Shown: in pieces, positions 1 through 42,482 of the stretch | How positions within the stretch are numbered: the stretch's first letter is position 1 | Layout: every line of letters starts with the position of its first letter | IMG/VR virus record: IMGVR_UViG_3300020201_000044 | Coordinates: 1-42,482 of that record | Source of the DNA: a virus | Length of the DNA stretch: 42,482 bases | Direction: 5' to 3' (one strand) | The notes under the pieces: model-generated | What the model was told of the DNA's origin: nothing | Databases searched by the model: none | What the model saw: only the letters and a program-made list of their open reading frames with translations | Made by a program: the position numbers and the translations under genes

Positions 1-591
1 TGGGACCAGCTCCTCATTTTGGTCGAGCTTGCGCCACGGCGGGGGGGTGTAGAGGTTTACTTGCAAGACCTGGTTTTTTTGGAGGTCCACCAGTCGGATC
101 GGGGCAATGTGGTAGGGGTCATATTGGAAAACGGCTTTTTTGAGTTTTCTCTGGAAATTTTCCCGTTCCTCGGGGTCGAGAGTTTTTACGTGGGCGAGGT
201 AGTCGCACTCGGAAATCTCCCCCAACCTCATATCGTAGATGATGATGGAATCTCCGTCATGGAAATTGATGAGGGGGACCCACTCCGAATGGTCGATGTC
301 GTCCTCGGCGAGACCCGACCCCCGTCCTTCTTCCCCCTGGGCCTTAAGGAGCCGGGAGGCGTGCCCCAGGGCCTCCCTGACGGCCTTGCGTCTCTCGACC
401 TCAGATCCGTAGGGGGTGAGACTGGAATGGCTTAAATGGTCAAATGAGAGCCTTTTAAGGAAGGTAGAGAAACTTTGTTTAACGCCCGAAGAAAAATGGA
501 TGAATTCTTTCCGAATCTTGTAGATTTGGAATTCGTTGATCAAGTACTCGGCCGTGGCGTGTATATCCGCGTCAGATTTTAGATTTCCCAT
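1..591 (-). CDS. Helicase/primase-type protein, N-terminal part (cut by window edge)
   Basis: An open frame of 197 codons runs leftward from an ATG at 591 to base 1 with no stop, so the gene continues beyond the window. A GGGAG ribosome binding site lies just upstream. The visible part is charged and ends with a segment reading VNLYTPPPWRK. A similar Asn-Tyr-x-Pro-Pro-x-Trp stretch precedes the NTPase domain in many phage primase-helicase proteins, and that family resemblance is the only functional clue; no Walker motif is visible here. The frame is convincing as a gene; the function is an inference. It would complete the replication set otherwise found at 31-40 kb. Confidence 0.65.
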   Translation of the reverse strand, partial: MGNLKSDADIHATAEYLINEFQIYKIRKEFIHFSSGVKQSFSTFLKRLSFDHLSHSSLTPYGSEVERRKAVREALGHASRLLKAQGEEGRGSGLAEDDIDHSEWVPLINFHDGDSIIIYDMRLGEISECDYLAHVKTLDPEERENFQRKLKKAVFQYDPYHIAPIRLVDLQKNQVLQVNLYTPPPWRKLDQNEELVP

Positions 592-834
592 GCGCTCCCA
601 ATTACAATAAAAAAAACGGATTCCCTAGATTCGGATTATTGTGTGGTGGGGGTGGGACCTTTGTCAATGTCGCTCACTTTTGCACCCTTTTGCGTAAGTC
701 TTAGATGAGCGTACCTATAGCCACCTATTTTGAGTCCGTAAACCCCCCCCTTAGGGCGTATGCCGTTCTGTGAAGAAGTCCGCTCTCGTTAAGGTAAGGG
801 GATTCGTTCTTTGTACAAAAGGACAAAATTATTC

Positions 835-884
835 TCGCTATGTAGAACCATGCGCGCTGCATCTTTTTTTCTCCCTATGTATAA
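835..884 (+). repeat. Two iteron-like 13-mers (TCNCTATGTANAA)
   Basis: TCGCTATGTAGAA at 835-847 and TCCCTATGTATAA at 872-884 differ by two or three bases from the TCACTATGTACAA iterons at 5485-5510. The same protein may bind both places. They lie in the control region upstream of the leftward helicase-like gene. Confidence 0.4.
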
Positions 885-1072
885 CTTTACGCCGTTCTCC
901 TTAGGGAGAAAATGTAAGGGTGTGGAGTCCGAGGAATTTTAAGCTTGAAATAACGCCTATAGTCAAACGAGAATCTCTAAATTACTCTAAATAACACTTT
1001 CTACCCAAACAAACGAAACGGGCTAGGATAAATTTACGTTCGGTGTGGGGCGTTAAGGAGATTTCTACAGAA

Positions 1073-1111
1073 CGATAAAATGGCCCTGAAAGTGTGTCGC
1101 TCTCAGGGCCA
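1073..1111 (-). terminator. Rho-independent terminator, leftward
   Basis: Read leftward, TGGCCCTGA pairs perfectly with TCAGGGCCA (9 bp) around a 13-base loop, followed by TTTTATC. It would end transcription coming from the HTH gene at 1348-1677. Confidence 0.7.
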
Positions 1112-1347
1112 CTCTTAACGGTCGAGCGAGTCCGCTCTGAAGGCCCCTGGCGGTGAGCCTTGGGTGCCTCTAAAGCCGAAGCGGCCGTGATATCCCTCAA
1201 AATGAATCTAGTAGTGGCCAGATACCGGCCGTTGAGTTTTTGAGAGTTTTGGTGTTGCTTCGTTTTCATCGCTCGTTTAATTATTTTGGGTCATTCACAG
1301 ATTCAATGGGCATTATACCCCGCCTAGGAGTAATGGGCAAGCCTCCT

Positions 1348-1677
1348 CTATAGGTCATCCTCGTCGTCATACTCCACGCGTTTAGAGCGTAGCCCATGGC
1401 CTAATAGGGGATCGCCTTGGGCCTTAGCGATCTTGCGCATTGCCCGTATGGCCATCTGGGAGGGCACCAGTGCCGGAAGGGGCGGCAGGGCGACTATAAG
1501 GAGGTCCCTGAATCCCACTTCGCCCTTGGTCAATTCCACGATGCGTATGGCCGCTTCCAAATGCGGGACCCGCTCTTTTTTAGTCCACTTGTAAAACGTA
1601 GAGAGTCCCACGCCCAGGACTGTGGCCATGGCCTGTTTGTCGATGTCGTGCGTTGCGACCCATTTAGACAGTTTCAT
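1348..1677 (-). CDS. Helix-turn-helix DNA-binding regulator
   Basis: A 109-residue protein whose first 50 residues form a Cro/YdaS-like helix-turn-helix: a short helix, then QAMATVLGVGLSTFYKWTK, in which a Gly turn is followed by a recognition helix. The ATG follows a strong AAGGGGGA site. It faces away from the HNH gene at 1728, so the short gap between them is a divergent control region. It probably represses one or both directions; the palindromes at 2798-2938 are candidate operators, but that link is inferred. The C-terminus is very acidic and ends in EYDDEDDL, a tail shared in type with five other proteins of this phage. Confidence 0.75.
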   Translation of the reverse strand: MKLSKWVATHDIDKQAMATVLGVGLSTFYKWTKKERVPHLEAAIRIVELTKGEVGFRDLLIVALPPLPALVPSQMAIRAMRKIAKAQGDPLLGHGLRSKRVEYDDEDDL

Positions 1678-1727
1678 TCAAAATCCCCCTTTGGACAAAA
1701 GAATAAAATCCCATTAACCTTTTGTAC

Positions 1728-2171
1728 ATGACTCTGCAAGCGGCCCCGTTTACCTCTAAAGAAATTGCCCGAATTCAAAAGGCATTAAGGAATCAGTCAC
1801 GTTTTTGGCGCCCAAAGCGTGAGGCCCTGAATCTCGCCCGCGAGAAAGTCCAGGTGGGTGTTACCAGGAAGGGCCTGCCTAAAACCAGGTTTGAGTATCG
1901 GTGCCTGATGGGCTGTGGTTTCAGGTCCTTTGACCCCAAGGGGCTGCAGGTGGACCATATCTGGGAAGTAGGGCCGATAGCTAAAAAGGCCGTCGGGGTG
2001 TTGGTCACCTCCAAAAAGCCACTTCCTTTGTTTAGAGTAGACTGGGGGGCCTATATTCAGGCCCTCTTGTGCCCATTGGGGCGGTTGCGTGCTATCTGTA
2101 GGCCGTGCCACGCTACAAAAACGGCCTATTACGCCAAGGGGCAGGAAATACCGGATGAACACTACCTTTAG
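1728..2171 (+). CDS. HNH endonuclease-like protein
   Basis: A 147-residue protein with the hallmarks of an HNH nuclease: a CLMGCG zinc knuckle near residue 60, VDHI about 15 residues later as the catalytic His, and ICRPCHATKT near the C-terminus as the second zinc pair and the last His. HNH proteins next to terminase genes often assist cleavage of packaged DNA, which fits the small terminase that follows and overlaps it by 17 bases. The start is ATG 1728; a TTG at 1722 is also in frame. No good ribosome site precedes it. TTGGAC (1691) and TTAACC (1714) with a 17-base spacer could produce a nearly leaderless message, which is only a suggestion. Confidence 0.8.
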   Translation: MTLQAAPFTSKEIARIQKALRNQSRFWRPKREALNLAREKVQVGVTRKGLPKTRFEYRCLMGCGFRSFDPKGLQVDHIWEVGPIAKKAVGVLVTSKKPLPLFRVDWGAYIQALLCPLGRLRAICRPCHATKTAYYAKGQEIPDEHYL

Positions 2172-2742
2172 CACTCTAAGCAAAATCTCCCGTCAGGTTA
2201 TTGCCGAGGACCCCAAAATATTGGACGAGATTGAATTGTGGTTGTGGAGGGAGGACGGCAATTACCGCCATTGGACCCGTAACTTTAAACGTGAGCTTTC
2301 TGGCACCCCTATCCCCTATAGGCCGGAATTCGCCTGGGCCCTGGTGGAGCACATGCGCGAAGGCCACTCTCCCAATTCCTTTGCCGCCAGGATGGGCGTC
2401 AGGCCCCAGACCATCACGACCTGGCTCAGGGAATTCGAGGAATTCCGTATCGCTGCTGAAATCGGTCACGGTGCCAGACTCCTGAAATGGGAAATTCGCA
2501 TGAACGACTCGGCCGATGGGTTGTCCAAAGCCCCTCCGGCCACTCTTATTTACGCCACTAACAACCACTTCCCAGACCTGTATAAAAACACCAAGGAGGG
2601 CGGGGGATCGGGAGATAAGGCCACCACCATCATTATTAATACAGGCATCAAAAAAAACGTCACTGTTGAAATAACAAAGTCTAGTTCTCCCACCCACCAA
2701 ATTTCCCTGGAATCCAACGATTCCGACCCCGACGACCTGTAA
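2155..2742 (+). CDS. terS: Terminase small subunit-like protein
   Basis: A 195-residue protein. Residues about 60-95 form a helix-turn-helix (SFAARMGVRPQTITTWLREF), followed by a segment ending ATLIYATNNHFPDLYKN. This resembles the region in small terminases where a hydrophobic stretch is followed by a Pro and an aromatic-Lys motif. It would bind the packaging site and load the large subunit. The start is ATG 2155 behind GGGGCAGGAA, overlapping the HNH gene. It sits 3.8 kb from the large subunit with an accessory block between them, an uncommon separation. The tail is acidic and ends DSDPDDL. Confidence 0.65.
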   Translation: MNTTFSTLSKISRQVIAEDPKILDEIELWLWREDGNYRHWTRNFKRELSGTPIPYRPEFAWALVEHMREGHSPNSFAARMGVRPQTITTWLREFEEFRIAAEIGHGARLLKWEIRMNDSADGLSKAPPATLIYATNNHFPDLYKNTKEGGGSGDKATTIIINTGIKKNVTVEITKSSSPTHQISLESNDSDPDDL

Positions 2743-3040
2743 AAATTTAATCGAAAAAACTAATTGTGCCGTTACTGAAAATTTTTTCCGGGGCCTACCG
2801 TGTAAAATTTACACACCCCCTCTGAAAAATTTACACGGTCACTTGACAGCTTTTTTTGAGCGCCTAAACGCCGGGTCTTATCCTTATATAGCAAATCCCA
2901 AATCATCCTGATCTTATACCCGTGTAAAAAATTCACGGCCAGAGAATTATCGTTCTGTAAATAGTACAGGGCCTATTGAACGTTTAAACGCCTCTGGTAA
3001 ATTGGGTTTAACGAAACGAACTGAGAACGATGGAGGTTTT
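2743..3040. promoter_or_regulatory. Operator-like region with three CCGTGTAAA elements
   Basis: This gene-free stretch holds a perfect palindrome GTGTAAA-A-TTTACAC (2800-2814), an inverted half site TTTACACGG (2830-2838) and a palindrome CCGTG-TAAAAAATT-CACGG (2920-2938). All share CCGTGTAAA or its complement. A TTGACA (2843-2848) lies beside the second element but has no good -10 at standard spacing. The layout suggests a repressor-controlled promoter for the accessory genes at 3041-5287. A GTTTAAAC palindrome lies at 2982-2989. Confidence 0.55.
2981..2990. repeat. CGTTTAAACG palindrome (intergenic copy)
   Basis: A perfect 10-bp palindrome, one of eleven GTTTAAAC sites in the window. It lies 51 bases upstream of the GGAGG site of the gene at 3041. 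Confidence 0.5.
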
Positions 3041-3271
3041 ATGGATGCTAAATTATTCGCGGAACTATACCAGGACATTATCGCCACTACGGACGGAGAA
3101 CGTGAAACCATCCACGCCCTGGAAAAACATTGCGACGAATATCTGGAAGATGAATGGGCGGAGGCGGCTTACAGACTTGTATTCAATCACGCTGGCACAA
3201 GAACTAAATTAGTTAAATCCTTGGTGTGGAACTACAGCACGCAGCGTCCAAGGTGGGGGGCGGAATCATGA
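3041..3271 (+). CDS. Hypothetical acidic protein, 76 residues
   Basis: Not recognised. The start is ATG 3041, preceded at good distance by GGAGG. It is rich in Glu and Asp in the first 45 residues and is predicted helical, with no Cys pairs or membrane segment. Its end overlaps the start of the SprT-like gene by four bases, so the two are probably co-translated. It is the first gene after the operator-like region. Small acidic proteins at the head of phage early or accessory operons are often host-takeover or anti-defence factors, but nothing in this sequence specifies that role. Confidence 0.6.
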   Translation: MDAKLFAELYQDIIATTDGERETIHALEKHCDEYLEDEWAEAAYRLVFNHAGTRTKLVKSLVWNYSTQRPRWGAES

Positions 3272-3828
3272 ATCGCGAAACTTGGCTAATCTCGTCCCTA
3301 CAATACCTCGCCCCCATGTTTTTAGAACATGGGTATAAAATCCCGGCCGCGTATATCTCGGTTTCGTGGCCATCGTCTAAAGCGCGCAAGACGATTGGCG
3401 AATGTTTTTCGTCCAAGCTTGTCGCCGACGGTAACTCCCACGCGATATTCATATCGCCTATGCTCGCCGACGGCCTTCGCGCTCTGGATGTTCTTGTACA
3501 TGAACTAGTACATGCAGCGGTTGGAGTAGAGCACGGACATAAGGGACCGTTTAAACATCTCGCTCGCGCTTTGGACTTGCAGGGGAAATTGACGGCAACG
3601 ATTGCAGGTCCGAAACTTTGCGCGCAGCTTGAAGATATTATCAGCGTGCTCGGGCCTTACCCGCATTCAGCAGTTGGGTTGTCGTCGAATCGAAAAAAAC
3701 AGGGGACTCGTCTTATAAAGATGGAGTGTGGCGAATGCGGGTACATTGCCCGAACGGCGGCGACTTGGATCGATCTTTTCGGCCCTACAATCTGCCCCTG
3801 TAATGAATGCCCTATGGGGTTGCCCTGA
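3268..3828 (+). CDS. SprT-like zinc metalloprotease domain protein
   Basis: A 186-residue protein. Around residue 77 it reads VLVHELVHAAVG, a HExxH zinc protease motif (HELVH), followed about 10 residues later by His in HGHKGPFKH, the usual third ligand region of the SprT/Spartan family. The C-terminal 40 residues hold two CxxC-like pairs (CGECG and CPCNEC), a zinc ribbon also typical of SprT proteins. The start is ATG 3268 after a GGTGGGGGG stretch. SprT-like proteins in cells repair DNA-protein crosslinks; in phages the role is unknown. The codon choice is looser than in the structural genes, which suggests a later acquisition. Confidence 0.8.
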   Translation: MNRETWLISSLQYLAPMFLEHGYKIPAAYISVSWPSSKARKTIGECFSSKLVADGNSHAIFISPMLADGLRALDVLVHELVHAAVGVEHGHKGPFKHLARALDLQGKLTATIAGPKLCAQLEDIISVLGPYPHSAVGLSSNRKKQGTRLIKMECGECGYIARTAATWIDLFGPTICPCNECPMGLP

Positions 3829-3905
3829 ATTTAGCCTCATTATACAAAGCGAAAAATCAATAACGGGCCGCTCAATTTCGAGAGGTCCTTTACCAGGAGT
3901 TCCTC

Positions 3906-4193
3906 ATGTTCAAGCCTATTTTGGCCCTTGCCCTGACCTTGCTCACCGCATCTGCATTCGCTGCAAATATTGAATGCGCGTTCATGACAAACAAAAAAGG
4001 GAAGGCAACTAAAAAGCTGGTACCTGTAAGCGTCGACGCTAAGCGCCTGGCGGATCACATCGGCGTAAAAACTTGCGATGGGGATCGTTTTGCGGAGCAA
4101 GCAGCGGGTAACGGCGGCATCAAAGCAACTCGTAGTGTTACTAAGGAAGAACGGAAGGCATATCTTTTGGACGGCGATGCTCTGAAGTTCTAA
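3906..4193 (+). CDS. Small exported protein with signal peptide
   Basis: A 95-residue protein that begins with a textbook Sec signal peptide: Lys at position 3, a hydrophobic core (PILALALTLLT), and a predicted cut after ASAFA. The mature part is about 75 residues, has two Cys (in IECAF and KTCDG) that could form a disulphide, and is otherwise basic and polar. The ATG follows AGGAG. A strong terminator sits just after the stop. A small periplasmic protein could alter the host envelope or exclude other phages, but no family was recognised. Confidence 0.7.
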   Translation: MFKPILALALTLLTASAFAANIECAFMTNKKGKATKKLVPVSVDAKRLADHIGVKTCDGDRFAEQAAGNGGIKATRSVTKEERKAYLLDGDALKF

Positions 4194-4220
4194 GTCAATC
4201 GGGTACTTAATTGAGTTATG

Positions 4221-4261
4221 AAAGGGCCCCATAAATTCGGGGCCCTTTCTTTTCTTTTCTT
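4221..4261 (+). terminator. Rho-independent terminator abutting the next ribosome site
   Basis: AAAGGGCCCC pairs perfectly with GGGGCCCTTT (10 bp, 8-base loop), followed by CTTTTCTTTTCTT. The GGAGG of the next gene begins at 4262, immediately after the T-rich tract. Confidence 0.85.
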
Positions 4262-4271
4262 GGAGGTTTTT

Positions 4272-4496
4272 ATGTACATGACATTGCAGCTTTTTTTGAC
4301 ACTGAATAGTCAAGTGATGGGGATTGGGGATTTAACTCTCGTGTGGGATCGGTATCAGGCGGCGGCCGCGCGTTGCCTTGAGCTTTCAAGAATACCCGAT
4401 AAGGCGGCCGAGGATGTATGTCTCATACGGTGGGAGACAAAAAACCATCCCCGCCTCACGTTTATGATTCCCACTAGATATCCCGGCCGCGAGTGA
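4272..4496 (+). CDS. Hypothetical protein, 74 residues
   Basis: Not recognised. The start is ATG 4272 with GGAGG five bases upstream; an in-frame ATG at 4218 lies inside the terminator and is rejected. The first 15 residues are hydrophobic, but no clear membrane helix is present. It contains two Cys and a WDRYQAAAARCLEL helix. It lies between two near-identical GC-rich terminators, so it stands as a self-contained cassette. Function unknown. Confidence 0.6.
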   Translation: MYMTLQLFLTLNSQVMGIGDLTLVWDRYQAAAARCLELSRIPDKAAEDVCLIRWETKNHPRLTFMIPTRYPGRE

Positions 4497-4507
4497 CCGA
4501 GACATAC

Positions 4508-4539
4508 GGGGCCCCACTTTCGGGGCCCTTTCTTTATTT
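4508..4539 (+). terminator. Second terminator abutting a ribosome site
   Basis: GGGCCCC and GGGGCCC pair over 7 bp with a 6-base loop, followed by TTTCTTTATTT. GGAGGAGAGGA of the next gene starts at 4540. The stem and tail closely resemble the terminator at 4221. Confidence 0.8.
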
Positions 4540-4553
4540 GGAGGAGAGGAACA

Positions 4554-4859
4554 ATGAGAATTTATAAATCTTCGCGAATCGTTATTCGCCCCGATGGGCG
4601 GGAGATTAAGAAGTCCAAGATCAGCATGGATGAGGCGGCCTTTCGTTATCTGCAGGAGGAGAATGCGGGGCTTTGCACCGCTTGCGCATCATTCAATTTT
4701 GGAAATCATGAACCGGATGCAGAGGACTATGATTGCGAGCAATGCGGAAAACCTAAAAGCCAGGGCATGGATAACGTGATGATGATGGGTTTAATACATA
4801 TTCTAGACGATGCGGAGTTGGACGAGATCAAGGGTACATCACAGGAGATAAGCGTATGA
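4554..4859 (+). CDS. Putative zinc-finger protein, 101 residues
   Basis: Residues about 40-70 carry CTAC and CEQC pairs separated by about 20 residues, a four-Cys arrangement that would bind one zinc ion. The region between is acidic and the C-terminal part is a predicted acidic helix (LDDAELDEI). The ATG follows GGAGGAGAGGA. The stop overlaps the start of the next gene by four bases. Small four-Cys proteins of phages commonly contact nucleic acid or host polymerase, but no family was identified. Confidence 0.6.
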   Translation: MRIYKSSRIVIRPDGREIKKSKISMDEAAFRYLQEENAGLCTACASFNFGNHEPDAEDYDCEQCGKPKSQGMDNVMMMGLIHILDDAELDEIKGTSQEISV

Positions 4860-5287
4860 TGAAGGTCGAGAAAATCATAATGTCGGATCGTGCTAAACCC
4901 TGGTGGGGCATACGTCAAGCCGACGGCCAGTTTTTCAAAGAGAATCCCGAGAGTAAAGGGTTTACGGCATGGTCAACCAAGCGGGCGGCGCTTGAATACC
5001 TCAATACCGTTATCCTTGAGAAACCCACGACTAATTATCGGACACTGGTCCAGGTCGAAGGTGGGCATGAGCTGAAAGTTTACGCCCATGCGATTACGGT
5101 CAATTTTTGGGAGTACTATATCACGTCCCCGCTAATCGAGGGTCAAGACATCGTATGGGCGTTAGTTATGGGGGATGAGCAGGAGATGGGGGACGTTTCT
5201 TTGAGTGAGATTAAGCCATATCTTAGATGTTTTACCCGCAATCTGAAGGATATCATGCCCGCTGCAGGATACCGGTGGAGGACATAA
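4856..5287 (+). CDS. Hypothetical protein, 143 residues
   Basis: Not recognised. The start overlaps the preceding stop (ATGA), with AGGAG upstream. The N-terminal part reads AKPWWGIRQADGQFF and then AWSTKRAALEYLN, a beta-then-helix pattern seen in small phage proteins of unknown role. It has no signal peptide, membrane helix or Cys motif. It is the last gene before the 780-base gene-free region with the iterons. Confidence 0.6.
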   Translation: MMKVEKIIMSDRAKPWWGIRQADGQFFKENPESKGFTAWSTKRAALEYLNTVILEKPTTNYRTLVQVEGGHELKVYAHAITVNFWEYYITSPLIEGQDIVWALVMGDEQEMGDVSLSEIKPYLRCFTRNLKDIMPAAGYRWRT

Positions 5288-5326
5288 CGATAAGGAACGA
5301 TGCTTTTCATCCTTTATATCCCACCG

Positions 5327-5336
5327 CGTTTAAACA
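5327..5336. repeat. CGTTTAAACA near-palindrome (left of iterons)
   Basis: Contains the 8-bp palindrome GTTTAAAC (5328-5335). With the copy at 5639-5648 it brackets the two iteron arrays. Confidence 0.45.
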
Positions 5337-5365
5337 TTCTACACAACGATAATGTCAAGGTTGTT

Positions 5366-5404
5366 GGGGGAGATTGGGGAGGAGGAGGAGAGGCGATGGG
5401 GGGG
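5366..5404 (+). repeat. G-rich purine tract, possible G-quadruplex
   Basis: An almost all-purine stretch with G runs of 5 (5366-5370), 4 (5376-5379) and 7 (5398-5404), and GG pairs between them. It could form a G-quadruplex on the upper strand and lies 55 bases before the first iteron. Confidence 0.4.
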
Positions 5405-5458
5405 ATATTTCCCGCCAGGTCTTGGGGATCTTTACCCATAACTCTCCCTCCCACCTTC

Positions 5459-5523
5459 TCACTAAGGATTCTCACTAAGTACTCTCACTATGTACAATCA
5501 CTATGTACAATCACTAAGCCCCG
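5459..5523 (+). repeat. Five tandem 13-bp iterons (TCACTAWG...)
   Basis: Units start at 5459, 5472, 5485, 5498 and 5511, exactly 13 bp apart. All begin TCACTA, followed by AGG, AGT, TGT, TGT and AGC. Units three and four are identical (TCACTATGTACAA). The strict period indicates adjacent binding sites for one protein. Confidence 0.8.
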
Positions 5524-5549
5524 CACCCTTCTCCCTCTCACCCTCTCAT

Positions 5550-5627
5550 TAGTGAGACTACATAATGAGAATACATAATGAGACGGTGTATTGAGAATGC
5601 ATACTGATACCCTATAGTGTGAGGTTT
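5550..5627 (-). repeat. Six 13-bp iterons in the opposite orientation
   Basis: Units start at 5550, 5563, 5576, 5589, 5602 and 5615, again 13 bp apart, with cores TAGTGAGA, TAATGAGA, TAATGAGA, TATTGAGA, TACTGATA and TAGTGTGA. TAGTGA is the reverse complement of TCACTA, so this array mirrors the one at 5459-5523. The offset between arrays is 39 bp, three full periods, so both share one register. Confidence 0.75.
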
Positions 5628-5638
5628 GAGGTACAAAG

Positions 5639-5648
5639 CGTTTAAACA
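5639..5648. repeat. CGTTTAAACA near-palindrome (right of iterons)
   Basis: Contains GTTTAAAC (5640-5647). It lies 12 bases after the last iteron. Confidence 0.45.
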
Positions 5649-5745
5649 TAGTGGCGGACTAGGGTGCCCCTCGCGCATTATTAAGGAGTTAGGGCGGGGG
5701 GTACCCCCAAAGCCCGCTTTCCATAATATAGGGATCGGGTCCCCC

Positions 5746-5920
5746 ACCCACATTTTAGAAGAAAGGGTTTTCTCCTTTTGTAGAATACCCCCCTCACCCA
5801 CATTTTAGAAGAAAGGGCTTTCTCCTTTTGTAGAATACCCACCCACATTTTAGAAGAAAGGGTTTTCTCCTTTTGTAGAATACCCTCCTCTACCCACATT
5901 TTAGAAGAAAGGGTTTTCTC
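5746..5920 (+). repeat. Four copies of a 42-bp repeat
   Basis: Copies begin at 5746, 5796, 5841 and 5892 (periods 50, 45 and 51). Each reads ACCCACATTTTAGAAGAAAG, then GGTTTTCTCCTTTTGTAGAA; the second copy has one base change and the fourth stops after TTTTCTC. AAAGG and CCTTT inside each unit could form a short hairpin. The uneven spacing breaks any reading frame, so the repeats act as DNA or RNA rather than protein. Confidence 0.8.
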
Positions 5921-6006
5921 GCCGACGAAAATCGCTCCATCCTGAGGCACTGGGATTTTCTGGAAGAAAGGGATTGACGCATTGCCCAAGTAGTCCTTTA
6001 CTCTTT

Positions 6007-6036
6007 TTGACAAAAGGGGGAACGGCTCGTTATTCT
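6007..6036 (+). promoter_or_regulatory. Sigma-70-type promoter of the morphogenesis block
   Basis: A perfect TTGACA (6007-6012), an 18-base spacer and TATTCT (6031-6036) lie 35 bases before the ATG at 6071. It fits transcription of the late block by host RNA polymerase; no phage polymerase gene was seen. Confidence 0.55.
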
Positions 6037-6070
6037 TGGGCTTAACTTAAATTCTTAAGGAGTTCCCCAA

Positions 6071-6550
6071 ATGAGCAAACGCGTTTTGGACCTAGAAACT
6101 GGGAAGTTCACCACCTACACCGGAAAATCCTGTGCTAAGTCCCTACAAGAGGCCGGACACCCAAACTTTCAAAAACCTGTAAAGGCGCTCAATCCCGCGC
6201 ATCCCACGTTCGCTATGGTGTCAAACGAAGAGAAAGAAGAAGTTACGGCCTTGGGCCTTGAGTCTTTGAGCGATGAAGAGCTTGACGCTGAACTTTCCAA
6301 GCGCAAGGCAATCCAGTCCGCAAAGGCCGCCAAGAAGCTTGCTGCCAAGGAAGAAGCAGCCACTGCAAAAGAGGGCGGGAGTCTGGGGGGTTTGACCCTT
6401 GAGGAGCTTAGCAAAATGCCCGTTGCCGCCATCAAAGGTCTTTTGGTTGAGAAGAAGGTGGATTTCTCCCGAATCCCGGCCTCTCCCAAGAAGCTCTTTG
6501 TGGATTTCGCCGCTCCTCACCTGGTGAAGTCTGAGCCCGACGATCTTTAA
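6071..6550 (+). CDS. Terminase-proximal protein with HeH/SAP-like C-terminus
   Basis: A 159-residue protein with AAGGAG before its ATG. The middle (about residues 55-105) is a long charged helix rich in Ala, Lys and Glu, possibly coiled coil. Residues about 110-150 read ELSKMPVAAIKGLLVEKKVD and then PKKLFVDFAAPHLV, which resembles HeH/LEM or SAP-type helix-extended loop-helix DNA-binding modules; this is a resemblance only. It is directly upstream of the large terminase, so a role in packaging initiation or as a second small terminase is possible. The tail is KSEPDDL, the acidic Asp-Leu ending shared with other proteins here. Confidence 0.65.
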   Translation: MSKRVLDLETGKFTTYTGKSCAKSLQEAGHPNFQKPVKALNPAHPTFAMVSNEEKEEVTALGLESLSDEELDAELSKRKAIQSAKAAKKLAAKEEAATAKEGGSLGGLTLEELSKMPVAAIKGLLVEKKVDFSRIPASPKKLFVDFAAPHLVKSEPDDL

Positions 6551-6553
6551 GGA

Positions 6554-8248
6554 ATGGACCAATCTCTGCTAAACAACACGGGCGTGACTCCTGAGGACGG
6601 AATCGTTAGGGAAGTCACCACCGGGTATCGGGCCCGCAAGCTTCAAAAGTCCTTGCACGCTATCGTCACGCGCTTCAACGTCCTGGTCTGCCATCGCCGC
6701 TTTGGGAAAACCGTCTGGGCCGTTAACGAGCTAATCCATAAGGCCCTGAACAATCCCCTGAGGAACCCGCAATATGCGTATGTGGCCCCCACCTACAAAC
6801 AGGTCAAGAAAATCGCCTGGAACTACTTTGTCGACTACACCCGGTTTCTTCCAGGCGCTACTCCTAATAAGTCAGAGCTGTGTATTTATATTGAGCGTCC
6901 TCACCGGCTTGACCCTGTTACTGGCAAATCGGATCCCGATGTTATTACCCTATACCTCATTGGCGCCGACGACCCAGACGCCCTCCGGGGGATGTACCTG
7001 GACGGAGCAGTCATCGACGAATTTGCCCAATGCGACCCCATCGTTTGGGGGCAAATCCTGCGCCCGTCCCTTGCCGACCGAAAGAAAATAGCCTGGGACC
7101 TGGGGATCAAAGAGGATATGGAAGGGATCAAGATGGAGCCTTGGGCCATCTTCATCGGAACCCCCAAAGGGCAAAACCATTTTTACCTCCGCTACAAGAA
7201 GGCCCAAGAATGTGAGGCCTTCTGCCACCTCTTCGAGTCCACCCACAACCTGAACGACGAACGCGCCGAGTGGGAAGAAATCGAGAGGTTCTACAATATC
7301 TTCGACGCCGGGGACCTGGAGTCTCTTTCAGAGAAAGATGCCACGGTCGTAATCGGCAAATGGCCGGCCGACACCCAGCGCCGGTACAAGGAATGGCGAA
7401 AGTATAAGGCGTGCAAGTCCTGGTTCACCGTCCTCTACAAAGCAAGCGAAACCGGCGTTTTGGACCGGGACGAACTGGACGAAATGCGCCAGGATCTTTC
7501 CCCCGAAGAGATTGAACAAGAATTGGAATGCTCCTTCACCGCCGCCATCCTGGGCTCCTACTGGGGGCACCTGGTGAATTCCGCCCGGCTTGAAGGGAGA
7601 ATCTGCATCCTGGCCTATAACCCCAAGTTCCCCGTGGACACCCATTGGGACATCGGTATTGGAGACAAGACCGCCATCTGGTTTCGCCAACAAACGCCCG
7701 AGGGTTTTAAGTACCTCCACTACTACGAGCAAAACGGCAAAGGAATTGACCACTACGCCGCCGTCATTGAGGCCCTGGCAAAACCCCCCGGCACCAGAAC
7801 CGAAGTGGACCCGGGAGAGTTTATCGAAGGAAGGGGCTTCCAGTACGGGCGCCACGTCTGGCCCCACGACGGTGCCGCCCAAGAATTTGGAACAGGGCAG
7901 ACCCGCCAAGAAACCGCCCGAGAAAAGGGCATCATCGTCCAAATCCAAGAGCGACAAGCAGTCGATGACGGCATCAACGCCGGAAGAAAACGCCTGCGGG
8001 TTTCCTTTTTCGACGAAAAGTATTGCGAAAAGGGCATTGATTGCCTCTATAATTACCAAAAGGAATACGACCAAAAGGCACGGATGTTTAAGAACAAGCC
8101 CTTGCATGACTGGTCGTCGCACGGGGCCTCCGCCTTTCGGTACTCATCCCTGGATGATCGGCCTTCCTACTTCCCCCACGACCAAAGGCGTGGGAAGATG
8201 GGGAAGAGCGCAAAAGCAAAAACGAATTATGACGAGTTCGCGGCCTAA
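6554..8248 (+). CDS. terL: Terminase large subunit (packaging ATPase and nuclease)
   Basis: A 564-residue protein with both enzyme centres of a large terminase. The ATPase has CHRRFGKT near residue 47 (an R-x-G-K-T Walker A variant usual in terminases) and GAVIDEFAQ near residue 150 (Walker B with the catalytic Glu). The nuclease half has DTHWDIGIGDKTAIWF near residue 360, the first acidic motif of the RNase H-like fold. It cuts concatemeric DNA and drives it into the prohead at the portal. The start is ATG 6554, three bases after the preceding stop; AAGGA touches the ATG, an unusually short gap that hints at coupled translation. Confidence 0.95.
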   Translation: MDQSLLNNTGVTPEDGIVREVTTGYRARKLQKSLHAIVTRFNVLVCHRRFGKTVWAVNELIHKALNNPLRNPQYAYVAPTYKQVKKIAWNYFVDYTRFLPGATPNKSELCIYIERPHRLDPVTGKSDPDVITLYLIGADDPDALRGMYLDGAVIDEFAQCDPIVWGQILRPSLADRKKIAWDLGIKEDMEGIKMEPWAIFIGTPKGQNHFYLRYKKAQECEAFCHLFESTHNLNDERAEWEEIERFYNIFDAGDLESLSEKDATVVIGKWPADTQRRYKEWRKYKACKSWFTVLYKASETGVLDRDELDEMRQDLSPEEIEQELECSFTAAILGSYWGHLVNSARLEGRICILAYNPKFPVDTHWDIGIGDKTAIWFRQQTPEGFKYLHYYEQNGKGIDHYAAVIEALAKPPGTRTEVDPGEFIEGRGFQYGRHVWPHDGAAQEFGTGQTRQETAREKGIIVQIQERQAVDDGINAGRKRLRVSFFDEKYCEKGIDCLYNYQKEYDQKARMFKNKPLHDWSSHGASAFRYSSLDDRPSYFPHDQRRGKMGKSAKAKTNYDEFAA

Positions 8249-8266
8249 AAGGGCGGGAGTTTAGAT

Positions 8267-8620
8267 ATGGCCGAAATAGAATTCCCAGATTTTAGTGACC
8301 TCAATCCCTGGGGAAAAGGGTCCAACAAAAAGCGACAAAAGGGCAAGGTCATAAAGACCTTCTCGGGCTATGAGAAAGGGGAGGTCGAGGCCTTCAAGCA
8401 GGCCGGGGATCTTTTGGGAACTCCCAACGATTCATTCTCTGGCCCCACACTGAAAGAGGGAAGCTCCACCAACGGAATTGGCTCTGGTTTCCAGGGAACC
8501 TTTTCCGACGCAACCACCGAACAACTTCAATCTCTGGCGGATATTTTTGATGCCAGGCGCCAGGCTATGCTGCAAAAGAAACGCCAGCCGGGTCGCTCGA
8601 TCCTGATGGCAGAGGGTTAA
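8267..8620 (+). CDS. Hypothetical protein between terminase and portal
   Basis: A 117-residue protein with a GGGAG ribosome site. It is polar and Gly/Ser-rich in the middle, and ends with a helix (LQSLADIFDARRQAML) and a QPGRSILMAEG tail. Small proteins with a similar Gly-x-Ser-x-Ile-Leu ending are common between the terminase and portal genes of podoviruses; their role is unknown. The stop is one base before the portal ATG, so the genes are one operon. Conserved position supports a part in head assembly, without direct evidence. Confidence 0.65.
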   Translation: MAEIEFPDFSDLNPWGKGSNKKRQKGKVIKTFSGYEKGEVEAFKQAGDLLGTPNDSFSGPTLKEGSSTNGIGSGFQGTFSDATTEQLQSLADIFDARRQAMLQKKRQPGRSILMAEG

Positions 8621-8621
8621 A

Positions 8622-10265
8622 ATGACCGTTTCCAAATTAGACCCCGCCCCTCTCAAGAATCCCGGAGAGGATCGCGCCAAGGCGGAGCTGGCCCATTACG
8701 CCCGTATGACCACCAAGCGGGACAATTTCCAACAAACTTGGAAGGAAGTTTCCCTCTACGTCGTCCCCGACAAAGATGGCGTCTTCGGGCATTCTACAAA
8801 AGGCGAAGAGAAGCACCGGCACCTCTACGACGGATACGCCGAACATTGCGTGGAGCTTCTGTCCGCCGCCCTGCACTCCATGCTGACCAACCCCACCACC
8901 CAATGGTTCTTCTTCACCTCCGGGCAGCTGGAGATGGACCGCCAGCCGGAAGTCCAAAAGTACCTGGGGGATTTCTCCCGCCAGGTCTTGGGGATCCTGA
9001 ACAACTCCAATTTCCAGTCCGAAGTCCATGAAGTCTTCATGGACCTTTGCTCTTTTGGGACTTCTGCCCTTCGGATCATGGAAGACGACGAGGACACCCT
9101 GCGCTTTCACGCCCGTCCCATCTACGAGCTGGTGATTGCCGAAAATCACTTGGGGATTGTGGACTACGTCGGCACCGAAGACGAAATGGACGTGCGCCAG
9201 GCGCTTCAGCAATTCGGGGAGAAGGCCTTTGGGGAGCACGCCAACAAGTTGAGGGCGGACCTTACCAAATGCATCAAGATCCACCACATCGTGCGCCCAC
9301 GTCGAAAGGACGAGACCAAAGGCACCAAGGGCCCCAACTCTTCGCCCTACATCTCCCTGCACATCTACAAAGAGGCCAATCTCATCCTCCAGGAAGAGGC
9401 CTTCTACACGTTCCCGTGGATTGTTCCCCGCTGGGTGAAACGCACCGGGGAAGCCTACGGACGTTCGCCCGCCATGAAGGCGCTTCCCGATATCCGGATG
9501 CGCAACACCATGCAGAAGTTCTACATCCGGGGCGTTCAGAAAATGGTGGATCCCCCGTGGATTGCCCCAGAAGACTCCATCATGGGGGACCTGGATTTGA
9601 CCCCGGGCTCCGTTTCTTCCGTGCGTCCAGGAATGGCCGATCAGATCCGCCCCCTGATTTCCGGCGGGCGCCCTGAAGTAGGCAAGGATCTCCTGGAAAT
9701 GAACAAGGAGACCATTAAGGCCTTCTTCTTTATCGACCAGCTTCAACTCCGCGACGGACCCCAGATGACGGCCACAGAGGTCAACACCCTGGTCCAGCAG
9801 CACCTTCGCCTTTTGGGCCCCATTCTGGGGCGCCTGAATTATGAATTCCTGAAGCTCATGATGGTTCGGATCGTGGACATCATGAAACGCAAGAACTTGA
9901 TCCCCACACCCCCTCGGGAACTGGCAGACAAAAACCCTCAGGTCTTCTTTGCGTCCGAGATCGCCAAAGCGCAATTGATGGGCGAAGCAGACACCATCAA
10001 CCGCTTTATGGGCATTATTAGCGGACTTGTCGCTATTGACCCAAGTGTGTACGATCTCCTGGATTCTGAAAAATTTGTAAACTACATGGCCAACCTCTAC
10101 GGCGTGACCCGCGAAATCTTCCGCTCCAAAGCGGAAGTTAAGCAAGTCCAGGCCGCTCGCGCAGAGGCCCAAAACAAAGCAGTTCAGGGAGAGGAAAACC
10201 TCATTCAGGCGGAGACCATGCAAAAGGGTGCCGCTGGAGTCAAGGCCCTAAAAGAGAGCGCGTAA
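8622..10265 (+). CDS. Portal protein (head-tail connector, T7 gp8 type)
   Basis: A 547-residue protein, close to the size of T7 gp8. Several connector-family traits are visible: an N-terminal stretch of helix leading to YVVPDKDG, LLSAALHSMLTNPTTQWF near residue 85, FGTSALRIMED near residue 150, a conserved WVKRTGEAYGRSPAMKALPD near residue 275, and a long helix with PQMTATEVNTLVQQHLRLLG near residue 385. The last 60 residues are a charged helix forming the crown. Twelve copies would form the ring through which DNA enters and leaves, docking TerL during packaging and the tail later. Confidence 0.95.
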   Translation: MTVSKLDPAPLKNPGEDRAKAELAHYARMTTKRDNFQQTWKEVSLYVVPDKDGVFGHSTKGEEKHRHLYDGYAEHCVELLSAALHSMLTNPTTQWFFFTSGQLEMDRQPEVQKYLGDFSRQVLGILNNSNFQSEVHEVFMDLCSFGTSALRIMEDDEDTLRFHARPIYELVIAENHLGIVDYVGTEDEMDVRQALQQFGEKAFGEHANKLRADLTKCIKIHHIVRPRRKDETKGTKGPNSSPYISLHIYKEANLILQEEAFYTFPWIVPRWVKRTGEAYGRSPAMKALPDIRMRNTMQKFYIRGVQKMVDPPWIAPEDSIMGDLDLTPGSVSSVRPGMADQIRPLISGGRPEVGKDLLEMNKETIKAFFFIDQLQLRDGPQMTATEVNTLVQQHLRLLGPILGRLNYEFLKLMMVRIVDIMKRKNLIPTPPRELADKNPQVFFASEIAKAQLMGEADTINRFMGIISGLVAIDPSVYDLLDSEKFVNYMANLYGVTREIFRSKAEVKQVQAARAEAQNKAVQGEENLIQAETMQKGAAGVKALKESA

Positions 10266-10598
10266 ATGTCCGAAAAATTCACGGCGACGAAGAGGTCAAA
10301 GAAGGCCCTTCAATTCTCCTCTCGCGGGGAGATGATGCTCGCAAAGACCCAGGACTTTCACGCCGTCTTCGACACGGAGGCGGGTCAGAGGGTTCTTAAG
10401 CACCTTGCTCAATTTGGATTCCTCCTACGGCCTACGGGCGGACCCACCACCTCCGCCGACGAGAAAGATCGGAATGAGGGACGCCGAGAGGCCGTGCTGC
10501 ACATATTGGAAGTCCTCAACTACGACGAAGAAGCAATCCTCAAGATGATCCTTAACGAAGAGGATCGACGCAAAAACCCCCAAGGAGATTTAGTATGA
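10266..10598 (+). CDS. Bbp19-like small head-gene protein
   Basis: A 110-residue protein that starts directly after the portal stop and whose stop overlaps the scaffold start (ATGA). Residues 35-50 read AVFDTEAGQRVLKHLAQFG, followed by an Asn-Glu-Gly-Arg-Arg-Glu motif and a helix. This order resembles the Bbp19-like phage domain found between portal and scaffold genes. The function is unknown; position suggests head maturation. It ends with a basic, then GDLV tail. Confidence 0.6.
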   Translation: MSEKFTATKRSKKALQFSSRGEMMLAKTQDFHAVFDTEAGQRVLKHLAQFGFLLRPTGGPTTSADEKDRNEGRREAVLHILEVLNYDEEAILKMILNEEDRRKNPQGDLV

Positions 10599-11578
10599 AT
10601 TCCCGAATCCACGGTATGATGATCATGAGTCCTGATGACCTTTTGGGGGGCAGCGGTGGAGGATCGGGCGGCGGCGGTGGTTCTGGCCCTGGCGAGGGCG
10701 GCGGACAAAATGGCGGCCAAGGCGCTGGGGGTTCGGGTAACTCAGATCCCAATGGTGGCGGTGCCAATAGTGGAGGGATGGAGGCGATCGGTTATCCTTC
10801 CGATTTGGATGCCGCCTACCACGGAAACGCCCACCTCCTCAAGTTCTGGGACAAAGAAAAAAAGGCGTTCAAAGTCGGCGAGCTGATGAAGTCCTCCATC
10901 CACGCCCAACACCAAATCGGAAAAGACAAGTTCGTGATCCCCGGGCAGACGAGCACCCCGGAGGAGTGGAACCAGGTTTTCAGAAAGCTGGGGCTCCCCG
11001 AAACCGAAGACAAGTACGAACTGAAGAACAATTTGCCTCAGGGGATGAAGGAAGACCCCGAGCTGCTCAAGGCATTTCGGTCTGCTGCCTTTAAAGCGGG
11101 AGTTCTTCCCCGCCAGGCGCAAACCATGATGGACACCTACAACACCTACATCGGGGAAGTGATCAAGTCTCAAAATGTTGAGATGGAGAAGACCCTGGTG
11201 ACCGAGCAGAACGGGCTCAAGACCGAGTGGGGGGGTCAGTTCAAAGGCAAGGTTCGGGCCATAGATGCCCTGATGACCGAACTGTTGCCGGCCGAACACA
11301 TGTCGGCCCTTCGGGACCAGGGGTTCCTAAAGTCCACGGCCTTTGTCCGTTTGATGGATTCCGTGGTGAAGTCCATGGGCAAAGAAGGCTCTTTCAACGA
11401 CGGCGAAGGTGGGAGCGGATTGACTGCGGCCCAGATCGACGAAAAAGTCCGCCAGATGCACCAGCCCTCCAGCCCTCTGATGAACAAGACCCATCCGCAC
11501 TACGCTTCGGCACGAGCGGAGTACGATTCTCTGATGCGCCAGAAAGTCGCCATGAGGAAGTTTAGGGAGCAGGCCTGA
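10595..11578 (+). CDS. Scaffolding protein
   Basis: A 327-residue protein directly before the capsid gene, where the scaffold lies in T7-like phages. The N-terminus is a long Gly/Ser/Asn-rich region (about residues 18-60), then comes a soluble helical body rich in Lys and Glu, and a basic C-terminal helix (YDSLMRQKVAMRKFREQA), the usual capsid-contacting end of scaffolds. It would be an internal template for the procapsid, removed before packaging. The Gly-rich leader of over 40 residues is long for the family. The start is ATG 10595 behind AAGGAG. Confidence 0.8.
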   Translation: MNSRIHGMMIMSPDDLLGGSGGGSGGGGGSGPGEGGGQNGGQGAGGSGNSDPNGGGANSGGMEAIGYPSDLDAAYHGNAHLLKFWDKEKKAFKVGELMKSSIHAQHQIGKDKFVIPGQTSTPEEWNQVFRKLGLPETEDKYELKNNLPQGMKEDPELLKAFRSAAFKAGVLPRQAQTMMDTYNTYIGEVIKSQNVEMEKTLVTEQNGLKTEWGGQFKGKVRAIDALMTELLPAEHMSALRDQGFLKSTAFVRLMDSVVKSMGKEGSFNDGEGGSGLTAAQIDEKVRQMHQPSSPLMNKTHPHYASARAEYDSLMRQKVAMRKFREQA

Positions 11579-11747
11579 AAATCTCGTTGACAAGTATTTT
11601 TTTAACGTTACGCTATAAGTAACCACCCACCCTTCGGACAACCGTATTTGACGGCCCTCTCGCCAGGATAGTGGTTAGGACAAACCCCGCTGGGATAATT
11701 TGCCGACGGACTCTTTGCTCTAACAACTTTTCACCCAGAGGTGTTTC
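11579..11747 (+). promoter_or_regulatory. Intergenic leader of the capsid gene
   Basis: This 169-base gap is the longest in the head genes. It contains TTGACA (11587) and TATAAG (11614) but with a 21-base spacer, and a GATAAT (11694) lacking a good -35. A capsid-specific promoter is plausible but not clear. No terminator hairpin with a T-tract was found. Confidence 0.3.
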
Positions 11748-12749
11748 GTGAAATACGGTTTATTTTCGTACCTTCTCCTCCAGCTTAAGGCCCTCATCCG
11801 CTCCAACGCCGGTGTCAACGCCATTGATGAAGTCATGGTCGAAGGCTACCGCTCAACCCTTTACATGCTCTCCCAACAGAAAGATGAGCGTTTGTGGGGC
11901 CGTGCCCGCATGGAGACCCAGAACGTTGAGACCGACTACTACGACCGTATCGGCGTAGTTGAAGAGGTCAACGTTGTTGTGTCCCGTTTGGGAGCAACCC
12001 CCGAAAACCAAGTCGATCATTCTCGCAGGGCCATCGACCTGCAAGATGCCGACTGGGGTACCGCCATCGACAACTTCGATCGCCTCCGCATCCTCATGGC
12101 ACCAGACGGTGCCTACACCATGGCGGCCAAGCTGGCCATGGGCCGCAAGAAAGACGACATCTGGATTGCTGGCGTTCTGGGCCCTGCCCGTACCGGCAAG
12201 CGCGGAACCACCCTGGTCAATCTCCCCGACAGCCAAAAATTGGTGTGTGTGGGCGAGACCGGCGCTGGCGCCGCGGCCTTCAACGTCTTCTTCCTGACCT
12301 TGGTTGGCGAAAAGTTCGATGCCAGCGAAGTTGAAGGAACGAGGCACTTTGCTTGGTCCTCGGTCCAAAAGCGCCAACTCCTGAACGAGACTAAGGCCAC
12401 CAGCTCAGACTTCGCTTCGGTGAAGGCCCTGACCTCCGGCCAAATCAACGAGTTCATGGGCTTTAACTTTGTGCGCTCCGAGCGCCTGCCCGTGACTGCG
12501 GCCAGCGAGGGCTACAATGCCGATGACGGCTCCGTAGGTGTCGCGGACACCGACACCCTTCCGGCTGGCGCTCGTCGCTGCATCGCTTGGATCGAGGACG
12601 GCATCATCAACGCAATTGGGGAAGCTCTCTCGGTCGAAGTTGGCAAGGACCCTTCCATCAAGTTCAACAACCGCATTTACGTCAAGCAAAGTGTCGGTGT
12701 TGTGCGCATGGAAGAAGTAAAGGTCGTCGAGTGTCTTTGCGCTGAATAA
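11748..12749 (+). CDS. Major capsid protein (HK97 fold, Phage_capsid_2 type)
   Basis: A 333-residue protein starting at a GTG after AGAGGTG. The pattern fits this capsid family: an N-terminal stretch with QQKDERLWGRARMETQNVET, then a series where ADWGTAIDNFDRLRILMAPD is followed by YTMAAKLAMGRKKDDIWIAG near residues 115-155, the spine-helix region. It lies after the scaffold and before the decoration protein. Start codon weaker than ATG is odd for the most abundant protein, so strong transcription or a good ribosome site must compensate. The C-terminus carries two Cys (VECLCAE). Confidence 0.9.
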   Translation: MKYGLFSYLLLQLKALIRSNAGVNAIDEVMVEGYRSTLYMLSQQKDERLWGRARMETQNVETDYYDRIGVVEEVNVVVSRLGATPENQVDHSRRAIDLQDADWGTAIDNFDRLRILMAPDGAYTMAAKLAMGRKKDDIWIAGVLGPARTGKRGTTLVNLPDSQKLVCVGETGAGAAAFNVFFLTLVGEKFDASEVEGTRHFAWSSVQKRQLLNETKATSSDFASVKALTSGQINEFMGFNFVRSERLPVTAASEGYNADDGSVGVADTDTLPAGARRCIAWIEDGIINAIGEALSVEVGKDPSIKFNNRIYVKQSVGVVRMEEVKVVECLCAE

Positions 12750-12785
12750 CTCTTAATTTTGCGCTTTAGCGCGGAGGATACTGAG

Positions 12786-13322
12786 ATGAAGAATTTTTTG
12801 AAGTCCCTTTTGGCCGTATTCGGCAACAGCATGGGCATGGCCGCTCTTGAGTCTGACGGTTACGCCGGAAGCCAAGATGCCCCCATCCAGAAACTCAACC
12901 CCGGTCAATTGATGGGGAAATTGGTGGTCATCACCGATAAGATTACCCTGACCGCTGCCATCACCAACGGCGACACCATCGAGGGTCTGATGATCCCCGA
13001 AGGCGCCCGAGTGATCGACGCCTTTGCCCACATCCCAGTGAGCCTTGGCGCCACCGGCATTTTCACTGTAGGCACTCGCGCCCACAACCAAAGGGTTGAA
13101 GGCGCCGCCGATGTTGCCGTGGCCCAAGACGCTGACTCCTTGGTCGGCACTGTGGACGGAGGCGGCCAGGCCGCTTTGACCCGCGCTGCCGCTGGTCAGG
13201 CACTCTTGAATAAGAAAATCGGCGCCGAAAACGCCAGGATCTATCTGACCTGCACCGAGACCTCCGGGGTTTTCGCTGCTGGGATGCAGGTCCAGTACAC
13301 GGTCATCTGCTCTCTTGGCTAA
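12786..13322 (+). CDS. Head decoration-like protein
   Basis: A 178-residue protein right after the capsid gene. The start is ATG 12786 behind GGAGG; the in-frame upstream codons are rejected. The body is beta-rich: LTAAITNGDTIEGLMIPEGA, then RVIDAFAHIPVSLGATG and a C-terminal strand pair ending VQYTVICSLG. Proteins of this shape follow Phage_capsid_2 genes in many podoviruses and are thought to sit on the capsid. The first 15 residues form an amphipathic helix. The protein at 30518 shares the IPxG motif and end-strand pattern but has a signal peptide. Confidence 0.7.
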   Translation: MKNFLKSLLAVFGNSMGMAALESDGYAGSQDAPIQKLNPGQLMGKLVVITDKITLTAAITNGDTIEGLMIPEGARVIDAFAHIPVSLGATGIFTVGTRAHNQRVEGAADVAVAQDADSLVGTVDGGGQAALTRAAAGQALLNKKIGAENARIYLTCTETSGVFAAGMQVQYTVICSLG

Positions 13323-13357
13323 GAGGGTGGAGGATCTAAAATCCTAAAAGGAGCAAT

Positions 13358-13386
13358 GGGCTGGCGAATGCCGGCCCTTTCTCTTT
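13358..13386 (+). terminator. Terminator abutting a ribosome site
   Basis: GGGCTGGC pairs with GCCGGCCC (8 bp with one G-T, loop GAAT), followed by TTTCTCTTT. The GGAGG of the next gene starts at 13387. It could reduce transcription after the abundant capsid proteins. Confidence 0.75.
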
Positions 13387-13395
13387 GGAGGCCCT

Positions 13396-13977
13396 ATGAC
13401 GTTATTGGAGCATTGGAACGCAGGTATGGCCCTTTTGGGAGTGGAGGCCATCCCCAGCTTCTCCTCTAACTTTAAGGCCGCCCGCCTGGGAAACATCCTG
13501 GCCACTCAGTGCCGGGACGCCCTCCTGGGAGATCACTATTGGAACTTTGCCACGGAATTTAGGCAACTGGCCGAAGTGGCAGTCGCCCCCGTTTCCAACT
13601 ACTCCCACGTCTTTGAGTTGGACGTGGATGTCATCTCGGTCATCCACATCAACGCCCACTCTGACGAAGATTGGATCATCGGCGCGGACAAGACCCTTCA
13701 CACGGACGCCACCTCAGTCCTTGCCGCCGTCATCAACAAAGAAACCGACACCTCCAAGTATCCCTCCTACTTCACCAACGCCCTCATCCACCTGATGGCC
13801 TGGAAGGGGTCCTACTCCATGGTCCAGTCCGGCACCCTGAGAGAGGCCCTGGCCCGAGACGCCCAGAACCTTGCTGCCCAGGCCCGTTCGATGGACGGGC
13901 GCGAAGGTCAGAGGCGCAAGATTCAGAAGGATGTGTACATAGACGCCCGCTTCGGGAGGAGTGGGCAAAATGTCTAA
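13396..13977 (+). CDS. Tail tubular protein A (gp11-like adaptor)
   Basis: A 193-residue protein, matching T7 gp11 in length and position. The N-terminal helix pair (LEHWNAGMALLGVEAIPSF, then ARLGNILATQCRDALLGDHYWNFATEFRQLAEV) is the family signature, including the Trp-Asn-Phe-Ala stretch and a following VFELDVDVISVIHIN. It would form the twelve-subunit ring joining the portal to the nozzle. The ribosome site follows the terminator at 13358, and its end overlaps the gp12-like gene by eight bases. Confidence 0.9.
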   Translation: MTLLEHWNAGMALLGVEAIPSFSSNFKAARLGNILATQCRDALLGDHYWNFATEFRQLAEVAVAPVSNYSHVFELDVDVISVIHINAHSDEDWIIGADKTLHTDATSVLAAVINKETDTSKYPSYFTNALIHLMAWKGSYSMVQSGTLREALARDAQNLAAQARSMDGREGQRRKIQKDVYIDARFGRSGQNV

Positions 13978-16177
13978 GTTCAATCACTATTCCTCGAATT
14001 TTTCCAACGGCGAGATCTCCCCCCGCACCATGGGGCGAGTGGATCTAGATAACTACAAACAGGCCTGCGAGCTTCAAGAAAATTGGATCACCCTCAAGAG
14101 CGGAGGTCTTACCCGCTGCCCTGGAACCCAGCACGTCGCAAGCCTTACTCTCCAAGGAAAGTCCGCCGTCCTGCCCTTCATCCGCTCCAAGCAGGAGGCC
14201 TACGTCGTCTCCCTGGACCCCTCTCGCGGGGGCGGGGCCCAGCCCTTCGTGCGGATCTTTCGCACCGACGGAACTGAGGCCACGGTGGGGGAAAACCCTT
14301 ACTTCCTTTTCGCGGGAGTCGTCTTCGGCCCCCTTCAAATCGGTCTGGACCCCAGGGGCTTTGACTACACCCAAATTGCAGACGCTCTTTTCGTCACCCA
14401 CCGGGATGGGACATTTCTCCCCATGGTCATCACCCGCACCGACAACAACGACTTTTCGGTCCACGCCTACCTGTTCAACAACCCCTACAACCCCAAGGCG
14501 GACGTAAATATCATCCTCCACTGGCCCTTCAGGGATGTGAACGTTTCGGCCATGACCCTGACCCCCTCCGTGACCACCGGAACCGGCACAATGACTTCTT
14601 CTGCCGCCTTCTTCAACGCCGGGCACGCCGGGGCCATTATCAAATTGACCCACGCCGGGACAACGGGCGCGGCACGAATCACGGGATTTCTCTCTACCAC
14701 AAGTGTGAACATTACCGTCCTTTCCAACTTCGGGGCCACCACCGCCACGACCAACTGGGAAGAGTCCTCCTGGTCGGATTATCGGGGCTGGCCTAAGACC
14801 GTTACGGCCTTTGAGCAGCGGCTCATTTGGGGCGGAAACGACGCCGAGCCGGACACCCTTTGGGGATCCCTTTTGGGCAACGTCTTCCACATGATGGGGC
14901 GTCGATTTGCTCAAGACATTGCTTCGGGGGCAAACACCTCGGGACTCAATTACTTCATCGGCTCCACCGTGCCAGATACCTCCAAGTCGGTTCTGCCCAG
15001 CGGTCTGGTGGTTTTGCCCACGGACCCCTTCACCCTCACCCTTGCTTCCAATGAGGTGAACGCCATCGCCTGGGTGTCTGGATCCAAGGTTCTCAACATG
15101 GGAACCCTAGGCCAGGAGTTCATCGGCTCGGGAAGTTCTGAGGAAGTCTTCGGGGCCACATCCCCCGGCATTCAGGCCCAAACCTCCTTTGGCAGCACAC
15201 CCATGCGCCCCGCTCGTGTAAACGACGAGGTGATTTTCGTCGGGCGCGACGGGCGCGAGGTTAGAAACTTCAAGTTCAATGACAACAACGGGTCCAACAT
15301 CTCCGAGGATCTAACCCAACTGGCCGATCACGTCGCAGGCCTGGGGGGAGACCAAAGGGGCTTCACCTTCTGCACTTACCAGGCATCTCGCAGCATGGTG
15401 TGGTTCATCAATGAGAACAACTACCTCCTGGGGCTGACCTATAACCCCAGGGGTGGCGTGGTGGCGTGGATGAGGCGCCCTGTGGCCGGAATGGATGTGA
15501 AGGTGTGGGGGGCCGCAGCGGTTCCCAATTCCTCCGGGAACTTCGACGATTTGTATCTTGCCGTGGAGCGAGAGCTGGCCGGAGGGGTTTTGTTTACCAT
15601 CGAAAAGATCGGACAGGACTTTGATGAGGATACCGTCAATTCCTTCTGGACCGAGGAGTTTCAGGTTCCCATTTATGTGGACGCCGCCGTGACCCACGCT
15701 TTCATAGGCGTACAAAGCTCCATTCCCGGACTTACGCATTTGGAGGGCGAGAGCGTTCTCGTCACCAAGAACGGGGTACTTTTGGGTACTTTCGTTGTGG
15801 CCGCGGGTGCCGTTGATTTGGGCGCTACTCACGCCTCTGGGTCTAAGTTCGTTGTGGGTCTTAGGGCACCAGCGGATTGCATTCCCACGGAGATTGAAGC
15901 GGGCGGGGACTGGGGTGTTTCCCAGGGCATGATCCAGCGCCCGGATAAGGCCGTACTTTTGGTTCACAACACCTACGACCTACAGGTAGGAGAGCCTGGC
16001 GGGACCATGGAGCAGCTTCAATTTGAAGGGCACACGGCCACGGATGTCTTCTCCGGGGACGCCCTGATCCACCTGCCCCACGGACCCAAGAGGCGCTGCA
16101 AACTGCGCTTTTACGCCTACGGCCCGTATCCCGCCACCCTCCTCTCAGTGGCCACGCGGGGGGTTTCCTATGACTGA
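13970..16177 (+). CDS. Tail tubular protein B (gp12-like nozzle)
   Basis: A 735-residue beta-rich protein; T7 gp12 has 794. Family marks include an N-terminal NFSNGEISPRTMGRVDLDNY and LKSGGLTRCPGTQHVA, and later TAFEQRLIWGGNDAEPDTLW near residue 285 and RVNDEVIFVGRDGREVRNF near residue 415. Six copies form the nozzle that carries the fibres and closes the tail. The start is ATG 13970 with GGGAGGA nine bases before it; a GTG at 13961 is also in frame. It overlaps the next gene by eight bases. Confidence 0.92.
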   Translation: MSKFNHYSSNFSNGEISPRTMGRVDLDNYKQACELQENWITLKSGGLTRCPGTQHVASLTLQGKSAVLPFIRSKQEAYVVSLDPSRGGGAQPFVRIFRTDGTEATVGENPYFLFAGVVFGPLQIGLDPRGFDYTQIADALFVTHRDGTFLPMVITRTDNNDFSVHAYLFNNPYNPKADVNIILHWPFRDVNVSAMTLTPSVTTGTGTMTSSAAFFNAGHAGAIIKLTHAGTTGAARITGFLSTTSVNITVLSNFGATTATTNWEESSWSDYRGWPKTVTAFEQRLIWGGNDAEPDTLWGSLLGNVFHMMGRRFAQDIASGANTSGLNYFIGSTVPDTSKSVLPSGLVVLPTDPFTLTLASNEVNAIAWVSGSKVLNMGTLGQEFIGSGSSEEVFGATSPGIQAQTSFGSTPMRPARVNDEVIFVGRDGREVRNFKFNDNNGSNISEDLTQLADHVAGLGGDQRGFTFCTYQASRSMVWFINENNYLLGLTYNPRGGVVAWMRRPVAGMDVKVWGAAAVPNSSGNFDDLYLAVERELAGGVLFTIEKIGQDFDEDTVNSFWTEEFQVPIYVDAAVTHAFIGVQSSIPGLTHLEGESVLVTKNGVLLGTFVVAAGAVDLGATHASGSKFVVGLRAPADCIPTEIEAGGDWGVSQGMIQRPDKAVLLVHNTYDLQVGEPGGTMEQLQFEGHTATDVFSGDALIHLPHGPKRRCKLRFYAYGPYPATLLSVATRGVSYD

Positions 16178-16619
16178 CCTGGTTTTGGCCCCCTTTGAAG
16201 AGGAGCATTTGGCAAATTTCGATCCCAAGGACCCCTATCCTCCGGGGGCGCTCCGTGAGGCCATACAGAGTTCTCTTGGAACCCATCGGTTCATTTTCCT
16301 AACCATTATGAACCGAACCACCCACGAGACTCTGGCGCTTTGCTCCCTGTTCCTATTGGCGGAAGGGACGGCCGAGGTTATTCTGATTCCAAGCAAGAAA
16401 TTCAAGGATTATAAGCTGGGGGTTTTTAAAATACTCCACAGCGCCATGGATGGGTGGGTTCAAAAAGAATTCCAACTCCACCGGCTCCAAATGTCCATTT
16501 CAACCGCCTGGGGCGGGGGGATCAAGTGGGCACGTCTGCTGGGATTTAAGTTTGAAGGTATAATGCGAGGGTACGGGACGGACAAACAGGATCACGCCCT
16601 ATTTGCAAAGGTGGTTTAG
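16170..16619 (+). CDS. GNAT-like acetyltransferase-fold protein (T7 gp13-like position)
   Basis: A 149-residue protein with a GNAT-like order: an N-terminal strand-helix part, strands around ETLALCSLFLLAEGTAEV, a long helix (KLGVFKILHSAMDGWVQKEF) and an end stretch WARLLGFKFEGIMRGYGT, the usual pair of C-terminal GNAT strands. T7 gp13, at the same place, is also linked to virion assembly. The acetyl-CoA pyrophosphate loop (Q/R-x-x-G-x-G/A) is not visible, so it may be a fold relic with structural use. It overlaps both neighbours. Confidence 0.65.
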   Translation: MTDLVLAPFEEEHLANFDPKDPYPPGALREAIQSSLGTHRFIFLTIMNRTTHETLALCSLFLLAEGTAEVILIPSKKFKDYKLGVFKILHSAMDGWVQKEFQLHRLQMSISTAWGGGIKWARLLGFKFEGIMRGYGTDKQDHALFAKVV

Positions 16620-16620
16620 C

Positions 16621-17064
16621 ATGGCGGTGGCAGCAATTGCAGTGGCGGGAACTGCCTTTCAGATGTACGCCAACAATAAGGCCGTTAAGGCCCAACAGGC
16701 CGCTGCCAATGAGCAGGCGGAACTTAAGCGCCAACAGGCCGCTGATGTCATGGAGCGTTTTGAACTAAACGCCCGGGATTTGCGCCGCGAGGGCGAAATC
16801 TTCAAATCTCGCCAAGTCTCCTCCTTCGCCAAGTCCAACGTGGACGTGGGATCCGGATCCACCCTTTTGGCGCTGGAGCAAACCCAAGACACCATCACCC
16901 GCCAAATCGAACTGGATCGAATCGAGGGTAAGGCCCAGGCCAACGCCCTTTTGAGAGGTGGTGAGTATGATTTGAAGGCAGGGGAACAGGCCCGAAAGGT
17001 CGGCAAATACAATAACTACAATATCCTCCTCCAAAACGCCTCCCGCGCCTACGGCGCCTCCTAA
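16621..17064 (+). CDS. Internal virion protein (gp14-like)
   Basis: A 147-residue protein starting at ATG 16621 after AAGGTGG; a TTG upstream at 16603 is less likely. It has an Ala-rich hydrophobic N-terminus (AVAAIAVAGTAFQMYAN), followed by a Gln/Ala coiled coil and the segment VDVGSGSTLLALEQTQDTI, a pattern typical of gp14-like proteins. In T7, gp14 is ejected into the outer membrane and helps build the channel for DNA. It sits first of four genes likely to form the ejectosome. Confidence 0.8.
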   Translation: MAVAAIAVAGTAFQMYANNKAVKAQQAAANEQAELKRQQAADVMERFELNARDLRREGEIFKSRQVSSFAKSNVDVGSGSTLLALEQTQDTITRQIELDRIEGKAQANALLRGGEYDLKAGEQARKVGKYNNYNILLQNASRAYGAS

Positions 17065-17075
17065 GGAGTCCTCCC

Positions 17076-19229
17076 ATGGCCAAAATCCCTACCCTAGGCA
17101 CCGCCACATCTATCGGTAAGTCCGCCCCCACGGCCCAAGGACCTAGCATCTCCTCGGCCGCTGTGGAAGGTGAGGCGCTGGGGCGTCTGGCGCAGAACGC
17201 ATCCAATGTGGCCTTCAGCATTGTGGAAAAGAGAAAAGAGGCGGAAACCTCATCCTATGGCGACACCGCCTCCATGGAATACTCCATGGGCATGGCCAAG
17301 TATGAGGCCCAGGCGCGTTTAAACGCCAAAGGGGACCACAAGGGGTATTCCGACGATATCATCCAGGAGACCAATCGGCGGCGAGAAGAATACGCCGCCA
17401 ATGCCCCCAGCACGGATGCCCGTAACCACTTCCTGAAGAAAACGGACAACAGCGCCCTAAGCCTAGGGGTTGGGGCGTTAAACTACGAGACCACCGCCAG
17501 GGCCAAATACGGCATAAAGATCGAGGGGGAGCAGGGGGACAACATATCCTCCCTTGCCTACGACGATCCAAACCCCTTTAAAGTCAGTGAACAGCTGGCG
17601 GACTACCAAAATAACGTCCTGAGCAAAAAGGGTCTCGTTTACACGGAGGCCCAGGCCAATGAGATCGTGGACAAGACCACCAAGAATGCCCGCCAGGGTG
17701 TCTTTCGCGGGATGCTTAGAGATGGTCTCTCTGGTCTGGTCCCCGAAGGCACCCGAAGAGAAGAAGCCATGGCGCGTGTGGATGACTTCATCTCCGGCGG
17801 AGTCCCCGGAACTGAGGTCGTCTTGGCGGGAGTTTCCGACGAGGAGAAGGCCCAATTTCGAGACAGGGCCGAAAACGTATTCAACACCCGCTCCCGCGCC
17901 CAGGATGGGGTACTCCGCATCCTTTTGAAAAACTCCATTACTGCCCTGGCCGAAGGAAAGGGACAGGACCCCAGGAACCGGGACGGGATAAATGAAACCT
18001 GGAGCCTTGTACGGGCCATGGAAGAAGGGCCGGAGAAGGATCTAAACACCCGAAGTATGATCAACGCCCGAAAGGTCGGAGACGTGGTCGAGGGTTTACA
18101 TCACATGAGTCCCCAGCAGATGGAGGCACGAGTAAACGGCACCATCACTGGCGGGAGCCTTTTCACCAAGGGCGTGGACGACGACGCCACCGACATGCTC
18201 CGCCGTGCCGCCAGTGCCATCATCACCGAAAGGAATAAGGACGGTAGGGCCTACGTCGATCAGTACTATCCTTCCACCAAAAACGACCCGGATGCGGCCT
18301 TTGTGCTCCAGAAGGTCTTGGGGATCACCAAACCCCGTATCCTTTCCAAGGAGGATGCGCGTCTTAAGTCTCAGGCGATTATGGAGGCGTCCACCTCCAA
18401 GGAGGGTGCGGCCCTCTTTGACGAGCACCTGAGCATGTACGGCGCCCATGCCCCTAAGGCCATTGCTGAAATGATTGATGAAAACCCCAACGTCCCCCCG
18501 GGATTGGGCCTGGTGGTTCACTTCAACAACACTCTCACCAAAGAGAGGCTTTTCGACAATATGCTTCCGGGCAAGGCGGAGGCAATTAGTGCGCAATTTG
18601 AGGCAACTCGAAAGGGCGCTACCGATGAAACAAACCTTGCCCTGACTAAGGGGCTTGCCAAGATCGACCAAATTTTCTACGAGTCGGGTCGTCCCGAGCA
18701 GGCAAAAATCCTGCGTGGGTTGGTGGAGACTGAGACCAAGCGTTCAATGCTGGGGGATCCAACTCTTGGGCCAAAAGAGGCCGTTGCGCGTGCGCAAGAA
18801 CTTATTGTTGGAAAGGAATTCCACCACTACGACACACCTTCCAACCAGTTCCTCATCCCTCGCCAGCTTGGGGTTGAGAAGGTCGAGGTAGAATCCTACA
18901 TGTCCCACGCCCTTACGCCTGAGACCCTTCAGGCCTCTGGTTTCTCCAAGTCCCGACATTTGGTCAAGGGGAACGTCCGAGACGAACAGGAGATGTGGGA
19001 TCAGATCAAGGAGTACGGGGTCTGGAAGCAGACTCGGGAGAAGGACGGGATTCGCCTTATCCTGGACACTCCCACGGGGGACAGGAGAATGCTCACCAAT
19101 GATGGCCAGCCCTTTATCGTTAAGTTTAAGGACATGAAGAATTACCGGAAGCCTGAGAGCAAGACCCTAAAGGGGTTTGATAAGTTTGGCCGCAAGCTGG
19201 CCAGTGACTCAAATGAGGGTGGCCTGTGA
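17076..19229 (+). CDS. Internal virion protein (gp15-like)
   Basis: A 717-residue, mostly helical, polar protein; T7 gp15 has 747. The first 30 residues are low-complexity and Ser/Ala-rich, followed by helices such as EGEALGRLAQNASNVAFSIV, a common opening of this class. No enzyme motif was seen. It probably assembles inside the capsid on the portal and spans the periplasm during DNA entry. AAGGAG precedes the ATG, and its stop overlaps the GTG of the next gene. It carries one of only two GTTTAAAC sites in the rightward block (17317). Confidence 0.8.
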   Translation: MAKIPTLGTATSIGKSAPTAQGPSISSAAVEGEALGRLAQNASNVAFSIVEKRKEAETSSYGDTASMEYSMGMAKYEAQARLNAKGDHKGYSDDIIQETNRRREEYAANAPSTDARNHFLKKTDNSALSLGVGALNYETTARAKYGIKIEGEQGDNISSLAYDDPNPFKVSEQLADYQNNVLSKKGLVYTEAQANEIVDKTTKNARQGVFRGMLRDGLSGLVPEGTRREEAMARVDDFISGGVPGTEVVLAGVSDEEKAQFRDRAENVFNTRSRAQDGVLRILLKNSITALAEGKGQDPRNRDGINETWSLVRAMEEGPEKDLNTRSMINARKVGDVVEGLHHMSPQQMEARVNGTITGGSLFTKGVDDDATDMLRRAASAIITERNKDGRAYVDQYYPSTKNDPDAAFVLQKVLGITKPRILSKEDARLKSQAIMEASTSKEGAALFDEHLSMYGAHAPKAIAEMIDENPNVPPGLGLVVHFNNTLTKERLFDNMLPGKAEAISAQFEATRKGATDETNLALTKGLAKIDQIFYESGRPEQAKILRGLVETETKRSMLGDPTLGPKEAVARAQELIVGKEFHHYDTPSNQFLIPRQLGVEKVEVESYMSHALTPETLQASGFSKSRHLVKGNVRDEQEMWDQIKEYGVWKQTREKDGIRLILDTPTGDRRMLTNDGQPFIVKFKDMKNYRKPESKTLKGFDKFGRKLASDSNEGGL

Positions 19230-20542
19230 AGCCGGGCTTTTGGAGTTCCGACATTGCAGATGATGGGGAAGAGGATTACATCCCCAGGCACGAGCCGAGT
19301 CGGTTGGAGTCCGCCGCTGCCGCTTACGCTGATAGCCAATCCGGAACTCCCTTAAACCAAATTAGGTACCTCGCGGAGCACGCTACCTCTGCTCTTAGAA
19401 ATGACGACGTTAAAAGTGCAGAGGAGTTAAACGCCAAGTACACCGACGTGGAGAACCCCTTCACGGCGCCCGCGTCTGAGAAGCTGGCGCAATCGGTGAA
19501 TGAGAGGGGTCGCCGCCGTAGGATGCTCCAGGAGGTTGTGGCGCAGGGGCCGCAGGACTGGACTCAAACGGCCGTCAACTTTGTTGCGGGTATGGCGCCT
19601 CAGATTGTGGACCCCATCAACTACCTTGCGGGCGTGGGCGTGGATGCGGGCATCTCTCGCACTATGGGGCATCTCTTGAAGTCCGGGAAGATTTCTCCCG
19701 GGGCCTGGGGAAAGGCCTACGACCTGGGGATCCAGGGGCCGGTCGCCAAGTTCGGTACCACGGTGGCGAGCAACGTCGTCGGTAACGTGGCCCAAGAAAT
19801 GACTCTCACCCAGGGGGTTATGGAATTGGAGAAGCAGGACTTCGATGTGGAGGATCACTTCTTGGAAGCTGTTGCGGGCGGGATTGCCTTTCCCGTTATC
19901 CTCAAGGGATTTGGCAAGGGCTGGGATCTTTTGAAGCAGGGGAGAAATGCCGTAGACCACTCCGCCAAAGTCCTTGAGGCCTATGAGCAGCAAATGGCGG
20001 CGGGGAGAGTTCCCGACGTTACCCCCATGCTCCAGGAGGTGGGTCAAAGAAACCTTCCCGACATGAGGAAGGAACTTGAGGCCCTGAAGTCTGAGGCCCC
20101 ACAGGCCCGCACCCTTTTGGAGAAACTGCAAGAAGACCCTGACGCCGACGTTGAAATGGTCCTTCGCCTTCAGGAAGACTTGGAGTCTATCGACGGAGGG
20201 AGGGGGCGCATCGAAGAGCTTGAGGCCCTAATCAAGGATGCCGAAGAGCTGGGCGCCCCGGATCGAGTGAAGGCCGTCGAGGAGTTCAACGACCCAAATA
20301 AGACGATGTACGACCCCAATGGGGATGGCGCTCGGGAGCTTGAGGAGATGCAGACCTCCTACGTTGACGACGATCCGATGATGGAATTGGAGGACACAAT
20401 CAACACCCACATCGAGGATTTGGATTCGGCCGTAAAGCTGGGTCTTCTCGCTCCTGAGGAAATTGTGGAGTTCAAGCAATTTAAGGCCGAAATCGACCTT
20501 AACGACGAAGTCCTCAAGGCCGGTATCGCCTGCTCTAGGTAG
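19226..20542 (+). CDS. Putative internal virion protein, first part of a gp16-like pair
   Basis: A 438-residue protein with a GTG start overlapping the previous stop. It has a hydrophobic-amphipathic segment around residues 110-135 (FVAGMAPQIVDPINYLAGVG), also found in phage large internal proteins, and acidic coiled-coil helices in the last 170 residues. It ends in VLKAGIACSR, and the next protein begins MAKPCFDQL. The two genes sit where T7 has one very large gp16, so they may be two chains of the same inner-core component. No lytic transglycosylase motif was found. Confidence 0.65.
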   Translation: MKPGFWSSDIADDGEEDYIPRHEPSRLESAAAAYADSQSGTPLNQIRYLAEHATSALRNDDVKSAEELNAKYTDVENPFTAPASEKLAQSVNERGRRRRMLQEVVAQGPQDWTQTAVNFVAGMAPQIVDPINYLAGVGVDAGISRTMGHLLKSGKISPGAWGKAYDLGIQGPVAKFGTTVASNVVGNVAQEMTLTQGVMELEKQDFDVEDHFLEAVAGGIAFPVILKGFGKGWDLLKQGRNAVDHSAKVLEAYEQQMAAGRVPDVTPMLQEVGQRNLPDMRKELEALKSEAPQARTLLEKLQEDPDADVEMVLRLQEDLESIDGGRGRIEELEALIKDAEELGAPDRVKAVEEFNDPNKTMYDPNGDGARELEEMQTSYVDDDPMMELEDTINTHIEDLDSAVKLGLLAPEEIVEFKQFKAEIDLNDEVLKAGIACSR

Positions 20543-20555
20543 GAAAAGGACTCTT

Positions 20556-23093
20556 ATGGCCAAACCATGTTTCGACCAATTGACCGAACTTTATAAGACT
20601 CAGATTGATAAGGGGATGATTTCGCCCCAGCAGATCAAGGACATTTTGGTTAAGGCCGAAGAGCTTAGAACTTCCAACAAGTACGCCACGGACTTTAAGA
20701 AGCTGAAGGAGCAAAGCGCCCACCAAATCATGCAGCGGATCGAGTATAAGGCATCAAAGATCGCCTCCCGGGTGAAGTTAGAAACCCTACGAAACACCGA
20801 GGGGATTCGGCCGGGGACCAATGATATTTTCAAGGTTCTCTCTACCGGCCTAGACAACGTGGTTAGGGGCGGAAACGATAGCTTCCAGCGTGCCAAGGAG
20901 AATTTTGCCTCCAGGATCGGTTATAGGTTGGATTCCATTAAGAGAGAGTGGGGCGAGGTTGCCACCTCCGGAGACCACGACCTTGAAATTGGTAAGGCCA
21001 TTTGGGCGCACAAAGAGGGCAAGGGGCTGGACGGGTTTTCGGACCCGATTCGTAAGGTGGCCGTGGCGATTGTGTCCCACAATAAAAAGCTCATCCAGGA
21101 ACTCCGGGAAATGGGAGTCAACATCCAGGAGCGTGCGGATTTCATGTTCCGCCAGACTCACAGCGCGGATAAACTCTCCGCCGTCAAAGAGGGGGATTGG
21201 GTCAAAAAAATCCGGAACTCCATTGATGTTCAAAAGACCTTTGAGTCGGATTGGACTCCTGCCGTTGAGGGGAAAGTGCGCAAGATTTACCAAGAAATCA
21301 CCTCGGGGTCTTATGAGAACTCCGTGGGAATGTTTGGGGGCTCCCGGACTTTTGTTTTTGACGGGCCTGAAAAATTGGTGTCCTACAACCAAGAATTCGG
21401 AACCGGGACCATTTTCGAGACCTTAAACGCCTCTGGGAAGTCTGCGGCCAAGGCGGGAGCAGCTGGAAGGACTATCGGGATTGCTGCCAAGGAGAATTGG
21501 GAATGGATTGAAAAGACGGAGCTGGCCAAGATCACCGACCCCAAGAAGCGGGATGACTTCATGTCCACTAAGGTGGGCCTTTTTGGGGTGAGGACGGGGC
21601 TTAAGGCCGAACGGGACATCATGTTCAAGGAGATGTTCGGCTACGACCGCATACCCTCTTCTGACATGGTGGCCAAGACCTATCGGGCCCTCTCTCTGGC
21701 CAATGCCTCTGCCCGACTTTCCGGGGCCATTTTTTCCACTTTCGGGGACTTTGCCGGTGCCGCTTGGGGTATGAGGTCCGCCACAGGGGATTTGATGCCC
21801 GAGCTTGGGATGATTAGAAACTTCTTCCAGACCATCCATCCTGGGGACCGGGACATTATGGCCCGACACCTTGAAATCCATATTTCCGAGTCCACGGCCG
21901 AAATCCATGACCGCATGGGCACTTTTTCTCACACCCGAGGAGGCTCCCCCCTGGAAGAGGGGAGGGATATTCGCAGCGTTGCGGGGAATGTTTTAAGGGT
22001 GGGGGGGAATGCTTTGGCCTGGGGCCAGAAGGTGGCCTTAAAGGCGAACATGCTGGAGATCCAGAACGTGGGGTCCAAGCTCTCCACCGCCCGATACTTC
22101 GCGGAGAGGCTGGCAAGCCAAGCGGACAAAAGCTTTGCCGACCTGGCACCGGAGTATAAGGCCAGCATGGACCGATACAATATCGGGGAAAAAGAGTGGG
22201 ATACTCTCCGCCCCCTCCAGGAAGAAATTGCCCTGGCAACCGGGGACCCCATGAAGCTCATTACCCCAGAGGCCATTCGGAACGCCGGGCACGGGGACCT
22301 GGGCAACCGCTACGGATCCATGCTCCAGGACATGGGGCGCACCTTCCTAATGGAGGCCCAGGCACGCGAGCGCGGGATAGTGGGGCACGGACTAGGCTAC
22401 AACGACCCCCGCGGGGCCTTCGTGCGCCTCACGTCCCAATTTCAAGGAACCGCCCTTTCGGTTGACCGGGTCCTGCGCCGAATCGGGCTTAACGACAAAT
22501 CCTTCAAGTCCCCCGACCTCTTAAGTCGCCAGGCCCTCAAGGAGGCCTGGAACGCCGGGAACGCCAATCATCTCAAAATGGTCTCCGGGGCCATAGTCCA
22601 AGTCACAATCTTTACGGCCGCCGGTATGGCCCTGAAGGATATGACTAAAAACAGGGAGCCCAAGCTCGATAAGGAATTTTTCATGGACGCCTTTACTCGG
22701 GGAGCTACCCCTCTCGTGGTGGGCTACGGCCTGGACATCCTTCGGGCCAAGTACGCCAAAGACGAAAATGGTTTTAAGACGGACCTCCTGGAGCGCCTGG
22801 CCGGCCCCACCATGGGTCAGGTTAAAGCGGCGGTGGAGATCGTCGGGTTGACCGTCAAGGATGGGGTCAACGCCATTGGGGATATTTTAGATGGGAGGAC
22901 GCCCATGACCTCGGAAGCGGCCCAACCCGCGCTGAAATTCCTTTTGAACAATTTCCCCGCCATTTTGGGGGTTGCCTGGCCCATTATCCAAAAAAGCATC
23001 CTGGAAGAGTTAAACGATTACTGGAATCCCGGGTACACCGCCAGGGCCGCCAGAAGGGCGCGAAAACGCGGGGATGAGAAACTTTTCGACTAG
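20556..23093 (+). CDS. Large internal virion protein, second part of a gp16-like pair
   Basis: An 845-residue protein. The start is ATG 20556 behind AAAGGA; longer in-frame versions overlap the previous gene and are rejected. It is helical, with hydrophobic patches around residues 380-420 and 680-710 (GAIVQVTIFTAAGMALKDM) that could enter a membrane. The C-terminal end (ELNDYWNPGYTARAARRARK) is basic and resembles the conserved end of large podovirus internal proteins, where an Asn/Asp-Pro-Gly-Tyr precedes an Arg-rich helix. Likely ejected with the DNA to form part of the trans-envelope channel. Confidence 0.7.
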   Translation: MAKPCFDQLTELYKTQIDKGMISPQQIKDILVKAEELRTSNKYATDFKKLKEQSAHQIMQRIEYKASKIASRVKLETLRNTEGIRPGTNDIFKVLSTGLDNVVRGGNDSFQRAKENFASRIGYRLDSIKREWGEVATSGDHDLEIGKAIWAHKEGKGLDGFSDPIRKVAVAIVSHNKKLIQELREMGVNIQERADFMFRQTHSADKLSAVKEGDWVKKIRNSIDVQKTFESDWTPAVEGKVRKIYQEITSGSYENSVGMFGGSRTFVFDGPEKLVSYNQEFGTGTIFETLNASGKSAAKAGAAGRTIGIAAKENWEWIEKTELAKITDPKKRDDFMSTKVGLFGVRTGLKAERDIMFKEMFGYDRIPSSDMVAKTYRALSLANASARLSGAIFSTFGDFAGAAWGMRSATGDLMPELGMIRNFFQTIHPGDRDIMARHLEIHISESTAEIHDRMGTFSHTRGGSPLEEGRDIRSVAGNVLRVGGNALAWGQKVALKANMLEIQNVGSKLSTARYFAERLASQADKSFADLAPEYKASMDRYNIGEKEWDTLRPLQEEIALATGDPMKLITPEAIRNAGHGDLGNRYGSMLQDMGRTFLMEAQARERGIVGHGLGYNDPRGAFVRLTSQFQGTALSVDRVLRRIGLNDKSFKSPDLLSRQALKEAWNAGNANHLKMVSGAIVQVTIFTAAGMALKDMTKNREPKLDKEFFMDAFTRGATPLVVGYGLDILRAKYAKDENGFKTDLLERLAGPTMGQVKAAVEIVGLTVKDGVNAIGDILDGRTPMTSEAAQPALKFLLNNFPAILGVAWPIIQKSILEELNDYWNPGYTARAARRARKRGDEKLFD

Positions 23094-23137
23094 TAAGAGT
23101 TTGCACAAAACGGGAATAAGCTTAGCATAAGGGGTAT

Positions 23138-24454
23138 ATGTCATTTAGCAATTTGTCCGTCGGTCAGACCTATGTTTGTAACGGGGCCCAAGTGGCCTTC
23201 AATATCCCGTTCGCCTTTCTCCCCGGGGAGACCTCGGTCATCAAGGTGTACCTCATCGTCAACGCCACCCCGAAGCGAGAAAGCTGGACTCTCCTGACCG
23301 TGGGCGCGGGCCCCAGTCAGTACGCTTTAAATGACCCCACCACCCCCACTCAAATCACCACCGTCACCACCTACGCCGCCACCAGGAGCATCCGGGTCGA
23401 GAGGGAAACACTCAAGACCCAGGAGACCTCTTTGGGGTCCAATGGTGTGGCCTCTTACCTCCCCGAAGAGATTGAAGACCAACTCGACCGAGAGATGATG
23501 GCCCTAGCGGAGCTTCAGGCCCGCATCCTTGAGGCCGAAGCGGAAGACGTTGTGGAAGATGCTGGCGGCGCTTCTTCCCAAGAAAACGGCAAGCTCCTCG
23601 ACTGGCAAGTGGGCGTGGAGTACGAAGAAGGTCAGGCCATCGTCTACCTCAAAAACCTCTTCCGCGCCTCAGAAGACCACACCTCCATCGACTTCTTGAT
23701 CGACTACGTCCAAGACGGGAAGTGGGAGCAAGTCGTGGTTCAGGGCATCCAGGGGAATCCCGGAGCTACCGGCGCCTTGGGCGCTACCGGAGCGGCAGGA
23801 GCGGCCGGGGCCCTAGGCGCTGCCGGGCCTGCCGGCGCCGACGGGGTCTTCTCCGCCATCGCCTCCCAGGGTGAGGCCCAAACCGGAACGGACAACGCCA
23901 AAGGCATGACCGCCCTCAGGACCAAAGAGGCCATCGCCTCCCAGGTCCCCAATTTGGCCGTCGTCACCGGACTTCTGGCCGCCGATACCACCCTCCAAAA
24001 CCGCGTTACCACTCTTGAAACCAAGGTTACGGCCCTAGAAGCGACCCAAAACGGCGGGGACAGGGCAGTGGGTTGGCAACTTCTGGCCAACAACTCCGGG
24101 CCTACCCGGCTTCTGGGACGTTTAAACAGCCCCAGCGGCGAGGGCGACCCCCTCCAACTCGACTCCGACGGCGCAAGAAGTGCCAGGATCGAGGTCGAAA
24201 TCAAAAGAAAAACGGACCTCACAACGAGGTTCACCACCGCCATTTTGCGCATCCACTACGTCGAAGGGACTTGGTACCTGGGCAAGGAGTCCGAGACCAA
24301 ACTTGTCGGCGCTCTCTCGGGAGTTACCTGGGGAGTAGAGCAGACTGGTGAAGTAGGGTACCCCGTCTACACCTCCGACCTTCAGGCCGGAGTTCAAGAA
24401 GATGATGAGACCTACATTGCGTGGAGAATTCTTGAGATTTCGAGGGTGCAATAA
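23138..24454 (+). CDS. Tail fibre protein, T7 gp17-like N-terminus with collagen-like repeat
   Basis: A 438-residue protein. The first 130 residues (FSNLSVGQTYVCNGAQVAFN, then RSIRVERETLKTQ and YLPEEIEDQLDREMM) match the T7 gp17-type domain that attaches fibres to the tail. Near residues 205-235 there is a collagen-like Gly-x-y run (GNPGATGALGATGAAGAAG), then a short coiled coil and a beta-rich end of about 110 residues. It probably forms a trimer. The ATG has AAGGGG upstream; TTGCAC (23101) and TAGCAT (23123) form a possible weak promoter. Confidence 0.85.
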   Translation: MSFSNLSVGQTYVCNGAQVAFNIPFAFLPGETSVIKVYLIVNATPKRESWTLLTVGAGPSQYALNDPTTPTQITTVTTYAATRSIRVERETLKTQETSLGSNGVASYLPEEIEDQLDREMMALAELQARILEAEAEDVVEDAGGASSQENGKLLDWQVGVEYEEGQAIVYLKNLFRASEDHTSIDFLIDYVQDGKWEQVVVQGIQGNPGATGALGATGAAGAAGALGAAGPAGADGVFSAIASQGEAQTGTDNAKGMTALRTKEAIASQVPNLAVVTGLLAADTTLQNRVTTLETKVTALEATQNGGDRAVGWQLLANNSGPTRLLGRLNSPSGEGDPLQLDSDGARSARIEVEIKRKTDLTTRFTTAILRIHYVEGTWYLGKESETKLVGALSGVTWGVEQTGEVGYPVYTSDLQAGVQEDDETYIAWRILEISRVQ

Positions 24455-27400
24455 ATGAAGACCAGCATCTTACTACTTTGTCTTATTGTTTTGTCCAGTA
24501 CGGTTTTCGGGAGTACCTACCTCGAAAACACCTACTTTGAGGACCAAGCTTCTCTAAAAGAGCAGGCCGTGGTGCCTGCATCCGAAGACACCTACGGAAA
24601 AATCTTCGTAATGAACGACCGCAAGCTCTACTACAAGGACTCTTTGGGTGCCTCCTTTGACGTGCTTTTGGGAGGCAACGCCGCTCTGGATTCTCTTCTG
24701 GACGTGGATGTTGCAACCCCTGCCACCGGGGACCTTTTGGTTTTCGACGGCACTGAGTGGGTTGATTCTACCAACATCTATTTGGACTCCACGGGGTTGG
24801 GACTGGGCAACGCCACCCACGACAACGCCTTGATCCTGGACCTTACCACCACCACCAAGGGTTCTCGCCCCTGCCCCCTGATGACTGAGGTCCAAAGGGA
24901 TGCCCTCGTAGGTCCTTTGCCCGTCGGGACTTGCATCATCAACTCAACTTCCGTTTCCTATGAATTCTGGGACGGTGCCACCTTTGTGGCCCTGGGCGCT
25001 GGCGGGATGGCCCCTTGGGCGACGGCCTCAAACTACGAGATCGACGATGTGGTCCACGTCAACAACCTCATCTACAAGTCTATAACTAATCACGTCTCTG
25101 GCGTTTTCGCCACGGATCTTGGGAATGGGGATTGGGTTGAGATCTCTGCCCTGAATTTCAACTCCCCCGTGACCGGAGTGAACCTTCTGACCAACGGCGG
25201 AACCAGCAAAAGCTTGACTGCTTCCAATGGCGGCATGGTCTACTCCGATGCTGATTCCTTTGAGATCGGGTCCGTCGGAACTTCCGGCCAGGCCCTCCTC
25301 TCCGGCGCCGCCGGGGCCTATTCCTGGTTCAACCCCGCACAATTTAGCTTCATTATGGGTGGAGCATCCGGGGCACTCACGGCCCTAGGGCCTTTGACCG
25401 ACGGACAACTCCTGATTGGCAGCACGGGCGTGGCGCCTGCCGCCTCCTCCCTAACCGGAACCGCCAACCAGATCACCGTGACCCCCGGGGCCGGTTCCAT
25501 CACCCTGTCCCTCCCTCAAAGCATTGCCACAACAGACAACGTGACCTTCGGGAGTGTGAAAGATTCTTCCCTCACTGCCGGACGGAATACCTTTGCCGGC
25601 ACCGCTGGCGATCTCTCTGATGACGGGGATTGGTTGTTCAACACGGCCGGAAACGTTGTCACACTGACCAGCGGTCAGATGAATGTGGACAGCTTGCGCC
25701 TGGATGGGGACACCCTCTCAAACCAGGGCAGTGCCGGGGATGTCGTCATCCAGGCCGATCCTGCGGGGGTAGGCGGGCGGGCGAAGTTCACCAACGGGAC
25801 TTCTTCCGAATACTACATCGGCTCCAATAATCCTGAACTCAAGCAGATGATGCTCTATCCCTCCTTTGAAGAGAGCGTGGCGGAACTCCAGTGTGACTTT
25901 TGCTCTGGATTTACCCAGCAGACCTCCACCGGAGTGGAGGGGGAGTTGTATGGCCTATTCTACGCACGGGCCTCTTACGCTGGGGCCGCAACGGACACCA
26001 TTTATGTGATGCCTGGGACCAACTTCGACGACGACATGCCCGCGTCCGTTTCTTGTTGGATCAACACCGCACGCGCAGGCGTCACCTTCCGTTTCTCAAA
26101 CACCTTTGACGGCGACTCGGACAGCCAGGTCGTAAGCTCCGGCGGCACCTGGGCCAAGTACACTGCCCAGGGAACTTGCCGGGCAGGCATTGGCGAAGGT
26201 TGCGGATGGAAGATCGTGGACAACACCTCCGAAGCCGGAGTCGTCGACATCAACGGATGCTCGATCGAGCTTGGGAACTCCGGCCTGGCCCTCACTAGCT
26301 CGGGGGTTTCCGGCATCCTGCCCATGTCCAAGGGGGGTACCAATAAGGCGATGACCGCTGTAAATGGGGGAATCGTTTATTCGGATGCCGATTCTCAGGA
26401 AGTGACCTCCGCTCAAACTGCTGGACGAATCGTTCTTTGGGGCGGCGCTGGCGCACCCACCGCCTATGCCCCTACCGCAGATCGGGTTCTATTTGCAGGT
26501 ACGAGCGGGGTAGCTGCCGACGATGCCGGAATGACCTACACCGCTACCACAGATACCCTAAATGTTGGAAACGTGAGCGTGACCTCAACGACGGAGGCGA
26601 CCCGCAATATGGGGAATATCCCCACGGCGAGTCAACCCAGCGCCGCCGCCAACACCGACAAGTGCTACATGGACACCAGCATTCACGCTATGCTGTGTTC
26701 CGACGGGGTGAACTGGAACCTACAAGGGATAGGCGTCGATCAAGCGAAAGTTTTCGGTTCTATTTTGTGGGTTCCGACTACGGCGAACTTTTGGACACGC
26801 ACCTCGGGGGCCTTTGGGAGCTACTCGGCAAATGCCGCGATTGCCGCCCCCACGGTAACAGGAAACGCCACGGCTCCGGGTACCCGCATTCCCGCCCTCG
26901 TCTTTGCTTCCATGCCTGTCGGGGACTACGAGATCACGGTTAATGGCGGGGCATTGACGGGCGCCGGTTCCTACTGTGCCTATCGTGTGACCGACGGGAC
27001 AAACAACACAGCACAATCTGAGGTCGTTGCTAACGCCGGGGCGTCGATTTCTTCGGGCAATATGTCCACGCGCCTGTCCTACACAACGGCGCAAACAAAC
27101 GTCACGTTGCAGATACAGGGCAAGGGGAATAATGGGTCCTATACTTGCGACATTGGAAAAAACGTTGGGGACACGCAGAGCTTAGAAATCATAGTTAAAT
27201 ACTTCCCGCCCTTGAGCGCCACCTACTCGGTCCCTAGTCCCGATTTTGACTTAATCGACGGGGGGGCCATGACCATCGGGGCGACGACGACACCGCCCAC
27301 AAAGGGAACGATCGTTACTGACCGCGTGCTGTACTCGCGCAAGGGCCAGCGTCTTCTTGCGGATTATCAGTTCTCGCAATCCGCTGCCGGTACTAGTGGA

Positions 27401-28093
27401 ACTGGGGATTACCTCTTTACCTTGCCCGCCGGACTCTCCTTTGACTCCACCAAGGTCAACTTTTACACCGGGACATTCTTTAGCGCGACCACAGCGAACG
27501 AAAGCGCAAAGGCCTTTGTCGGTACGGGTTCAGTGGGCCAAAGCCTTAGTAACGGGTACATAGGTCTAACGAAGCTTTACGCCTACGACGCTACAAGATT
27601 CAGGGTCGTGTCGAACTACTCAAACGGTGCAGGTACCGGGGAAGGCGGTCCAACTGTTATGGGGTCCACGACTGTCGGCGACCTTAGCTTAGGACCGACA
27701 GGGTTCGGCTTTAAGATCGACGTGCCTATCAGCGGATGGACCGGGCAACACTTGATTACTGCCACACTCCGGGACGCGGTAAAGACCGTTGGCACGCCGA
27801 ACGGGCAACCTAAATTCTACAGCGCCAAGGTCTCCGGCGCAGGAGTGGTCACGGGTGAGGTCGGAGATTTCATAGACGGAAACTGTGCTGTGGCGGCGAG
27901 TATCGCGACATGTACCTGGACCGTCGGGGCCTTCACTACAGTGGCCAACTGCGTGGCCATGAACACAATAAACACATCAAGATTTATGACCGCGGATGCT
28001 ACCACGACTACAGTTTCGGGGACTTTTAAAGGTTGGTCCGACGGCGGGGGAGCAGGCCTAAACGACTTTACGCTTTTGTGCCACGGATACTAA
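24455..28093 (+). CDS. Large modular fibre/adhesin-like protein with a signal peptide
   Basis: A 1212-residue protein following the fibre gene by one codon step. It begins with a Sec signal peptide (KTSILLLCLIVLSSTVFG), unusual for a tail component. Two related repeats occur: around residue 250 (GGTSKSLTASNGGMVYSDAD) and around residue 625 (GGTNKAMTAVNGGIVYSDAD), a pattern seen in bacterial and phage fibre shafts. The last 450 residues are beta-rich, Thr/Gly-rich and contain paired Cys. Codon use changes from about 26.6 kb onward, as if the receptor-binding end was exchanged. It may be a second fibre or tailspike, or a protein displayed on the host surface. Confidence 0.7.
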   Translation: MKTSILLLCLIVLSSTVFGSTYLENTYFEDQASLKEQAVVPASEDTYGKIFVMNDRKLYYKDSLGASFDVLLGGNAALDSLLDVDVATPATGDLLVFDGTEWVDSTNIYLDSTGLGLGNATHDNALILDLTTTTKGSRPCPLMTEVQRDALVGPLPVGTCIINSTSVSYEFWDGATFVALGAGGMAPWATASNYEIDDVVHVNNLIYKSITNHVSGVFATDLGNGDWVEISALNFNSPVTGVNLLTNGGTSKSLTASNGGMVYSDADSFEIGSVGTSGQALLSGAAGAYSWFNPAQFSFIMGGASGALTALGPLTDGQLLIGSTGVAPAASSLTGTANQITVTPGAGSITLSLPQSIATTDNVTFGSVKDSSLTAGRNTFAGTAGDLSDDGDWLFNTAGNVVTLTSGQMNVDSLRLDGDTLSNQGSAGDVVIQADPAGVGGRAKFTNGTSSEYYIGSNNPELKQMMLYPSFEESVAELQCDFCSGFTQQTSTGVEGELYGLFYARASYAGAATDTIYVMPGTNFDDDMPASVSCWINTARAGVTFRFSNTFDGDSDSQVVSSGGTWAKYTAQGTCRAGIGEGCGWKIVDNTSEAGVVDINGCSIELGNSGLALTSSGVSGILPMSKGGTNKAMTAVNGGIVYSDADSQEVTSAQTAGRIVLWGGAGAPTAYAPTADRVLFAGTSGVAADDAGMTYTATTDTLNVGNVSVTSTTEATRNMGNIPTASQPSAAANTDKCYMDTSIHAMLCSDGVNWNLQGIGVDQAKVFGSILWVPTTANFWTRTSGAFGSYSANAAIAAPTVTGNATAPGTRIPALVFASMPVGDYEITVNGGALTGAGSYCAYRVTDGTNNTAQSEVVANAGASISSGNMSTRLSYTTAQTNVTLQIQGKGNNGSYTCDIGKNVGDTQSLEIIVKYFPPLSATYSVPSPDFDLIDGGAMTIGATTTPPTKGTIVTDRVLYSRKGQRLLADYQFSQSAAGTSGTGDYLFTLPAGLSFDSTKVNFYTGTFFSATTANESAKAFVGTGSVGQSLSNGYIGLTKLYAYDATRFRVVSNYSNGAGTGEGGPTVMGSTTVGDLSLGPTGFGFKIDVPISGWTGQHLITATLRDAVKTVGTPNGQPKFYSAKVSGAGVVTGEVGDFIDGNCAVAASIATCTWTVGAFTTVANCVAMNTINTSRFMTADATTTTVSGTFKGWSDGGGAGLNDFTLLCHGY

Positions 28094-28105
28094 ACTAGGA
28101 GATTT

Positions 28106-28528
28106 ATGAACGCACTTGAAATCCACACCCGAGAACTTAAACAACTCGACGCCAATTACAAACAGGTTGATACCTACGTTGACGGGTTGAACCTGCACGC
28201 GGACCTTGTTGCCCCCATGAAGGCGTCACTTAAGGAAAAAATCCTTAAGAAAATGGAATCTCGCTCCGGGGACTTGGCGGAACAGGTCCTAAGCGAGGAA
28301 CACGTCAAAATCAACACCGAGATCAAAGAGGCGAAAGAGGCGGCCGAAGCTGCAAAGAAAGCGGCGGAAGCCGCGGCCGAAGAAGCCGCCCTGGTCACCA
28401 AGTTCCTGATCATCATCGGCGAAATCAATGCCGAGACACCCGATTCCATCGTCGTGGCCGCGCCCCCGCACACAAGCGCCCAGCTATGGGAGCTTATCCA
28501 GGAACACGAAGACGCCAAGATCAAGTAA
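28106..28528 (+). CDS. Hypothetical coiled-coil protein
   Basis: A 140-residue acidic protein with AGGAG before the ATG. Residues about 65-100 are an uninterrupted Ala/Glu/Lys helix (EIKEAKEAAEAAKKAAEAAA), probably a trimeric or dimeric coiled coil. The end is short and contains TPDSIVVAAPPHTSAQLWEL. It lies between the fibre-like gene and the lysis genes, so a fibre chaperone or accessory tail factor is possible, but this is position-based only. Confidence 0.6.
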   Translation: MNALEIHTRELKQLDANYKQVDTYVDGLNLHADLVAPMKASLKEKILKKMESRSGDLAEQVLSEEHVKINTEIKEAKEAAEAAKKAAEAAAEEAALVTKFLIIIGEINAETPDSIVVAAPPHTSAQLWELIQEHEDAKIK

Positions 28529-28549
28529 CCCATAACCCATGGAGGGGCG

Positions 28550-28813
28550 ATGAGGGAAAGACTCGCCCAATGGGCAGGCCAAGAATCAATGAAGCTCGTG
28601 TTCGTCGGTCTGGCCGGGCTTATCGGATGGATCTGGTCTTTCATCGCCACCGTCCCAATGGTCCATCAGGTGAGAGCAGACGTGGTCGAGATCCTTCAGG
28701 CCAGAGATGCCGACCTTGCGAAAAGAGTCGGCGTGGTGGACAATAAACTAGATCGAGTCATTTTATATTTATGCATCAAGGAACGCATACGCGATCCGAG
28801 AATTTGCAATTAA
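28550..28813 (+). CDS. Small single-span membrane protein of the lysis region
   Basis: An 87-residue protein with one hydrophobic helix at about residues 15-38 (LVFVGLAGLIGWIWSFIATV), followed by a charged coiled-coil-like stretch and two Cys near the end. GGAGGGG precedes the ATG. It stands directly before a holin-like gene, and may act as a second holin, an antiholin or a lysis accessory factor. Confidence 0.6.
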   Translation: MRERLAQWAGQESMKLVFVGLAGLIGWIWSFIATVPMVHQVRADVVEILQARDADLAKRVGVVDNKLDRVILYLCIKERIRDPRICN

Positions 28814-28823
28814 AGGAGTTCGC

Positions 28824-29006
28824 ATGGAAAGCAAGAAGCCCTGGCAGTCTAAGACCAATTGGATGGCAGTGATTGTGGCACTGGTTGCTTTTATTCCTGG
28901 TGTTGGCGAGTACGTCGGCAAAAACGTTGAAGTAGTGGGCCTGCTCCTTGGCGCACTGTTTGCTGGCCTTCGCATGATCTCCAAGGGCAAAATCTCAATC
29001 GAGTAG
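28824..29006 (+). CDS. Holin-like protein
   Basis: A 60-residue protein that opens with KKPWQSKTNW, a basic stretch often seen at the start of small phage holins, followed by two hydrophobic helices separated by a Pro/Gly turn (VIVALVAFIPGVGEYVG, then VGLLLGALFAGLRMISK) and a Lys-rich tail. It would form holes in the inner membrane and time lysis, releasing or activating the lysin. AAAGGAG lies upstream. Only 7 bases separate it from the i-spanin gene. Confidence 0.7.
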   Translation: MESKKPWQSKTNWMAVIVALVAFIPGVGEYVGKNVEVVGLLLGALFAGLRMISKGKISIE

Positions 29007-29013
29007 GTGAAAG

Positions 29014-29283
29014 ATGGGCGCCGAATGGTTGGCACTTCTTAAGAGCATTGGAACCATCGTGGCGAGCACGATGGTTCTTCTTGAGGAAAGAGAGAGGAAG
29101 AGTCTGTACAGGGAGCACCACGACTGCCTTCAGGAGCTTGAAGATGCCAAAAATGCCGCTGATTACTACAATTCTGATGTCGATAACTCTCGCATCCGCC
29201 TGCGCATCTTCTTGGATGCCTACGGGGCCCTCCTTGGAAGCAAGAACTTGGGAACCGTGCCAGGCAAAGCACCAACTGCCTGA
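29014..29283 (+). CDS. Putative i-spanin (Rz-like)
   Basis: An 89-residue protein with a hydrophobic N-terminal segment (WLALLKSIGTIVASTMVLL) followed by a charged helix (EERERKSLYREHHDCLQELE) that extends to the C-terminus, the inner-membrane spanin layout. The membrane part holds a Lys, so it is a marginal helix. An o-spanin-like gene is nested in another frame at 29144, which is the main support. Together the two proteins would fuse inner and outer membranes at the end of lysis. Confidence 0.65.
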   Translation: MGAEWLALLKSIGTIVASTMVLLEERERKSLYREHHDCLQELEDAKNAADYYNSDVDNSRIRLRIFLDAYGALLGSKNLGTVPGKAPTA

Positions 29284-29440
29284 CGCTATCGGAAAGGGCT
29301 GGTGTTACCGTGAGAAATTCAAGCGTAAAAAAGTCGTCGTCTTCAGCGAGTATGAAGGCCGTACTCACTTCTGTGCTTGGGCGGATATGGCCTGCTACAA
29401 AGTTTGGGGATTGGATCAAAAGGTTCTCTCCCCTCGGTAG
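29144..29440 (+). CDS. Putative o-spanin lipoprotein (Rz1-like), nested in the i-spanin gene
   Basis: A 98-residue frame starting at ATG 29144 with AGGAG seven bases upstream, inside the i-spanin gene in a different frame. It opens with a Lys, then a hydrophobic core and a Cys (MPLITTILMSITLASAC), a near-standard lipobox: LASAC has Ala at the -3 place. The mature part contains Pro and basic residues. Overlapping Rz/Rz1 pairs are well known. This o-spanin runs 157 bases past the i-spanin stop and overlaps the next gene, longer than the usual Rz1 of 60 or so residues. Confidence 0.65.
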   Translation: MPKMPLITTILMSITLASACASSWMPTGPSLEARTWEPCQAKHQLPDAIGKGWCYREKFKRKKVVVFSEYEGRTHFCAWADMACYKVWGLDQKVLSPR

Positions 29441-30506
29441 TCGTGAGGTTTACTGGGCCTGGGTCTTTACTCTCCTGCCCCTTTTCACGTTTGCAGTCCC
29501 CGGCGGGGATTTAAGGTTTGCCAAAGAGCAGGCCTTTTTCCTTTGCACAACGGTGGGACTTCTCCTCTGGGGGTGTCGAAAAGGAAGTTGGCAACGCCCC
29601 CATTTCCTGCCCCTTATCGTCCTTCTAACCATGGCGTTTTTCAATCGGCCACACCCCTACATGCTGGCCCCCTACCAACAGCTTTTGTGCTTCACCTTTG
29701 GGTGTCTGGCCTTCGTTCAATTTCTGGAAATCTCTCGGTGGGACTCCATTAAGAAGGGGATCCAGATATCTCTCGTCCTTCAGATACTTTGGCTTGTCGC
29801 CAATTACTTCAAAACAGACCCCTGGGAGTGGATCGGGACCGAAGAGATGGCCGAAACCGTCCGTAGGGCCCGCGACGCCAGGGGACATATCATCGGCATG
29901 GTCCACCAGCCCAGCCTTTCGGCCGCCTTTTTGGCGGGCTGCCTGCCCTTTGCGCCCCTTTGGATGCTGCCCTTTGGACTTGCCGCCCTTTGGGTCTTCC
30001 ATTCCTCTATGGCCTTGGGAGCAGTGGGGCTTTGGCTGGGGTTCCTCGCTTGCAAAAAGCTCAGGATCCCTCTCTGGGCGGTCCTGGTGGGATTGGGCTT
30101 GGCCTTTGTCTGTCTTCCCCTTTTGCCGGAGAGTCTCACCGGACCCGGCGGTCGTCTGATTGCCTGGAAGGCCTTCTTTAACGCTCCCGCCACCCCCCTT
30201 GAATGGATTTTTGGAAGGGGTCTGGGGTGGGTTTGGTCCGAATTCCCCAAAATCTCGGGGCCTATAAATGGGGAGCTTTTTCAGCATTTGCACATGGAGG
30301 TCCTTGAGATACAGGCCGCCTGGGGGGTAGTGGGATTCGCCATCTGGATTACTCTTTTATCCTTTATCCGAGACCGCCAATCTCCTTGGTTCTGGAGCTT
30401 TTTTATCCTTTGGGTGAACTCCATGGGGAACCTGACCTTCCACATAGTTCCAACTTCCCTTTTAATGGTGTTGTGCTACGCTAGAATCGTTATAACTAAA
30501 AATTAA
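29310..30506 (+). CDS. O-antigen polymerase/ligase-like membrane protein (Wzy/WaaL type)
   Basis: A 398-residue protein with about ten hydrophobic helices. The long periplasmic-type loop near residues 285-340 has GRLIAWKAFFNAPATP, then GRGLGWVWSEF and HLHMEVLEIQAAWGVVGFA, the arrangement of the Wzy_C/O-antigen ligase family (Gly-Arg-x-x-x-Trp, Gly-x-Gly, His-x-x-x-Glu and a Gly-x-x-Gly turn). Such phage genes change the host O-antigen and stop reinfection. The start is uncertain: GTG 29310 or ATG 29352; both overlap the o-spanin gene. Loss of a strong ribosome site suggests low or coupled expression. Confidence 0.7.
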   Translation: MRNSSVKKSSSSASMKAVLTSVLGRIWPATKFGDWIKRFSPLGSREVYWAWVFTLLPLFTFAVPGGDLRFAKEQAFFLCTTVGLLLWGCRKGSWQRPHFLPLIVLLTMAFFNRPHPYMLAPYQQLLCFTFGCLAFVQFLEISRWDSIKKGIQISLVLQILWLVANYFKTDPWEWIGTEEMAETVRRARDARGHIIGMVHQPSLSAAFLAGCLPFAPLWMLPFGLAALWVFHSSMALGAVGLWLGFLACKKLRIPLWAVLVGLGLAFVCLPLLPESLTGPGGRLIAWKAFFNAPATPLEWIFGRGLGWVWSEFPKISGPINGELFQHLHMEVLEIQAAWGVVGFAIWITLLSFIRDRQSPWFWSFFILWVNSMGNLTFHIVPTSLLMVLCYARIVITKN

Positions 30507-30517
30507 GGTAGGTGGGT

Positions 30518-31006
30518 ATGCTCCAAAAGACTCTGGCCCTGTTTGCTGTTTTGGTCACGTCCGTTTCTTTTGCCGATGAAGCGGTTCCCCCCAGCATCCT
30601 GGCCCAACGGATTGCCAATTTGGAGGCCCGCAAAATTGCCAAGGCAATTTTGAAAGTCGCTACCGGGGATTCTCTGGCCGCCGACGCGTCGGTCACCCTG
30701 CGCGGCGCCTCTCGCATCCCTCCAGGATCAATCATCCTGCGCACCTACGCTTTTATCAAAGAACAGGCCGCATCCGCATCCGGCAACACCCTCGCCTTCG
30801 GCTGTGAGGCCACCAATGACCTGGTGGAGGCCTTCGTCTCCAATACTCCCACCACCACGGACCGCATAGAAGGCAAATCCACCGGCACGACCGCCACTTC
30901 AATCTATTCTGACGGCTGTACCCTAACCGCTAAGATCGGGGGAGGGGGCTCCGGCATCTCTGACGGAACCGTCTACCTCTACGTCGAGTACGCCAACGGC
31001 AATTAG
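30518..31006 (+). CDS. Signal-peptide-bearing protein resembling the decoration protein
   Basis: A 162-residue protein with a clear Sec signal peptide (LQKTLALFAVLVTSVSFA, cut before DEAVPP). The mature part has a helix, then RIPPGSIILRTYAFIKEQ and ends DGTVYLYVEYANGN, the same order of motifs as IPEGARVIDAFAHIP and VQYTVICSLG in the head decoration-like protein at 12786. Overall identity looks low, so common ancestry is only suggested. Two Cys could form a disulphide. ATG 30518 follows AAGGTAGG. It is the last gene of the rightward block; the next gene is leftward and its stop lies 5 bases away. Confidence 0.6.
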   Translation: MLQKTLALFAVLVTSVSFADEAVPPSILAQRIANLEARKIAKAILKVATGDSLAADASVTLRGASRIPPGSIILRTYAFIKEQAASASGNTLAFGCEATNDLVEAFVSNTPTTTDRIEGKSTGTTATSIYSDGCTLTAKIGGGGSGISDGTVYLYVEYANGN

Positions 31007-31011
31007 GTCTC

Positions 31012-31323
31012 TTAAAGGCCGTCCACTTCTTCGGGAGTGGGCGGGGTCGAAGAGCAGGGAGGCACTTTGGTCCCTTTTTTCTTTAGGCCATCGATCTCCG
31101 CCTTTGCCTGTTTAAACGTCTCGGATTTCTCCAAAATGGATTGAGACATGTGGGCGTGGATCTGCCCCAAATGCGCCCGCATCCAAGTCAAAACTCCCTG
31201 AATCTCCCTTTGGTGTTGGACGATCTCACGAAGCAGAAGTGTGGTTGTCCGGCCGGGGGCCGGCGTCTTCTTTGCTGGGCCCATCACTGCCGTGGGGTGT
31301 TTCCTCTTTAGTACCTTTTTCAT
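31012..31323 (-). CDS. Hypothetical protein, 103 residues
   Basis: Not recognised. The start chosen is ATG 31323 behind AAGGAAATGGAAA; a longer frame to 31434 is possible but has no ribosome site. It has a basic N-terminus, a helix around residues 25-75 (LLLREIVQHQREIQGVLTWM) and a Pro/Thr-rich end. It overlaps the upstream gene by 98 bases in another frame. It is the last gene of the leftward block and converges with the gene at 30518. The tail EEVDGL weakly resembles the acidic Asp-Leu endings elsewhere. Confidence 0.5.
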   Translation of the reverse strand: MKKVLKRKHPTAVMGPAKKTPAPGRTTTLLLREIVQHQREIQGVLTWMRAHLGQIHAHMSQSILEKSETFKQAKAEIDGLKKKGTKVPPCSSTPPTPEEVDGL

Positions 31324-31864
31324 TTTCCATTTCCTTTTTTTGCAGCTGGGCCACTTTGCTTTGGACCTTCTGCTTTTGACTTTTAATGTAAGTGGCGAGT
31401 TGGGTCTTCTGCCTGTGGGTGAAGGTGTCTTCACAGTAGGAGCGCATGAGTTTAAGCTCCAGGTTCTGGTCGGCGTAGGCGACCATGGTCATGCGCTCCT
31501 CTTCCACCGAACTCTCAAAATCCCGGCTGATGCGCTCATAGGACTCCACATTGGTTTTTAGGTGTGGCCAGAAGACACTCCAAAAAAACATAAGATTTTC
31601 GGCAAAGGATCTGCTGGCCGGAAACTTGGGGCCATAGGCGCCTAGGAGGAAGTCGAACATCCCCCAATCGGCGGTTAGTCCGTGGCGGATTTCCTCTCGA
31701 TCCGATAAAACCAGCATCTTATTCTCTTTGGCCTCTCGCCACCGCTGCATGGTTTCATGGTTTCGGGCGTGAAGCTCGGAGGTTTCATCCCTCACAATCT
31801 TGTTTTTGGAAAGATCGGTCAGCTTAGGGCCTGCCTTTTTCTCATTCATCGGTAAATTCTCCAT
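31226..31864 (-). CDS. Hypothetical protein, 212 residues
   Basis: Not recognised. Start ATG 31864 with AGGAG, 19 bases inside the amidase gene. The middle (about residues 60-115, MFDFLLGAYGPKFPASRSF then FFWSVFWPHLKTN) is rich in aromatic residues and the C-terminal third is a charged Lys/Gln helix with a polar tail. No membrane helix long enough to span the bilayer was seen. Its place after the amidase and helicase suggests a role in DNA metabolism or host control. Confidence 0.6.
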   Translation of the reverse strand: MENLPMNEKKAGPKLTDLSKNKIVRDETSELHARNHETMQRWREAKENKMLVLSDREEIRHGLTADWGMFDFLLGAYGPKFPASRSFAENLMFFWSVFWPHLKTNVESYERISRDFESSVEEERMTMVAYADQNLELKLMRSYCEDTFTHRQKTQLATYIKSQKQKVQSKVAQLQKKEMENEKGTKEETPHGSDGPSKEDAGPRPDNHTSAS

Positions 31865-32262
31865 AGGATCTCCTGAAATACGCCAAAGTTTGGGCAACTC
31901 TTGTCTTTGTTGAAATGGTTGTGGGGTCTGACGTTCCAGAAGTGGATCCCGAAGACGTTCATGATTTTCCGGATCTCTTCGGCCGCCACGTCCAACTGGT
32001 GTGAGGGGAAGGTGTTCCGTCCGCCCAGGCAAATGCCGATGGAATTCTGATTATTCCCCTCGCAGTGGGCGCCCACCACATCGAAGGGTCTGCCCTTTTG
32101 AACCTTCCCTTTTTGGGTGATGAAAAGGTGGTATCCCACGTCCGAGAACCCTCGGGCCAGATGCCATTCTCTGATGATCGAAATGTCATCGTGGGCGGAG
32201 ATGCCCGAGTCGGAGCAATGGACCACCACCGTGTCGATTTTTTCAAGGCTTCTTTTGGTCAC
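31846..32262 (-). CDS. N-acetylmuramoyl-L-alanine amidase (T7 lysozyme-like)
   Basis: A 138-residue protein of the Amidase_2/T7 gp3.5 type; T7 lysozyme has 151. The N-terminal TVVVHCSDS has the first zinc His; ISIIREWHLARGFSDVGYHL is the conserved core; GAHCEGNNQNSIGICLGG follows; and HNHFNKDKSCPNF supplies the later His and Cys ligands. It cuts the bond between MurNAc and the first peptide residue. It is the only lysin candidate seen. Its leftward position, apart from the holin and spanins, mirrors T7, where lysozyme also represses the phage polymerase, but no such polymerase is seen here. GTG start overlaps the helicase stop (GTGA). Confidence 0.92.
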   Translation of the reverse strand: MTKRSLEKIDTVVVHCSDSGISAHDDISIIREWHLARGFSDVGYHLFITQKGKVQKGRPFDVVGAHCEGNNQNSIGICLGGRNTFPSHQLDVAAEEIRKIMNVFGIHFWNVRPHNHFNKDKSCPNFGVFQEILWRIYR

Positions 32263-33581
32263 ATGGCCCTCCGTAGAACTTCGGATTTATCCTCCAACTT
32301 CTGCATGATGCTGTGGTCCTGGAGGGATCCGATGATTCGATGAATGACGCAAGGGCGGTCTTGCCCAATGCGGTGGATGCGTTTAAACGCCTGGTCATTC
32401 TGCCCTGGAACCCAGGACAGGTCATTGGCCACGGCGTGGTGGGCGCGGGTCAGGGTGAACCCCACGCCCCCTGCCCTGTAGGTGGCCACCAGGACCTGTA
32501 TTTTCCCTTCCTGGAAGTCTTTGACGATCTGGTCTCTCTGGGCGATGGGGGTGGCGCCTGTGATTAGGGCGGTATTGGGGAGGGTCGTATAGAGGGCGTT
32601 GGAGCTTTCTAGGTGATCGGTGAAGATGATGATGGGGCCTAATCCTTGGTCGAGTAGTTCCTTCACATAGGCGCAGGTGAAGGGTGTTTTATTTAGGGCG
32701 CTTCGTGCCTTGGCGGGGGAGGAGCTTCCCTCTTCCCTTTTGGCGTTCCACTCGTCCATTAGCCCTTTATCTGCCCCCATATCGTCCAAATAAACGTCCT
32801 TAAAGATCATGGGTGGGAGGTCGATTCCGCCCACGCGCCGGAGGTATTTTAGGTGCAAAAGCTCGTCCAGGAGGGGCTTATTCCGGAACCCGTAGAATTC
32901 GACTACTGTCCGATACCCGAACCTTTTGACCTTCTTGAAACAGAATTTCTCTTGGAATAGTTCCTTGTAGGAGAAGGGTTTTCGTACGTCGGCCCCGTTA
33001 GTTTTTTCAGGATTGTAGGAGAGGGCGGTGAGCACTGAAAACCACTCGCCCACGTTGTTTTCAAGTGGCGTTCCTGAAAGGGCGATGAATCTTGGGGGAG
33101 CGCACTCAAAAAGGGCCTTATGGAACTTCCCAGCCCGTTTGGCGTCTCCTTCCACGGTCCCAAATGTTTTGATGTAGTGGACCTCGTCCGCGATGACCGT
33201 CCCATTTTTCGCCCACTCAAAACATTCTTCAAGGCGAGGATGGTTGTAACCGCAAACCAAAACATCATTCGGCCCTCCAGGACTGTCCTTTGAGAGAATA
33301 ACCGTGGCCGGAATGGGGTGTCTAAACATTTTGGCGAAAGTCATACGCCAAGTCTCCCGCAGATAGGCGGGACACACCACCAGGATGCGCCCGCCTGCCA
33401 TCCGAGCGGCCATGGCGGCCTGAAGGGATTTGCCCAGACCCATGTCGTCCCCAATCAGGAAGTACCTGTGGTTGTAGGCCTCTCGGGCGCCTTCGATTTG
33501 AAGGCGATAGGGTGTGATGTGGGCGGCCAGATTAGCGGCCGCCCACGTCTTAACTGCGGTCGTTGTGACCAGCTTTCTCAT
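32259..33581 (-). CDS. SNF2-family DNA helicase/translocase
   Basis: A 440-residue protein with the superfamily 2 motifs in order: LIGDDMGLGKS (motif I, residues 42-52), VIADEVH (motif II, 129-135), IALSGTPLENN (motif III), VATYRAGGVGFTLTRAHH (motif V) and QAFKRIHRIGQDRPC (motif VI). The IHRIGQ stretch is typical of SNF2 proteins. Such enzymes move along duplex DNA and remodel protein-DNA complexes; in phages they may assist recombination or replication. The ATG overlaps the preceding stop (TAATG) and its own stop overlaps the amidase GTG, so translation is coupled. Confidence 0.92.
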   Translation of the reverse strand: MRKLVTTTAVKTWAAANLAAHITPYRLQIEGAREAYNHRYFLIGDDMGLGKSLQAAMAARMAGGRILVVCPAYLRETWRMTFAKMFRHPIPATVILSKDSPGGPNDVLVCGYNHPRLEECFEWAKNGTVIADEVHYIKTFGTVEGDAKRAGKFHKALFECAPPRFIALSGTPLENNVGEWFSVLTALSYNPEKTNGADVRKPFSYKELFQEKFCFKKVKRFGYRTVVEFYGFRNKPLLDELLHLKYLRRVGGIDLPPMIFKDVYLDDMGADKGLMDEWNAKREEGSSSPAKARSALNKTPFTCAYVKELLDQGLGPIIIFTDHLESSNALYTTLPNTALITGATPIAQRDQIVKDFQEGKIQVLVATYRAGGVGFTLTRAHHAVANDLSWVPGQNDQAFKRIHRIGQDRPCVIHRIIGSLQDHSIMQKLEDKSEVLRRAM

Positions 33582-34198
33582 TACGCTTCGTCGTTTTCGT
33601 CGTCGTACTGTTCTAGGAGGGCGATCACACGGGCCTTAAAGGAGTCCAGGATATTTCCATCGGCGTCCATGAATTCGGCCTTAGCTTCGGTGAGCTTCTG
33701 GGAAACATAAGGTCCCTTGGGCTTGAGGGCCTCATCTTCCTTGTAATTTGCTCCCAACTCTTCCTTAAGAATAGGGCCCAATTGTGTACGGTGTTCTTTG
33801 ATCTCTCGGTCAAAGATAACCGCAGTGGACTTAGCGACTTTCCCGGCCTTGGCAGGTCGCTCGGACTTCTTTTCGTCGGTCCCCTTCTTGGGGGGCTTGG
33901 CGACCGGGACGGGAGGGGTCTCCTCCTCCTCCACCACTTCTTCTTCTTCTGAGGAAGAAGCTTCTTCAACAGCGGCCACCTTCGCCTTGGCCGCGGCCTT
34001 GACTATGGTGGGGAGGGAAGCTTTAGTTCCATTGGCGATGGCCACCAGTTCGGAAAGATTGGTACGGATTTCGGTGAAAAGGTTTTCCTTAGCTTCCGTC
34101 AAACCTTCCCCAGCGGCCAGTTCAACAGTCCCGCCCACTTTCGCGTAGTGGTCGCCGCACTTGGCGGTCAGGACCATAGTTAGTTCCTTAAAATGCAT
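33581..34198 (-). CDS. Hypothetical protein with acidic linker
   Basis: A 205-residue protein not recognised by family. ATG 34198 has AAGGAGA upstream. The first 75 residues look like a small alpha/beta domain (FKELTMVLTAKCGDHYAKVG). The middle (about 80-125) is low complexity: Glu/Ser/Pro-rich then Lys-rich, likely a flexible linker. The C-terminal 70 residues form a second domain ending YDDENDEA, again very acidic. Its position between the nuclease/regulator genes and the helicase suggests a part in DNA handling. The layout, two domains and a linker, is common in ssDNA-binding or recombination accessory proteins. Confidence 0.6.
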   Translation of the reverse strand: MHFKELTMVLTAKCGDHYAKVGGTVELAAGEGLTEAKENLFTEIRTNLSELVAIANGTKASLPTIVKAAAKAKVAAVEEASSSEEEEVVEEEETPPVPVAKPPKKGTDEKKSERPAKAGKVAKSTAVIFDREIKEHRTQLGPILKEELGANYKEDEALKPKGPYVSQKLTEAKAEFMDADGNILDSFKARVIALLEQYDDENDEA

Positions 34199-34232
34199 AT
34201 CAGTCTCCTTAGGTTTCTCCGCCTTATGGCGG

Positions 34233-34484
34233 TTATTTCTTATCTTTGGGCATAACTCGGGCAAGGGTGCAGTTCAGCGCCTTGGTTAGGCGGTAAATCA
34301 CCGGGAGGGAGGGGCATCTCAGACCCGCCTCAATTTGACTTAGACACGCGGGGGTTATGCAGGCCTTGCGGGAGAGAACGACCTGGGTGTGTCCCCGACT
34401 CAGTCGAATGCTCTTCAACTTCTCCCCGATCCCCTTGGTGAATTCGCTCTCCCGCCGTTTAACTGGGGCTTTTTTCTTTCTCAT
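34233..34484 (-). CDS. XRE-family helix-turn-helix protein
   Basis: An 83-residue protein. Residues about 18-75 form a complete HTH_XRE domain: IGEKLKSIRLSRGHTQVVLS, then ITPACLSQIEAGLRCPS and a closing LPVIYRLTKALNCTL. The basic N-terminus (RKKKAPVKRR) may aid DNA contact. ATG 34484 has GGAGAAGG upstream and overlaps the nuclease stop at 34481. It is probably an autoregulated repressor of the leftward operon, though its operator was not identified. Confidence 0.85.
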   Translation of the reverse strand: MRKKKAPVKRRESEFTKGIGEKLKSIRLSRGHTQVVLSRKACITPACLSQIEAGLRCPSLPVIYRLTKALNCTLARVMPKDKK

Positions 34485-35356
34485 TCGGCCTTCTCCCATA
34501 AATCAACCTCCCACTGGGCGGGTGATAGTTCAATAGGCCCGTCCTCAAAGGTCCAGCCATGTTTGTTATTTTCCCCCAGAGTGGTTAGGGCCTTCGTGTA
34601 CTGGGCGCGCCCAATCTCCAGGTCCCGAGGGGTCATGCGCACCGTCTGGGCATTGGTGTGCTTCTTTGAAGCGAAGATCCAATACCATTGCGTGACGGGT
34701 TTAAACGGCGCCTTGGTGATCCGTATCCACTCATTCACGGCATCGATGTAGAGGGCGGCGGATAGGCGGTAATTCCTCTCAGAAAGGGCGGTCCGCATCG
34801 TGTGGCGGTCCCGGCAGGACCCCGCCATGCTCTTGAGGTCTCCCCCGTAGGACTCTTCCTCGCTTCCCAGTTCCATCAAGGCCAGAATGTCGAATCTCAC
34901 CTTCACTCTCACGCCGTGGAGAGGGACAAAGACGGACACCTCGTAGCGCGCCTCTTCGTGCTGGATCAGATCCAGACAGAAGGGGGAGCGCCGCACGCCA
35001 TCCACACAGGCCATCGCCTCAGCGTGATCCCTGGTGGTGAGAATGGTTTTGCCAGGGTTTTGCTCCTGGAAGGCGGTCCACATTTTACCCGCCCGTGTGC
35101 CCTTGAAAACGACATAGTCGGTTTTGATAAGGTGGGGCTCCAAAAGGGCCGTGTGGAAGTAGGAGCCTATGTCGAAGTAGTTCTTCGATTCATTCTCCGT
35201 TTCCTCTTCGCGAGAGACGTACAGGCGGTAGAATTTCTCGGGATCCTCCAACAACTTCTTCAATTGAGAGCTGGAGAAGTGGTGGTTTTTGGGGGTTTCG
35301 GAAAGTGCGTGGTACTGGGCATTCGAGATGCCGTCCCAATAAAGTCCGGTTTTCAT
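34481..35356 (-). CDS. PD-(D/E)XK exonuclease (RecE/exodeoxyribonuclease VIII-like)
   Basis: A 291-residue protein with the layout of phage RecE-type nucleases: an opening YWDGISNAQYHALSE, then FSSSQLKKLLEDPEKFYRLY, FDIGSYFHTALLEP near residue 65, a middle VKVRFDIL segment with the acidic residue, GGDLKSMAGS as the D-x-K catalytic pair near residue 175, and NYRLSAALYIDAV as the closing motif IV-like Gln/Arg-x-x-Ala-x-Tyr. It probably resects duplex ends from 5' to produce single strands for annealing or host DNA breakdown. AAGGATGAC precedes the ATG. Next to the OB-like protein it may make a recombination pair. Confidence 0.82.
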   Translation of the reverse strand: MKTGLYWDGISNAQYHALSETPKNHHFSSSQLKKLLEDPEKFYRLYVSREEETENESKNYFDIGSYFHTALLEPHLIKTDYVVFKGTRAGKMWTAFQEQNPGKTILTTRDHAEAMACVDGVRRSPFCLDLIQHEEARYEVSVFVPLHGVRVKVRFDILALMELGSEEESYGGDLKSMAGSCRDRHTMRTALSERNYRLSAALYIDAVNEWIRITKAPFKPVTQWYWIFASKKHTNAQTVRMTPRDLEIGRAQYTKALTTLGENNKHGWTFEDGPIELSPAQWEVDLWEKAE

Positions 35357-35365
35357 GTCATCCTT

Positions 35366-35782
35366 TTAGAGATCGTCTGAGTCTTCGTCGATCTTCTTCA
35401 TATAGGCGGAATCCTCGTCCGCATCGGCCACACCAATGTCCAGGTTGATGGCCTCTTTGCCTTTGTAAGCGCCTTTGGTCATGATTTCCCTGCCCAGGTA
35501 CTCCACCCGTACAACCGACCCGATCTCCACTTTCTCCATTACGTTGTCCAGGAGAGTGGCGGAATTGAGGACAAAATCTTTCCCGATAACCAGCTTCTTG
35601 GCCGCTTCCTTATTCCCGAAGTGGCCTTCTTCCAGTTCCAGGACGTAGTTGGGCTTCCCGTAACGGTCCTCCTCGATCTTCTCGATGAGCTTGCCCATCA
35701 CATAATCGCCCTCGTCCCACTGAGACCAGGGGCGATAGTTTTTGGCACCAGTCAGCTTTTTGAAAACTCTCTTATTCGGCAT
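35366..35782 (-). CDS. Putative single-stranded DNA-binding protein (OB-like)
   Basis: A 138-residue protein with a very strong GAGGAGG site. The pattern W-x-x-GDYVMGKL, then RYGKPNYVLELEE, a helix and IGSVVRVEYLGREI followed by YKGKEAINLDIG fits a five-stranded OB fold as in several phage ssDNA-binding proteins. The last 20 residues are acidic and end DEDSDDL. Acidic C-terminal tips of SSBs recruit partner enzymes; here the polymerase next door carries a like ending. Its position between polymerase and nuclease supports the assignment, but the family was not directly recognised. Confidence 0.7.
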   Translation of the reverse strand: MPNKRVFKKLTGAKNYRPWSQWDEGDYVMGKLIEKIEEDRYGKPNYVLELEEGHFGNKEAAKKLVIGKDFVLNSATLLDNVMEKVEIGSVVRVEYLGREIMTKGAYKGKEAINLDIGVADADEDSAYMKKIDEDSDDL

Positions 35783-35800
35783 GTGTCCTCCTCAGACTTC

Positions 35801-37819
35801 TTATAGATCACTGTGGTCTTGGTCCTTCAGGTAGCTTCCGAACCGTTTATATTCAGCCTCCCCCCTCTTGTCAAGATATAGGCGACTAATTTTCACAGAA
35901 CGGTTAGCCGGAGTTTTTATCTTTCCATCTGCTTGGAATCCCGGACCCCAGGCGTGGGCGTCCATTCTGCACGTCGCTTTTTCCTTTCTCTTCCCTGTGA
36001 AAAAGTGCCGGAAAGCGCGGTCCATGCAGTCCATGAGAATGTCCGCCTTCTCCCAATCCCCGTGATCGATCTCAGCGTAGATGGCATCGTGGTTAGGGAA
36101 AAGGATGTCGAGCCCAGCATCCTGGGCGAAGGCAACCGCCTTGCGCATGATCGCCGCGCCCGCGGCCTGAATTAAACAGTTCGCCACACTCCTAAAATTG
36201 TCGTTGTCTCCCCACATCACCCAATCATCCAGGAGGACCATGTGCCCGTCATGGGCGTAGTCCCCCACAAGCGTCTCCCGAAAATCGGAGAAAATCGGGA
36301 AGGCGTCGTCGAACTTGTCAATGAGGTCCTGGGCATCCTCTTCCGTGTGCTCCACACCCGTGTCATTGGTGAGCTTTATGGAGAGCCCGAACTTGGTCAT
36401 GAGGTAGGAGATCCCTAGCGTGGTTGCCTTAAAGAGATCCCTTTCCTTCTCGTAGTTCTCGCGCTTCCCGTCCATCGGAACCGCCTTGGCGAGCTTGGCG
36501 AAGAACAGGTACACGTCCCCCGATTCATACGCCCTAATCATGTTGGGGTCTGAGCTACAAATCGCCGAGATCAGGAATTCCTGCGAGGACCAGTCCACCC
36601 CGATGATGCATTTCCCGGGTGCCGGTTCCACCATGACCCGCATCCAAGCGGCCTTCAGGAATATGAATGATGTGGAGGAAGGTTGGTTTCGGGAGGACTG
36701 CGCCCCGTAAATATTGAAGTACGATCGCACCCGCCCATCACTGCCGACGGCGTCCCAGAATGTACGGTCCCCCGTCCTCGGGATAAACCCGGATATCTGC
36801 TGCTTCGTTTTCAGATACCGCACCATCTGCGCCCCGAAATTGTCCTTCGGGTACTCATGTCGGAAATCATAGAAACGCGTCCACGCATCTAGGGCCAGAG
36901 ACAGGTCCCCTCCGGCCGTTTTCTGCCAGGCATCCAGGATTCCCTTTTTGTGATTTCTCTTGATCCACTCCCCCGTCTCCTTTTTCTTCCACTTAAATTT
37001 GAATTCCCGCTTGTCGAACTGGAATGGCTTGATGTCGGGGAACAGGTTGTTGATATCCCTCTGCATCTCGAACAAAATCTGAGGGGCAGCGGCCGAGAAA
37101 TTCTTGGTCGCCTCCAGGTTGATAGGGTAGCCGATTGTAACCATGGCCGCCGTTCGAGCGGCGAATTCCCCTCGGACAAGCATCCCCGCCAAAATCCTCT
37201 CGTCACTCCATTTGGGCATCCGGCGCTTCCACTCTGCCCAGATCCAGTCAAATATCTCATGGAGGAGTTCCACGTCGGAGGCGTTGTAGGCGAGAATGTC
37301 CTCCCGGTCCTTAATGCCAAAGGCCGCCGGGTCGCTTATGATCAGGTCCCTCATTTTTGTTTTGTGGGCCGTGTCGATCGTCTTCCCCAGAATTTTGAAC
37401 GTCCCCGCCGCCAACGATTGTTGGGGTTTCGAGCTTGCGCCCGCTTTGTTGTCCTCCTCGGTCCTCTTCCACTTCGGTAAAGGCGGGCGCGTAGTACGCT
37501 CCTTTCCGTCGATCAGCTGCTTTCCGTAGGATAGTGCGTGGTCGTGGTTCTGTAGGCATCGGTACTCCAGGAATAGGTCGATCCATTTGTAGTCGAGACA
37601 AGCGCGAGGATGTTTAAACAAGCTGTTGATCGAGCGGCATTCGGCCTCTGCGGCCCAGGCGAGGAAGTAAGCATCCGTATTTCGACCCAACTCCTCTTTT
37701 AGATCCCTCTTCCCCGAGGGGGAGAAGTGCAGCCAATAGGTTTTGGGGGTGCCCTTCTTCACAGTACAGGACACCAGATTGACGAATCTCTCTGATGTCC
37801 GGTTAAACTCGAAGTCCAT
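35801..37819 (-). CDS. Family A DNA polymerase with 3'-5' exonuclease domain
   Basis: A 672-residue polymerase. The exonuclease opens with MDFEFN (Exo I, Asp and Glu) and has YNASDVELLHEIF (Exo III). The polymerase has IIGVDWSSQEFLISAI (motif A), RDLFKATTLGISYLMTKFGL (motif B, Lys and Tyr) and FPNHDAIYAEID (motif C). Motif C reads His-Asp-Ala rather than the usual His-Asp-Glu. ATG 37819 places the catalytic Asp at residue 2, leaving no room for the first strand; a GTG at 37894 gives 25 more residues but overlaps the neighbour by 55 bases. Neither start has a ribosome site. The end is DQDHSDL. Confidence 0.93.
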   Translation of the reverse strand: MDFEFNRTSERFVNLVSCTVKKGTPKTYWLHFSPSGKRDLKEELGRNTDAYFLAWAAEAECRSINSLFKHPRACLDYKWIDLFLEYRCLQNHDHALSYGKQLIDGKERTTRPPLPKWKRTEEDNKAGASSKPQQSLAAGTFKILGKTIDTAHKTKMRDLIISDPAAFGIKDREDILAYNASDVELLHEIFDWIWAEWKRRMPKWSDERILAGMLVRGEFAARTAAMVTIGYPINLEATKNFSAAAPQILFEMQRDINNLFPDIKPFQFDKREFKFKWKKKETGEWIKRNHKKGILDAWQKTAGGDLSLALDAWTRFYDFRHEYPKDNFGAQMVRYLKTKQQISGFIPRTGDRTFWDAVGSDGRVRSYFNIYGAQSSRNQPSSTSFIFLKAAWMRVMVEPAPGKCIIGVDWSSQEFLISAICSSDPNMIRAYESGDVYLFFAKLAKAVPMDGKRENYEKERDLFKATTLGISYLMTKFGLSIKLTNDTGVEHTEEDAQDLIDKFDDAFPIFSDFRETLVGDYAHDGHMVLLDDWVMWGDNDNFRSVANCLIQAAGAAIMRKAVAFAQDAGLDILFPNHDAIYAEIDHGDWEKADILMDCMDRAFRHFFTGKRKEKATCRMDAHAWGPGFQADGKIKTPANRSVKISRLYLDKRGEAEYKRFGSYLKDQDHSDL

Positions 37820-37839
37820 GGCGATAAGGTTGGAGGGTT

Positions 37840-38688
37840 TTATTTGAAATATCCCGATTGTTTGTTGCAGACAGATCCGGCGAAGGGGGAGCACGACGTG
37901 AAACCGTATTCCAGCATAGCAATGGGCTTGCCCTTGTAGGCCTTATAGTCGTCACACTCGCTGTATTTGTTGCATTGCTCGATCCAAACGCCGTCAAAAT
38001 GTGGCGCCAGATCGACGGCATTTTGCGGACCGTTTTTGGCCATAATTGCCAACCCCTTCGAGTGCGCCAGGTCCGCCAGCTTCTTTTGGGCGACAACGTT
38101 TTCAGCGCGTGTGATTTTAATGCCAGATTCAGAAACGTTCCCGTCCTGGTCCATGTTGTCTAACTCGATACCGTCCCCGCCCATGGCCTTACAGCGGTCC
38201 ATCCTAGCTCCTAGGAAAGCGTGAAGGGAGGGTTTACGCGGGTCTCCCCACCTTTCGCCCTTCCAATCGGCCATTTCCTTGCCCCAGGCGTCCCTGGGGT
38301 ACTGGGCGGCATCGTCGCGCCAGTCCTCATACCCCTCGGACGTGTAGCAGATTATCTTTACACCCTTGGAGTGGGCGTGGTCGGCGACCTTCGTCCCTCC
38401 CACATCACTCATCTGTTCTAGTTCTACTGTCACGATCTCGACGGACCGAAGCTTGGCCTTGAAATCCGCCAGACCGTCGAAGTGGAAGATTTGGAATGAG
38501 TTTATGGTTCCGGGTTTCCACCATGTTCCCGTTACCGGGGGAGTCGTGGGCGCAGGTGTTGGAGTGGGAGGGACCACCACAACTGGGGGTTCCTCGGGAT
38601 CGGGGGGCAGGGTCGGGCCGGACCCACACCCACCCGCAAATAGCAGGGGCAGCAACAGCCCTAGGTAAAACGCATTGCGATTCTTCAT
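37840..38688 (-). CDS. GH114-family glycosidase, predicted lipoprotein
   Basis: A 282-residue protein. ATG 38688 has CGGAG upstream. It starts with a basic signal and hydrophobic core ending PLLFAGGC, a lipobox, so the Cys is likely lipidated. A Pro/Thr linker (about residues 25-55) leads to a TIM-barrel domain with GH114 marks: GVKIICYTSEGYEDWR, WKGERWGDPRKPS and GGDGIELDNMDQDGN, the last holding the acidic residues of the active site. Characterised GH114 enzymes cut alpha-1,4-linked galactosamine polymers of biofilm matrix. The product would sit on an outer or inner membrane facing outward. A phage copy in a non-virion operon is unusual. Confidence 0.85.
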   Translation of the reverse strand: MKNRNAFYLGLLLPLLFAGGCGSGPTLPPDPEEPPVVVVPPTPTPAPTTPPVTGTWWKPGTINSFQIFHFDGLADFKAKLRSVEIVTVELEQMSDVGGTKVADHAHSKGVKIICYTSEGYEDWRDDAAQYPRDAWGKEMADWKGERWGDPRKPSLHAFLGARMDRCKAMGGDGIELDNMDQDGNVSESGIKITRAENVVAQKKLADLAHSKGLAIMAKNGPQNAVDLAPHFDGVWIEQCNKYSECDDYKAYKGKPIAMLEYGFTSCSPFAGSVCNKQSGYFK

Positions 38689-38692
38689 TCGT

Positions 38693-39550
38693 TCACTCCG
38701 TTTGTTTAAATATGATCCGCCCATTTTCTAGGGCGCCAAATCCGAATTTACTGACACAGGTCCCACTCTCAGGGGGGTGCTTGCAAGGACTCTTTTTAGA
38801 CCCACTCCCAAATGTGTAATATTGTTTTCCGTTCTTTATATATGAGGCGGCGAGATGTTCGTGCCCGTGGATGACGGTCACTTGCGCCGGAAGGGAATCC
38901 AAAAACCCCTTGTAATCCCATGAAATGTCACTCCTGTGATTAGAGAATCCCACTCGATTGTGATGGGCCAGGAGGTACGTGGTTTTCCTCTCGCAGAGTT
39001 TTACGGCCCTACGGATGAATTTTTCTTGGTTGCTCAAGATGCCGGGTTCCTTGGCCACAGAATACACCGTGGAGTCCATCGAAATCACGCAGGCATTCGG
39101 GAAGGTGAAGGCCCGATAGTAATTTTTAAAGGAACATCCATAGGTATCCGAATTGGCCGCCATCCAATTCCGCTCCTCCCTGTTCAGGGAGAGACTGTCA
39201 TGGTTCCCCAGGATACAAACGGTCGTCCAAAGGGAATTCAGGAATGGGTTAATGTTCTCTGCAAAATCCTGAGGGCCTGAGATCCCAGTAGGGTACCCTA
39301 AATCCCCGAGCAGGAACACGAATTGGGGATTGAATCCCCGAATTCCCTCAATCAGCCTCACCCTTTCAACCCGGTTCTCTCCCGTATCCCCTACAAAAAC
39401 GGCCCGCTCCAGGGGGGAGGCGACCCTGGTCACGTTGACCTCAAACCCCCTCACCTCGTAGGCCCAATAGGCCCCGGCCCCGCAAATGGCGAGGGCGGCG
39501 GTCCCCAGGACTATCTCCGCTTTCCCCTTCAACTTTTTCCAAAAGCTCAT
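38693..39550 (-). CDS. Membrane-anchored calcineurin-like metallophosphoesterase
   Basis: A 285-residue protein. A basic start and one hydrophobic helix (AEIVLGTAALAICGAGAYWA) make a signal anchor. The outer part has the metallophosphoesterase motifs in order: VFVGDTG, FLLGDLGYP, ILGNHDS, LLAHHNRVG and VIHGHEHLA. The GDTG start in place of D-x-H resembles purple acid phosphatases. It has several Cys, consistent with periplasmic disulphides. The enzyme would remove phosphate from envelope or matrix substrates. The stop is 5 bases before the GH114 ATG and its ATG overlaps the stop of the 39547 gene, so the three form an operon. Confidence 0.88.
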   Translation of the reverse strand: MSFWKKLKGKAEIVLGTAALAICGAGAYWAYEVRGFEVNVTRVASPLERAVFVGDTGENRVERVRLIEGIRGFNPQFVFLLGDLGYPTGISGPQDFAENINPFLNSLWTTVCILGNHDSLSLNREERNWMAANSDTYGCSFKNYYRAFTFPNACVISMDSTVYSVAKEPGILSNQEKFIRRAVKLCERKTTYLLAHHNRVGFSNHRSDISWDYKGFLDSLPAQVTVIHGHEHLAASYIKNGKQYYTFGSGSKKSPCKHPPESGTCVSKFGFGALENGRIIFKQTE

Positions 39551-39825
39551 AAATCATCCTCTTCTTCTTGGCCGATACGTTTAAACGCTTCTCGTCTCTT
39601 TAAAAAATCCCGCATACTTTTGGAGAGGGTGTCCAGGTTAGTCCATTTGTGCGCATTACTCCAAACTGCCTCCCCCTCCTTCTTAACCTCGAACGAAATG
39701 TAGGCGTGGTCGATGAAGGACATGTCGTAGCGGACCTCGTAACCGGACTCGTACATCTCCCCCAGGGCGACTCCAAAATCTTGCCATTTGGCCTTATTTC
39801 CGGGTTCCATTCTTTTTAAACTCAT
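39547..39825 (-). CDS. Hypothetical protein with acidic DDL tail, 92 residues
   Basis: Not recognised. A small alpha/beta protein (DFGVALGEMYESGYEVRYDM, then SFEVKKEGEAVW) ending in a Lys/Arg helix (RDFLKRREAFKRIG) and the acidic QEEEDDL. ATG 39825 lacks a strong ribosome site; ATG 39810 is an alternative. Its start overlaps the Fis-like gene by 32 bases and its stop overlaps the phosphoesterase ATG. The basic helix followed by an acidic tip resembles DNA- or RNA-binding proteins with a self-masking tail. Confidence 0.6.
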   Translation of the reverse strand: MSLKRMEPGNKAKWQDFGVALGEMYESGYEVRYDMSFIDHAYISFEVKKEGEAVWSNAHKWTNLDTLSKSMRDFLKRREAFKRIGQEEEDDL

Positions 39826-40249
39826 TGTTCCAGTTCCTAACAGTTCGGAGTGAAATCCCCAACGCCCTGGCCGTTAGGGTTTTATTGCCGTTAAACCTGT
39901 CCAAAATTATCCTCGTGGCCTCCTGGCATACCTGGGCAATGATGTCCGTAGCGCCCTCTGAGATCTCGACCGAAACCTCTGAAGACTTGGGGAGCGCATT
40001 AACCCACGCGATCTTTCCAGATTCATTCCACGGCCGCGGCCTGTGCTGTATCGCCTTGAGGTCATCCAAAATGTCCTCAAGATCCTCGCGCCCTAGGACC
40101 ATTTTCGGAGAGTCCACTATCTCCTGGATGCGGACAATCAGGGCCAGACGAGCGCGGGGCATGAGTCTATCCCCGCGCTTGCTGATAATTCTCCTGAAAT
40201 CCCTCGGGCAGGAGATATCTTTAAGCCATCGGTAGGGGTCTTTTTTCAA
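39794..40249 (-). CDS. Fis-type helix-turn-helix DNA-binding protein
   Basis: A 151-residue protein. The last 45 residues (EATRIILDRFNGNKTLTARA, then LGISLRTVRNWNNEFKKNG) match the HTH_8/Fis fold, where an Asn-x-x-x-Thr/Ala-x-x-x-Leu-Gly turn leads to the recognition helix. The N-terminal 100 residues are not recognised; they are helical with an Arg-rich part. No sigma-54 ATPase domain is present. It may organise DNA or regulate the leftward operon. A TTG at 40249 is the likely start, overlapping the preceding TGA (TTGA), with GGAGAG upstream. Confidence 0.72.
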   Translation of the reverse strand: MKKDPYRWLKDISCPRDFRRIISKRGDRLMPRARLALIVRIQEIVDSPKMVLGREDLEDILDDLKAIQHRPRPWNESGKIAWVNALPKSSEVSVEISEGATDIIAQVCQEATRIILDRFNGNKTLTARALGISLRTVRNWNNEFKKNGTRK

Positions 40250-40500
40250 TCAAGCTCTCCGATGAATACGGCCTCAATGTAGAAGCTTGGCTTGGCGATT
40301 GCTACCCTCTCCGCGCTAGTCGGCCGCTCGGCCTCCTCCTCGTCGGCGACCATGTAGAAGCCACCCGGCGGTCCCCAAGTGGCGATGAACGGATGCTGGA
40401 CGGTAAACAGGTAGTCCTGAGCAAGCGCATACCAAACGCCTTCGCGGGGGCGGTGTTCTTCAACTGTCCGGAGTTTCCGGATAGTTCGATTTTTCTTCAT
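40246..40500 (-). CDS. Hypothetical protein, 84 residues
   Basis: Not recognised. The ATG follows GGGAGAG. It has a basic N-terminus (KKNRTIRKLR), a Trp/Tyr-containing middle (GVWYALAQDYLFTVQHPFIA) and an acidic DEEEAERP segment. It lies between the NTPGPW-type gene and the Fis-like gene, with overlapping or adjacent ends, so it is expressed with them. Codon use (more GCG, CGG and TCG) is unlike that of the virion genes, as in its rightward neighbours. Confidence 0.6.
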   Translation of the reverse strand: MKKNRTIRKLRTVEEHRPREGVWYALAQDYLFTVQHPFIATWGPPGGFYMVADEEEAERPTSAERVAIAKPSFYIEAVFIGELD

Positions 40501-40845
40501 TTAAAGCTCTCCCTTGGCCTTGGCGATGGCCTGCCTCATTAGCTCAAGCTCTGAAGCGATGAGATGTTCTGGCATGTGCCCATGGTTAATCACGATCCAC
40601 ATCGCCTCTTCCAGCGCAAACAAAAGATCCGGCGCGGCGGCGACCAGGCGGGAGTTAGCCTCAACCTCGGCAATTAAAGATGGTTCGCTTGCAGCGCCTA
40701 TCTTGTCCCAGTTGATCGTGGCAACGTGGCGTCCGGAGAAGTATTGAAAATCGCCTCTTTTTGCAAAAATATTCCCGGCGCTCCTCCAGTCGCCACTGTC
40801 GCGATGATCCTCTACTTCCCAAGGCCCCGGCGTGTGGTTGTTCAC
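40501..40845 (-). CDS. Phage protein of the TPGPW / NARLIAAAPDLL type
   Basis: A 114-residue protein with two marks of a family widespread in phages: NHTPGPWEVEDH at the N-terminus and VEANSRLVAAAPDLLFALEE near residue 65. The function of the family is unknown. It is short, soluble and lacks Cys. A GTG start overlaps the stop of the beta-helix gene (GTGA), which indicates translational coupling. The gene order here, exported beta-helix then this family, is not one I recognise. Confidence 0.75.
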   Translation of the reverse strand: MNNHTPGPWEVEDHRDSGDWRSAGNIFAKRGDFQYFSGRHVATINWDKIGAASEPSLIAEVEANSRLVAAAPDLLFALEEAMWIVINHGHMPEHLIASELELMRQAIAKAKGEL

Positions 40846-42188
40846 GGCCGCACCGTCGCAGCACCTGTAACCGTGCCGGTTGAAATAACGCCGTCTCTAA
40901 AATGCCCGATGAGGCGGTTGACGGTGTTGCCAGCGCCTAGATTCAGCTTCCCGGCAGTATGCATCCAGGACACGCTTGTAACGGGCGCGCCAACAGTGCT
41001 CGGGTTAATCGTGACACTGTTCCCAGTGGCATCGATGCTCTCGTCATTTGTTTCGGCCTGGAACACAATGCTGCGCCAACGTTGTGCCTGGTCGGCCGTG
41101 ATGTTTACGATGTTGTTCCTGAAAATCAGCGTCCCCTTGCGATACGTGTCCAACATCCCCGAATCGCCACCGTAGTGAACCACAGTGACCGGCCCGGGCA
41201 CGCCTGCGATTAGGGTATTCCCTTCGACAAGCGTAGTTCGGTATGCGGGCAGGCCCTTCACCATTTGGTAGGATTCCTGCGCTTCGACTAGGTCCAGAGT
41301 ACGAGCGCCACCCTCTACCCGGTTGTTCCTAAATACAAGCCCTGCCGAACGGTCCTTGAATGCCGAACCGCCTGCCCCTGCAAGGAGTGGTCGAATGTCG
41401 TTACCCTCAAACACCATGCCGACGGCCTCGGTGTAAATGTTATGCTCACGATCACTACCGACGTTACCGTTATTTTGAATGAGAGATTTTTCCAGGCGAA
41501 TGTTCCGAGACACAACCTCCTCGCTGTCACCAGAGGCAACGAAAAACCCGTTTCCGGAATGAGATATTTCAACGTCTGACACCGTGATGTTCTCCCCGCG
41601 CTCAATGAAAATGGCGGCGGCGTGTTTGGTATATGGGAGCACCTGTCCGTCCGAGTGTTTGAAAGTTTTACTCGCGTGGGCGTTCGTAAAATGTAACCCT
41701 GAAATGTGGATATTTTTGGGCTTGTGCCCCCAGTCGTCGCCCGCACCCCATGAGATGTTGAGCAGTCCCCTCTGGGCCTGTCCTGCGACTCGATAGCCGA
41801 GTGACGAACGCGTGGTAGCGTTCTCGCCGTCGATTACGGGGCGAGTACCGTCCGGGCAGCGAACGCCCTCAATGCGAATAGGGCCCTGGGTTTTGAGCAG
41901 GATTTTCTCTTTGTATGTCCCGCAGTGAATGCGAACCACGTCGCCCGGTTTCAGCGTCTCGAACGGGACCGCGCCGAGTGTTGCGTACTGTTTGCCTGCG
42001 CCTACCTCATATTTCGCAGTCGTCGGCGCAGTCGTCGGGACCGGAACAGGCGTCACCACAGGTGTGGTGGCCGGTGCAGGCGTCGGCGTGGCGACGATCG
42101 GGCAGACTGGGCAGGTAGGGCACGGTCGTCTCGCCCCGGCGGCGTTCGTGTTGCCCACGATCAGTAGTGCTAAAATCAGGCTATTCAT
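40842..42188 (-). CDS. Secreted right-handed beta-helix protein, pectate-lyase superfamily-like
   Basis: A 448-residue protein. A signal peptide (NSLILALLIVGNTNAAGA) precedes a Cys-rich CPTCPVCP and a Pro/Thr/Ala linker to about residue 58. The rest has parallel beta-helix rungs: AGKQYATLGAVPFETLKPGD opens the domain, and later come NIHISGLHFTNAHAS, ENITVSDVEISHSGNGFFV and TTLVEGNTLIAGVPG, with Asn ladders usual of pectin/alginate/glycan lyases. The substrate cannot be told. The linker is like that of the GH114 lipoprotein. GAGGAG precedes the ATG. GC-rich codons such as GCG and ACG differ from those of the virion genes. Confidence 0.8.
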   Translation of the reverse strand: MNSLILALLIVGNTNAAGARRPCPTCPVCPIVATPTPAPATTPVVTPVPVPTTAPTTAKYEVGAGKQYATLGAVPFETLKPGDVVRIHCGTYKEKILLKTQGPIRIEGVRCPDGTRPVIDGENATTRSSLGYRVAGQAQRGLLNISWGAGDDWGHKPKNIHISGLHFTNAHASKTFKHSDGQVLPYTKHAAAIFIERGENITVSDVEISHSGNGFFVASGDSEEVVSRNIRLEKSLIQNNGNVGSDREHNIYTEAVGMVFEGNDIRPLLAGAGGSAFKDRSAGLVFRNNRVEGGARTLDLVEAQESYQMVKGLPAYRTTLVEGNTLIAGVPGPVTVVHYGGDSGMLDTYRKGTLIFRNNIVNITADQAQRWRSIVFQAETNDESIDATGNSVTINPSTVGAPVTSVSWMHTAGKLNLGAGNTVNRLIGHFRDGVISTGTVTGAATVRP

Positions 42189-42229
42189 TTTTTATCTCCT
42201 CGTTAGGGTTTACAGTAAACATTGAACTA
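42189..42229. promoter_or_regulatory. Short gap with GTTTAC-A-GTAAAC palindrome
   Basis: A perfect odd-centred palindrome at 42208-42220 lies just upstream of the beta-helix gene's GAGGAG site. It is similar in letters to, but not the same as, the GTGTAAA operators at 2.8 kb. It could bind a regulator of the leftward operon. Confidence 0.35.
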
Positions 42230-42382
42230 TCAACCGTCGCCCCAAATAATAACAGTCAAAACCATGGCGAGCATGGCGACCCCAAAGAGAATCGCCCCCA
42301 CAAATGAGTAGCGCCACGGAACGAAAAATGCGACCGCGCCCGCGATGCCGACGACGGCCTCTATAATGATAATTGTGGTCAT
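42230..42382 (-). CDS. Small two-span membrane protein, 50 residues
   Basis: A short frame starting at ATG 42382, whose ATGA overlaps the stop of the upstream gene. It reads MTTIIIIEAVVGIAGAVAFF for the first helix and contains a second (YSFVGAILFGVAMLAMVLTV) after a Trp-Arg-Tyr turn, ending WGDG. The two hydrophobic helices and coupled start support a real gene. Ribosome site is weak (GAAGG nine bases away). It resembles a small holin- or toxin-like peptide, but no family was recognised. Confidence 0.55.
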   Translation of the reverse strand: MTTIIIIEAVVGIAGAVAFFVPWRYSFVGAILFGVAMLAMVLTVIIWGDG

Positions 42383-42482
42383 ATACCGTCGCCTTCACCG
42401 TTGCCGTCGCCGTCTCCGTCATCGCCGTCGCCGTCTCCGTCATCGCCGTCGCCGTCTCCGCCATCGCCACAGCCGCTACCGC
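42379..42482 (-). CDS. C-terminal end of a Gly/Asp-repeat protein (start outside window)
   Basis: An open frame that enters from the right edge and stops at 42379. Its visible part starts GSGC and continues with a run of Gly-Asp repeats encoded by an about 21-bp tandem repeat (three copies between 42403 and 42465), ending NGEGDGI. The SGC followed by GDG resembles a lipobox Cys with an acidic tail, so a small lipoprotein is possible; alternatively it is the low-complexity end of a longer protein. Gly-Asp runs can bind calcium. Confidence 0.5.
   Translation of the reverse strand, partial: GSGCGDGGDGDGDDGDGDGDDGDGDGNGEGDGI
42403..42465. repeat. 21-bp tandem repeat (GCCGTCGCCGTCTCCGTCATC)
   Basis: Three copies with one base change in the third. 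The unit is a multiple of three, so it preserves the Gly-Asp reading frame on the lower strand. It is prone to slippage and would allow tail-length variation. Confidence 0.7.

What the first reader, a model, noticed from the sequence alone, without database searches (positions are those of the whole stretch)
1348..39825. Six unrelated proteins share an acidic tail ending in (D/S)DL
The HTH regulator (1348, EYDDEDDL), small terminase (2155, DSDPDDL), terminase-proximal protein (6071, KSEPDDL), ssDNA-binding candidate (35366, DEDSDDL), DNA polymerase (35801, DQDHSDL) and the 39547 protein (QEEEDDL) end alike. The last three codons differ in every case: GATGACCTA, GACGACCTG, GACGATCTT, GACGATCTC, AGTGATCTA and GATGATTTA. 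So this is not a copied DNA repeat but a repeatedly kept peptide. None of the virion structural proteins has it. SSB and T7 gp2.5 use acidic C-terminal tips to recruit partners; this phage may use one tip across regulation, replication and packaging to bind a shared hub, host or phage encoded. I know of no description of such a phage-wide tag.
Basis: partly seen in the sequence, partly recalled or inferred. Interest (0 to 1): 0.85.

Follow-up and report, generated by a model that had tools for sequence, protein, structure and literature searches.

The report
Genome-wide shared C-terminal docking tag
In this phage and many relatives, unrelated DNA-handling proteins (polymerase, single-strand binding protein, helicase, nucleases, small terminase) end in the same short acidic, greasy peptide, whose last residues change together from phage to phage, as if all of them plug into one common socket that was not known.

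Summary
All six endings are exact, and a seventh protein (HNH nuclease, 1722-2171, ...PDEHYL) belongs with them. The window has 7 such tails against about 1 expected. In 27 related phage genomes carrying one orphan gene (here 'c5'; window 33581-34264), polymerase, SSB, SF3 helicase, exonuclease, resolvase and small terminase carry an acidic tail ending in L, I or F. The exact ending is genome-specific and shared by non-homologous proteins: all -F in one genome, -I in another, -DLL or -DDL in others (z = 11-13 over permuted genomes; z = 8.8 with one genome per clade). In 13 relatives without detectable c5 the same enzymes lack the tail (4/43 versus 60/81 non-SSB proteins) and coherence is zero; the polymerase then stops where the tail would start. 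Of all gene families, c5 presence predicts tails best. The pattern also occurs in cultured phages: in Enc34 the primase, exonuclease, SSB, small terminase, a c5-like small protein and three other proteins end in ...(D/E)EV. Best reading: a phage-wide docking tag for one receptor, probably the c5 protein. Binding is inferred, not shown. Nearest known logic: the interchangeable clamp-binding C-termini of T4 gp43, gp55 and gp33.

The parts
35801..37894 (-). Family A DNA polymerase, tail ...KDQDHSDL (true start probably inside, near the IAMDFEFN motif)
   Evidence: PF00476 and phrog_17; tail past the conserved Y(F/L) end is 7-17 aa in c5-positive and 1-6 aa in c5-negative relatives
35366..35782 (-). 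OB-fold ssDNA-binding protein, tail ...IDEDSDDL
   Evidence: AlphaFold2 model pLDDT 84.6 with OB-like core; weak Foldseek matches to OB-fold DNA-binding proteins; orthologues in 16 of the first 23 genomes
2089..2742 (+). Small terminase (start likely 2155), tail ...NDSDPDDL
   Evidence: phrog_309; tailed orthologues, e.g. ...EDDSDLL...SDDSDML...NPADDL
1722..2171 (+). HNH endonuclease, tail ...EIPDEHYL (seventh member)
   Evidence: clusters with HNH genes ending ...QDPLDFL and ...IDPMDYL
1348..1677 (-). HTH regulator (CI-repressor-type HTH), tail ...EYDDEDDL
   Evidence: PF07022; tail read directly
6071..6550 (+). Protein of unknown function next to the large terminase, tail ...KSEPDDL
   Evidence: no PHROG match; tail read directly
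39547..39825 (-). Small protein of unknown function, tail ...QEEEDDL
   Evidence: no family match; tail read directly
33581..34264 (-). c5: candidate tail receptor/hub. N-terminal beta-beta-alpha domain, disordered charged linker, C-terminal helical domain. Translation likely starts at 34198 (MHFKEL)
   Evidence: present in all 27 tail-sharing relatives and undetected in the 13 without; AlphaFold2 C-domain pLDDT about 97, no PDB match
34481..35356 (-). RecB/ExoVIII-type exonuclease, tail lost in this genome (...DLWEKAE)
   Evidence: phrog_412; orthologues end ...DSDLL...GDLL...LDDL
32259..33581 (-). SNF2-type helicase, consistently without the tail (internal control)
   Evidence: phrog_62; 2 of 27 tailed in c5-positive genomes, no coherence with polymerase tails

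Best explanation
The tails are a phage-wide docking tag: a flexible acidic segment ending in one to three hydrophobic residues and the free carboxylate, added to otherwise unrelated replication, recombination and packaging proteins so that all of them can bind the same pocket. Because one pocket reads all tails, a change in the pocket selects the same change in every tail, which gives each genome its own ending. The most likely pocket lies on the orphan protein c5 (window 33581-34264) and its phrog_408/7721/18562-type counterparts in cultured phages. This protein would act as a scaffold gathering polymerase, SSB, helicase, exonuclease, resolvase and small terminase at the replicating or recombining DNA and handing it on to packaging. 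Shown: shared tails, their genome-specific concordance, their near absence without c5. Inferred: docking as the function, and c5 as receptor (about 0.5 for c5 itself; about 0.8 for some shared receptor).
For: (1) 60/81 non-SSB core proteins tailed in c5-positive genomes against 4/43 in c5-negative (Fisher 1e-12). (2) Within-genome similarity of tails of non-homologous proteins: z = 11-13, 0 of 2000 permutations; 0.76 against 0.47 same last residue; with one genome per clade z = 8.8; in c5-negative genomes z = -0.2. (3) Non-orthologous replacements carry the local tail: gp2.5/Enc34-type SSB and DUF2800 exonuclease in G003, G008 (SSB only), G014, L106, L139. (4) c5 is the best predictor of tails among all families (p = 1.5e-6; next best 0.006). 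(5) c5 C-domain type tracks the last residue: L in 78 of 90 core C-termini with type 1, F or I in 20 of 30 with type 2. (6) Polymerase cores end at Y(F/L), and the tail is a clean 7-17 aa addition only in c5-positive genomes. (7) Independent cultured phages: Enc34 has 7 called proteins ending (D/E)(D/E)V against 0.1 expected, plus its c5-like protein; Redjac, SS2019XI and FoX4 show the same with their own endings.
Against: No binding datum. c5 presence changes only 3-4 times on the polymerase tree, and strongly supported branches force only one change, so the correlation has few independent events. c5 itself carries the tail in a few genomes and in the Casjensviridae, which fits a scaffold but weakens 'pure receptor'. 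The two c5 C-domain types are not detectably homologous. Proteus phage ASh-2020a has the small protein but few tails. Three of the 13 c5-negative loci end before the place where c5 would lie.
Confidence: 0.62

Rival explanations
1. The tails bind a host protein, such as the host sliding clamp or another replisome hub; endings differ because hosts differ.
For: Acidic-hydrophobic C-termini are how T4 proteins bind their clamp (PMC2988020); genome-specific endings could follow host-specific pockets.
Against: Only 3 of 89 tails resemble the bacterial clamp motif and none ends in PF like a bacterial SSB tip. Presence follows a phage gene. Hosts are unknown, so this is not excluded.
Confidence: 0.17
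2. The hub is the SSB itself: tails of partners insert into the OB-fold groove, as the SSB's own tail does.
For: In Enc34 crystals the SSB C-terminus lies in the groove of a neighbour (PMC5686142).
Against: c5-negative genomes keep an SSB, often with an acidic tip, yet polymerase, exonuclease and helicase lack tails. SSBs of two distinguishable families (OB protein of the window; Enc34/gp2.5 type) serve the same tag system.
Confidence: 0.12
3. Generic acidic tips: DNA mimicry that tunes DNA binding, or protection from proteases; no common receptor.
For: Enc34 SSB uses its acidic tail to avoid dsDNA (PMC5686142); all core tagged proteins handle DNA.
Against: Does not predict that non-homologous proteins of one genome agree on the last 1-3 residues (z about 11) nor the dependence on c5.
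Confidence: 0.07
4. Chance or composition bias of this genome.
For: Acidic C-termini are common in phage proteins.
Against: Shuffle controls and concordance in 27 genomes.
Confidence: 0.02

Closest known systems
T4 sliding clamp gp45 and the C-terminal epitopes of gp43, gp55 and gp33
   Different: Here the set includes SSB, SF3 helicase, exonucleases, resolvase and small terminase; no clamp or clamp loader was recognised in the window; endings are genome-specific; the hub candidate is an orphan two-domain protein
T7 acidic C-terminal tails of gp4 helicase and gp2.5 SSB binding gp5 polymerase
   Same: Acidic tails on helicase and SSB organise the replisome (PMC12593628; PMC5686142)
   Different: Here the polymerase itself carries the tail in c5-positive genomes, so it is unlikely to be the only receptor
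Bacterial SSB C-terminal tip (SSB-Ct)
   Same: Acidic residues followed by a hydrophobic carboxy-terminus that recruits partners (own knowledge)
   Different: In SSB-Ct one protein carries the tip and many partners read it; here many proteins carry it. No tail ends in PF
Enc34/DUF2815 SSB - DUF2800 exonuclease - PolA modules with phrog_408/7721/18562 small protein
   Same: Same gene neighbourhood, same small-protein family as type-2 c5, and tails shared by exonuclease, SSB, primase and small terminase in Casjensviridae
   Different: Polymerase lacks the tail there (...FYRKD); the shared tail is not mentioned in the passages of the Enc34 SSB paper read here

Membership tests
T4-type clamp-binding C-terminal epitopes | Several unrelated phage proteins share a hydrophobic-acidic C-terminus | tested here: met
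T4-type clamp-binding C-terminal epitopes | Hub is a phage-encoded ring-shaped sliding clamp with clamp loader | tested here: inconclusive
   No clamp or loader among the family matches of the window genes scanned, and no such family tracks the tails; a full domain scan of the relatives was not run. c5 has no clamp-like fold in Foldseek
T4-type clamp-binding C-terminal epitopes | C-termini interchangeable and bind the hub | not testable with these tools
   needs biochemistry
Bacterial beta-clamp binding motif | Q-x-x-[LMI]-x-[FL]-type motif | tested here: not met
   3 of 89 tails
SSB-Ct mimic | Ends in (D)D[IL]PF | tested here: not met
   0 of 120 core C-termini end in PF
T7 gp2.5-like SSB | OB fold plus acidic C-terminal tail (35366-35782) | tested here: inconclusive
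   AlphaFold2 OB-like fold and acidic tail are present, but no PHROG/Pfam membership: works like it, membership not shown
phrog_408/7721/18562 small proteins | C-terminal helical domain matches the profiles | tested here: inconclusive
   met for type-2 c5 of G003, G008, L106 and L137; not met for the window's own type-1 c5, which shares only the N-terminal domain with type-2 c5

The most novel reading that the evidence does not exclude
Many tailed phages, including cultured ones, run replication, recombination and genome packaging through one dedicated scaffold protein that reads a genome-specific C-terminal 'password' of 2-4 residues carried by every client; tag and reader co-evolve, and newly acquired genes are recruited by gaining the local password.
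Probability: 0.45. Interest if true: 0.93.

Novelty: new variant of a known kind. Interest (0 to 1): 0.86.

Why it matters
If right, it gives a sequence-only way to list the members of a phage's DNA-processing machine, including unknown proteins: read the last few residues. It links replication to packaging physically through the small terminase tail. It gives a testable role to an abundant orphan protein family (phrog_408/7721/18562) in phages of Salmonella, Staphylococcus, Pseudomonas and others. And it is a rare natural case of a multi-partner peptide code changing in concert.

Tried and rejected
Host SSB-tip mimicry (no PF ending) and bacterial clamp motif (3 of 89) were tested and rejected as simple readings. 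SNF2 helicase as hub: present with and without tails, so not predictive. SSB as hub: present in c5-negative genomes. DNA-level copying of the tail: six different codon sets. tblastn of the window's c5 and of a type-2 c5 against cultured phages found nothing; the link to cultured phages came from profile matches. Foldseek of c5 against PDB and BFVD gave nothing significant. hhalign of the two c5 C-domain types found no homology. Papers on a shared phage C-terminal tag were not found in the held library; subscription journals are mostly missing there.

Full report
Observation. D-D-L followed by TAA/TGA occurs 4 times against 0.20 expected. With a composition-based tail definition the window has 7 positives against about 1 expected. 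The seventh is an HNH endonuclease (1722-2171). Virion genes do not share the ending. The window is an IMG/VR virus record of 42,482 bases; its portal resembles that of Pelagibacter phage HTVC010P and others. Host unknown.

Relatives. The polymerase found about 40 usable related contigs in IMG/VR. I grouped their genes by BLAST and profile HMMs. In most genomes polymerase, SSB, an SF3 helicase (DUF5906/primase-type), RecB-like exonucleases, small terminase and a PD-(D/E)XK Holliday-junction-type nuclease end in an acidic tail with a hydrophobic last residue. The ending is a property of the genome, not of the protein family. L139...YESMQF...TTNMEF...YKDMDF...ASDFEF...YSQLEF. L106...YNEDEI...DELDI...GADDI...DFTDI. 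L120...DSELL...DADLL...SSDLL...EDSDLL. G015...LEDL...NDDL...MEDL...LDDL...PDDL. The window's (D/S)DL is one of these flavours.

Statistics. For non-SSB core proteins the tail is present in 60 of 81 cases in genomes with gene c5 and in 4 of 43 without it (Fisher 1e-12); other genes of the same genomes have it in 62 of 1028. Similarity of the last three residues between non-homologous proteins of one genome is far above genome-permuted controls (z = 11.4, 0 of 2000). It stays so with one genome per clade (z = 8.8) and without SSB (z = 10.0), and vanishes in c5-negative genomes (z = -0.2) and for the tail-less SNF2 helicase (z = 0.2). Accessory genes match their own genome's ending 16 times against 5.6 expected from other genomes' endings.

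The partner gene. c5 (window 33581-34264, minus strand) lies beside the exonuclease and the SNF2 helicase. AlphaFold2 gives an N-terminal beta-beta-alpha domain, a disordered linker and a confident helical C-domain, with no significant match in the PDB or BFVD. Asking without prior choice which family best predicts tails, c5 comes first (p = 1.5e-6), the next at p = 0.006. G007 is a natural experiment: a 39-kb contig with polymerase, SSB, SF3 helicase, exonuclease, small terminase and SNF2 helicase, no c5 and no tails. In c5-negative polymerases the chain stops 1-6 residues after the conserved Y(F/L) motif, in c5-positive ones 7-17 residues after it (four entries where the pattern hit an earlier motif were read by eye). 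On the polymerase tree c5 needs 3-4 changes, but well-supported branches force only one. Three of 13 c5-negative loci (G023, L098, L125) end before c5's expected place; leaving them out, the count is 3 of 34. The other c5-negative loci, except G012, include the SNF2 gene beside which c5 normally lies. Gene calls are mechanical and all E-values refer to sets made here.

Two c5 types. In G003, G008, G014, L106, L137 and L139 the C-domain is of another type; in G003, G008, L106 and L137 it matches phrog_408, 7721, 18562 or 32389. These genomes also use Enc34/gp2.5-type SSB (PF10991) and DUF2800 exonuclease genes, not the genes found in the others, and most of these nevertheless carry the local tail. 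Last residues are F or I in 20 of 30 there, against L in 78 of 90 with type 1. They form two clades on the polymerase tree, so this is one or two events.

Cultured phages. The same small-protein family lies directly upstream of DUF2800-type exonuclease, Enc34-type SSB and PolA in phages of Staphylococcus, Streptococcus, Paenibacillus, Corynebacterium, Croceibacter and others; there exonuclease and SSB have acidic (D/E)DF-type tails, not always at the very end, and the polymerase none. In Casjensviridae the sharing is striking. Enc34: primase ...DDEDEV, exonuclease ...DDDEV, SSB ...DEDEV, small terminase ...DDDEV, recombination-associated exonuclease ...EEDDEV, the c5-like ORF3 ...EEEEV and two more; 7 called genes against 0.1 expected. 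Redjac...DDDDEV on three proteins. SS2019XI: primase, exonuclease, SSB and small protein end in DL. FoX4: DEL, EDL, EEL, DEL. The small proteins match phrog_7721. Proteus phage ASh-2020a is an exception with few tails.

Mechanism. A common receptor explains why unrelated proteins of one genome agree on the last residues and why they change together. DNA mimicry or protease evasion do not. The short strictly C-terminal element suggests recognition of the carboxylate plus one or two hydrophobic side chains, with acidic residues adding affinity, as in SSB tips and T4/T7 tails. c5 is the best candidate by co-occurrence and by C-domain type, not by any binding test; its long charged linker and two domains fit a scaffold. 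That c5 sometimes carries the tail itself would fit self-association. The presence of the tag on the small terminase suggests hand-over of replicated DNA to packaging; this is inference.

Known background. T4 gp43, gp55 and gp33 have highly similar, freely interchangeable hydrophobic-acidic C-termini that bind the sliding clamp (PMC2988020). T7 gp4 acidic tails bind basic patches of gp5 (PMC12593628). The Enc34 SSB paper describes its acidic C-terminus, its contact with a neighbour's groove in the crystal and its effect on dsDNA binding (PMC5686142); the passages read there do not mention the same ending on other proteins. No description of a genome-wide tag was found in the held library. The principle is thus known; the breadth, the genome-specific concordance and the hub candidate appear new.

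Noticed in passing
window 37840-38724 and 38693-39550: A GH114-type glycoside hydrolase with a signal-like N-terminus and a metallophosphoesterase lie inside the replication operon between polymerase and the 39547 gene; unusual cargo there.
   Followed up: partly
window 3226-3828: Protein with an HELVHAAVG zinc-protease-like motif and C-terminal CxxC pairs, SprT-like by eye, in the early region.
   Followed up: no
window 42210-42482: Right end of the record is a low-complexity (GCCGTCGCCGTCTCC)-type repeat coding MAETATAMTETATA; may mark an assembly end.
   Followed up: no
L005 21111-24792 and 30344-33854: The Silvanigrella-associated phage record CP017838 repeats several consecutive genes and contains a run of N; likely an assembly artefact.
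   Followed up: no
L091-L097, L147-L157: phrog_408/7721/18562/5053 small proteins (charged linker plus short helical C-domain) sit at or next to the phage exonuclease in phages of many hosts; no function is annotated.
   Followed up: partly
L156 4566-6543: In Bordetella phage BPP-1 exonuclease and SSB end alike in a different way (...VEDLV, ...AADLV).
   Followed up: partly

Follow-up and report, generated by a model that had tools for sequence, protein, structure and literature searches.

Facing rows of 13-bp sites before the packaging operon of an environmental podovirus: a possible operator-like array

What might eleven short repeats, drawn up in two facing rows on one lattice, be doing in front of the packaging genes of a phage? 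The question is posed by IMG/VR record IMGVR_UViG_3300020201_000044, all 42,482 bp of which (without end repeats) we call the window. The arrays lie within a 783-bp noncoding gap (5288–6070). To its left, genes on the plus strand end at 5287; to its right, the packaging operon, that of the large terminase, begins at 6071. Our answer, offered tentatively and with real room for others, is that the arrays may form an operator-like platform which stands at the start of the packaging operon and serves one phage regulator, probably a Cro/YdaS-type protein. The features in and beside the gap are these:

5326–5337, no strand: GCGTTTAAACAT, left flanking direct repeat
5337–5352, minus: TTATCGTTGTGTAGAA, weaker site left of the arrays
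5456–5523, plus: left array, five direct 13-bp units of TTCTCACTATGTA type, step 13
5524–5549, no strand: lattice positions 5524 and 5537, degenerate, pyrimidine-rich on the plus strand
5543–5558, no strand: palindrome-like CTCTCATTAGTGAGAC, inner edge of the right array
5550–5627, minus: right array, six oppositely oriented units on the lattice of the left array, the sixth degenerate
5591–5618, plus: TTGAGA-16-TATAGT within the right array, sigma-70-like by consensus alone
5638–5649, no strand: GCGTTTAAACAT, the direct repeat on the right flank, at 312 bp from the left copy
5697–5708, no strand: palindrome GGGGGTACCCCC, right of the arrays, found before the terminase repeats of several relatives too
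5741–5920, plus: repeat of about 50 bp, 3.7 copies, with TTCTCCTTTTGTAGAA in three (5770, 5820, 5865) and a degenerate one at 5916
6007–6036, plus: TTGACA-18-TATTCT ahead of the packaging operon, sigma-70-like by consensus alone
6071–6550, plus: first gene to the right of the gap, encoding a small protein with an acidic tail for which a family search found none
6554–8248, plus: large terminase subunit (TerL)

The arrays are real. Five TCACTA units start at 5459, 5472, 5485, 5498 and 5511 on the plus strand, at a step of 13 bp, and they face a right arm made of TAGTGA (5550), TAATGA (5563), TAATGA (5576), TATTGA (5589), TACTGA (5602) and TAGTGT (5615). A preliminary description had put eleven sites on one 13-bp lattice, which is where they are, although only five of its six TANTGA units are exact, TAGTGT being mismatched; its 39-bp gap between the arrays is right only from start to start (5511 to 5550). 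The conserved unit is wider than the hexamer, with the majority consensus of the eleven units reading TCACTATGTACTC, the equivalent of ...TTCTCACTATGTA... in tandem. A search for four in-phase TCANTA units matches the window four times, twice in each arm with overlap, and matches none of 100 dinucleotide shuffles. A common register for both arms is by itself, as a matter of arithmetic, a 1-in-13 coincidence. The 13-bp step makes 1.24 turns at 10.5 bp per turn, adding about 0.24 turn per site, and the units are thus out of helical phase. Promoter-like consensus matches number four against 1.6 expected. To the left of the arrays runs a G-rich purine tract (5363–5412, 76% purine), followed by a pyrimidine-rich stretch to about 5549.

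Whose DNA is this? The phage had been taken for a T7-like podovirus, an assignment that the proteins scanned do not support: they include no T7 hallmark and no RNA polymerase, several large open reading frames being without a match. Its replication genes encode PolA, an SNF2-type helicase and an SSB-like protein. Structural genes occupy the plus strand to about 31 kb, and the genes for PolA, the SSB-like protein, a nuclease and the SNF2-type helicase are on the minus strand. By TerL, portal and major capsid protein (MCP), the nearest named relatives are HTVC010P-type pelagiphages and VP2-type vibriophages, and to Vibrio phage VP2 and pelagiphage HTVC010P themselves it is distantly related (identity with VP2 is 28% for TerL, 28% for portal and 26% for MCP). 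Among phage records, positions 1–25000 of the window have no near match and the gap matches at chance level only; 72,556 plasmid records gave no match to the gap. We set aside a Silvanigrella phage, CP017838, where only one of the 17 window proteins compared finds a match (polA, 31–32%) and where a tandem-repeat search finds no such array. A search for the host in genome contigs returned four weak matches to metagenome-assembled genomes (35–48%) and no safe host.

There is one close relative, L001. It is 98% identical and keeps all eleven sites. Across the 172-bp array stretch it differs by three substitutions and no indels, whereas other parts of the gap account for nine indel bases; this is consistent with a phase that has been kept, and is too little for proof. 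Because no relative beyond L001 keeps the array, its conservation cannot be judged. L001 also bears on the apparently noncoding character of the array stretch: an open reading frame at 5300–5578 (plus) is frameshifted there; another, 5538–5801 (minus), is still open, but its start falls inside the 50-bp repeats. The lengths of the G-runs in the purine tract differ between the two sequences. A 31-bp stretch of the gap (5400–5430), which is present in L001, resembles positions 8966–8996 in the portal gene, in the same sense and with two mismatches; the portal copy is present in L004.

How rare is the layout? A scan of 2.9 million viral contigs, which may leave out the window's own record, for four TCANTA units at 13-bp steps found 22 stretches: the facing one of L001 and 21 plain tandem ones. 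The earlier view that a mirror-image array is unusual is right as far as the exact 13-bp layout goes, but VP2-type phages carry facing arrays built of a different unit. In Enhodamvirus VP2, VP5 and phiVC8 (VP2 39080–39410), likewise, one short word stands in facing rows in a noncoding control region, here as GGTGGACAC/GTGTCCACC; VP2 has 15 GGACA/TGTCC in 600 bp against 1.4 expected, and the facing array is kept in the five cultured phages aligned (VP2, VP5, JSF15, JSF9 and phiVC8). The differences are just as plain. The VP2-type unit is GGTGGACAC, its step is 9 bp with irregular spacing, and it occupies the early control region, not the place before TerL. Facing arrays thus occur elsewhere in the wider group, with differing words, spacing and place. 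At 39183–39307 of VP2 (L130), the facing GGTGGACAC rows have perfect 26-bp inverted arms. The accessible part of the phiVC8 paper (PMC4802629) does not describe the VP2-type array, and searches of open PMC text for operator arrays and for iterons, whether of 13 bp or of P4, turned up nothing on a facing 13-bp layout. Since a parallel facing array is present in culturable VP2-type vibriophages, the question of what such arrays do could be put to a laboratory phage.

The unit of our array has a second home. Outside the array, TTCTCACTATGTA recurs only in a control region at 595–1347, 4.6 kb away, between an early gene that starts at 592 and the gene for a Cro/YdaS-type repressor, and there it belongs to a palindrome, TTCTC-N6-GAGAA. 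The repeats of about 50 bp downstream of the arrays contain a related word. The features at this end of the window are as follows:

1–592, minus: 5' part of an early gene that runs off the end of the window, similar to the DUF5906 protein of L031, alternative binder
832–847, plus: TTCTCGCTATGTAGAA, both unit and palindrome in one, within the second control region (595–1347)
869–884, plus: TTCTCCCTATGTATAA, of the same type as TTCTCGCTATGTAGAA
895–910, no strand: TTCTCCTTAGGGAGAA palindrome, a perfect TTCTCC-TTAG-GGAGAA inverted repeat
1063–1078, minus: TTATCGTTCTGTAGAA, weaker site, near-identical to 5337–5352
1348–1677, minus: Cro/YdaS/CI-type HTH protein, favoured candidate binder
2155–2742, plus: small terminase subunit (TerS), Sf6 gp1-like fold in an AlphaFold model

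Exact copies of TTCTCNCTATGTA stand at 832 and 869. When a consensus drawn from the array only was run in its 13 rotations with up to two mismatches, it matched just 830–833 and 869–870 outside the array, 37 bp apart; two matches within 100 bp turn up in 1% of 100 Markov sequences. The two best outside matches of an array weight matrix, 894 (minus) and 826 (plus), are again both in this region, at scores of 13.3 and 10.8 bits that fall within the range of chance maxima (mean 11.0, 95% at 14.4). The palindrome occurs without mismatch at 832, 895, 5770, 5820 and 5865 and, with one mismatch allowed, has 29 matches against 5.1 expected (both strands counted), a surplus owed in part to the tandem repeats themselves and to a pattern drawn up after the sites were seen. 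Relaxed to TTCTC-N6-KAGAA, the palindrome covers three of the 50-bp repeats as well. Region 595–1347 and the gap have 78 13-mers in common at up to two mismatches, where 60 nulls gave a mean of 20 and a maximum of 41; the best single pairwise matches between the two are marginal, 0.06–0.09 of nulls being at least as good. It is on clustering and place, then, that the link between early sites and array rests, single matches being marginal and matrix scores within chance range, and the statistical support for an array-type site at more than one control region is moderate. Among relatives, L034 shows the motif shared by early region and gap only weakly (0.13), while L031 (0.41), L032 (0.99) and L002 (0.67) lack it; it reaches significance in none of the four. 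A word near 806 that we considered as a further site at 26-bp spacing starts at 807, and the spacing fails.

Which protein might read these sites? The preliminary description had spoken of an iteron-like array with a protein to bind it, and that much we would uphold, together with its remark that the window has no plasmid-type Rep gene, for none was found. The HTH protein of 1348–1677 is modelled with a block-mean pLDDT of 90–94 over residues 1–60, and a Foldseek search with the model puts the YdaS N-domain 8co2 (probability 1.00, E 0.043) and Xfaso-1 Cro 3bd1 (0.99, E 0.10) first. We had thought of YdaS as reading an N6-spaced palindrome, wrongly; the abstract of the source gives that site to YdaT.

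The working model that we favour, tentatively as we have said, would run as follows. The eleven asymmetric 13-bp sites (TTCTCACTATGTA) would be bound by one phage-encoded, sequence-specific DNA-binding protein, by preference the Cro/YdaS-type protein encoded beside the early sites (1348–1677). The palindromic versions, TTCTC-N6-GAGAA, in the early region (832–910) and in the 50-bp repeats would be targets of that protein too. Bound side by side and in mirror image on the lattice, it might cover the gap and the promoter-like 5591–5618 with a nucleoprotein complex, through which transcription of the packaging and late operon could be switched in step with the early operon. A site at more than one control region and a repressor-type gene beside such sites are what an operator array should have, and both are present; promoter overlap amounts to the consensus match at 5591–5618 only. 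Repressor operators seldom come in rows of five or six at fixed spacing. The stoperators of mycobacteriophage L5-type repressors are likewise asymmetric and 13 bp long, but they are scattered singly over the genome, where ours form a lattice.

A replication origin is the alternative closest to hand. The array would then be made of iterons for a phage initiator, for instance the DUF5906 primase-helicase encoded from 592 leftwards, which palindromic half-iterons near its own gene would help to autoregulate; or else it would be an accessory cis element for an origin in the early region. Palindromic half-iterons near the initiator gene do serve autoregulation in iteron plasmids, and equally spaced tandem units, such as the array has, are typical of initiator sites. 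L031 and L032 both encode a DUF5906 protein next to the early region, and the cut reading frame at 592 is similar to it; an AT-rich stretch (945–1019, 70–72% in 50-bp windows) adjoins the early sites; and VP2-type phages have clustered facing sites beside A-tracts. Yet no AT-rich element adjoins the array itself, the gap reaching at most 66% AT per 50 bp in a window inside the arrays and the stretch at 945–1019 being the nearest one seen. Iteron origins, those of lambda and of plasmids, share with it the multiple copies of an initiator-site-like word, but plasmid iterons are generally in helical phase, going by the part of PMC5043065 that treats them, and the 13-bp steps are not; the initiator here is only a candidate. 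Cumulative GC skew, a check proposed at the outset, does peak near 5.5 kb, passing from positive to negative, but is confounded by gene strand and is of no help. We find an initiator-dependent origin, as first suggested for the arrays, possible but rather unlikely. A bolder scheme joins the two ideas. One initiator or regulator would read the 13-bp word both as palindromes (in dimer mode, by the primase gene in the early region) and, 4.6 kb away before the terminase operon, as a lattice of direct repeats in mirror image, coupling the start of replication to the onset of packaging in a P4-like or mini-F-like bipartite control. In phage P4, ori and crr carry one iteron family at two places kilobases apart, in both orientations; the two-place arrangement is alike, whereas unit and layout differ and no alpha-type protein is in evidence here. 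We hold this scheme to be improbable. If one protein does read both palindromes and a phased lattice, a little-studied group of environmental podoviruses would have in it a simple means by which early, replication and packaging functions could be timed.

Could the gap instead be the cos or pac region, its arrays bound by a ring of small terminase? It lies directly before the large terminase operon, and the TerS fold is supported by its model, with block-mean pLDDT about 84–94 over residues 51–120 (low elsewhere) and Sf6 gp1 first in the model search (probability 0.99–1.00, E-values 0.025 and above). TerL relatives (46–63%) have noncoding gaps at the corresponding place. Six of eleven relatives with at least 755 bp upstream (L001 and the window not counted, L028–L030 dropped as too short) have a 45–64-bp tandem repeat within 1.5 kb of TerL, against 0 in 100 Markov shuffles each, and four of the eleven have a GGGG-N-CCCC palindrome before the repeat. 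Such a palindrome lies within 2.5 kb upstream of TerL in 17 of 76 loci and in the downstream part of one (upstream lengths vary, L001 is included, and six of the 82 loci, with less than 250 bp upstream, were dropped). Because 37 of 100 shuffles of the window's own GC-rich upstream also give one, its weight comes from the relatives. The GGGGGTACCCCC palindrome starts 43–49 bp before tandem repeats of about 50 bp in the window, L031, L033 and L038, and the two may together form a module of this family, for cos/pac or for regulation. For phiVC8, a tandem repeat lying 299 bp ahead of terS has been proposed to contain the cos, according to the section of PMC4802629 on it: direct repeats, noncoding and upstream of terminase genes as here, but with no 13-bp facing array, and as a cos only proposed. 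Against packaging, the 13-bp arrays are absent from the relatives that keep palindrome and repeats, four contigs (window, G001, G002 and G003) cross the gap with no end there, and the array motif occurs in the early control region as well; we think it improbable that the arrays serve packaging. Still less credible, indeed very improbable, is that the rows are arms of a long RNA (or cruciform) stem acting after transcription. Compared with shuffles, either strand folds better (z −4.3 and −3.6), but any facing array of sites folds by construction, and the arms are similar because a unit is repeated. Unit likeness is 8.9 of 13 within the left arm and 8.2 of 13 across arms; the nested register of the predicted plus-strand fold averages 8.6, one other register (i+j=4, three unit pairs) reaches 10.7, and Rfam has no match. 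On this unit-by-unit test we rejected an RNA stem as the main reading. That leaves a partition or centromere-like site, a site for a host protein or a functionless remnant, together an improbable group. Rows of short repeats at fixed spacing do resemble ParR/TubR-type centromeres, and two copies of GTTTAAAC flank the arrays 312 bp apart, but no ParA, ParM or TubZ, nor a motor and adaptor pair such as a ParMRC-type system has, was found among the proteins scanned, and the array is kept by no relative beyond L001.

Some smaller observations belong beside these. GGGGGTACCCCC(AA) lies upstream of TerL at 5696–5708 in the window, at 7354 in L031, 4273 in L033 and 3813 in L038, and also in L035 and L041. 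The gap of L033 carries another word, GTAACTGGCAAC, which occurs there in both directions; at 3895–4229 L033 has GTTGCCAGTTACG-type direct repeats 312 bp apart, the second about 57 bp before GGGGGCACCCCC, and the window's counterpart is the pair of GCGTTTAAACAT copies at the same spacing, the second 59 bp before the palindrome. GTTTAAAC occurs 11 times in the window against 0.52 expected (2982, 3549, 5328, 5640, 17317, 24120, 31110, 32381, 34699, 37612 and 39579) and 0–2 times in the relatives G001, G002 and G003. Lastly, acidic -DDL tails end five unrelated proteins (1348–1677, 2155–2742, 6071–6550, 35366–35782 and 39547–39825) and some of their homologues in relatives; they are perhaps a shared docking or degradation tag.
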